A stretch of 64,000 nucleotides of DNA from Echinarachnius parma (lineage: Eukaryota; Echinodermata; Echinoidea; Clypeasteroida; Echinarachniidae). Made by a program: the position numbers and the translations under genes. Location: assembly GCA_037951105.1 (NCBI GenBank), contig JBAMJV010003026.1, forward strand, positions 1 through 64,000, in the 5' to 3' direction. The notes beneath the pieces are model-generated. The model searched no databases. It saw only the letters and a program-made list of their open reading frames with translations, and had not been told where the DNA came from. Positions 1 to 64,000 of this stretch are shown one piece after another. Position 1 is the stretch's first letter; every line of letters begins with the position of its first letter.

Positions 1-225
1 CATGTACGAAGACCATACCTTTGTCCAGAGCGAACGAATCGTCCTGGATTCTATTGTCTCCAAACGTACGCGTGAATAGAATTGGGTCACTCTCAAATGT
101 TTGGCGACTTCTGAACCATGAAATAATAGTGGTTCCGTAGTGGTGGTAATTAATTTGTTTTGTTTATTAATTACACAACCCTTTGCACTTATAATTATGT
201 GATGTTCTTTGCCTGGTGGTCCCCT
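1..225. repeat. TTAA-flanked MITE family A, copy cut by the left edge
   Basis: It matches the full copy at 59891-60289 over most of its length (shared phrases AAACGTACGCGTGA, TAGTGGTTCCGTA, CAACCCTTTGCA). It ends GGTGGTCCCCT followed by TTAA at 226-229, the same boundary as the full copy. Confidence 0.8.
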
Positions 226-229
226 TTAA

Positions 230-952
230 CAATAATTGTTGCACAACACTTCTCATTGACCGCAGAACTTGGGGGGGGGGGGGGGGGTCGAGTGGCTGCA
301 TCAGTCTCCAAAAACATTTGCATTCACACTTGTTAATCATAATCACTTCAAACTAACATTCGCAGAAACACACTCATTCATAATACAATGCCAAATGATG
401 ATGTTTACGTTGGAGATACTCATGTTTGAAGCTGGGGAGCATTGTAGAAACCAAAACTAACTCTTAGCAACACAATTAAGTATATTCAACTGGAATTACC
501 ATTTTGGAGTAGAACAGTGTCACGTACGTATCTTTCTAGGTTTCTTCGTCGGCTAAACTGGCTGGCTTGGGTAGAGAAGATTGAGTAGATGTAATTTGGT
601 TTCTATGATCTCATCCCTGGATGAATCAAAATCGACATCATCTAAAAGAACTCTTTTCATTTTGATTTATAAATAAACCCCAAATTTTAAATAATTATCT
701 GAAAATCTGGCATCACAAAGAGAAGGCACCAACCTACAAGATGGTAATAATAATAATAATAATTAACAATTTTTATATAGCGCATAACACATAGTTTTTA
801 AACATGTCCCTATGCGCTGAAGAGAAAGGAAATACACAAAGAAAGAGATTATCTGGGTTTCAATAAGAGAGAGAAAAAATGCATCAAACCAATTTAGTCA
901 AAAATCCACTTAACTCCCTTCTCTTTCTCACCCAACAATTTGATATGATTAA
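230..952. other. Non-coding stretch, nothing recognised
   Basis: AT-rich 3' flank between two MITEs. The only structure seen is the short poly-G run and an (AAT)n tract near 747-764. Confidence 0.6.
271..287 (+). repeat. Poly-G run of 17
   Basis: Homopolymer. Similar G or C runs occur at 9366-9378, around 25100-25380 and 40660-40686, and within the CCCTAACCAGG elements. Confidence 0.9.
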
Positions 953-1452
953 AGGTACACTTGAGTATTGGTACTTCCCCAAATGCCCCATGACACTAAA
1001 TTTGGTTGGTTTTAATTCCATTTGAAAGTTCATTGAATAAAACATGTGAAATGAAGATCATTCCCTTTCGAATGCTATAAAAATTGTAAAATTTGATTTC
1101 AAAATATTTGATTTCTATATCGTCTAGCCAAACGATATGTTTATACACTTCTTTCAAAAAAATTCAAGAGGTTTTTAAATAGCTGTTGATATATCTATTT
1201 AATCATTATTTTAACAAAACATCACATGCACAATTTTGTATGGAAAATGGTTGAAACCAATGATTTTTTAGAAAGCACCCTCTTGAGTTGTAACAGCTAC
1301 TTTTGAATGATAACCAGGTTTTTACTTAGTCGTTTGTAATTTTCTATACCTTTCGACCATGGTGGAGTTAGAACTATTAGTTTGTACTGTAATGGACTAT
1401 GGTGCAGGTTTTGGTGAATAAAATTCAGTTTGACCAAAACTCAACTTTCCCT
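953..1452. mobile_element. TTAA-flanked MITE family B, copy 1
   Basis: It is bounded by TTAA at 949-952 and 1453-1456. The start AGGTACACTTGAGTATTGG is the imperfect inverse of the end CCAAAACTCAACTTTCCCT. A second copy lies at 54393-54913. No coding capacity. TTAA target choice suggests piggyBac- or Kolobok-type mobilisation, which is inference. Confidence 0.85.
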
Positions 1453-1456
1453 TTAA

Positions 1457-4400
1457 CATGGTGCAAAGCATCATTCTGGCATTTACCAGCCAAGTCCAAC
1501 ACCAGAAACAATGCCCAGATCACTAAACAAAATATGACAGCGACACAATAGTATTTGGGGTAGAATTAAGCTTTATTACTAAATGTGTATCTCCGTTACA
1601 AGTGTGACCAATACAAGGGGATACAGGCTCGCCTTGTACAAACTTAATTATGAAGATTACATAATAATGATGTACATACTTCTACCAAACTTCATGCAGC
1701 GTTGTTTTACTATGTGCAAACACATAATAGTGTATATTGTAGTAATATTGATTTATTACTATTATGGTGCTACACAAACTTTAACAGATCTATAAAATTG
1801 TCTATCGTGACCACTTTTTATACTCTAGATACTTAAATACACCCTCCTTTTTCAATACTTCCATCTTATAATGCATTTGTTACTCTCCTCATTACATATT
1901 GTAAACAATTTGTTTTTTATTAAGATAAGTAATATGTAAAAGAATGTAATAACATACTTGTACAAACAATCTGTTTTACACAATGATCAAGTCATGGAAG
2001 GCAAGATAACAATCAAATAAATAAATAAATAAAAGCTACACAATTACAATCAATGGTTTCATCTCATGTGCAGTACTTTTTTATCGCTATAAAACAACTT
2101 TTCTTATATTCAAGCGATATTTTCTAGCTAATGGGAATGCCTGCATTCTCAAATAAAGATGTTAAACTACGCATATTCAACATATATTTTATATTCTAAG
2201 CAGGAAATATAGTTCGCAATACTACTATGGAACCTCATTTTAAAGAGCTCTGATATAACAAGGTAATTTGAATGGTCCTAATGTCCTCATTATAACAAGG
2301 TTCGACTGAAATTATATTTGTTTCGTGATCAACAGTTTAAAATATGTCATATATGAAATAAAAATACTGATGCTAATGAAAAGTAGAGATCTTTAAGTTA
2401 TAGTTCATATAGTTAGAACAAAATTGAAATAAGATTAAGACATGAAAAAATAAGGAATTATTTGTTTTTTTATCCTTGTATTGCTGGGGAATACTTTTAA
2501 TCATGGAACATTTACATGGTTTAATAAGTAAGAGCGGTTTACTGCTGCATATATTACCTCTATGGGGTGCAGCAGCAGCACTCTTCAAACTAGAGTGGTT
2601 TGCCTTGCTGTGTACATGTAGGTCAAATACCAAGGGGAATATGCATATATGTGACCGGCTTTACCAAAACCTGGCACTTGTCGGTAAAAATCAAAATGTA
2701 GATTTTCATACCATTACAAAGGCCTCATCGCAAGCTTTAATTGGATGCTTTGTTCTAACTAATTGGTCAATAATTGGCGAAGATATGATCGTTTCAATTT
2801 TACAATCATAGGTCTTTTACACACATTGTGTGAACTTAAAATGCCCATTTCTTCAAAACATGAATTACAGACAAGTGCCGGGTTTTGCTATAGCCGGTCA
2901 CATATGTCACCATGGTATAATTTGAGGATGCACGCTGAAGGCAAATAAACCACACATAACACGAGCACACCGTTTGTTGATGCCCATGCATTCACAAACC
3001 AAAATTGTGCATCTTTCTCCACAGGTAAAATGAACCGAAGATCGCTATATGAAACAATTTTGATACAACTGCTGCGGTTTACCATTTGATCTTTACATTT
3101 ATCTTATTTTATTTGTACTTATTCATTCTCCACTCATGGTATGGATTGCTCTTGTTAGCTTCAAGTTATGACGGTATAATCTTGCTATAGAGCTCTTATA
3201 TAACACAACCCACTAATAACAAGGTGATTTATCTGGTACAATCCCTTCATAGTCTTTTTTAAAAAACCATGATATAACAAGGTAATTTCCATGGTCCAAA
3301 CCCTTCTCATTATGACGTCGTGGGAGGGGTTTTCCACTCTAATATCAACCTTAGCATGAACCTACAAAGGAGGATACATTTGGTGGAAGCTACATGAACC
3401 AAACGCACAAAGAAAAGCCTCACTTGTACAACTCGTTCATATTCTAATACAAAACATACAGAAGCAAACACTAAACATGGAAAAGGGCACCAAAGAAACT
3501 ACCTACAATTCAAAGTTTAACAAAATGTAACAATTATATCAAATTCTTTAACATTCTAACAATTTTTTTTAATGCAATCAAATAATTTAACCATATAATA
3601 TTTATTAATAAAGTAAGTCTGAATACTCAATATGAACTTGCTGCCAGAGCACAAATTGAAACAAAATCAATATCTCAAGGAATGGGAATTTATGAGCACT
3701 ATAATACAAAAATCATAAATTAAAAAATGGTGCAAAAACAAAATGTGATATTTGATTTAACATAACAATTGTGCTTTGTGCTAAGAAAACATACAAGATA
3801 AATATAATAATGTACAGTTCATGTATGCATTACATACAAAATTATTTAGACAATTAAATTAATTTGGCAATTAAACCTTTATATAAAGATGTACCTTCTT
3901 ATGACTACAATGTAAATGTAAATAAACCATTCTACCTCTGATGTTGATACAATACACATTTTTGTCAGTTTTAGTAATATGAATATTGACATGATCATTA
4001 TTCCACCTTTCAGCCTATGATAAATAGATATACTCACACATACAAATTTGACTTGAATAATAAACATGTAATATATCTAACAATATATCTACATTATAAC
4101 ATAACATACACAAATACAACAAATTTTATATGAATTTAAGAATATACATTTGATAAAAACAGTACTAATAAAATAGTATTACATTTGTGCACCAATATAA
4201 CAATGCTTATACATGTACCTACATGTACGTACACAATTTAATGCACTAAAATAATTAATTTTAATCTCAGAGCTCTAATACTGTATAAGTGGATATTTCT
4301 GTGCAATTAATATTTTCAGCTATAAAAAAAAAACAAATTGAGTGCTGTTAAAATTGAAAGTATGGCTCCAAAAAATTCATGCCAGTGTATATAATTTTGC

Positions 4401-4932
4401 TGGTTTCACAGTATGCCCTTCCTAAAAATTATTGCAACATCGGAACTGCAAACATTACCACTCTACAGTAATCTCTGGGGTAACAATATCTTCCAATTCA
4501 GAAGTAAATTTGGGTCAGAAATAAGTATGGAAATGTATGGCAAATAGAGCTGATAAACGATACATTGTGCTGAAGACACTATCACAATTTCTTTTGTGCA
4601 CAAACCAACATGGTGCAGAACTTAATCATTATACAAGTTACTGAAGAAGTTGTTCTAGAGGAGTTCAAATATTTGAAGAAATAATTGTAATATGCAGAGG
4701 ACGCACATATTTTGTGTTTCTTTGGTGAATAATAGAATACAGTGTTAATCATGATGCTAATTAATTATTCAAGTGTAAAATTGCAACAAAGGAGACATAT
4801 ATCACAATATTTCCATAATTATCTACTTCAAAAGTAGACTCTTCTATAAAAGACAGTTCCAGTGCCAAACTGCTACAAATGTACATAGAGGAGACACATA
4901 TCATTTCTTTGGTGCATGCATACACTGCGGAG
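1457..4932 (-). other. 3' UTR and 3' flank of UNC79, AT-rich, no gene seen
   Basis: The 3' UTR starts directly below the stop codon. On the minus strand the first AATAAA lies at 3606-3601, about 1.3 kb after the stop, and weaker ATTAAA hexamers lie at 4265-4260 and 4242-4237. None can be chosen without transcript data. The rest is low-complexity AT-rich DNA with no convincing open frame. Segments at 2235-2310 and 3185-3310 share the phrase GATATAACAAGGTAATTT and are fragments of one dispersed repeat. Confidence 0.5.
3601..3606 (-). promoter_or_regulatory. Candidate polyadenylation hexamer AATAAA
   Basis: This is the first canonical AATAAA on the gene strand after the stop codon. Use as the real 3' end is unproven, because the surroundings are AT-rich and such hexamers occur by chance. 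Confidence 0.25.
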
Positions 4933-5115
4933 CTACACGGTGTAGAACTGAGTGGCGGCCGAAGACTGGATCTCAATCTGCCCCATCTTGAACTGCAGGC
5001 GTTTGAGCCACTTGAGCAGGGTGGTGGAGTGGTAGGAGGTCACCTCCCCTTTCATCAGACTTGGAGGAGGCCAGTTCTCACAGTTTTGCAGTCGCACCTG
5101 CAGACTGCCTGGGAG
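4933..5115 (-). CDS. UNC79: UNC79 terminal coding exon e43 with stop codon
   Basis: It encodes LPGSLQVRLQNCENWPPPSL, then HSTTLLKWLKRLQFKMGQIE and IQSSAATQFYTV before TAG at 4935-4933. The end matches vertebrate LRKWLQCTQFKMAQVEIQSSEAASQFYPL. The acceptor is GATGGTAG, in phase with e42. Confidence 0.96.
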   Translation of the reverse strand, partial: LPGSLQVRLQNCENWPPPSLMKGEVTSYHSTTLLKWLKRLQFKMGQIEIQSSAATQFYTV

Positions 5116-8100
5116 CTACCATCAAGAAATAGAGGGGTGGAGGGGTGGGAGAAAAATGTGTCAATCATTATTTGCTTTTATAAGAATCTTGCAAAAGTTT
5201 TAGCAATATGAGCTAATATTTTTAGAACCACCCAAGCATAGTTCCATAATAAGTCATCTTTACTTAGTCACTAACAAATGTTATATGGGCAGAGATGCCA
5301 ACCTTCGCAAAGTAAAAAAAGTATTCTGAGAGGTAAAAAACAGTATTTTTAACCCCCCAAAAAAATATTTTCAGAGCAGTTTGCTTTGTCTATTTGTGAT
5401 ATATTTAAAATACATAATTTTAGTAAGTTTATCAGGGTTCAACATAATTTCTTTTGCCATTTTCTGACCGTTACTATAGGGTGAAGAAGAAAACAATTTA
5501 CATAAAAAAATAAATAAATAAATACAGCAAAAACGTACCTCTTGGCATCTCTGTATGGGTAAACATTTATTATAGATCCTACATGAACTAAGCTAGTGAG
5601 GTTTTTATGATTTTTTGCCCTGATTTGTGATCCTTTGATGACGAATCCTGCTAACCATAAAGGTCACATGCATATCCCCATGTCTCATTAGCAGGTTGAC
5701 CTTGAGTTGGAACATGTCTATCGATGACATTTTAGCAGTCTACAGGTTAAATCTTATATTATGAACAGTGTATTGCATTCAATCTTTTGCAAAGAAAAAC
5801 AGTATTACTGATCATGTTTATAGTACACAGTTAAGTTTACCAATAAAATATAATTTGGGGGCCAGTAAATGTTTTGTTTTGGGCCACCAACTATTGAGAG
5901 AAGCCTTACCTTGGATGGGTAGCTGAACAAGATAGGAGTCCACATAGGAAACAGCTGCAAAAGAGAAAAACATTGAGTTAAAAAAAAAAACTTTTCAGGA
6001 CTGGTCCCGAAAATACTCTGAGAGCCAAATATATACTTAAATCTATTTGTTTTTTACAATGATTTCATATATGCCTCTTTTTCATGAAATACAATTAATA
6101 AATTAAATACAAGTGTAAACACACTATATAAATCCCAGAGTATGCATACAAAACTAGATGGATCTTCGACTGCGCGCAGTCGAAAATGATGCCTCCGCCA
6201 TTACGCGATTTATATCAAGCCCAAATCAACATGTCCACTGAATTAATTCTGTCAACTCAATTTTGATGGATCTTGACATATCACAATTATGAGCTATAAG
6301 TGACCTTGACCTTTGACCTCATGACCCCCAAAATCTAATCAGTTCACTGGCTCTCCAAGGAACATACATGTACCAAGTTTGGTCAGAATCCGTCAATCCG
6401 TCAATCCGTTCTTGAGATAACGCGATCACGAGCTATTTTTGCATATATGAGCTCTGTGACCTTTGACCTTTGACCTCATGACCCCAAAATCTAATCAGAT
6501 CATCGGCCCCCCAATATACATACATGTACCAAGTTTGGTCAGAATCCGTCAATCCGTTCTTGAGATAACGCGATCACGAGCTATTTTTGCATATATAATG
6601 AGCTCTGTGACCTTTGACCTTTGACCTCATGACCCCAAAATCTAATCAGATCATCGCCCCCCCAAGATACATACATGTACCAAGCTTGGTCAGAATCCGT
6701 CAATCCGTTCTTGAGATAACGCGATCACAATCTATTTTTGCATATATAATGAGCTCTGTGACCTTTGACCTTTGACCTCATGACCCCAAAATCTAATCAG
6801 ATCATCGGCCTCCCCACATACATACATGACCCAAGTTTGATGAAAATCCGTCAATCGGTTCTTGAGATAACGCGATCACGAGCTATTTTTGCATATATAA
6901 TGAGCTCTGTGACCTTTGACCTTTGACCTCATGACCCCAAAATCTAATCAGATCATCGGCCCCCCAAGATACATACATGACCCAAGTTTGGTGAAAATCC
7001 GTCAATCGGTTCTTGAGATAACGCGATAACGAGAACGGGACGTACGTACGGACGTACGGACGGACGGACAACCCGAAAACATAATGCCTCCGGCTACTTC
7101 GTTGCGGAGGCATAAAAATGACCATAACTGATTATAAACTGAAACATGATTACACTAAATTCTTTTCACCTAATTTTAGTTCAATTCAACCTGAATATAT
7201 GCCACACAATCACACAGTCCAAAATGATTGTGAAAACTTGTTGAATGACTAGTAATATACCATTCCGTCCCAAAACACATTACAACACACCTACACACAC
7301 ACACACATAACAAACAACAAACTAACACACACACACACACACCCATACAAACAAACACACAGACACATATATTCACATGAACACCAAGGAAATTAGACCA
7401 ACAGTAAGTTTACATCTACAGTAGATTTCATTAATGATTACTTTCAATATATATCAAAGGAATCTGTGAAAATCTGTGGATAACTATATTTTCGCTATCA
7501 TCCATCAGTAAATTAAGACTCATCTGGCCACCTTTTCAACCGGATTCATGCCACTTCTTTACCTCATATTTCAAACAGGCAATCATTACAAATCAAGATT
7601 TCCCCATAAATTTACAGAACTGTAAATTACAAAAGTAAAAGAAAATCAATTAATTTCCAAAGAGCTTGCAAAATGTATGTTTGCTGTTGGATGTTAGTCT
7701 GTGTCCAATGACTGACTGTATTGCCGATTCAGCATTTATCTGATTTGTGTGTGTGATAAAGTGTATCAAGTGTGTCACACAAGCTATCCTGTAAAGATAC
7801 TTCTTTTTCGTCTGACTTTTGTGAGGTGTGAAGTTGCGAGGTAATTCTCATATTTATCCTCATCTATTTAATGAAAACTCTCCAGAAGATTTGTAAATAT
7901 CAGATACTCCCTCTAATGCATGCAAACAATACATAGAATGGAAGTTATATCCTTGCAATTTTCCAACAAAAAGCCAAACAGATTTTTATACACAGTTTTC
8001 TTGATTTTCTTAAACGAAAAAGCCAAACAAGTTTTTATACACATTTTCATTGATTTTATAACAAATATCCAAACAGAATTGTAAACACATTTTTCTTGAT

Positions 8101-11100
8101 TTTGTTTGTAGCACCTACCTTTGCCAGGACTGAGGAGTTGCATTCTTGCAGTGCTTCCATCAAGCTCAGGAAGTGCAAGTTCACCATGTCCGCAAGCTGG
8201 GTAGGATAAAAACAAAAATAGAGGAAAGAAAATAAGACTTTCACTGCAAAATGGTTCAATGTTTTCTATATGTTTGCCTTTCATTGGCATGAAATATATA
8301 CATATGATTAAATACTGCGATTCCAGTTGCTGAGATATACATGTATAGAAGGTTATAAGAAAACATATAATACGGTTGATCATAACTTTAAACAAATTAC
8401 CTCAATACGTTATGAGCAATATCTCCTTTGAAAGGGAAAAATATGCATTCTGTATCATACAACATCAGTCTTGCTTTAAAAATGTAAGATTTTGAAACTG
8501 GCATTATGGCAACAAAGTAACAAACCTCTTCAATCTCAAAATGGCTATCTAAAGTTAATTGACTAAACATACTAATTCCCATAAAGCCAATGAATGGCAC
8601 TCTGGGTTCCCCAGTCAGCAATGTGTTTTCAAATGATCTGTGCATTCACAATATGGAATCAAATGCGAACTGATTGTGTCATCTACAGAGGCCGGGGTGT
8701 TTTGTACGTTTGATTCTGGATGCATATGTGACAGTTGGTAAGGGATGTTTCTTTTGAGTATGAAAGTAACTGCAGTACCCCAGGGGTGATGTGACGCCAA
8801 AAGCCCATGAAACTAGAAGAACGTTCATGTAATTGTCTATACATATGTTGTTGATATTGTTTATAAACATTATTGGAAAACAATAACGACTTTAGCATGT
8901 AAGTGTCTACATAGAAGTTGGTGCTATTGACATTCAAGGATGTTTACAAATAATACTCACCACTTTTGAGTGAGACAGTAGCTGCAGTACCCCAGGGGTA
9001 ACGCGACTCCAGAAGTCCATGATACTGAACGTGGCCGTAGTTTGCTGCTCTGAGTTGGCAGAGCTCATACAGGCCATCTGCTCACAGTACATCGTCCACA
9101 GCTAAATTGAGAATACAAATACATGTACTTAGATTCTATATTTGATGACATAAATGGTACCCTGGGGTACCAAACGAATATCCGCCATTTTGTTTCATTA
9201 TTTATTTATTTTTTAGGGCTGTACCAGGGTATAGCGTGCATACAATCGCGCGCTGCACTGCATACACAACGCAATACGGTTGTGCTTCGAGTGGACACAA
9301 GATGGCGCTACACAACGTGGTACCCCGGGGTACCGCGTGTGTCATCATTTAAAAGTTTTTTTTTTGGGGGGGGGGGGGAGGTTGTCTCACAAAGATTCTA
9401 ATTCAAACATATAGAGAAACTGACCAGAAAGATGTAATATACATGAAAAAGAGCAAAGAAAATATCCTGGAGAAATCCCATTTTCTTTGCTCTTTTTCAC
9501 AACGATTCAAAGTTGGGAAGCCATTTGAAGCCTTGGAATAAAACATATTCAAATCAAACATACTGTATATATACATATTTAAGGTTTCAACAAACATTTG
9601 TATGAATAAGTCCAAGGTTCCTTGACAATAACAAATCTAAGTAATTTGTATCAAAATTAATGCATTTTCAAAAGAACAGATTAAACAATTTTACAAAGAA
9701 GCTAATAAACTTTCCATACTAGTAAGGTCCAACTTTGAATATTTGTGTGGTGATATTTCGGCCAGAGGCCTTTGTCAAACTGATTGAATTTGACTTAGAT
9801 TCTATGTCATTTCCATATCTCCTTTCTTCTTCTTGTCATGTCACTTTAATTTGGCTGTGATATCTACTAATCTTTTCAAGCTAAATGCAACAAACTACTA
9901 AATTGTCCATAGCTAGCTGAAGCAATTTTTACAGTTAAATTCGCTAAGTAGTCATTATGAGAATATTTGAGAAAATTTTATTTCAACATTTTCTAGAAGA
10001 TATGTCAAGAAAAGAGTAGGACAAATATAAATTTTTATCATCAAATAGGGAATATGGTACCTCCTATAACCATAGAAAAAAATGCACCCTCAAACTCACA
10101 AACTGTATAAACCCAAGAATTGTATAAAGCATATAAAACATTCAAAATTATCTAAAAATGGTGATACTTTGTTAAATCTGATCATGAATTCAGTAAAAAC
10201 AATGACTAACTGCAAACGTTTCAAAGATAATTTACTAGGGCTCCCAAGTACACACAATTTGGGCATAACATTTGCTTTGATTTGTTAAATTGCTTCAGTA
10301 AAGTATTTCAACCAGTAGATACCTGGCATAAGATGAATGCATGAAATAGAGATGACATGTGAAGCACCGATGCCTTGGACTGCTCAGCAAAGCCGGCTAG
10401 GATGACCTGGATGTGGTCAGCGATGTGGTTGCCAGCGTCCAGCGGAATGGGCGAGCTGACCAGTCCACTATTGGTGAAGGAAGGTGGGCAGAGAGCCGCG
10501 TGAGTAAGAGATCCTAGTAGCAGCCAGGACAAGAGACGTACATGGGCAATGCAGTCTATGAATTCCTTGGGCCTGGGAAATAAAAAGACACAGGAGAGAA
10601 AAAATCATAAGGTTACAAAGAGAGTCGTAACAATATGACTGCATGAAAATGAATGCACCGCAAATATTACCACGTTTACAGTATCAGGACTACTAGCCTT
10701 GCTTGCTAAACTACATCCATAATTATCCATTAATTCTACTGTAAACAACTATCAACCTGTGTCTAAAGAGATCCTGTGAGGGTTAGTTTCTTACCCCTGT
10801 TGGACTGAGGAGGGTGGGTGGTAGAGCCAGGGCAGGTATCTCTGCACAGCCTTGTTACCCTCCCGCCCCATGGCCTTGGTGAACTCTAGGGCCACTATCT
10901 GGGCCACTCCTGCCTTCAGCTGACTACCTAGGGTGTCTTCGTTGAGGTTCTGAGACCCACCACGCAGGTTGTTCTAAAACAGGACAAAAATAAAAGTTCA
11001 TTTATCCTATTTCATTCATTCATCAGAAGGATGAGATAAATTTAGTTCCCTATGCGTGCAGAATGGTTTATAAAAAATTGCATGACAAACGGGTTAGTTT

Positions 11101-14100
11101 TGCGAGGAAGGCCATTAGACATACATATTAGTACTAATATTCTACATCCACATTGAACAATTCTGCAATTTGTCCTCTGACTATGCGACCATGTACCTTT
11201 AATTGTTTTGATTTTTAACAATAGCGTCTTTTCGCACGGCGACATGAGTGCGGCTACGGGGGATTTAAATCAGCTGTGACCGTCCCCGTACTCTGGCTAC
11301 CGTCGCGATCTATTTGCAGTTTCGCAGTGAAGAATACGCGAAACTTCTCCTTGCTCGAGTGACCAAGCGCGCTGATTGGCTGACCCATTGAAGTAAGGGC
11401 TTACCAGACCGCTCCGTAGTAGCTGTACACACAACGCTATTTCGGCCAACTACCGTCGTAGGTTTGGACGATACGCGGAAATTTTCGCTCTGAGTGCGAC
11501 CCCCCGCTAAGATTAGCGTTGTAGAATTTACGCGTCGTGGTTGCGAAAACACGCGAATGTAGAACCACGGGGGTGTTTCACAAAGACTCTATGTTGAACT
11601 TAACATTAAGTTGGACCTAATAATTATGGAAAGCCACTTGTACAGCTCTCCATAATTGTTAGGTTCAACTTAGAGACTTTGTGAAACAACTCCCTGTATT
11701 CTCCATAGACTTCAAACCAAGTATTTTCATATCCAGTCCTGTATCATCATGGGTAGAGGATGAATGAGATAATAGACTTGTCAACTTACCTTGACCTTTG
11801 TCAGTGTGTGCAGGTCACCGATGAACTCAATGGCATCACCAATATACTGCCGCATGCACTCTGTAGCTCCTGTGGAATTCTATTGAGGTTCAAAGAACAT
11901 AGGATAACAAAATTATTCAATTCAATTCAAATAATATGATAACAATTCTGATACAGCAGATAAAAAGTTGAAAAAAGCACTTCCAAATTCAGAACCTTTA
12001 AATGTGTTTTTGAATACAGAAAGAAAAACAACACATTGAAATTTTGAATAAAAAAAAACACATATCAGTTAATTAACTAACCACATCAATCATACTTGAC
12101 AGGAACATTCCTAATGAGGAAACTGAACTTTGAAATGTTTTGGTATGGAGAATTTTTTGTTGTTGAAATGTTGCAAAAAACACCCGTATGGATCTTCGAC
12201 TGCGTGCAGTCGTAAATCATGCCTTCGCTATCACGCAATTTTGTTTTATCAAGCCCAAATTAACATGCACTGAATTATTTCTGTAAACACAATTTTTGTG
12301 GTACTAATCCGTTAACCAGATCTCCAGATATCATAATTACGAGCTATTTTTAAATATATATATATATATGACAAGCCGTGACCTTGACCTTACGACCCCA
12401 AAGTCTAATTAGTTTATTAGCTCCCCAAGATACAAATAGGTACCAAGTTTGATTGTAATTTGTCCACTGGTTCTTGAGAAATGGCAATTAAAAGCTATTT
12501 CTGCACATACATGTATGACTGCTGTGACCTTGACCTTTGACCTCATGACCCCAAAATATGATTGATACATTGGCTTCTTAAGATACATTCAGTTCTTGAG
12601 ATTTTGCTATTACAAGCTATTTTTGCATATATATTGAGCCCTGTGACATTAACCTTTGAACTCATAACCCCCCCAAAATCTAATCAGATCATTGTCACCC
12701 CAATATGTACACTCAAATCAAGTTTGAAATTGATCTGTCACCCAGTTCTTGAGATATCGCAAGAACGGAAACGGGACGAACAGACAACCCCAAAACATAA
12801 TGCCTCTGGCCACTTCATTGGCGGAGGCATACAAATTTTCTAATTCTCAGAAAACTAAATGTTTGAAACTTACCATGGCCATTTCGACCTCGATGTCAGC
12901 CTCCATGTGGCCGAAGTCACTCATCTTGCCTCCAGCATCCATGACCACAAACTGGACCAGCTGAATGAGGTTGATGTCCGGCAGACTGGTCTTGAATTTG
13001 AGCGCTTGTACCAACTCGAGGGAAATGACACGAGCAAAAGACTGCTTCTCTCTCTCCTAAAAAAGCAAGGGTATATGAATTATTTTAATTAAAAGGATCA
13101 TAGAGTATTGGGATGACCATAAACATGTTAACAAAGTCAGTATCTCTTAATATTCTGAAACCGATTGGATAGTGAAGCCAAAATATATCAATCATTTTTA
13201 ACCAACAGTATTTTACTGACCATAAACATGCACCAATTAGAGGGACACAACCAAGCAAAAGACTACTCATAAAACCACCAGTTTGACTGCATTTGTGTGG
13301 CATTGACATCATTGTCACCACAAATTATGTAAGATAGAGAGTTTTATAATCTATTCATATCATTTCCCTACCTTTGCCCAGATCCTGTTGCAGAGTACCT
13401 ATCTCGAGGCGGATGAGCTTGAATCGAGCCTAGAGGATAGAGTAGATGACTACCTTGCCCATAGGCTCAAACAAAGTGGGCACACTCTTGCTTTACATAT
13501 CAGAGTTATTTATTTATCACCAACCTCTTTTTATTTATGCAAGGTTAAAAGGGGTTACTATCCTACCTTTGCAAAGATCCTGCTGCAGATAGTACAGATC
13601 TCAAGGAATTGCGCAAGGTTGAATCGAGCCTTGAGGATAGCAAAGCTGACTTGCCCAAAGCTTGCCCATAGGCTCAAACAAAGTGGGCAGACTCTTGCTA
13701 TACGAGTTATTTATTTATCACCAACCTCTTTTTTTATTTATGCAAGGTTAAGGGGTCACTATCCTACCTTTGCAAAGATCCTGTTGCAGAGAGTGCATAT
13801 CTCAAGGAGGTTGGTGAGCTTGAATCGAGCCTTGAGGATAGAAAAGCTGACTAGCTTGCCCATGGGCTCCAGCAAGGTGGGCAGACTCTTGGTGGCTGGG
13901 CTCCGAAGCAGCACCTCAAAGATGCGGAACAGATCATTCACATCACACTGGTTGCGGGAAAGAAAATGAACATTGGGAAATTAAAGTGATATATTGACTC
14001 CATAAGGTTTCTCTGGAAGTGATAGAAGAGATTTCAATCGTTTATGAATATATTCGACTGGCTTGTTGTTTTGTAGTATATCAGATATATTGCATGAGCT

Positions 14101-17100
14101 AGGATCGTATTGCACTCGTTTTTGACTCGTGCATTATGATCCTAGCTCCTGCAATATATCTGATATACCACTCAAGGCCAGTCAATATTATATAAAATGA
14201 TACCTGATGCAGTGTGTGCATATTTTAGGACACAACTGAGCTTGAATTGAGCCTTGGTGATTAAAAAAAAAACCTTATAAGCTTACCCATGTTTTATCAT
14301 AGGTTCACCATACAAATAACAAAACTTAGGAGCTTGTCAAACTTACATCATCTGGAATATCAATTTGATCCATAATTAATGCTAAATAGAATTCATGGTC
14401 CTTGATATTATGCATAATATACCTGATGCAGTGTGTGCATATGTTAAGCCTTGAGGACATGGGCGTCGATCTGTCATTGATACCCATTCATCAGGGGGGA
14501 TGATCTATTCATTCATCCCCCCCTGATGAATAGTATGCTTGAGGATATAGCAAAGCTGACTAGCTTTCCTATAGATTCTATCATACATTCACAACACAAA
14601 TAATGAAACTTGATGGGCATTTAATAGTTCATCTTACATTTTCTGGCATGGAGGTTATGAGTTTCCTGAAGAATGTGTCGAATATGGGGAATGAGGTTAC
14701 CCCATGCAGCTTGAATCAAGCCTTGAGGATAGAGCAAAGCTGACTAGCTTTTCTGTAGATTCTAACATACATTCACAACCTAAATAATGAACTTTGGCCG
14801 CAGTTCAACTTACGTTTTCTGGCATAGAGGTTGTGAGTTTCCTGAAGAATGTGTCGAACGTGGGGAATGAGGTTGCCTCAAGCAGCTTGAATCAAGCCTT
14901 GAGGATATAGCAAAGCTGACTAGCTTTTCTGTAGATTCTTACATACATTCACAACCTAAATAATGAACTTTGGCCGCAGTTCAACTTACGTTTTCTGGCA
15001 TGGAGGTTGTGAGTTTCCTGAAGAATGTGTCGAATAGGGGGATGAGGTTGCCCCAAGCAGTGGAGCCCTCGATGGGAAGGGCGTCCATGTAATCAGCTAG
15101 GTTCATCAGCACTAGCATCGTACGCAGAGGGGGCAGGTTCTGACGCATGTTCAAGCCCTGAAAAAACAAACAAAAAACAAATCCATTGAAAACAGTTTAA
15201 TTTCAGTATAACATGCAATCTCCACAGACCAAGCCCAAGTAATTTCAGTATAACAGGTTTCGGGCCACTAGAATTTGAACAAATATTGTTTTTACTTGCC
15301 CGACTGGGCCTCAAGGCCAACTAGTTAATTTATGGAATTGGTAAATGGTGGGTAAAAGAACTAACCTCCAACAAATGATTGATGGCATCCATGGGGTGGA
15401 GCTCATTGAAGTCTTGCAGAGCCGAGGCCATGGTTTGCAGGAAGGTTGGATCTACATGAATGAAATATGAATATCGGAAAACATTTATAAACATATCTTA
15501 ACCCACTGCCTATAGGAACCTGGGGGGTGTTTCACAAAGATCCTAAGTTGATCTTAGCACTAAGATGGTCTTAAATATTATGGAAAGCCATTAGTGTCTT
15601 GAAACAGTTTTATAAAAGTTATGTTGAAATGCATAAAATGTTGATTCAAATCATATATATTTTCTAATTATCAAAGAGATTCATAATCTTCACATAAAAT
15701 TCATGAAATCTCTTTGATATTTAGAAAATATATATGATTTGAATCAACATTTTATGCATTTCAACATAACTTTTACAAAACTGTTTCAAGACACTAATGA
15801 CTTTCCATAATATTTAAGACCATCTTAGTGCTAAGATCAACTTAGGATCTCTGTGAAACACCCCCCTGGTGGGTCCTGTATTAATTCTATATGGGAGTTG
15901 CAAAAAATCTAGTAGGGAACAGGTTAAGATTCAGATCAAGGAACATTTGTAATAATTTACTTGGTAACTTTCTTGGCATGTGCAAAAACTTTAGTTTGCT
16001 CTGCACATTATCTATCACTTTCTTTTTTCCAAAAGAGTCTGTGAAAATTTCATGGCAAATTAGCCGTTTAAGGTAAGATACACGTGAAAATGAAAATAAA
16101 GAGAATAAAAAGAACATGTGCTTCAGAAGTGTGACATGTTACACTTACATACAAAATCAGACATAAATGGTTTTTAATATAGATTTAAATATCTGGAGAA
16201 TATCTTGAGAATGTTAGCATTATGAGTCCATTAGAGACACACATATATACGTGCAACTACTGATACTGCACCCCGACAAGAAGTTTTTAAAATTTGTCCT
16301 TTGACAATGTTTATCAAGTACCTTAAAAAAAAAAAACTTCTGGAATAAAGTGTTAAGTCATGTTTTTCTTGTATTATATGCAATATCTTTGTGTGAATTG
16401 AATAATGAGAGAGCTAGAAGATAAAGAATGGATGCATGCTCACCTTCAATCTTTGAGAGGAATAGCTGCGGGAAGACACCATTCGGAGCCAGTTGGTGGA
16501 GTGTGCACCGCAGGAACTGTTTGGCTACAGTGCAGCAATGGCCCGGCGGACATCCAACACTGCAATAAGGAATGAATTGGTCAAAATCTATGATCAGAAT
16601 ACTGCATTTCACACAATGGGTAATTTCAAGTATGGTGTTTGGGGTTGGTGTTAGTGCTTATTACAACACTTAACAACGGCCTTAGGCACCATATTTGAGA
16701 CGACTTCGTGTTAGGATGGTATACAGTGACATTGGGGGATTTCAAATAAATGATGGCGCCCAAGGCCGGTGTTAGTGTTTAATAAACACTAACACCAACC
16801 CCAAACACCATACCTGAAATCACCCATTGTTTCATAAAGTGAATACTGTATATATTAAAGTGGATATATCCGTTGACCGGGGTAATAATAGTAATGTAAA
16901 GCGCTATGATACTCACATGAAGATTGCTATATCAATTTTAAAATGTTATTATCATTTTGGCGAGTGAAACAAAACCATTGCAAATAATTTGGTGGAGATT
17001 ACAATGCTGTTACTGTTTCTAGCACAAATTATAATCATTGGTTCGTTAAATACAAAAGGTTAATTAATTTGCTGACAACTTGTCCTACCCTTTTAAGGAT

Positions 17101-20100
17101 ATTAGTTTTGATTCATTGAACAAATTCACTTCATCACGATTGCTATTTCTACAATAACAATATATTGAAGTAAACATTACCTTTCACTTTGCCATGGGTA
17201 AAATGTAGCTGATGCAATCCTGTTGAACCAAAAAACAATTACAAACATTATATAAAACATGAACATTTTGAAAGAAAAATACATGGCTTAAACTAAGAGA
17301 GATTGCTACTTTTTAGAGCTCCGAATTAAACAACTTAATTATTTTCTTTAGTTGTTTGTTAGTTTTCTTGTTTTCCTTGCTGAACTGTCAACTACTTACA
17401 AAATACTACTACAAATATTATGTCATTTCAATAGCATTTGTATAGGTTGATGTAGGTTTATAAAGCTAAATTCAAGCAAGCAAGAACATTTGAAAGGACT
17501 TCTTGGAAGTACAACCATTAAAGGGACTTTGTGGCTAAATGGTTAGAGCACTCACTGATCCAGTAATCTAAGGTTAGGTTTGATTCCCGGCAAAGGATGA
17601 GTTTCTCCTACATTTGAATTAACATTTTTAGGAATTACAGTACTAACTAAAGATGTTTTCTTAGTTCATTTGTTAGATTGCTTCTCCTACATTTGAATTA
17701 AAATTTTTAGGAATTACAGTACTAACTAAAGATGTTTTCTTAGTTCATTTGTTAGATTGCTTATTTTTCCTTGCTGACCTTCCAACAACTTGTAGCATCT
17801 CCAAGAGGAGAGGAGCCGCCAGCTCTGGGTCCTGGTGGACGAAGGTTGACAGGACAACGATGGCCAGAGAGATGGTGTCATCATCATACTCCTCCATCAA
17901 TGCCCCACAGTCAACACATCTAAGGGAAAATACAAATATAGTCATACTTGTCTTTAAAGGGACTTAGTAACATTGTCCGAATCCTCAAAATAAAATTTTA
18001 ATTCTAGCGGTTCCCTCATACCTTGTTGTATTCGTATTAACAATAAAATCATGGGATCGGTTTCGGTTTTTCAAATTTCCCTTTCGTTACAAAGATATGT
18101 ACGATTGAAGTATTCAGATAAGAAAAACTCAGGTGGAGTTTTGAAACCGTGTACAAAGTGAGTGCAGTGAGTTAGTGAATATCACTTTGCATTTTCGCTC
18201 ATTACTTGGCCATGCAATGTCCATTTGACTTGAAATTTTCACACAATACCCTGAGGACATATGAGATAACAACAATATACAGTACATTGCATCAACCCTT
18301 CATCACTTTTTGCACATGTCAACAAAGTTACTAGATCCCTTTAACAACCAACCTGCCTATAGTGGCCACCAAAAGCAATACACTGCAGAGAAAATCAATG
18401 TTATTGAATTTGTCTATAGAGGACACCAGTCTACAATGGCCACTTTTCTTTGGTTTCCCTTGGGTGGTCACAATACACAGGTTTTACTGTACAACCATTG
18501 TAAATTGTCCCAATGTAAAAACAGATGTCAACTGGCGAATTGAGACAACACAGTTTCATATTGAAACTGATCAATATAAAAGAGATATTGCAAAATGTCA
18601 TTAGATGGCATAACAGAATACTACTCCCAAAGTTCAAATGTTCAACACACAAAAATAATTTGTAACATGGGTTAACCCGTTCCCGACTGGTCCTCCAAAA
18701 CACTCAGCATGGGGTCTATGGAGACTGCATGTTATACCAAACACATCCAATCTTGAATGAGTAAAGAATAGGATTACAAAAGCTTCTTCCAATATTCAAA
18801 ACGTGATAATGCTTGGTGAATTTAGAAGACAGAGCTTCACCTTGAAACTGATCCATCATAATACTCCTTTATCAGAGATGCCAACCTCTGGACCCCAAAA
18901 AACAGACTGAATATCCTTTAAAAAATTGTATTTTGGAGAGAAAAATCATATTTTCACGAAAACTCGACCTACACTCAGATCAAATTATCTCCCAACTTGC
19001 GCCAGGCGTAAATTTTGATGAGATCATACCGACATGTGTAAAATCAATAAATTCATGAAAATTTCCCCTTATTTGCAGACACCATTTTCATAATTCTAAT
19101 TTCATTATTTGTCTCGACTAATACGACAAATCTTATTGCCGAATGAATGCGCAATCTTCGCTCAATCGAGTCTCAAAACGTAACACGATCAGTCTGCCAA
19201 GGCACAAACTACATGCGAGAGCAGAGCCAGAGGAATAAAAATGCAGTGTTTCACGCTTTAATTCTTCTGTTTATATAGCGATAATATAACAAACATCGAT
19301 GCTTTGATGGATTTATGTAACAATATTCACCAGTTCACGGAAATATAGTAACAAAATATTCAGAATTACCTCAGTTACGAGCAAAAAAATAGTTTTCCCG
19401 AAGTATAGGAACGAAAACTCTAGCGCTTGTTCAACATGCGAACGTTGTCGTTGGCCAAGCTGCTTTATCGTTTTTGAATTGCCCACAGTTTGCTTCTTTT
19501 TTAATTCTTTTTCTCGGATGTTTATTCACTTGAAGTTTTAGGCCCGTCAGTGTCAGCTTCCGGCGGATTAGGCCGTTTCGAGGATCCTGCTTTCAAGAGA
19601 AAGCGCTCCATGTTGCGAGATATTTGTTCTGAATAAAAATGCAAACGTATCCGAATTTCGTTGTGTATACATGTAGCTTACGAGATTGCCAGCGCAGCTG
19701 GCTAATGTATGTACGTGTACAAATAGTTACGTACGTAAACGTTTGTACATCGAGTCAATCACGTAGCTCACGAGATGCGATGAGCGGTATATTTAGGTAC
19801 CGGTTCGGTATGCCATACGTACACTTGCACAGTGCAGTATAGGAGCGCTAGAGCTGCCTGGATGTTCTGCGAGGCAGGGTTCGATCACAGCGTTACTGCC
19901 GATTCCGCGTGTTTCCCGCCAATGTAGGCTCGTTGTTCAACGTTTTTGTTGGGGTTGCGGGGGTTTACTTGTACATGTTTCTATGCGATTCCGCGGTTTA
20001 TATCGTTTTTTGTGTGTTTTTTTGTTTTGAAAGATGAAAAGATGAAAAGTCGTATTTTCAAGAGGCGATATCATATCGTATTTCACTTTTTTTATCGTAC

Positions 20101-23100
20101 TAAATACGATAAAATGGTACTGGTAGGCATCTCTGCTTTATCAATGCTCCATAGGAAGCAAATCACAGGGTAAATACATCAAAGGGTTCTAGTAACATTG
20201 TCCAAATCCTCAAAACTTACTTGGAACTATACAGTGTGAGTAAAAGAAAAACGTAACCGGACTTTGATAGCTTATAAATCCACAATTCTAAACTTATATA
20301 TGTTGATATTGGTATCATGTTAAAACTTGGCAATTTGCCATTAACATGATATATCATAGATTTTGATCGCTTTACGCTTCACCGAACACGACCTTATTAT
20401 CCCAAGTCATCCAAAAACTACCCGTATCCAAGTTTGCCGTTGTCTTGTTCCATCATGAATGGATGCGTCTGTTTACCGTTTTTTCAAAAGAACATTTCAA
20501 GAAAATCCTTTGGTGAATCAAAATACAAGGCTCTGAGGTGATCAGAGTGTATGATATATAATTTTAAACGCATTTTCCCAAGATTTAACATGATACCAAT
20601 ATCAACATATAAATGTTTAGAATTGTTGATTTTTAATCTACTGGAAAGTTATAACTGTGCACAAAGTCAGTGCAATGAGTTAGCAAATATCACTTTGCAT
20701 TTTCGCTCATTAACTGGCTATATAACATCCATTTAATGTGAAATTTTCCCACAGTACTCCGAGGACATATCAGATCACAAAACTACACATTATACCAACC
20801 ATTAATCACTTTCTGCACATGCCAACAAAGTTACTAGATCCCTTTAATGGGTCCCATGCTTTACTTGCTATATCTGAATGGTCATTAACTGATGTTGATA
20901 TGTTGTAATATTTGAACATTATAGTAACAAAATTGCTCATTTGTTCATCAACATCAACAACAACAACTTCTATTACTTCTGCTATTAAAAAACTACTACC
21001 TGTATTAAACAAAGCACTCACTTGGTAAGAGCCATGAAGTTCTTATCTTCATGGTAGCGCCTGACCGCTGAGTACACACTGCTCCTCTTCTCTGGTGGCT
21101 TCATGGCCTGCTCCTTCAGCTTCTGTGATCTCTTCTTATCTGGTTTGCCCGGCCTCCCTTCCGGGGAGTCTGCTGGCAGGTCAAACTGGACACCCTCCCC
21201 TCCCACGGAGGGGGAGTTCTCCTCACCACCTCCTCCACCTTGGCTGGAGGAGAGGATGGAAGCCACACCCATCTTGCGAGTCTTCTTTGATCTGAACTTG
21301 GGCTGGATGGTCTTGGGCTTGGCCTCTGTGACAGTGGTTGTATGGATGGTGGTGGTCTTGGCGGTCTGTGGTTCCAGTGTATGCATCTGGACACCCTGGA
21401 TCTCCATCACCTGTGGCTCCACGCTCTGGATCTGCATGACCTGTGGTTGGACGCTCTGCACCTGCGTCACCTGGGGTTCCATGCCGACGATCGTTGGTTC
21501 CATGCTCTGGGTTTGGTTCCCCTGCACCGACATGACCTGTGAGTCCACACTCTCAATCTGCATGAACTGTGGTTGGACGCTCTGCACCTGCATCACCTGG
21601 GGTTCCATGCTGACGATCGTTGGTTCCATGCTCTGGGTTTGGTTCCCCTGCACCGACATGACCTGTGAGTCCACACTCTCAATCTGCATGAACTGCGGTT
21701 GCACGCTCTGTACCTGCATGACCTGGGGTTCCATGGTCATCATCTGTGGTTCCATAGTCTCCAGCCGCATGACGCAAGGTTCCATGCTGTGGGATTGGTC
21801 TCCTTGCACCTGCATGAACTGCGGTTGTATGCTCTGAACCTGCATGATTTGCGGTTCCATACTCATCACGTGTGGTTCAATGCTCTCCAGCTGCATTACT
21901 TGGGGTTCTAGGCTCTGTATCTCAAGACTCTGAACCTGAAGACCTTGTACAGGCTGCACCGTGGCTGTCTCTACCTCTGTCTCCATCTGTGGAACAATTA
22001 GAAAGGCAACAATAACATTATCGATATGGAAGATATTTAAAGTGAGGCCTGTAAAGTGTCAGATATTGCCCAAAATGACATTTGAGACTTCAATCCTGTA
22101 CCAAAATCATTGTAAGATATGTCCGAATGATGTGTGAAAGTTTAATTGAAAAAGAACACTGCTTTCCTGGTTAAAAAAGCGAAAATATGCATCAGCTTTT
22201 ACAACGGACGTTTATGAGGTTTATGACCATTTGTTAACGCTTTTGGCTGAATGATAGATATCGTCATACAAAAGGGGCATTTGAAAAAATCTAACCTTAT
22301 TTTATTCTTCTCTTACCATAAGCTAAACAACACGGTAGAAGAGAAACGAGGAAGCTCCAAGTAATTTTCGTGGAGTTACTGACACTTTACAGGCCTCACT
22401 TTAATCATTGCGGATGAAATGCAATGTGGAAATTAACCATTTGTCTCACAAATTAAATAATCAAGAATACATACCGTATTTACTGTATTAACCGCACCTT
22501 TTTTCTGGCAGATAGGAAAATTATACACGCAAATTGCCTACTTGAGGAAAAAAAGTTCTTTTTAGACACCTTGTAGTGCTGTTTGGATACATACAAAACT
22601 GGTCTAGGCTCCCATAAGAGCTTACTGCATTAAGTAGCATCTATCAATATACCTTTACATTTTCTCATATCAAAACAAGTGGTTAATGAAAAATCAAAAT
22701 TGCGGTTTAATGAGCAGTAACACACTGCTGCTCATGAATATTCATATATTAGACACATCTCCGATCCGGACAGTTGGCTACAACCAAACTGGAAAGGTGT
22801 GACTTGACAAGGAATCTTAAACAAAACAAAAAACAAGATAAGTTAAATTGAGGAATTAGCAAATATGTGGAGGATGAAATAATATATTTTCATGACCACA
22901 AAATATTTGTCACTTATATTGCTGATACTTATATACAGTCATTTGATAAAAAACTCTGATTTTCAATCAGATTTTCTCACACCCCTGCTTAAGAATAGAC
23001 TCTACCAATACTGGGGAATTCCCAGTTATTGGAAGAGTCAATTTATATGTAGGGGTGTTCAAATATTTGCAGGAAAACTATGTTGAATATTTAGCAGATT

Positions 23101-26100
23101 CCTGTTAGGGTTAGGGTTAAGGTTAGGGTTCTGAGATCTATGACTATGGGAAGGCCTCATAATTTTCTTTATCTACTTCAGAGACTTCAGTAAATTAAAG
23201 TATATTTCATAGACCAAAACTCTCTGATAAAGAAGGATGTTTTTTCTTATCCTCGGCACATTTTGACCTAACTCTACAGATCACCAGCGCTTGCGCTCTA
23301 CAACCACCTACAGAAAACCCCAAAATTGCAATTTTGTGTGCACGATATTTTCGGGAAATATACTATACATGATACGTTACTTACCATCTACTCCTTCACA
23401 AATATGTGATCTAACCTGCCGCTAGATGAAAATGATGATTTGTAGCTCATTTCCCATGTAAAATCCGTGATTAAGGCACCAGCCCGACCTCTGTCCGTGT
23501 CATAGCGAGACTTCGAACGGGTTTTCAACGAAAGCTTTGATCGCGCTTTGGTCTCCATTCAAGTCGCCCGATTCCAATTAAACGGCAAATCTGACGCGTT
23601 ACTGGTTTTTTCCATACCACTAAACGAGTCAGATCTGCCGTTTAATTGGAATCGGGCGACTTGAATGGAGACCATAGTGTCCAGAGACTGGAGGGGTTTT
23701 ACGAGGGGATCTATTCTGACATGACTCTCAAATAGTGACTATCTGCCTTTAAAAAAAGATGCCACATTCAACATAGCTATTGTTACCTGTGCAGCCACAT
23801 GAGGGCTTTCCTCCGGCTCTTCCGCCATAAATGTTGCTGTGGCTTGCATTGGTTCCGCCATAGTGTCCAGAGACTGGAGGGGTTCAATGATGCCAAAACC
23901 CTCCACCATCTCCAACTCGGGCTCGGGCTCCTCCTCCTCCTCCACCTCCAGGATGGTGGAGGCCACAAAGTTGCGGCCGTGGATGTTGTTCGACAGGTTG
24001 CTGACCTCGTCCTCGGAGACAAACAGCATTTCTGGCTCCAGTTCCAGCTCCTGGTGCTGGGGGGCCACCTGGGCCGCACGCACTGCCGAAGGCGCTTCCA
24101 CCTTCAAATCAACAATCAGCCAATATAAATATACCTATAGCAAGTCTCCCCACTATCTTTTTGTTGTTGTACTGGCCCATTTTGGCTAGTAAATTGATAA
24201 ATCGGAAAAGATATCGCTAGTGATATTCGTTTGTCTCGCAATGTGGTCAACAAGGAATCTAAAAGATCACGACGTTTCGTGCGCCGCTGCAACACTTCGT
24301 CAGGTGTGATACAAATCGAATGTAAGCAAGGGAATATATACCAGTGTTGTAGTCGAGTCACCATGGTCCGAGGCCGAGTCCGAGTCCGAGTCACCATGGT
24401 CGAGGCCGAGGACGAGTCCGAGTCACGGCATTACGAGGCCAAGGCCGAGGCCGAGGCCTGGCAAAGTCGGCCTCGTGGCCGGCCTCGAGGCCGAGGCCGG
24501 CCTCAAGACCTCCAAGACTAAGAATTTCATGAAAATGCAAAAGTATTTTCGAGATACTTCAGTATTACCAAATAATCGTGATCTAATCGATCACATGCCA
24601 TTGCGTAACTTACTTTGCCTTGTGCATATACAGCAAAACAAATTAAACAACTTTTTAAACAACCAAAAACCAAGATCTTCAAATTCTAGGGTGCGCACGC
24701 TGTATATCAGAGCGCTGCAGCGCTGTATGTAGCAGGGGCGTCGATCACGGGGGGGATGGGGGGGATATATCCCCCCCAATATTTGAGGTGGGGGTGATGG
24801 CCTGTATTATCATCCCCCCCCCAATATTTGGGAGGGTAAAAAAAAAAAAAAAAGTATACTGGCGCATGTAATTGTGGAAGAGGCTACTATCGTATGTCTT
24901 TTGTTAGAAAGTCCTTACTCATTCCTCCATAAGCAAAAGAAGTGCGATCCGCCCTTTGGTTTTCTGCAAACTTGATTTCATTAATTGTGTTTATCCATAA
25001 CACGGTAACTCAGAAACAAGTTTATAAAACGTGAAATTGATGCCTTAGGTATGCTCCAGATTGCACAATTTCAAGCCCCAAAATGCAAAAGCTTCCTACC
25101 GTGGGAGGGGGGACACCCCCCTCCCCCACCCACCCCCCCCCCCCAGGCACGGATCTACGGGGGGAGGGGGGGGGGGGTTTAGGGGGTTTAAACCTCCCCC
25201 CCTTGGGCTGCCAAGTGAAAATGTGATGTGCATAGACAAACGCCATCATGGGTTTAAACCCCCCCCCCCCCCTTGGGCTGCCAAGTGAAAGTGTGATGTG
25301 CATAGAAAAACGCCATCATTGTGTCCAGACCCACACAGTATCCGTATCGTCATTGGGTCAAACCCCCCCCCCCCCCCCTTAGCAAAATAGCCCCAAAAAA
25401 AAAATCGCCTCGCCGCTACGCGGCTCGTGGACGATGCTCCGCATCGTCATTGGGTCAAACCCCCTGATCATCCCCCCCAACCATGAGAAGAAATCGACGC
25501 CCTTGGTATGTAGGATCTTTGACTGTACCGTACTATATTACATCGAGAGATATCGATGGGTACGGTACGTACGTAGGTCGTAGCTGCGCATGAACTTAAC
25601 TATCAATCGTATGATTTACATTTTTTTTTTTTTTTTAATGAAATATTATTGGAAAATACTTCAAAATAGTGAATAGATGTTGAATCTTAAATTCACCAGA
25701 TTCTATGAAATCTTCCGGCCTCGAACCGGCCTCGAGTCATCGAGGCCGAGGCCGCATGCTACAAGGCCGAGGACGAGTCCGAGTCACGGCATTACGAGGC
25801 CAAGGCCGAGGCCTGGCAAAGTCGGCCTCGAGGCCGGCCTCGAGACCTCCAAGACTGATATATACCCCGCGTTGACCACATTGCGAGACAAACGAATATC
25901 ATTAGCGATATTTTTTTCGATACTATATCCACAATGAGTAATATATTTAGTAAATTGATAAATGTTTAAATTTTACTTGCCCCAACAGAAAGTTTACTTA
26001 ATTGCCCTGTACTTGTGGATGAGATTGATGTTTTTCTCTACAATTATTGAGTTGCCCGATTGGGCAAGTAAACTATACCATTTATGAAATTTTACTTGCC

Positions 26101-29100
26101 CGACATCAATCTTCACTTGTGGATGAGATTGATGTTTTTCTGTACAATTATTTAGTTGCCCGATTGGGCAAGTAAACTATACCATTTATGAAATTTTACT
26201 TGCCCGACATCAATCTTCACTTGTGGATGAGATTGATGTTTTTCTCTACAATTATTTAGTTGCCCGATTGGGCAAGTAAACTATACCATTTATGAAATTT
26301 TACTTGCCCTGGGCAATAGTGCAACTGCTAGTGCCTATAATCAAACCTGTTAATAGTGACCACTAAGGGAAACAAGACATGTGGCCACTGTCAGCAGGTG
26401 ACCTCTATAGACAGGTTCCATAACATTGCTTTTCAATGCAGGTGAACTCATTTGCTGACCACTATAGACAAGCTGGCTGCTAAGACAGGTTTTTATCTTA
26501 TTTTGATGCTTATTTATAATACCAAAGGAGGTATAGCTCTATTATTGCATCCTAGGCCGTTGTAAGATTTAACCGATTCAGGACTATTTGATATTTATGA
26601 CTGACACCAACTGACATAACAAGGCTGGTTTTCTCAGTGAATCCTGATTGATGTTCAAGTTTGATGTTCAAAGTTCAATATCAAATGACAACTAAACATC
26701 AAAGTTGAATGTTAAAAGTTCTCATAACTTTGTTTGATATTCATTTTATATTCTAAGATGTCTACATTTGGCATGCAGCAAAATTGGAAGAACAAAGGCT
26801 GGTTTCCTTAGCAAATCCTAAATCTATTCTTAGATATTTATACATGGTAATAAACATTTTAAGGTGCACCTGTAAAGTGTCTAACTCCAAAAAAAATACT
26901 TTGAGCTTCCACATTTCTCTTCTACCATGTTGTTTAGCTTATGGTAAGAGAAGAATAAAATAGGGTTAGATTTTTTCAAGCGTCTACAGACGGTCATAAA
27001 CGTCATACTGTAACTAGTTGTAAAGCTGATGCAAATTTCCCCTTTTCAACCAGGAAAGCAGTGTTCTTTTTCAAAGAAAATTTCACACATCATTCAGACA
27101 TATCTTACAATGATTTTGGTATAGGATTGAAGTCTCAAATGTCGTTTTGGGCAATATCTGACACTTTACAGGTGCACCTTTGAGTTGGATGTTGAAATTT
27201 CAAGTTCATATTTTTGTATGATTTTCATTTTTGAATGTTTACATTCTACTTTTGGCAATTAAGCAGCAAAATTTGAAGAGCAAATGCTCACCTTGGTGCC
27301 TGCACTCCCCACAGTGGTGATTACTTGGCCAGGGGTGATAAACTCCACCCGCGGAATGGGAGAGGACGGCTCGCGGGTTGTTGGGCTACTGCTCGATACC
27401 GTGGTCTTGATTGCCGACGTTATGGTGGTGGTGGTGTTGAGGAGAGGGGTGTGAGGTCCCACGGAGGGGACTGAACCCAACTCCTCACTAATGTCATCCT
27501 CACGAGGCAAACTGCTCTCTGTTCATGAACGAAACAAAATAATGAATGTTTGGCTGCTAATGATAGATTAATACTGTGCTCTAGATTGAGGAAGGGATGG
27601 TGGTGGTGGTTGTGGTGGGTGAGATGAGGAAGGTGCAAGGTCCTGCAGAGGGGACTCCTAACTCATGTCATCCTCACAAGGCAAATTGCTCTCTAATCAT
27701 TACATACAAGATTTAAAACTAGATGGATCTTCGACTGCGCGCAGTCGAAAATGATGCCTAGCTCCGCCATTGCGTGATTTATATCAAGCCCAAATTAACA
27801 TGCACTGAATTAATTCTTCAACTCAATTTTAACAGTAATCTGTCTACCAGGTCAGATATATATCAGTTATGAGCTATTTTTGCATATATACAAGCCGTGA
27901 CCTTGACCTTTGACCTACTGACCCAAAAATCTTATAAGTTTATTAGCTCCCCAAGATACAAATAGGTACCAACTTTGATGGTTATTTGTCAACACTGGTT
28001 CTTGAGATATTGCAATTACAAGCTATTTTGGCATAATGAGTCATGTGACATTGACCTTTGACCTCATGACCCCAAACTCTGATGGCTACAATGGCTTCCT
28101 GGGATACATTAATGTACCACGTTTGATTGAAATCTGACATTCAGTTCTTGAGAGTTTGCAATTACAAGCTAAATTAGCATATATATTGTGCCCTGCGACC
28201 TTTGACCTCATGACCCTTAAATCGAACCTGTTATTTGTCACCTCAAGGATACATACATGAACCAAGTATGGTGCAAATCCATTGATCACTTCTTAATCAA
28301 TAGCTATTTTTGCATATACATGAGCCCTGTGACCTTTGACCTCATGACCCCAAAATCTAATCAGTTCATTGGCGCCCCAAGATACATACATGGACTAAGT
28401 TTGGTGAGAATCCGTCAATCGGTTCTTGAGATAACGCGATCACAAGCTATTTTCGCATATATAATGAGCCCTGTGACCTCATGACCTAAAAATCTAATCA
28501 GTTCATTGGCACCCCAGGATACATGTACATGAACCAAGTTTGGTGAGAATCCGTCAATTGGTTCTTAAGATAACGCGATCACGAGAACGGGACGTACGTA
28601 TGTACATACGGGCGGACGGACGGACGTACGGACGGACGGACAACCTGAAAACATAATGCCTCCGGCTACTTCGTTGCGAAGGCATAAAAAAGAAGATAAT
28701 TAAGTTGGGTTGCTAATGACATACAGTCAAACCTGTCTATAGCGGCCACTCAAGGGAAACTTCAAAAGTGGCCGCTATAGACAGGTGGCCACTATAGACA
28801 GGTTGGCGGCCATTTTGTTTTTTTAAGCACGTGTGTTTATAATATAAACATCAATACCATTACCACATGTAGCCCACACATGAACATAATTATAAACAAC
28901 ATTTACGCATATGAAATAAAAGAACAGAACCTTGGAAACTTGTCTTATTTTTTTAGTACATTTGTGTGATTAGTGTTGAGAAAATAATGAAAAGTTTCAT
29001 TATATGCAAACCTTCCGAAATAAATCTACCATCGTCGTCTGTTTGGCCGACTGTCGTTCGTTGTTGTCGAAGAAACAACTCTCGATCTCGAGCTCATGAT

Positions 29101-30793
29101 GATGCAATGCAATGCGCGCGCGATCGTGTGAATATTTTTATTCTTTGCCTGAACAAAATGATGTTACGTAAAAAAAATATTTTTGATTGAAAAAAAAAGT
29201 TCTAGAAAATACGACGATGAGAGCAAAAATGTATAAGTGTAGGAAAATATTTCATATCAAACTTCATTGATAAGTTTTTTCATTAAATAAAATGTTTCGC
29301 AAAGACAACACAAACATTTAAATGTACGAGGCTATACAAACCGGTTTAGATCCGATCCGGTCCGACCCCCAATGCGGTGAATTAAAGTGTGTGCATTGTG
29401 CATGCATGTGTGTGTTGCATGCATGATCAAAGTCCCTGTCGCCGCAGCTCAGCGCAGCGGTAGCGCGGTCAGCGGCCAGAGCAGCTAGCGCTAGCATGCA
29501 CTCATCGATCGATAAAAGATCACAACCACGGGGCTTTCAATGCGTGCATGAACAATAACACGGATGTTCAGCCAGGGCTATGAGCGCGCGCTAATCCGTC
29601 TCAAGTGCGTAGCTAGCTCAGCTGAAAGCTAGCTAGCGATCGCTTCACGGAAACAATGAGTGAGTAAAAATAGACCAGTCGGCGGACGAGGTAAACAAAA
29701 CAAACGGCCATTTTAGGCTTTTAAACTTGACATTCATTATTGAGGCGGCACTTTTCAAAAGCTACAGGGACAGGGTAGTTCTTCAGCCCTAGAGTAGACT
29801 ATGGTTATATTGTTCGCTAAGCTTATGCTGCCAGCTCGCTTTCACGGCAAAGTATACCAGCTTCGAATCGGAAAATATCAAACTAGCACGCCCGCAGTTA
29901 CGGCCAAACCGAACATTGATGGCCGCTACAGACGGTAAAAAAATGAGTTTGGGAAGCCAAAACAGTGGCCGCTGGCCGCGTTAGGCAGGTGGCCGCTATA
30001 GACAGTGTTTATAACACTGTATTTTCCTCGGGGGGAATTCTATGTGGCCGCTAACGGCAGGTGGCCGCTATAGACAGGTGGCCGCTAGTACAGGTTTGAC
30101 TGTATACTGTGGTCTTTGATATTGAAAGTGATGATGGTGGTGGAGGTTGAAGAAGGGGTAGACAGAACTGAACCCAACTTCTAACTGATGTTATCCTCAC
30201 AACCTATTAAACTGCTTGATCTCTGTACAGAGACAATTGGAACAAGAAATGGCAAAATGGATATTACACTTATCTGTTTGTATATTAGATGATGTACAAT
30301 ATTCATCAGATTCACCTTAAAGTATATAATCAGATTTCTTCCAGATATATGCATTAACTGCATTTGAATTTCTTCATTCTTTCATCCAACAATACCAATA
30401 TTGCCTGGATATATTACTGGATAAAACAAATTAACGGTGAGGTGAATTAGTATGTGCGTTAAATATGTGGTACATCAAGATCTCATCAAGTAAAGTTATC
30501 TTTTAATAATGAGCATCTTTGGACAGCACCTGATTTGTGTTTGTTGGGCAAGGTAGCTCCCCAGATGTCCTCTGGCTGAGGCGGTTCGGGTCTCTTGGGC
30601 TTACACTGGTGCCGCTGGGCCTCCAGGACATTCATGGTGATGCGAATCAGAGCCTTTAGGGTCGTCTTTAGCTCAGCCTGCTCAATAAAGTACTGAAAAC
30701 GGGGGGGAAAATGGATTAATTCAAATATTCAAAGTTTATTTTGACATCCCAATCAAAATCATTTCAATCATTATTGCCATCATGATCTCCATT

Positions 30794-30869
<76 letters not shown>

Positions 30870-30943
30870 CCATCATCACCATCATCAACATCATGTTTGT
30901 AATCAAAATCATTTCAATCATTATTGCCATCATGATCTCCATT

Positions 30944-30989
<46 letters not shown>

Positions 30990-31292
30990 ACATTGACATC
31001 ATCCTCATTATTGTACCCATCTTCATCATCATCATTGCCAACATAATCATCATCAACATCATCATGGTTGTTCTCATCAACATTGACATCATCGTCATTG
31101 TCGTCCCCATCTTTATCATCATCATCATCATCATCATCAAAATCATCATCATGTTTGTACTCATCAACATTGACATCATCCTCATTGTCGTATCCATCTT
31201 CATCATCATCATTGCCAACATAATCATCATTATCATCATCAACATTGACATCATTGTCATTGTCGTCCCCATCTTTACCATCATCGTCGTCG

Positions 31293-31326
<34 letters not shown>

Positions 31327-34300
31327 CATCCTGTTTACCTTGTAGAGCACAATGAGTAGAGCCATGAACCAGGAGTGTCTGCAGTGAGGCTCCAGGAACC
31401 AGAGGGAGTAGTCGGGAGGGGCGGCATCCTGTCCGGTCTTCTGTGGAGAGGGGCAGTACTGCAGCAGGCTCAGCACCATGGGCAACACCAGGTTACCCAC
31501 CTTCACGTTGTGGTCAAGCATCTACGCACAAAATACAAAAATGAAGCTTTGTACTTGGTAGGATATTCCTCCTTAAATAAAATACTCTAGGAGTTCAAAA
31601 GCGAGGTGGGTCCAAGACAGGGGTCAGCTCCTTAACCCTAACCAGGCTGGGTTATTTTGGCTATGCTATAGCCGGGGGGGGGGGGTGGATTCCACCCCCC
31701 CCCTGAGATCTCGGCCGCCGAACGCGCGGCCGCCACAAAATTTGGCACACAGATAGTTTGCGACATAATCTACAAGATTGCATTGTTTTTTTTGTGAAAA
31801 ATATCAATTTCTAATTAATTATGCAAATTTATTCAAAAATCCCCTTTTTGTCTATAAATCACTAAATATGGCTCAGAATATGCTAATTTTGTGCATGAAT
31901 ATTCTTTATGACTTAATTAACAGGTTTTCAACATTAAAAATTGCGACAGCCAAAAAATTCCTTATGTATTTCTTTGTTTTTGGAATTTCTTATGTATTTC
32001 TTTGTTTTTTAACTTTTGTTTTTTATTGTTTTTTTCGATGGAATAAATTATTAACCATTATTCAACAATTTTTAGCCCAAAATTAAATGATTGCAGTGAT
32101 TAGAATGAAAAATAATGAAGGTTTTGTCTATTCTAGGAACAAATCAATTTCCATAGGATTTGTACACAAATCACAAAATTTAGCGATTTTTGGGCCGACG
32201 GTCACTTACAAAAGGTCACGTGACTTTAGAACGGTATACCCGGTCGTCGCAAATTTGGTCTCAAAAGTTGCGCAAGACTTCAATGATAAAACCCATGAGG
32301 TCGCGCGGCAATACCTGCGCGCGTTGCGGAATTATCGCGCGAAAAGTCGAGGGGGGGGGTGGATTCCACCCCCCCCCCCCCCCCCCGGCCTGGTTAGGGT
32401 TAAGGACAGAAGGTTCCTTATGAATCACATTCTGGAATGTATGGTCCAAATTTGTTTATATTAACCTATTAGCTTTTGTGTAATTAGTTAAAACAAAACG
32501 CATACATGGTAAGCTCACATTCACATTGTGATAAAGCATCTACATTGAATTTTAACAAAAAAAGTACTAGAATAGCAAAATTACTCACATACAAAGTACT
32601 GTTGAAATAAATGGAGTAATAATGTTTGGAATATCATCAAGAATCCATATCAAAATATGACAATATCAATTTTTTGTCCTTCTTTTTGTTCTATTGGTTC
32701 AATGAAAACAATGAACTAGATAGTTTGAGAAGCTATAATGGTGCCCAAGATAACTGTCACCCGGTGACCATGCAGGGATTATAATTTGTGCAAGGAATGT
32801 CACAACTTACCAGGTCTGAGTGTGATCAAAAGCATTCTTTTTTTGCAATATGACCCTGTACCAAGCCATAAAAGAATGATCAATAGAAGGCAGCCGATTC
32901 TCTCAGCTGACGTCTTGCTTACTTGGTTGTAACCTAGCAACACTGTCAGGTGACGTAGCACAGTGTTCTGCAATAGCACTACTATAAACAAGTTAACATA
33001 TTAATGTTAATATTTACCCTAGCGCTATATTCCAAACCTAACTCAAACCTAACCCAAGTGATCAACTGCTATGTAACTACCAGTGAGCATTCCATCTAAT
33101 GGACACAAATAAGATGCAATTTGTCTACCTTGGGTAGTCCGGCCATGAATGCATAGAAGACGGCCGATTCTCTCAGCTGCTGCGGGGGAAGGTTGAACGT
33201 CTTGCTGACTTGGTTGTAACCTAGCAACACCGTCAGGTGACGTAGCACAGTGTTCTGTAGTGTAGGCAATCAAACAAAAAGGGCGTGTAGTATTTTGTAG
33301 ATATTGTGTATTGGTAATGAAACTGTTCTTCCGTACGAGAAGTGTTTCAGATTTGGTCAGTGTGATTAACTGAGTAGTCTGAGAACATAACATTTGAACA
33401 AAATTACAACCATTTGCTGGAGACTGTATGCTTTAGAAAACATTGACATCGATATGGAACTATTTTTTTTTGGTGCAATAAATCCTACAAATAAAATGTA
33501 ATTGATGATAACTCGCAATGTGCATATTTTCTTGCATATATACCAGAGATGCCAACCTTCACAAACCAAAAAAAGTATTCTGAGAGGTAAAAAAATGTAT
33601 TTTTAACCCAAAAAAAGTATTTTCAGAGCAGCCCAAAAATGTGGTATTTTTTGGCGAAGCCAATTCGCGCAGCAAAAATACTCTTTATGTTTGTGTTAAT
33701 ATAAAAGTTGGTTCAGTTGATCACACAGTGTTTTTGTGAGTTTGTTTTGTTTATTTGTGTTATATTTAAAATAAGTAACTTGAGTAATAGTTTATCAGGG
33801 TTCAACATTTTTCTTTTTGCCATTTTCCGACCGTTACGCTAGGGTGGGACAAAAAAAAACAACATATTTTTTGCTCAGAAATCGTACTGTAAAAATCAAC
33901 AAAACATACTAAATACGGCAAAAACGTACTACTTGGCATCTCTGATATACTCATTCGTCATTTTTACGTCACTTTGATATTTGATACCAATAGCTAGGGC
34001 AGGATATCATGTGATTCAGTTTGAAATCTACCTACAAGAACTCAAGTTTACATAAAACAACAACAACAAATTCATTGCACTAAATGTTGCACAGCGATTT
34101 TCCCTTTTAAATATGGTTTAAATAATTATAATAGATAATACACAATATTTTGTTTTTGTCATTGAATTATGCAATGAGTAAAATAGTTTCTGCAGTATGG
34201 TACAGAAAATAGTTTTAGAATTTTGTCACCAAAATAAATAACTACTTACCATTGCTCTTCCAGAAACTTGATCGTCATCAATACTGCTTGACCCAGTCAT

Positions 34301-37300
34301 GAACTGTACATGGAGAGCGTTGGTTTAGAATGCAGATCAATATTTCAATTCCTAGATAATATATGATTGATAGCTAGATCGAAGCAAATTATTGTGCAAA
34401 AGTACTTAATTTAATACTAGCAATAATCTCTCCACCCCCCTTCACTCTTTTCTCTCTAACAAAGTGAATAATTTCTCGAATATACAATGTATTAATTTAT
34501 TGTGCTACGTACAATGCCTTTTTATCAATCACCTCCTCCATATATAAATTCACTGAAAGCACTATTACTTTGTGCAAAATGAGAATCTAGTAAAACAGAA
34601 TTTTGTGCACAGATGAAAAGTCAAATAGCAATCTCTCCATCAATCAAATTTAAGCTCAATTGCATTTGTGAATTCTGAGATATATCTTATTTGTTGCAAT
34701 ACTCTGAAATCCATTTTTTACCAATATAGAAAGATAGATAGATAGATAGATAGATATATATATATTTAATTTGGTCTTCAAACATACAAATGTTGTAAAG
34801 AAATGTGTCATCTATTGGCAAATGGTAAGAGAAGTCAATAATAACAATAATGTACTTCATTACAATTAAAACAATTTCTATGAACATAAAAAACAAAATT
34901 TACTTGTAGCCATGATTGCTTGCATGCCTAAACGACAACAAATAATTATACCTAATATATGTAAGTTTGTAGTAAACATGGAGTCAAGAATGAAGAAATA
35001 TATCACAAAATATCTTGAATAAAATGAACTATAAGTCTGCTTACAATCATGAGAAGTGAGATAAGCTTGTGTACAGTCTGCTTGTCAGCATTAGTCAGAT
35101 CTATAGTGAAAGTTGGCATCACTTCATTTTCCTTTACACCCTTCAGGTGACCATCTAAAAATGATAATAATAACAATAATAATAGATTGCATTAATATAG
35201 CACTTAATATTGAGATTTATCATATAAATCACTGCTACAGAGTATTTACAACACTTAGAGAAAATTAATTGTGTGTTACAGAACCAAAAAATGCAAATAA
35301 ATTGTTTGAACTTGATATAAAAGAACAAACTGTAAATAAAATGCATGATTGAATTAGTCAGATCTCTGGTGAAGATAGACATCACTTCAGTCTTTACATC
35401 CCTTTCAGGTGACCATCTTGAAATAGAGAGAGAACAAATAATGTTTGACGGATTGATAGCAAGCTATAGTAATACAATAACAAAATTATACAAATCTTGA
35501 ATTTATTTTGGAAACTAGAAATAGGTGAAATAATGCCTCCGGCCACTTCGTTGGCGGAGGCATAAAAATGGCTTACCATAATGTTTATTATAAAATTTAA
35601 TTTAAGTCCAACTTAAAATCTTTCTGAAACGCCACGCAGTTAAATAGCTAACCTTGGAACAAACTGTTTGCCATGACACCATCACCAATCAGGAAGTTCT
35701 CCACTCTGAAGTTGGCTGGGCGACTGTAAGTTGAACGATCACCTACACGAGAAATAAATAAAGCACATAACACTTTTATGATCTAGATTCGTAAGAGTCG
35801 AAAGGGATGTCTCTGCCACTGCGCGATTTTGTTATTCAGCCCAAATTAATTTGAACTGAATTAATCGTACATCAAGTTAGAGGAATATTGAAGCTCACAG
35901 TGCATAATAACGGATTCAAATGATGTAAGAAAAACAAATTGCTTTGCAGTCTTAACTCCCAGGCTCATTTCCTTACTATTCTGAATTTGTGTATCATGAA
36001 TTATCTGTAGCTACCTACCAAGTGAAAAGAAAAGATCTTGTAACAACTAGTAACTTACTTGGGAAATGGAAGCGTGCAAATCCAATGCCAGTGGGCATGG
36101 ACTTGCTCCTAGCCTTGCTGTCCTGCTTGCTGAAGGAATGCGACAGACGTCGTGGCTTCAGTGTCCCCGACAGCTCAGACTGGGAGCGCGCCAGCCGCGC
36201 CCGGTGCAGCTTGTTCATGAAGATGTCCGTCCGGTCACCCAGTCCCGCGGCTGAACGACTCGTGTCTGAAAATATAACAAATTAATGGTTATATCCTGTA
36301 CAAAATTACACCAATAATCCTTCATTAAATTGAATTGAAATGAAGAATGATAGGAAGGTTTTACATACATGTGGTCGCTAGAGCGTTGTATTGTTTGCCT
36401 GTATTAACAAGTCAGGGACCGTTCTTACCCATTGGGAAGGGGAACTCCTTGTTCCGCTCCATGTCCACCTGAGCCTCTAGGGCCAGAGTGTCCAGGCGGT
36501 TCATGAAGAACTCCAAGGACAGCTTTATAAGCAGGTGGTTGTAATATCATGCAAACTACTTTCTAGGTAGTCAAGAGAATAGTCTTTATAAGGGGTAGAC
36601 ACTAGAGATATCTTTGACTGTATTTACAAAGCAGAGACTGTTCGTACCCATTGGGAAGGGGAACTCCTTGTTCTGTTCCATGTCCACCTGAGCTTCTAGG
36701 GCCAGAGTGTCCAAGCGGTTCATGAAGAACTCCCAGGACAGCACCGGAGCCAGAGGCATGTAGTGATGGAGCAGACGCAGTCGCGAGAGGATCAGCACTC
36801 TGTCCTCCAAGACGGAGTCCCACTGGAACTCCAAGCATCCCACCAACACCTGTTGAGTCAAGTTTGTAGAATTTGTTATCTAACAAAGTGGTTGAAAGGT
36901 TAATCTCATATCATCTTCGTTACCATAAATATAATCATCATCATTATTAACATAAAATCAGAATCAGCATCAGAGGAAGGATCAGCACTCTTTCCTCCAA
37001 GGCAGAGTCCCACTGGAACTCGAGGCACCCACCATCACCTCTTGCGGCATGTCTGAAGAATTGTGAGATCTTAAGAGGTGCTTGAAGGATTAAACTGAGA
37101 TATCATTATTAGCATCAACATCAGTATCATCAACATCAGTATCATCAACATCAGTTTCATCAACATCAGTATCATCAACATCAGTATCATCAACATCAGT
37201 ATCATCAACATCAGTATCTTCAACATCAGTATCATCAACATCAGTATCATCAACATCAGTTTCATCAACATCAGTATCATCAACATCAGTATCATCAACA

Positions 37301-40300
37301 TCAGTATCATCAACATCAGTATCATCAACATCAGTATCATCAACATCAGTATCATCAACATCAGTATCATCAACATCAGTATCATCAACATCAGTATCAT
37401 CAACATCAGTATCATCAACATCAGTATCATCAACATCAGTATCATCAACATCAGTATCATCAACATCAGTATCATCAACATCAGTTTCATCAACATCAGT
37501 TTCATCAACATCAGTATCATCAACATCAGTATCATCAACATCAGTATCATCAACATCAGTATCATCAACATCAGTATCATCAACATCAGTATCATCAACA
37601 TCAGTTTCATCAACAACATAACATCAACATCAGCATAAAAAAATAAGGATCAGCACTCCGTCCTCCAATACAGAGTCCCAGTGGAGCGCAAAGAGAGTAT
37701 TATTGTAATCATCAATAGCAGCAGCACCAACGCAACATCATCATCATAAACATCAACATCATCATCATCATCATCATCACCAACATCATCATCAACATCA
37801 TCATCACCATCATCATCAATATCAATGAAAACATCATCATCATCAACATCAACAAGAACATCATCATAATCATAATCATCAGCCATTAATATCACCATCA
37901 TTTTATTATCATCTCAATGACTGACCTTGATAACTTTCTTGGGCACAGTCTCCAGCATAAGGATTGCTCTGGCTGAGACAGCAGGACAGATGTCCTCTGA
38001 GGCAGCCACCAGGACACTGAAGGTGTGTGCCAGGGAGCCCATGATCACAGAGTTGTTGCCCAGAGATTTCTTCTCAATGCAGCGGAGCATCACCGACAAC
38101 CTCTCAACTGTCATCATAACAAAATATTAAAAATGTTATTTCCTGTGTTTTTCCTCCAAGACACACAGTACTATGTACCTATCCAGTAAGATTTTAAATC
38201 TCAGTGACATAGTGACATTCTAGAGACTGGAAATTTTGAAATAAAGATGGAACATTACATTTTCTTATTTTAATTTTATTTCACTTTCTTCTTCCTTTAA
38301 AGTGGCAGAGATCCCCAACTGATCAACAGGTGAAAACAAAACTTTTACAAATACCTTCTTGATTTGAACTCATTCAACACTATTTGAAATTTTGGAAGAA
38401 CATTGTATATTTCATAGACCAAACTTCAAGTACTTTTAGACCAGTCATTAACAATTTAAGACCCTATCAAACTTGGATTATACCACAATCTTGAGCGGGT
38501 GGATTTCTCATTAAAAATAAGTCTATCTAACCTGCTCTGAAGCGAGTTTGCCAGCTCTCACTCTCCGCCTCCCGATCCACCAGGTTCCACATGACGTCAG
38601 CCCCACAGGGGAGGGCAAAGCAGTGCAGTACGAGGGGGACCAGCAGCTCTACTACATGGGACAGCTCCCCTTCCAGGAGATTCCAGAAACTGTTTGAGAA
38701 TTCAAACAAGAAAGATGTTTTTAATATTTAATAAATATAGTATTATTTATGATCCATCAGGTTCCACATGACATCAGCCCCACAGGGAAGGGCAAAATAG
38801 TTCCAGGAACTGTTCCAACAGATCAAACAAGAGAGATGCTTGCAAACAATGTACAGCAAGTTTAGCAAGTATAGCAAGTTTAATTCCTTATCATTCAAAA
38901 CTAACAGCTCTCCATCAGCGTTAGGTCCAACTTCGAGTTAAGTTCAACCAAAAATATCTGTGAAACACACCTGTGGTTCCTCAATAGGAATTACTCCAGG
39001 ATGGTTTTGATTAAAGCTCTGACTCTTGTTCTCACTCACCTGGGTATGAGCAGGTTCTCTTGTGCATAGACCAAGAAGCCCACATGGTCCTTGGCAGCCT
39101 GCCTCAGGCACTCGGCATTGAGACACAGGACCTTCACACAGTTCAGCAGGTTGAGCAGCACATTGGGGTCTTGGTGTCTTGGCACTTCCTGCATTGCACA
39201 ACAAAGTATAATTAAAAAATAATGTGAATATAATACGCGTGGTTTGCGGTTGCACCATGTGAGAGGGAAGGATTGGTGAGTCCTGAAAAGGACTGATTGT
39301 ATTCTTTCTAGGATAGTCCTAAAAAGGACTGTGGTAGTCCTAGAAAGGACTGTTGGTGTAGTCCTGAAAAGGATACTTACAAGCAACATTTAATGTGAAT
39401 ATAAGAACAAAATCTCATACAGTACTGCAAAAGTCACATGAATCTTTGCAGACTGCCTTGCATGGACACTCAGCATTGAGACACAGGACTTGAGCTAGTT
39501 CAACAGGTTGTGTCATACATTATTGGGGTCGTTTGACATGACGGGCATTGATTGTGCATTAAACACGATGAAGCAAAAATGCAATTTTGATTTGATTTAA
39601 TATTCAATATTAATTGGGGCTATATATATATACACACTGAATCTCATGGTAATAGAGTAACGAAGTGTGACGCAACAGCTATTCATTGCCATTTGTAGAT
39701 GTTCTGAACAATGCAAGGCAGAAATTTGTGCTAGTCTACCAGTTGCTAAGAAGGCAATCGTCCCGTTTCCAACCCACTACCAAAAGCCCAAATGAAAGGA
39801 AAAGCTGTTTAGAACCACTGCTATGTTAAATGTTGCTTGTAAGTATCGGTTTCCATGGTGGTGTATATAATACTCGTGGTTTGCGGTTGCACAATGTGAG
39901 AGGGGAGGATTGGCGAGTCCTGAAAAGGACTATGAAGATTCCTGAAAAGGACTATGGTAGTCCTAGAAAGGACTGTTGGTGTAGTCCTAAAAAGGACTGT
40001 TGGTGTAGTCCTGAAAAGGAATGTTGGTATTCTTTCTAGGAGAGTCCTAAAAAGGACTGTTGGTAGTCCTAGAAAGGACTGTTGGGATAGTCCTGAAAAG
40101 GACTGTTGGTATTCTTTCTAGGAGACTCCTAACAAGGACTGTTGGTAGTCCTAGAAAGGACTGTTGGTAGTCCTAGAAAGGACTGTTGGTAGTCCTAGAA
40201 AGGACTGTTGGTAGTCCTAGAAAGGACTGTTGGGATAGTCCTGGAAAGGACTGTTGGTATTGCGAGGAGAGGGTGGATGGTAGGAGGGGCTTGACGTTTC

Positions 40301-43300
40301 GAATAGGTTGACTTTCCGTCGTCAGGAGTGCTATGTTATAACAAAAAGATGTGACATAGACTACTCTGGTGGTACTATTACATGGTAGGTATATAGGAAC
40401 AATGACATGCCCATGTCTGGCAAGAACATTGCATGGCTAGGCATTGACTGACCTGTAGAAACATGAAGAGGAGCTGAAGTGATTTAGGAAGTTCCTCCAA
40501 CTTGATGTTGAAGTCTCCATGACCTGTGTGCCAGGTTGACTTGTCCTGATCCTTCTTACCTGCTGCATTTGGAGAAAGAAAAAGAAAAAAACAGTGAATT
40601 TATATAGTTATAGTAGGTTTATAGTAAGGGGCCATTTACAAAGTACGTACGCACGATAGGGGGGGAGGGGGGGGGGGGGGGGGGGGTTCGCGCCGATGCA
40701 TACGCCTGCGTACAGGGGGGGAGGGGTGGTCTCACCGTTTGCGTATGCAAAAAAGCATACGCAGTTTTTGTGTCAGTACTATACCCGGGCTCGATGTTCC
40801 ACGACGTATAACAGGTTAACCTGTCCCTACTAGTACTAAACTTTACAATCCCCATATCTAGAGTGAATACTAGACCCATCAGGTTCCAGTTGGGTTGCGC
40901 TCTTCCATTGAAACAGAGGAGATACATGCAAAAAACAGTGTTTGAAAACTGCGCATATACTGGAACTGAATCCGAAAATTTGCGTATGTGCGTACAGGGG
41001 GGGGGGGGGGGTGGACCACATGCGTACGGTGTGCATACAGGGGGGGAGGGGGGATCAATTTCGGACCAAAATATGCGTACATACTTTGTAGATGGCCCCT
41101 AAGAAGGCATTTTTCTGTCCCTTCAACCCTGCACCAGCTTTATCGGTGGCAGCCCTCTCTCTCTCCCCTTTAAAAGGAGTATATATCCCCGATTTACAAA
41201 CCATCTGAACATATTCCAGTAGATAGATGGGGACGAATATGACACCCACATGAAATTTCAGATCGAACAACCCTGTAGTCTTTTTACGAATAAGAAACAA
41301 CCACAAACAATTGCGGCCATTAAATCTGTTTAGCTGATTTGTTATCATAATACAAACATGTTGAACTTATTCACATGGAAGCCATGTATAAACAAAATTT
41401 CTTTATATACCTGCTACAAAATAAAAAATCTCAAAACTAAGAAAGAACTAATGGATCAAAATTGTATTTATTCTTTGGTCATGCATGCAGTTGTACACAG
41501 CAAACACAGCAAAAAAAATCAATATAATCCAACAAAAAGGTGGTTTTAAGCCCTAATCTTCCCAGGCAAGCTTTTAAATGGTATTATCTTTCATATATAT
41601 ATACATAAGACAATAATCTTGCAACTTTTCAAAATTGACTTGCAAAAGTCGGACAGTATCTTTAAGGTTTGGTGATCAAGTATAACCTTGATGCTTTTTA
41701 ATATCTTATCTATATAGTTAGCATAACATCTAACTTATGAAGATTAATCGACTTGCACATTCAACCAAAATTTACGGCAGCTGCAAACCTTTCTGTGGAT
41801 TTAACCCTGCGCCTGGTATCTGGGCGGCAGCCCTCTTTCACGGCCTTGATGTATGATGTGATGTGATTATTAAAATAAAACCTCAATTCTAATTGCTTGT
41901 CTAGTTAATATAACAACAAACAAACTTTTGAAGTTTAATCAACCAAAAAATATGGCAGCTACTGAAATACCTTTCTGCTGCTTCAACCCTGCGCCAGCTT
42001 TCTTAGCGGCAGCCCTCTCTTTCTCCGCTTTGAGGTTAGATACGGCCGAGAAGGCCTGTATCGTCTCTGCCTTCAGGATTTCCGTTCTCACTTCGGTTGC
42101 CGCTAGCAACCCCTGCGCAGTAGAGTCTGTCTTGTTCTGGTAAGAACAAGATGGGGTAAACAAAAGGATATGAATTGGTTGTGTTATAATGAATATTTGT
42201 TCATGTACATGTGAAGGTTGATTTTACCAACCCTGATAAATATAATTACCACCACTACTACTACTACTACTATTACCCTTACCACTACTTCTACAACTAG
42301 TAATAATAAGACTGTACTCCATATACCTAGTTTGTAACAAACATGTCTAAATAATGCTAAAAACATATTTCTTATCACCGTTTTTGTAAATCTATGACTC
42401 GTTATTAAACTACGCATAATGTTTCATTGAGTAATAAAATACCGTAGTTGGTTGGGAATATAGACATGATATAGATTTTTAATTGAATGATCATAGCTTT
42501 CTTTCACATAAGGAACTTTCATTTCAAATATGAAAAGAAATGCATATTGGTGTTATTCAATTTAGGAAGTGTGCCATGAATATGCCGTACTATATATAAT
42601 GAGGTTGAATTGTGAAAAATATGCAAATGGCAATATCTTATAAGATACGACTCCCATGCATGAATAATATAGGCTTGCAGCTTCATTGCCTCTAGATTAT
42701 GTTTTGATTAAAACTATAGAAAGTATATAAAAGACTAGTTATAAGCTAGTATAATACCTTTAACAAATATGTACTGTATCAAATTTGAATACATTTATAG
42801 TGTTAGAAATTAATGTTATTGATATAAGTATCTAATTATCTATTTTTATGGAATATATGTTGAGAGCATTTACACAAAGCAAAACTATATCACCGCTGCT
42901 ACAATAACATTTGTTTAATTAAACCAAATATGAATTCATATCTTGAAGGTACAGCAGTTAAAATCAATTTGTTAAACAAGAATCTACATTGTATTATGAG
43001 CTTATGTTGTTAGTTACATTGAACGAAGCCACATTTCACCACACCATCATTGCTACAAATTTGATTAACTATAAATATAAATATTAATACATTTATGTGA
43101 AAATGCTACAGTGTCTGAAATTAATGTTAATGCATCTTACTAAAAACATTTTTGTATGAGTTTAGCTTGATAGAACAATTTAACAAAGGAAAATTTCACT
43201 TTATCACAACTGACTTTCACTTACCCAGGACAATTTGACAAGAACTTAATATATAACAACCTGCCAAGCCTGAGTTAACTTGGATTTTTCAAGAGGGCTA

Positions 43301-46300
43301 AATGAACATTAATCAATATTCACAGAACAGCCAAACCTGTGTACAATGACCTCCTATTAAAGGGAAACAATAATAGTGGCCACTGCAGAAAGGTGACTTC
43401 CATATTAAAAGGTTCCATAACACAAGTTTTTTCTCTGCAGGGGTTCAATTTTGGTGGCCACTGCAGGCATGTTGGCTGTATTGACAGGTGGCCACTAAGA
43501 CATACAGGTTTATAGCTTCATTAGTGATTCATAATAACAACATAATGTCACTAATACAATTAACTTACCTGACTTGCAAAATAAAAAGTAACACAACACA
43601 AAACAGATCAACTAACAGACTGTCACCAAAAAAACAAAAAACATAACAGTACCACATATATCCTTTCTTTCTTCGTCTTTTTAAACACAATTATATGACA
43701 CATTGACATGTTAATAATACTGCTCCACTGCAAAAGATTTTTGGTAATTCTAAATTAAGTATCTAGAATTTCAAGGATAGGTTGACTGTGGGTAACATTA
43801 TTTTGTTGCATGCCCTAAAGGTGGAACTATTAATTATAAACTGAATGCCTGAACGTAATTTAACCAACGGTTTGTTTGTCTTAACAAAAATAAAATTATC
43901 TACATATCAAATAAGGGGGTAAAACAAACAAAATATTTTCCCACACACAACACAAATGATGAACACACAACATTGGCAATAATGCCAACATAAAATTACA
44001 TATTTCAAGAAAAGAAATTATATGTTACTGCTAGTGGTGTAGGTGAGTCACGGGTATCCGGGTCCCGCCGAAAAATGTCGAGTCCCGGGCGCAAAAATCA
44101 ATACTCGATATCCCGAAAAAAAAAGCAGAAGTTCCCTCTTTGAACACCAGAGTTATCATGCTCATTCAAGTGACAAAAATGCAGCGCATTTATGACAATA
44201 AATCATCTTCTAAAATACAGCAAATTCGTAAATCAATTATATTTTTAGCATTTCTGACATGATTTTAACGGAATTAGGGTAACATGCTGTTAAAATTTAC
44301 CTTGATTACAACATTTCTGACGAAAATAGGACATAAATGACCTCGGTGGCCAATCGTTTCTTCAACACACTTCGGCGAATTTGATTGCCGCTATTTTTGG
44401 CGATTTTCTGCCAACGAGCGTCATTCGTTCAAGTCACTTGCCGATTATCATTGTGTACATGCAATGAATCGATGACTCCGATACAATTTCATTTTTCATT
44501 TGTATACTTCATTAGCAAGCGCATGCAGCGAAAAACGCATACACGTGTATGCGTTTTTCGCTGCTGCGCTTGCACATGAGGTTGAACTACGTAATACAAA
44601 TGGAAAATGAACAAGTATCGGAGTCATCGATTCATTGCATGTACACAATGATAATCGGCAAGTGACTTGTAAACGAATGACGCTCGTTGGCAGAAAATAG
44701 CGGCGCGATGCCTATGACCATCAAATTCGCCGAAGTGTGTTGAAGAAACGATCGGCCACCGAGGTCATTTATGTCCTATTTTCGTCAGAAATGTCGTAAT
44801 CGAGGTAAATTTGAACAGCATGTTACCATGATTCCGTTAAAATCATGTCAGAAATGCTAAAACTATAATTGATTTACGAATTTGCTGTATTTTAGAAGAT
44901 GATTTATTGTCATAAATGCGCTGCATTTTTGTCACTCGAATGAACATGTTTTCCCAGCGGCGTGACATGCCGATAGCGAAATCAACAAATGGGTAAGTTT
45001 CGGGTACCCGTGACTCGCCCGAAAATTTTTCGCGAGTCCCGGGAGGTAAATACTCGCGAAATCAACACCACTAGTTACTGCACCTATTACAGTACAATTT
45101 TGGGGCAGTGGTAGTGAATGAAGGGAGGGTGGAGTTAGGAGTGGGTTTTGTGAGAGGTGAGAGGGGGAGATAAAAGTAACTGGAAGTCTATGAACCCTTG
45201 GATAAATATCACCCTTTTCTAGATACAAGTGCAACAGTGTTTCATTATTAAATCTAAAGCTATATGAGGTGCCTGGCCGTGCAGGTAGTTTGTGTACCCC
45301 TCCCCCATATTTTTCTGTTTTGTTTGCGAAGCAGGAGCAAATAAATGGGTTTGTTAGAAGCGAAGCTCAACTCTTTGGACAGAGCAATTAATACTGAATG
45401 AGATAGTTACCTCAGGGACAGCTAGTCCCTGCACAATTCCAACCCAAAGTAGAAGAGAGAATAGAGAGACACTTTGTATGAGAGATGAAATAGATGAAAT
45501 GGGGGGTATGTTCACAAAGATTTTTTAACTTGAAGTTTAACTTGAATTCTAATTTAGACTTACAATTATGGTAGGCCATTTATACCTTGGAATAACATAT
45601 TTTTAAAAGCCAAAATGCAAATATTTGAGACTTTTAAGAAAAGTTACTCCAAGAACATGAAATCGCATCTATTATGGAACATACTGATGATTTTTTTACA
45701 ATATTTGATGTCGTGTTTCAAAACATTTTGGGCTATTTACCACATCACCTAACGGCTTTGCATAATGGCAAGTCCAACTATATTCCTTTGTGAAACACCC
45801 CCATGGTCATGTATCTCATACGGAGACAAGTGCGAGATGAAATCTTGTGAAATGACAACATGACATGAGGTAAAGAATAGAACAGGGTCTGCAAGAATAA
45901 AAATGCATTTAAAGACACGAGTGACATATCAAGACTCTCAGGAAAAGAAAAAAGCATTTACAATAAGAAGAGGGTAAAATAGACACTACATTCTGGAAGA
46001 AAATTATACACGTTTTTCAAAAATGATTTCTATTCTACAAGAGGAATATAAGGCATAATATTGAGAGAAATAATTGGCTACTGGAATAATCATATTCGGC
46101 TGGACAAAAAAGAAATAATGTCATTTATACATATGTAGTTGGGTTAATGGAGCACACATAGAAAGACAATGAAATAACAGTGTACATGGTATCATCATCA
46201 TCTCACTTGCAATTGCATTTGCTAGAGTGGTATTACAGTAATGCTTTTCGATAATAAAGATCTTCAGACTGCTTCATGTTGTGTGTGCATGCATGTGTGG

Positions 46301-49300
46301 AAATTGATTACAGAAATGGACAGTTTCAATCCATGGTTTATCTGTAAACAGTCAGGGCATCATGATCATTGATATTAATGTTTCATCCCAAATCATTATT
46401 ATTCCTTATAAGTTTAATGTTATCTTGTTGCGTCATGCTAGCAATTTTCTAGCCGTCACCGCCCTCCTAATTCTCCAGTATTTCTCATCCTTCTTTTATT
46501 GTATATTCAATCTCATCTCCCATTTCCCCCTCCTCCTCCTGAATCAACTTCTTCTTCTCTTTAATTACCATTTTCAGAAAGTAGTTTGCACAGTACGTGC
46601 AGGGGATAATGTTCTTTCCAACCTTGTAACAGGTTTCTGAGACGTTCTTTAAACACTGTCGGCTCTTCTCATTTAGATTATGAGTTAATAGCTAGTACAC
46701 ACATTGTTGTCCAATGGTATAAGAGAGTAATTGCCCATTTTCTCCTAAATGACCTAATTTCCATAGACTAATTAACACATAGCTAGTCCACCAGCTTCTT
46801 GCAGGCAATGGGTGATGAGATAACCAGGGGGTGTTTCACAAAGATCCTAAGTTGATCTTAGCACTAAGATGGTCTTAAATATTATGGAAAGCTATTAGTG
46901 TCTTGAAACATTTTTCAAATCATATATATTTTCTAATTATCAAAAAGATTCATAATCTTCACATAAAATTCATGAAATCTCTTTGATAATTAGAAAATAT
47001 ATATGATTTGAATCAACATTTTATGCATTTCAACATAACTTTTACAAAACTGTTTCAAGACACTAATGGCTTTCCATAATATTTAAGACCATCTTAGTGC
47101 TAAGATCAACTAAGGATCTCTGTGAAACACCCCTGGGGCTTGCCTTTAGCAGTGGCCTGGGTGCTACTTAGCCATTTGCCCAGCAGAAATTTTATCTGTC
47201 CTCTTGCCCACCAACAATTATGATCTGCAACACACAAGTCTTTTGTTGGAGTCAACGGATGAGTCATTTTAGCAACCAGACAGAAAAGCTGAAGGGATCG
47301 AGGGCCCTAGCCGTTACCTACCTTTGAAAGTTTCTTGTGCTTGCTCATTCCTCTGTCCATGATGCCCTTGTTCTTCTTGCCCTTCACGTCGTTGGTCTTG
47401 CAGATGGTGAGAGCCTCCTCCAGACAACGCTCAAACTGGTACTCGGAGACGTCGGGCATGTCGCACACCTTGGTCTCGCCGCCTGGTGCGATGCGTTCGA
47501 GCAGCTTGAGGGCGAGCTGGAACCAGAGTGCCCACAGCTCGCACACCGGGCACGACACCATCTTGGCTCCGTTCGTCGCCATGCCCTTCACAAGGAGAAA
47601 GGGGAAGCTTCGATCATACCCATCATGCCATTTATAGGGAAGAACAAACTCGTTTTTCATATCAAAGATACCAGCGACTTTATCCAGGTAGCAAGATCTG
47701 GCAGATAGTTTGATAGTTTTAATGCAAAATGCATCATATATAGTTGGAAAATATCAAATTTAAGAAGCAAACATCAAGTGAATGCAATCTTAAATGTCAC
47801 ATAGTCTTACTGAAAAACATTATACTTTAATATATAATGGATTTTTGCATTAGAGATAGATTTCCTAGCTATTTCGAACCTTATAATTGTATGCAAACCT
47901 GACCATATTTTGCAGAAAACCAAATTTAAGAGCATTGAAGTCAGCTTTTTGGCAGCTGTATGCTGCATTTTTGGGAAAGGTCAATCTTTAGAAGTCAGTT
48001 TATTGACATCAAACATTCATCATTAATCCTTACATGAAAGTTTGCTTCACACTTGTGACCGATCGATGGACCTCTTCCGAGCCTTGGCCTTTTTCCATCT
48101 TGGTTGGTTGGCCCCCTTTGTTGATTCCATTTTGAAATTGTAAAACCTTATATTTGTATACAAACCAGACCAAAGTTTGCAGTAGGCCCAATTAATATAA
48201 GAGCTCTTAATTCAGCCTTTTGGCAACTGAATTTGTGGTACGGTCAATTTATTGAACATCAATCGATCATGCATCATGCTTACATCAAAGTTTGCTTCGC
48301 ATTTGTGGCCGATGGACCTTTTCCGAGCTTTGGCCCTCCACTTCCCATCCTTCCCCTCCTTGTTGGCTTGGTTGTTCCCCTTCTTGCTCCCCAAGCCGCC
48401 ATCCCCACACCCCCCTCCTCCTCCTCCCTCCGCTTTCTTCTCCTCATGCTCCTCATCCTTGGGAGCGTTGGGATCTACCATGCTCTCAGTCACCCAAGGG
48501 GTGTGCAGCATACTGGTGAGGAGGGACACAAAGTCCTTGGACTGGGTGTGGTCCAGGCCCTGGTGGAACGGGTGGTACTGCAGGTCGCTCTGTCCACCCG
48601 GGATGAAATGGAAAAGCAAAGTCCATAAATGGAAATGAAAACATGTCGACTACACTTTAAATGATGACAAATAGTACTATATAATAATAAAATAATGTAT
48701 TCCTAAGCAAAGAGTTGCCGAGTGCTAACACAGAGGGAAGAATCGTGTGTACATCACCATGCATGAGAGCTATCCTATGTTACTAATAACAAATCAATTT
48801 GTGTGCTCCTTCTTAAACAACTTGTAAAGCAATATATACATAACATGTTCTCCCCACTAGTTATAAGCTCATTACAGACATTTCTCCACCAGCGTTGAAT
48901 ATACCACATGCATTTTTAACAAGCATTTTGTGCACTATTCTTTACTTCTAAGCAATAGCATCTACATAAAAAGTTCAAAAACTATTAAATACATGCAAAA
49001 GATGCAAATAAATTGATCATGCATTTTCTGTAATTATTTTTAAAAAGACTTTAGGAGTGATATGATTTAAATGGCTTCAGCATGCACACACATCATTTGA
49101 AAGGGATCATCTGGAATTCAGTTATATCATATTTAGTATGTCTAAATTATCTTCTCCCTCAAAGACAATATGGCATGTCTATATACTCCTTCTCTTTAAA
49201 AGTTAATGCATAATCAACAATTTGTCATGCAACTTGTATATGGTCTACAGTTATAGTACGTGTTCAAGACTAATTGGGCATATACCCATGCATTACCCAT

Positions 49301-52300
49301 AGATCCTAGCCCAAGTGTGTTGGGGACCAGTCATGAACAGGTTAAAAACAGTGACAGGCAAATCTAGAAAGCATCTACAAATAGGGAATCTAAATGTGTT
49401 TCTCTTTCAAAGAGATAATTTTTCAATTTCAATTTCAATTTATTCTTGCTTCCAACAAAACATTACAAATGAATAATGATAATTTGCACAAAATAGGGAT
49501 ATACATATTGGAAACAAGCCCAGTCTACTCATTCTTTCGCAAACAAATGCAATATATCAATGCTATCATCATATATGTCAGTGAATATAATCATGCACAT
49601 GCAAATGTCTAAATGAAAATAAAAATGCAAATCTAACATGCATACCACCAAGGACCAGGAGACAAGTGAACAAACAAGGACACGTGGGAGCTGTGCTGTC
49701 GAGTCATGGATACGAACTACACTGCCGGACACAGTACTGCATGCGTACATGCATTATTCAGCTGGAGAAAAAAGCAATCAGAAATATATGCTTAAAATAA
49801 TAAACTTTTAATAATCAGTGAACAATCGGGGCATAAAGATAATATCTAGTGTCACATTTACTTTAAAAGTACATTTCAATTTAATTTCTGTTTTCCGATT
49901 TTCATTTCAAGACATTCTACTCCAACATGCCACCCATGTCATTTTCACCACCACATCCACGACCACAACCACTATCACCACCATCATCTTCATATGTACC
50001 ACCACAACCATCATCATCCCTACATCGATTACCAGTAGGATGAGGAGATCCAGCATCAGCAGAAAGCATTGCACAACTTTCTTCTTCATCATCACCACTT
50101 GTGTAATCATCACCATCACCACTATCTTAACCACCACAATCACCCCCCCCCCCCCCTCCACTACCATCATCATCCCTGTATACATCCATTACCTGTAAGA
50201 TGAGGAGATCCAGCATCAGTACAAAGCATCTCAGGACATTTTTCTCCATCATGCAATGCCACCAGAAACACCATCATCAACACCACTACCAAAGCCACAA
50301 CTACAATCATCAACACCATCAATACCACCATTAACACTGATATTACATAACCCCCCCCCCCCCCCTTACACCACCACTGTACGTCACAATCCCTGTGTAT
50401 GTTACCTGTAAGATGACATACAGGCATCAGCACAATTAACATCTCAGGAATTCCTCCTCCATCAATGCCACGAGTGTCATAATGAAAATCCCCACCACCA
50501 GGACTAGCACCATAATAGTATTGCCGCTATCATCCTCATAAATACCACTAACACCGATATAGCCACCACCACCACCATCATCTACCATCTTTCTATTCCT
50601 CTCTACGCATTTAGACTTGTAATTGAGAATTGTAATGTTGCACTTTATAAAAGAATGGATTATTATTATTATTATTATCATCATCCTTAAATCCTGTTAC
50701 CCGAGATGATAAGATTTAGCATCAGCACAAAACATTTCAGGAATTCCTCCTCCATCAATGCCACAAGTGTCATAATCAAAATCCCCACCACCACGACTAG
50801 CACCATTAGTATTGCCGCTATCATCCTCATAAACACCACTAACACTGATATATAGCCACCACCACCACCACCATCTACCATCTTTCTATTCCTCTCTACG
50901 CATTTAGACTTGTAATTGAGAATTGTAATGTTGCACTTTATAAGAATGGATTATCAATATTACTATTATCATCCTCCTTAAATCCTGTTACCTGAGTTGA
51001 TAAGATTTAGCATCAGCACAAAACATCTCAGGACATTCTACTCCATCAATGCCTCCCGTGGCATCATCATCACCACTGCTAGCCACAACCACATCTATAT
51101 AACTACCATCACCATCATTCCATCATCTGTTACCTGTCATCATCATCACCACTGCTAGCCACAACCACATCTATATAACTACCATCACCATCATTCCATC
51201 ATCTGTTACCTGTCATCATCATCACCACTGCTAGCCACAACCACATCTATATAACTACCATCACCATCATTCCATCATCTGTTACCTGTCATCATCATCA
51301 CCACTGCTAGCCACAACCACATCTATATAACTACCATCACCATCATTCCATCATCTGTTACCTGTCATCATCATCACCACTGCTAGCCATAGCAACCACA
51401 TCTATATAACTACCATCACCATCATTCCATCATCTGTTACCTGTCATCATCATCACCACTGCTAGCCATAGCAACCACATCTATATAACTACCATCACCA
51501 TCATTCCATCATCTGTTACCTGTCATCATCATCACCACTGCTAGCCACAACCACATCTATATAACTACCATCACCATCATTCCATCATCTGTTACCTGTC
51601 ATCATCATCACCACTGCTAGCCACAACCACATCTATATAACTACCATCACCATCATTCCATCATCTGTTACCTGTCATCATCATCACCACTGCTAGCCAC
51701 AACCACATCTATATAACTACCATCACCATCATTCCATCATCTGTTACCTGTCATCATCATCACCACTGCTAGCCATAGCAACCACATCTATATAACTACC
51801 ATCACCATCATTCCATCATCTGTTACCTGTCATCATCATCACCACTGCTAGCCATAGCAACCACATCTATATAACTACCATCACCATCATTCCATCATCT
51901 GTTACCTGTCATCATCATCACCACTGCTAGCCCCAACCACATCTATATAACTACCATCACCATCATTCCATCATCTGTTACCTGTCATCATCATCACCAC
52001 TGCTAGCCACAACCACATCTATATAACTACCATCACCATCATTCCATCATCTGTTACCTGTCATCATCATCACCACTGCTAGCCACAACCACATCTATAT
52101 AACTACCATCACCATCATTCCATCATCTGTTACCTGTCATCATCATCACCACTGCTAGCCACAACCACATCTATATAACTACCATCACCATCATTCCATC
52201 ATCTGTTACCTGTCATCATCATCACCACTGCTAGCCACAACCACATCTATATAACTACCATCACCATCATTCCATCATCTGTTACCTGTCATCATCATCA

Positions 52301-55300
52301 CCACTGCTAGCCACAACCACATCTATATAACTACCATCACCATCATTCCATCATCTGTTACCTGTCATCATCATCACCACTGCTAGCCACAACCACATCT
52401 ATATAACTACCATCACCATCATTCCATCATCTGTTACCTGTCATCATCATCACCACTGCTAGCCACAACCACATCTATATAACTACCATCACCATCATTC
52501 CATCATCTGTTACCTGTCATCATCATCACCACTGCTAGCCACAACCACATCTATATAACTACCATCACCATCATTCCATCATCTGTTACCTGTAGGATGA
52601 GAAGATCCAGCATCAGCACAAAGCATCTCAGAACCTCCTCCTCGGTCTGCTCCAGTTTAGCCTTCTCATCCTGGTCTGGGCTGAGCGGGGATGGGTCTAT
52701 CGTCACGTGGGGAGGCTCAGCGGGGAGGGTGCCCCCTACCCCATTAGTTGGGGCCACTTCCAGGGGCAGAGTCTTTGGAGAGCTAAGGGCACTGGGAATT
52801 TCAGTGGGTTTCAGTGCTTCTACCGGTTTTAAGCCCTCACCAACCTGAAAAGATATCCAGTGGTATAGATGTACAGTCATCATGCAACCATGAAGTAATA
52901 TGAAGTTAATGATATAAGTATTACCTTTTCTTTTATACTCTAGCTGAATTGTCACTGTATTTGTCATTTGTATGTTATGGAACATATAACTATACCAGTA
53001 CAACATATATGATTCAGGGAAATTAAATTATCCCAAAGTATCCCCATAAGCTAAAATCCCCCAGCCCCTCAAAAAACAACAACAACAACAAACAAACATA
53101 TAAAAACACAAGTATCATTTTTATCAGACTTAATATTAGGATAAATAGCCATGAGAGGGTAGAAAATCATTCGTTAATTTGAAATTAAAACAAATAATGG
53201 ACAAGCAGCATGAAATTCAAACTCAAAAGTATAATTAAAACACACAAATAGACACACATATAATGGAGAATAAATGTATCTACCAACACAATTGCCAGTT
53301 TGTCAGTCTTACTTTAGCAACAGAGATTGGTGTGGAGGGCATAAGAGTATCTGTAGAAAACTTGATCACGTGGCGCCCATCCTCCCCTTTAGCCTTGGTG
53401 CCCTTATCTGCCGAGGCGTGTACGTCTGGGGTGTTGGTAGGGGCATTGCCGGGGGAGTTGCCAGGGGCAGGGGCTGCAGCAGCACTGTCAGGGGACAGGG
53501 TCTGGTGTGTCTTGGCGTACATGGCTACCTTGGCCCGCTGGATGTCCATGATGGCCGCCAGACCCTCGTTGAACATGGCCAGCAGCATCTTGTTGGGAAT
53601 CACAATGTCCATCTCAGACAGAACCTATATACACATATTAGTGAAAACAAAATGGAAAATAAGAAAGTGACCATCTTGAGGGGAAAATGCATTAATAGTA
53701 TGAAGAAAGCTGATGTATGAAATTGTAAGATTGAATAGGAATGAGAAAGACAAAGAGATTTGACTTTGAAATAGGAGCTTAAACAGCTGTGCACTCAAAC
53801 CAGATACACAAACACACAAATCTAGACCTCTGAATTGCTGAATATAATTCTTTGAATAGTTTCCCAAAACACTGTTGCTGAGTTGTTCAAAATGTTACTC
53901 CTCCAACTAAAATAATGTTCATAAAACAACAGGAATAATTAACAGGGAAACACAAGTCAGTTCCGTCTCTCCTAACGATACACATGTACACATGTACCAA
54001 GTTTGATGGTAACCCGTCTATTTGTTCTTGAGATAATGTGATTATGAGAATGGGATGTATATGTACTGACAACCCCAAAACTTAATGCCTCTACCCACTT
54101 TGTTGCGGAGGCATACAAATGTAAACTAATCCAGAGAGAAATGTATACCTGTAACCAGAGAAGGGCCTTCTCCTGCTCCTTGGCCTGAGACGTCTTGAAC
54201 TTGACGGAGATGAAGTGGAACATCTTGTCAGAGGAGAAGGGCAGCGGGCACATGTCGATGTCAAAGAGCTTGCAGAGGATGTCCTGAAGTTGGCCAAGTT
54301 CCTCTTCTTGGATCTCTTGAGAAATGGCTTCCATCCACGCTGGCATGATGTGGTCCCAAACCTAAAAAGAGAAGTCAAGAAACTATTGTTAAAGGTACAT
54401 GTTGAGTATTGGTAATTCCTGAAATGCCCCTTGACACTAAATTGGTTGGTTTTCATTCCATTTGAAATTTCATTGAATAAAACATGTAAAATGAGAATCA
54501 TTCCCTTTCAAATACTCTCATAGTTGTAAAATTTGATTTCAAGATGTTTTATTCATAAGTCTACTGGCTGGGGGACATTTTGAATTTTTAGAAAAATACA
54601 AAAAATGCTTATAGACTACTTTGAAAAAAAATCAAAATAGGTTTTTAAATAGTTGTTGATGTTATCTCTATTTAATCATTATTTTAACAAAACATCAAAT
54701 GCACAATTTTGTATGAAAAATGGCAAACACCAAAGAGTTTTTAGAAAGCGCCCTCTTGAGTTGTAACGGCTCTTTTTTTAATGATAACAGGGTTTTTACT
54801 TAGTCGTTTGAAATTGTGTATATCTTACGAGCATGGTGGAGTTATTTGTTTGTACCGTAATAGTGCAGGTTTTGGTTACTAAAGTTAAGTTTGACCAAAA
54901 CTCAACTATCCCTTTAACAACAAACTAATTGTCTACTTTAGGAGAATAATTTCTTGGAGGAATGTAAAGGAGCTTGCAGAGGATGTCCTGAAGCTGACCA
55001 AGATCTTCCAGATACAATTACATAGTGTAAACAGACATATTTTGCTGAAAATGTGATGACAGCAAGACACTACTAAATGTACAGTATGTACATAATTTGA
55101 GGCCATGTGAGGATATAGTTCTTCAAAACAGTTTCCAGCTACAAAGGCATAGTGTGGTTCAATCCACACATCAATGGAGAAGAAAATTTCTTACAAGACT
55201 ATATTGAAATATCCATTCGAATGGGATTAACTATCGCAACTGATAAAAAGAAAGCTGACAAGCATGGGATGGTTGTTATAGTCCTTCCCGTGCCAATTTT

Positions 55301-58300
55301 GGCCCTAGGCCATATGTCTACTATACGTAGTGAAAGCTACAGAAGGGGGCATGGGTACTCACTTCAAATGTGATGGTGTTATACGGTGTGAGTGCAAAGA
55401 TTTTCTTGAGACCATCATGAAGCTCTGTGATCCGACTACAAAGAGTGTCCCTGAAAGATTAAAATAAACCAACACGCATTTCAAAACTTTGAAAATGAAG
55501 ATGATCGAAATACAATGTATAATGAAGTTATTCATTCTCTGATTGAGAATAACATTTAATTTCCCTTGATATATTAACCCTAACCAGGCCGGGTTATTTT
55601 GGCTATGCTCTGGTCGGGGGGGGGGGGGGGGTGGATTCCACCCCCCCCTCAGATCTCGGCCGTCGAACGCGCGGCCGCCACAAAATTTGGCACGCAGATA
55701 GCTTGCAACATAATCTACAAGATTGCGTTGTTGTTTTTTTGAAAATAATCAATTTTTAATTAATTATGCAAATTTATGCATAAATCCCCTTTTTGTCTGT
55801 AAATCACTAAATATTGATCAGAATATGCTAATTTTTTGCATAAATATTCTTTATGACTTAATTAACAGGTTTTGAACAATAAAAATTGCGACAGCCAAAA
55901 TTTTCCTTATGTATTTCTTTGTTTTTGGAATTTCTTATGTATTTCTTTGTTTTTTTTTACTTTTGTTTTTTATTGTTTTTTTCAATGGAATAATTTGATC
56001 ATTATCCAACCATTTTCAGCCCAAAATTAAATGATTGCAGTGATTAGAATGAAAAATATTGAAGGTTTTGTCTATTCTAGGAAAAAAATTTCCATAGGAT
56101 TTGTACCCAAATCACAAAATTAAGCAATTTTCGGGCCGACGCACACTTACAAAACGTCACGTGACTTTAGAACGGTGTACCCGGTCATCGCAAATTTCGT
56201 CTCAAATTTGCGCAAGACTTCAATGAAAAAACTCATGAAGTCGCGCGGCAATACCGGCGCGCGTTGCGGAATTATCGCGCAAAAAGTCGAGGGGGGGTGG
56301 ATTCCACCCCCCCCCCCCCCCCCCCCCCCCCGGCCTGGTTAGGGTTAAGCTATTTAAATGTGAGACTTACTTGTTATTGTAAATTGATAAATTAAAACTT
56401 TACTCTAAAGTGGTGCCATGATACCAACTGCAATCGAAATATAAAACATTTTATATATATATATCCTAAAAATTTAATTTTAAAACCATTTAGATCACTT
56501 TTGTGGCCTGATAACTTCTCCACAATCTTTGTAGCAAAATATTGTTTCAAATATATTTTAAAACAATTTCTCATGTAAAATAGATCATCTAAATCAATGC
56601 TATAGAGATGAACTTTTTAGTCTTGTGACCCAGTGCCCAGTCAGGCAAGTAAAAACAAGATTTTTGCAAATCTAGTGGACGAAAAACTGAATCTGGTGTC
56701 TGGTGGCACCAAACAATGATTTTTTAAAATTTATTTGTTGTTAAACTTGGTTGCCCATTTAGGCCAGTAGATTTAGCATCAATTAAATTTGGGGGCCAAT
56801 AGCTATTTTTAGTGGCCCTGCTGGGCCAGAGAGCCCATTTTAATTTTGAGCATTGTCTAAATATTTCTCAAACGAGTTTTTGTCATCAATATCAAGTAGA
56901 GATAATATAGAAAAAGAGGTTTTACTCACCAGTGACCTCCGACCTTGGCATACTCTGCTGGGGTCGGCAGGAGGCATGACACAAAGACATTGAATTGAGT
57001 GTTAAAAGAGGTTTTACTCACCAGTGACCTCCGACCTTGGCATACTCTGCTGGGGTCGGCAGGAGGCATGACACAAAGACATTGAAGTGAGTGTTCAGCA
57101 GCTTCAACTGCCATGATGTGGCATACTGCAAATGACAAGTAGCAAATGAAAACATTTCAATTTAATATTTATATAATATTGACTGGTCTTGAGTGGTATA
57201 TCAGAAATATTGCATTCGCTAGGATCATATTGTACGAGTCGAAGACGAGTGCAATATGATCCTAGCGAATGCAATATTTCTGATATATCACGAAAGAACA
57301 AGCCAGTCAATATTATTATTATTATACATACTATCCAGAGGAAAACATTTAATAATGAACAAAAACAGGCATCTTAATCTGTCTTGTTCATTGAAGAAAA
57401 CCAATGCATTGAATCTCAAATTACTGATCAAACATTTTCATTTTTGCGTATTCATATGTCATAAGTAGATACGCGCAAATCCATTCATACGTCATTAGTA
57501 AACGTGCCTATGAATGTGCGCACTAGTAACGCGCGTATGAATGTGCGCACTAGTAACGCGCTGGATTGATGATATTACTCTACTAGGGTAATATCGTCTG
57601 ATATTGAATGGCAAATACACATTTGTAGAGCTGCGTAATACACGTTACGATGGTAATATCATAACAATAATGACCGCTAGAAAAGGCAAGCCCGAGACGG
57701 AAACAAAATACATGTTTTATTGAATTGAAAAACTGGCCTGTATGTGTAATAATACTTCATTTCCCTACTCTAGTGACCACCTGTATATAAAGAACACCCG
57801 TCTATAAAGACCACCATTCTTGACGCAGTTTTCATGTACATGGACCAGTCTATAAAGATCCCCTGCTTACAAAAACCATATTTTCTGTCTCTGTTGAGCG
57901 GTCTTCATAGACAGGTTTGACTTTACAACATATAATAATACTCATTGAAGTCCTACACAGGGCATACATATATTCTACGCCTTGCGGTGTAGAATTAACA
58001 AGTACCACAAGTAGGCAACGGCATTCCTATTTGTATTCAAGAACTTGTAATAATAATAACAAAAACTAAAACGGGACGGACGGAAGGACAACCAAAAAAC
58101 ATGTCTCTGGCCACTTCATTGGCGGTGGCATAATATAGAGAGCATATAAAGCTCCCAATTCCATGTTTGTGAATTTCTCAGGGGGCAGTTGTGTTGATTT
58201 AACATCACCCTGAAGGATATTTGTGGTTGAAATACAAAAACGCTATCAAATACACAAGAACATATAAGCAAAATTTGATCCAATAATGAAACAGTCATAT

Positions 58301-61300
58301 ATCAAACAGGTATTTAATAATTGCAGTAATTCTGATAATCATGTCTCTTAAAACTGTTCGAAACTTTCTTATTTTGCTAGAGTGTGTATTCTCCATTTTA
58401 GAATTAACTATTGGTACTTTTGGGGAAAAGTTCTGAGCGGGTTTAAAGAAATATTGATTATGCAATGACCATTTATCGACTGACATTTTAGGAAACTGAG
58501 TATAGAGTATGTACTTACATCTTTTTTCAGTCCCTCCAGCACAATGCTCTCTGCAAAGGAAAATGAAAGAGATGGACATAATTGCTTCATCTCAACATGA
58601 ACCGGAGATTAAGATAAGATTTAGTACTCTTAATCTTATCTTATATGAGCTAATCATCAATATAAATACTGTTGTTTGCTGTGAATATCGTTACAACGTT
58701 GAAGCCAAATGACAGTACTGGGAAACGTACGCCCCAACCATGTGAAAGAATATATCATAAATTATCTGTTAATGTAAAGATTTGGACACAAAGTGCGTTG
58801 AAATCGAATATTTGGGCAATAAAATGTTCGCAATTAAAACTGTCAGTGGCTGACATAATTAAACTGCATGTTCGCGGGTGCGTGCAATGCCTATGGTAAA
58901 TGCTGCACCATGTGCGCTTCGGACGCGATTGAGCGTATAGTTACGCCGGCGTATAAAACATGTCGAACTGGTGGTGAATTTAGGCCAAATGTCAGCGGCA
59001 TGAATAAACGTTTCAACTGATATTTCTAAATTTAACGATACTCAGGTTCAGATTTTTCCACACAATCAAGCCCTTTGTTATACTATTTCCAAAGTACTAA
59101 TCAATTAGTTTGGCCAATAAAGTTCCAAACTGTCATTTGGCTTTAATGAGAATAGCCAGATTCAGTTAAATATATAGGCATCAACAATTTCAATATTTTG
59201 AGAAATATCAACTCTAGGTGTGCTCTTAAATACGCGAGTCATACAGCTGACCTCTTATCCAAAAATTGGTCACATTATAAGGATATAATTATAAGCAACC
59301 TTCTTTTGTGGGCATGCATGCATGTTTCTCTCTTTAGAAGCATTGGTAACATTGAACATATGTTATATGCTTTATTGTGAACAATGTTTCTTTTATGTTG
59401 TTTTAACTAAGCCTGAGTCATGTAGGAATTTTTTTGTTCCGGAATCCGCCGATGTTGTGCCGGTCGGAATCCGGTATTCCGATTTTAAAAAAACCTGCCA
59501 ATGAATGATACGGAACAAACACGCACTAGAAGGTCTGCCATAGTTTCGGCAGCGCAGGCCTGCAGGCCCCACGCTGCGAGACAGGCCAACTCAACTGCCT
59601 TGACCTTGCAAGTTGCACTCTTAAAAAGTGCCGAAAAGGAACGAAAATGTAAGATTATTATGATCGCACCTATTCTAGACTATCTCTTATTTTACTTACA
59701 TGTTTGTATGGCTTTTAAAATAAATACGAGAACAATTACCTGCAAAAACAGCAACAAAACAAAATGCGCTGATTATATCTCGAACATTTTCTAATTCCCT
59801 ACTAGATTTGGAAACCCCATAATAGGGCCCACCAGGTTCCCGTACAACATTTGTTAACTTTGAATATACTCTGATCTTGTTTTAACTTAAAGGGTACCAC
59901 CACCCAAAACTAATATTTGTATAATAGAAAGGTAACATCTTTAGTATTCCATTCCATCAACAAGTTCACAAAAATATGTTTGCAGAAAAAAAACAAAAAA
60001 TTGGAAACCGCATCACCAGCATTCTAAAGCATGCGTTTATGCGGTCTGAATTGTGTAGACTACCGCGGGTGCAGCAAGCGAATCGCTCGGAATTATATTG
60101 CCTACAAACGTACGCGTGAGTAGAATTGGCGCACTTGCAAACCAGGAACCAGGAAATAGTAGTGGTTCCGTAAGTGGTGGAAATTAATTGCTTTGTTTAT
60201 GAATTACTCAACCCTTTGCAAAATGTTAGGTATCTTTTTGATATCACAAAACATGTAGTAATGTGTTGTTATTTGCCCGGTGGTCCCCTTTAAGAAAAGT
60301 AACCTAATTGATTGACTGAAAGTACTTACCTTGGGTTAGCGTGGCAGTGAAGCCATACCACCCAAACAGCATGCTGAGAAGCCTGCCAACGATTTCTGTT
60401 GGCGTCCTATCATTTGGCATGCACTTCTCAATCAGCAGCCACAGGCCATAGCGGCTCAGCATACGCGAGTCCTCTTCATTTGATTCCAACTCTGACATGT
60501 CATTTTCTCTCGGAACCTACACAATATGACCATTCGTTGGGAAGAAACATTTTTATAACTACAGTGTATATTAGTGTTGTTGATTTCGGGAGTATTTACT
60601 ACCGGGGACTCGCGATAATTTTTCGGGCGAGTCCCGGGTACCCGAAATTTACCCATTTGTTGATTACACAATCGGCATGTCACGCCAAGCTGGGAAAACA
60701 TGTTCATTCAAGTGACAAAAATTGAGCGCATTTATGTCACTTGAATGAACATGATAACTCTTGCGTTCAATGAGGGGACTTGCATTTTTTTCGGGAAATC
60801 GAGTATCGATTTTTGCGCCCGGGACTCAAAATTTTTTGGCGGGACCCGGGTACCCGGGACTCATCAACAGCACTAGTGTATATATAGCGGCTTTGATTCT
60901 AACTCTGACACATCACTTTCTATGAAAATCTAACAGATATCAAAAGCAAATTCAGGATATCAATTTCTAAAGTATAACAGGTGTCCTTGAATTACATTCA
61001 AGCTGTCAATGTAATTTCTCTTGGAAACTACCCAGTACCGGAAGTAAATCACATTTATCAAAATAATGCATGATGGACGAGAATTAATTCTCTCAGTACT
61101 TTTTGCAACAAATTGGTGCAATACGTGTAAGTGAAAAGATCGGCCAACATCGTAGTATCAGTATATTGCAATTACATGACTGACCCATGAGATACTTTTA
61201 CAGTTTTTCCTCACTGTCAAGGCCTGGAAAACACAGAAGACAATTCCATGACTAACCCATGAGATACTTTTACAGTTTTCCCTGACTGACAAGGCCTGTA

Positions 61301-64000: not shown

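Follow-up and report, generated by a model that had tools for sequence, protein, structure and literature searches.

Small tandem duplications as the probable source of partial exon copies in the introns of an echinoid UNC79 gene

The closest described relatives of the sequences discussed here are the "mirages" of amphioxus, in which exon-intron boundaries of the Adh, globin, and troponin C genes and, imperfectly, of PGBD5 are duplicated in tandem in a minisatellite-like manner. According to the portions of the published accounts considered here (PMC3087553, PMC3902484), both 5' and 3' exon edges are affected, regular splicing is reported to be undisturbed, copy number varies between haplotypes, and the globin units measure 150-160 bp. 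Since globin 9 carries a single duplicate and the PGBD5 duplicates are imperfect in these same portions, an array does not seem to be required of a mirage. Within-gene tandem duplication has also been connected with the creation or multiplication of introns (Gao and Lynch 2009, as cited in excerpts of PMC4974935 and PMC3087553). Furthermore, an excerpt of PMC6380325 describes small segmental duplications in Drosophila that are mostly <500 bp, frequent, and rapidly eliminated by selection. Among the excerpts of the literature matches listed, none describes copies of this kind in a sea urchin.

The copies that we describe in the echinoid Echinarachnius parma share several properties with amphioxus mirages as the above portions portray them: the unit extends across an exon edge, edges of both kinds (5' and 3') are hit, and copy number differs between haplotypes. 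In contrast to the amphioxus arrays, an affected urchin exon usually has one or two diverged copies, about half of the urchin exons tested are affected, and the host is an echinoid and not a cephalochordate. Relative to mirages, the novelty lies in the host, an echinoid, and in the density, decayed state, and unit size of the copies. The likeness to the work of Gao and Lynch, in its cited form, lies in short tandem duplications inside genes as a frequent source of mutation, whereas that work focuses on creating or multiplying introns and no new intron is shown for the urchin copies. The small Drosophila duplications of the PMC6380325 excerpt are similar in size (mostly <500 bp) and frequency, but decayed copies persist beside many urchin exons instead of being rapidly eliminated.

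The window, i.e., the whole stretch of DNA analyzed, comprises 64,000 nucleotides of contig JBAMJV010003026.1. Its minus-strand gene is UNC79, as indicated by matches to the PDB UNC79 chains (E about 1e-61 and 1e-81), and the exons encoding residues ~1-291 fall outside the window. A clean AG/GT pair is absent at the chosen ends of 15/40 mapped exons, the terminal exon among these, and some exon edges are therefore approximate. Two provisional exons were struck from the list: 23618-23742, which is itself a copy, and 55080-55239, which was wrong. An early list with two wrong entries and some exons absent underlies the shuffles, copy probes, collinearity, pair divergence, and side rule given below; the final list underlies the strand scan, the exon-overlap count, the scan of intron segments, and the haplotype mismatch rates. 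Both haplotypes are kept in the assembly, and the second contig is 96% identical over a 1.2-kb probe.

Each exon was compared with its surroundings (+-3 kb, both strands) by local Smith-Waterman alignment, using score thresholds of at least 25 and at least 20. Same-strand copies were found for 15 of the 33 exons within 8.7-57.2 kb at the higher threshold and for 17/33 at the lower one, while the reverse strand yielded none at the higher threshold (all 40 exons) and 1/33 at the lower one. The proposal that the copies stand in the same orientation as their exons is borne out by this contrast. In a shuffled-exon control, dinucleotide shuffles (40 for each of 36 provisional exons, +-1.5 kb) scored no higher than 21. 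The original prediction had named 14 exons and a small piece of e28. The 15 exons scoring at least 25 (Table 1) hold ranks 5, 7, 9, 10, 12, 14, 15, 17, 20, 22, 25, 26, 31, 32, and 37 in the gene order of the 40-exon list. An offset of +2 through rank 26 and of +3 for the last three would convert these ranks to e7, e9, e11, e12, e14, e16, e17, e19, e22, e24, e27, e28, e34, e35, and e40, so that by this inferred numbering all 15 coincide with those predicted. The predicted numbering evidently counts exons absent from the 40-exon list.

Table 1. UNC79 exons and the partial copies beside them in the window; the 15 source exons are those of the 33 within 8.7-57.2 kb with a same-strand score of at least 25
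Feature	Position	Strand	Details
UNC79 coding exons	4936..63173	(-)	40, mapped from two sea-urchin UNC79 proteins
3' part of exon 57022-57125, copied	56930..57003	(-)	92-bp unit, 73/74 identical
Inner part of exon 54149-54361, copied	54962..55008	(-)	41/47
3' part of exon 52590-52844, five copies	50035..51071	(-)	79-86% identical, 1.6-2.6 kb downstream
3' edge of exon 48284-48592, copied	48034..48099	(-)	54/62; match including intron flank 47877-48089
3' edge of exon 41971-42136, copied	41789..41857	(-)	54/69
3' edge of exon 41971-42136, second copy	41112..41171	(-)	50/60
Part of exon 39040-39188, copied	39435..39530	(-)	75/89
Part of exon 38532-38690, copied	38751..38840	(-)	70/89
5' edge of exon 36648-36849, copied	36978..37038	(-)	55/61; including intron flank 36978-37169
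Further piece of exon 36648-36849	37646-37693	(-)	41/48
3' half of exon 36648-36849, copied	36429..36523	(-)	90/95; including intron flank 36394-36523
Part of exon 35045-35179, copied	35342..35441	(-)	78/97
Exon 33129-33254, near-whole copy	32876..32967	(-)	86/92
5' half of exon 27292-27518, copied	27571..27692	(-)	95/113
Further copy of exon 27292-27518	30104-30216	(-)	88/108
Exact 27-bp piece of exon 23787-24062	23672..23698	(-)	
3' edge of exon 14990-15157 + intron, two copies	14639..14885	(-)	unit 176, in register
3' part of exon 13768-13947, two copies	13372..13697	(-)	unit about 201
Further pieces of exon 13768-13947	14196-14926		
3' edge of exon 8961-9125, copied	8751..8818	(-)	56/67

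In form, the copies resemble short tandem duplications whose units, mostly 150-270 bp long, run across one edge of an exon. The best copy spans 8-87% of its exon, and one or two diverged copies are typical; at least three occur only at exons 13768, 36648, and 52590. In 29/31 exons the best copy is located on the same side of the exon as the edge it repeats (15/16 in UNC79, 14/15 in myosin; p 5e-7). This rule scores only the best copy per exon, and additional pieces of exon 13768, at +422 to +1067, break it. Both ends of exon 36648 (e19) have been copied, with one copy per side. Several copies are non-adjacent, standing 0.4-2.6 kb from the exon. The expectation that copies usually lie within 1 kb has to be corrected for e11 (exon 52590), whose copies are all more distant and stand past a 76-bp array. 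The nearest copy lies 150-230 bp away in 26 of 38 exons, a set combining UNC79, myosin, chaperonin, and three hand-picked dynein exons but omitting exons 52590 and 17779, whose sole copies are >1.5 kb off.

The view that the process is wider than UNC79 is upheld by copies beside myosin, chaperonin, and the hand-picked dynein exons, although this does not imply a process directed at exons. In myosin, 15/23 exons have copies at a score of at least 20 and 0/23 have them on the reverse strand; 7/30 loci had been dropped before counting as allelic or overlapping, and a stricter drop (L041, without a copy, and L048, with one) gives 14/21 at scores of at least 20 and 12/21 at scores of at least 25. 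Copies also accompany 3/6 chaperonin exons and 3/3 dynein exons, the latter chosen because their copies were visible and therefore excluded from the rates. The dynein profile search returned overlapping adjacent matches on several contigs, and the ion-channel and chaperonin profile searches were too insensitive for counting copies. Moreover, UNC79 intron segments with exons masked have same-strand local matches of at least 25 in 176/800 cases (reverse strand, 83/800), so that duplication is not limited to exons, and direct outnumber inverted events by 53 to 8 in 170 kb from 46 other loci.

Among the alternatives, a distinct duplication process of the echinoid germline would have a unit of about one nucleosome repeat or one Okazaki fragment (about 150-230 bp) and would favor exons over neighboring introns, so that most exons would have been partly re-copied recently in evolution; we consider this unlikely. 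The excerpts of the literature matches listed on Okazaki fragments, nucleosomes, and germline duplications hold nothing on germline unit sizes. In a related and rather improbable scenario, exons might be duplication hot spots beyond any detection bias, through chromatin (nucleosome-sized units, nucleosomes on exons) or through exon replication. The clustering of nearest-copy distances would fit such hot spots, as would the 13/23 myosin exons with copies versus 17/85 exon-masked flanking segments (reverse strand, 0/23 and 7/85), an excess apparently beyond what frozen exons would account for by themselves. The spread is, however, broader in non-myosin loci (28 events). In UNC79, 14/25 events overlap exons versus 8.8 expected (1.6-fold, P 0.019), but a frozen exon lengthens the detectability of a copy 1.97-2.08 times in simulation. 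The UNC79 excess is within the prediction from exon conservation, and an exon-specific process is not needed there.

The fate of the copies after duplication can be followed in their divergence. Of the 16 tandem pairs, 8 have 15 or more intronic columns and the other 8 have 0-8. Pooled over the former, exonic positions differ at 53/554 (JC 0.102) and intronic positions at 111/621 (JC 0.204). This roughly two-to-one ratio is expected where the exon is frozen and the copy is free, although in 3/8 pairs (the second 14990 pair, 41971, and 57022) divergence in the intronic part does not exceed that in the exonic one. Exon 33129 and its copy agree at 93% within the exon, but the flanks of the copy are not recognized. 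The authentic exon persists beside its copy, as urchin proteins align through the UNC79 exons. Between haplotypes, mismatches amount to 76/6058 (1.3%) in exons, 74/1858 (4.0%) in copies (35/1264 or 2.8% outside arrays), 735/23219 (3.2%) in other intron, and 337/8890 (3.8%) in intron <=400 bp from copies; the copies thus vary like introns and unlike exons. The two contigs are separated by 57 length differences of 30-700 bp, of which 11 are tandem by the cut-off used. Three tandem ones fall at copies of exons 13768, 14990, and 57022: the window exceeds the second contig by 203 and 176 at the first two, and the second contig appears one 92-bp unit richer at the third. A 293-bp difference falls among the copies of exon 52590. 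This unequal copy number agrees with the predicted continuing gain or loss.

These data also bear on whether selection maintains the copies, be it as alternative or mutually exclusive exons or as splicing decoys. The copy at 36430-36522 keeps its frame (31 residues, 87-94% like two urchin proteins) and the copy at 56930 retains a donor scoring equal to the real one; yet even the best copies are partial and not whole exons under constraint, and their intron-like haplotype variation makes selection of this kind very unlikely. An assembly artefact from misplaced reads or unmerged alleles is conceivable in an assembly that holds both haplotypes, where the repeats of the 92-bp and 76-bp arrays are almost identical and 6/31 copies lie outside the collinear alignment with the second contig. 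However, 25/31 copies are collinear there, which makes assembly error unlikely, and 30/31 copy probes match the second contig at 86-100%, possibly through a neighboring unit in the case of repeated units; the 27-bp piece of exon 23787 has no match in it. Exon and copy furthermore differ by 4.7-21.7% in 15/16 pairs, mostly above the allelic difference, and an artefact is in our judgment highly improbable. Retrocopying of transcript pieces into introns, with which the sense orientation of the exon sequence would agree, can hardly be credited, since the tandem unit continues past the splice edge into intron in 8/16 pairs (at least 15 intronic columns), the side rule holds, and the same direct repeats occur in other DNA, so that local DNA duplication carrying intron flank, as originally proposed, stands. 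A copy in which two exons are joined was not noticed incidentally either.

We therefore consider it very probable that small germline tandem duplications, combined with a frozen exon and a drifting copy, explain these "exon echoes". A germline mutational process, presumably replication slippage or repair, would generate head-to-tail duplications of mostly 150-270 bp at many sites of the genome. Where the unit straddles one exon edge, an intact exon would come to adjoin a partial copy consisting of the edge and some intron. Such an arrangement would be nearly neutral, each copy presumably having little effect on splicing, and can thus become fixed. Selection would then hold the exon, leaving copy and intron halves free to drift, until eventually only the exonic part is recognizable.

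The one-sided divergence between exon and copy provides a clock that dates each duplication, and intact-looking copies are a hazard for gene predictors, which can pick them up. Tandem duplications of about 200 bases, such as these, may supply the material from which new introns and splice sites arise. Should decayed copies of their own edges adjoin about half of an animal genome's exons, the spliceosome would constantly be offered duplicated splice sites, and intron gain or splice-site shift through tandem duplication would become countable and no longer anecdotal.

The window is the beginning of one contig in an assembly of 1.2 Gb and 14,790 contigs. Translations of its minus-strand exons match solved UNC79 chains (E about 1e-61 and 1e-81), and the joined translation matches UNC79 of Diadema setosum (2633 bits) and Lytechinus variegatus (2626 bits) best among the 120 matches listed, the remainder of which, including sea star UNC79 (about 1800 bits), lie well below both urchins. 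Urchin scores so far above those of sea stars show the host to be an echinoid roughly equidistant from the two urchins, whose proteins were used to map 40 UNC79 exons in the window.

Every exon (named here by its start coordinate) was locally aligned against its own flanks (3 kb on each side) on both strands. Among the 33 exons within the range of the original prediction, which had proposed that UNC79 exons possess partial local copies, 15 show a same-strand match scoring at least 25 and none a reverse-strand match, which bears the proposal out; at a score of at least 20, the counts are 17 and 1. In the shuffled-exon control that had also been proposed, the top score was 21 (36 provisional exons, 40 shuffles each). 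Matched by gene order, the 15 exons would be the 14 originally named plus e28, our numbering being offset by two and then by three.

Assembly error is an unlikely source of the copies. A second contig of the same genome, C6711, shares 96% identity with a 1.2-kb probe and follows the window in parallel; it is read here as the other haplotype. Its collinear alignment contains, at least partly, 25 of 31 copies and lacks six; under looser matching 30 of the 31 copy probes find a match, some perhaps on a neighbouring repeat unit.

The process was also predicted to extend beyond UNC79, and this holds in the same genome. From 30 myosin-head loci, 23 exons were retained after removal of seven allelic or overlapping ones; same-strand copies were found for 15 of these at a score of at least 20 and for 13 at a score of at least 25 (reverse strand, 0/23); a stricter removal of near-duplicates would give 14/21 at the lower threshold. 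Copies also accompany three of six chaperonin exons (flanks of about 0.5 kb), which were drawn from a family table blind to copies. In 46 other loci (170 kb), a non-random set with many members picked through a repeat or family match, 53 local events are direct versus 8 inverted. Local direct repeats make up 3.7–19% of the bases in five 8-kb stretches of large contigs, and inverted ones 2.7% and 11.9% in two of these and zero in three.

The copies are mainly partial, and in 8 of the 16 pairs where the match is free to continue it extends past the exon edge into the intron by at least 15 columns. Copies of the 3' edge tend to lie downstream of the exon and those of the 5' edge upstream, a side rule that the best copy follows in 15/16 UNC79 and 14/15 myosin exons and that further pieces of exon 13768 break. 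Head-to-tail duplication of an edge-straddling unit must produce such a rule if one intact exon is to survive. The nearest copy is 150–230 bp away in 26 of 38 cases (median 204; UNC79, myosin, dynein, and chaperonin exons), in a hand-compiled list that takes the nearest copy per exon side and omits 52590 and 17779, whose sole copies are more than 1.5 kb away; non-myosin loci spread more broadly (mostly 110–270 bp, 28 events). A unit near 200 bp may resemble nucleosome spacing or Okazaki fragments, which we offer as a suggestion.

Exon-length segments of UNC79 introns also find same-strand matches of at least 25 (176/800 with exons masked, 240/800 with exons visible; reverse strand, 83/800 either way), and over the same range of 1.5 kb on each side the exons themselves score 14/33 and 0. 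Exons are overlapped by 14 of 25 local direct events in UNC79 versus 8.8 expected (circular shift, P 0.019). In simulation, a frozen exon keeps its copy detectable 2.0-fold longer, so the UNC79 data call for no preference for exons. Myosin shows a greater excess in a small sample (exons 13/23 versus flanking segments 17/85; reverse strand, 0/23 and 7/85).

Pooled over eight exon-copy pairs with enough intron, two of them from one exon, exonic parts differ at 53/554 (0.102 substitutions per site) and intronic parts at 111/621 (0.204), which are low estimates in absolute terms because the alignment ends were set by similarity. For an unchanging exon beside a freely evolving copy, a one-to-two ratio is predicted; five of the pairs have the greater divergence on the intronic side, and three do not. 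Between the window and C6711, mismatches number 76/6058 in exons, 74/1858 in copies (35/1264 outside arrays), and 735/23219 in other introns; the copies thus vary like introns, and no constraint on them is visible. The copy at 32876-32967 of exon 33129-33254 is 93% alike within the exon, with unrecognised flanks; gene conversion or selection may be considered there.

The duplication process is still going on. The two contigs show 57 length differences of 30–700 bp, 11 of them above the tandem score cut-off. The window is longer among the copies of exons 13768 (about 203 bp) and 14990 (176 bp) and C6711 among those of exon 57022 (92 bp), three tandem differences that agree with the expectation that copies keep being made and lost. 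A further one of the differences, of 293 bp, lies among the copies of exon 52590, and the window alone carries a duplicated 79-bp segment close to exon 17779. Coding exon 21022-21986 carries a 126-bp in-frame tandem repeat of about 2.6 copies (TRF). Two 126-bp differences, apparently within this repeat, run in opposite directions, and the net exon length may therefore be unchanged.

The window also holds other repeats (table); C6711 matches corresponding to the 76-bp array span only about 470 bp, and some 42% of intron bases have no aligned counterpart in the other contig.

Other repeats in the window
Feature	Position	Description
76-bp unit array	51062-52593	20 copies, 99% alike; abuts exon 52590-52844
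15-bp unit array	37113-37633	35 copies, 97% alike; intron, between exon 36648 copies
Repeat pair	31632-32404 and 55574-56349	same orientation, 90% alike
Three diverged repeat copies	6150-7127, 12188-12836, 27715-28699	internal units of about 150 bp

The UNC79 locus is of the kind described as mirages, in which exon-intron boundaries of the amphioxus Adh, globin, and troponin C genes are duplicated in tandem, with units of 10–160 bp and differences between haplotypes, and which are likened to imperfect repeats in PGBD5 (PMC3087553, PMC3902484). Introns arising from internal gene duplication have likewise been published (cited in PMC4974935). As far as our literature searches go, the new elements of the present case are the echinoid host, the density, with copies beside roughly one in two of the exons tested across three gene families, the mostly single and decayed copies, the two-to-one pooled divergence of intronic versus exonic parts, and the unit near 200 bp.
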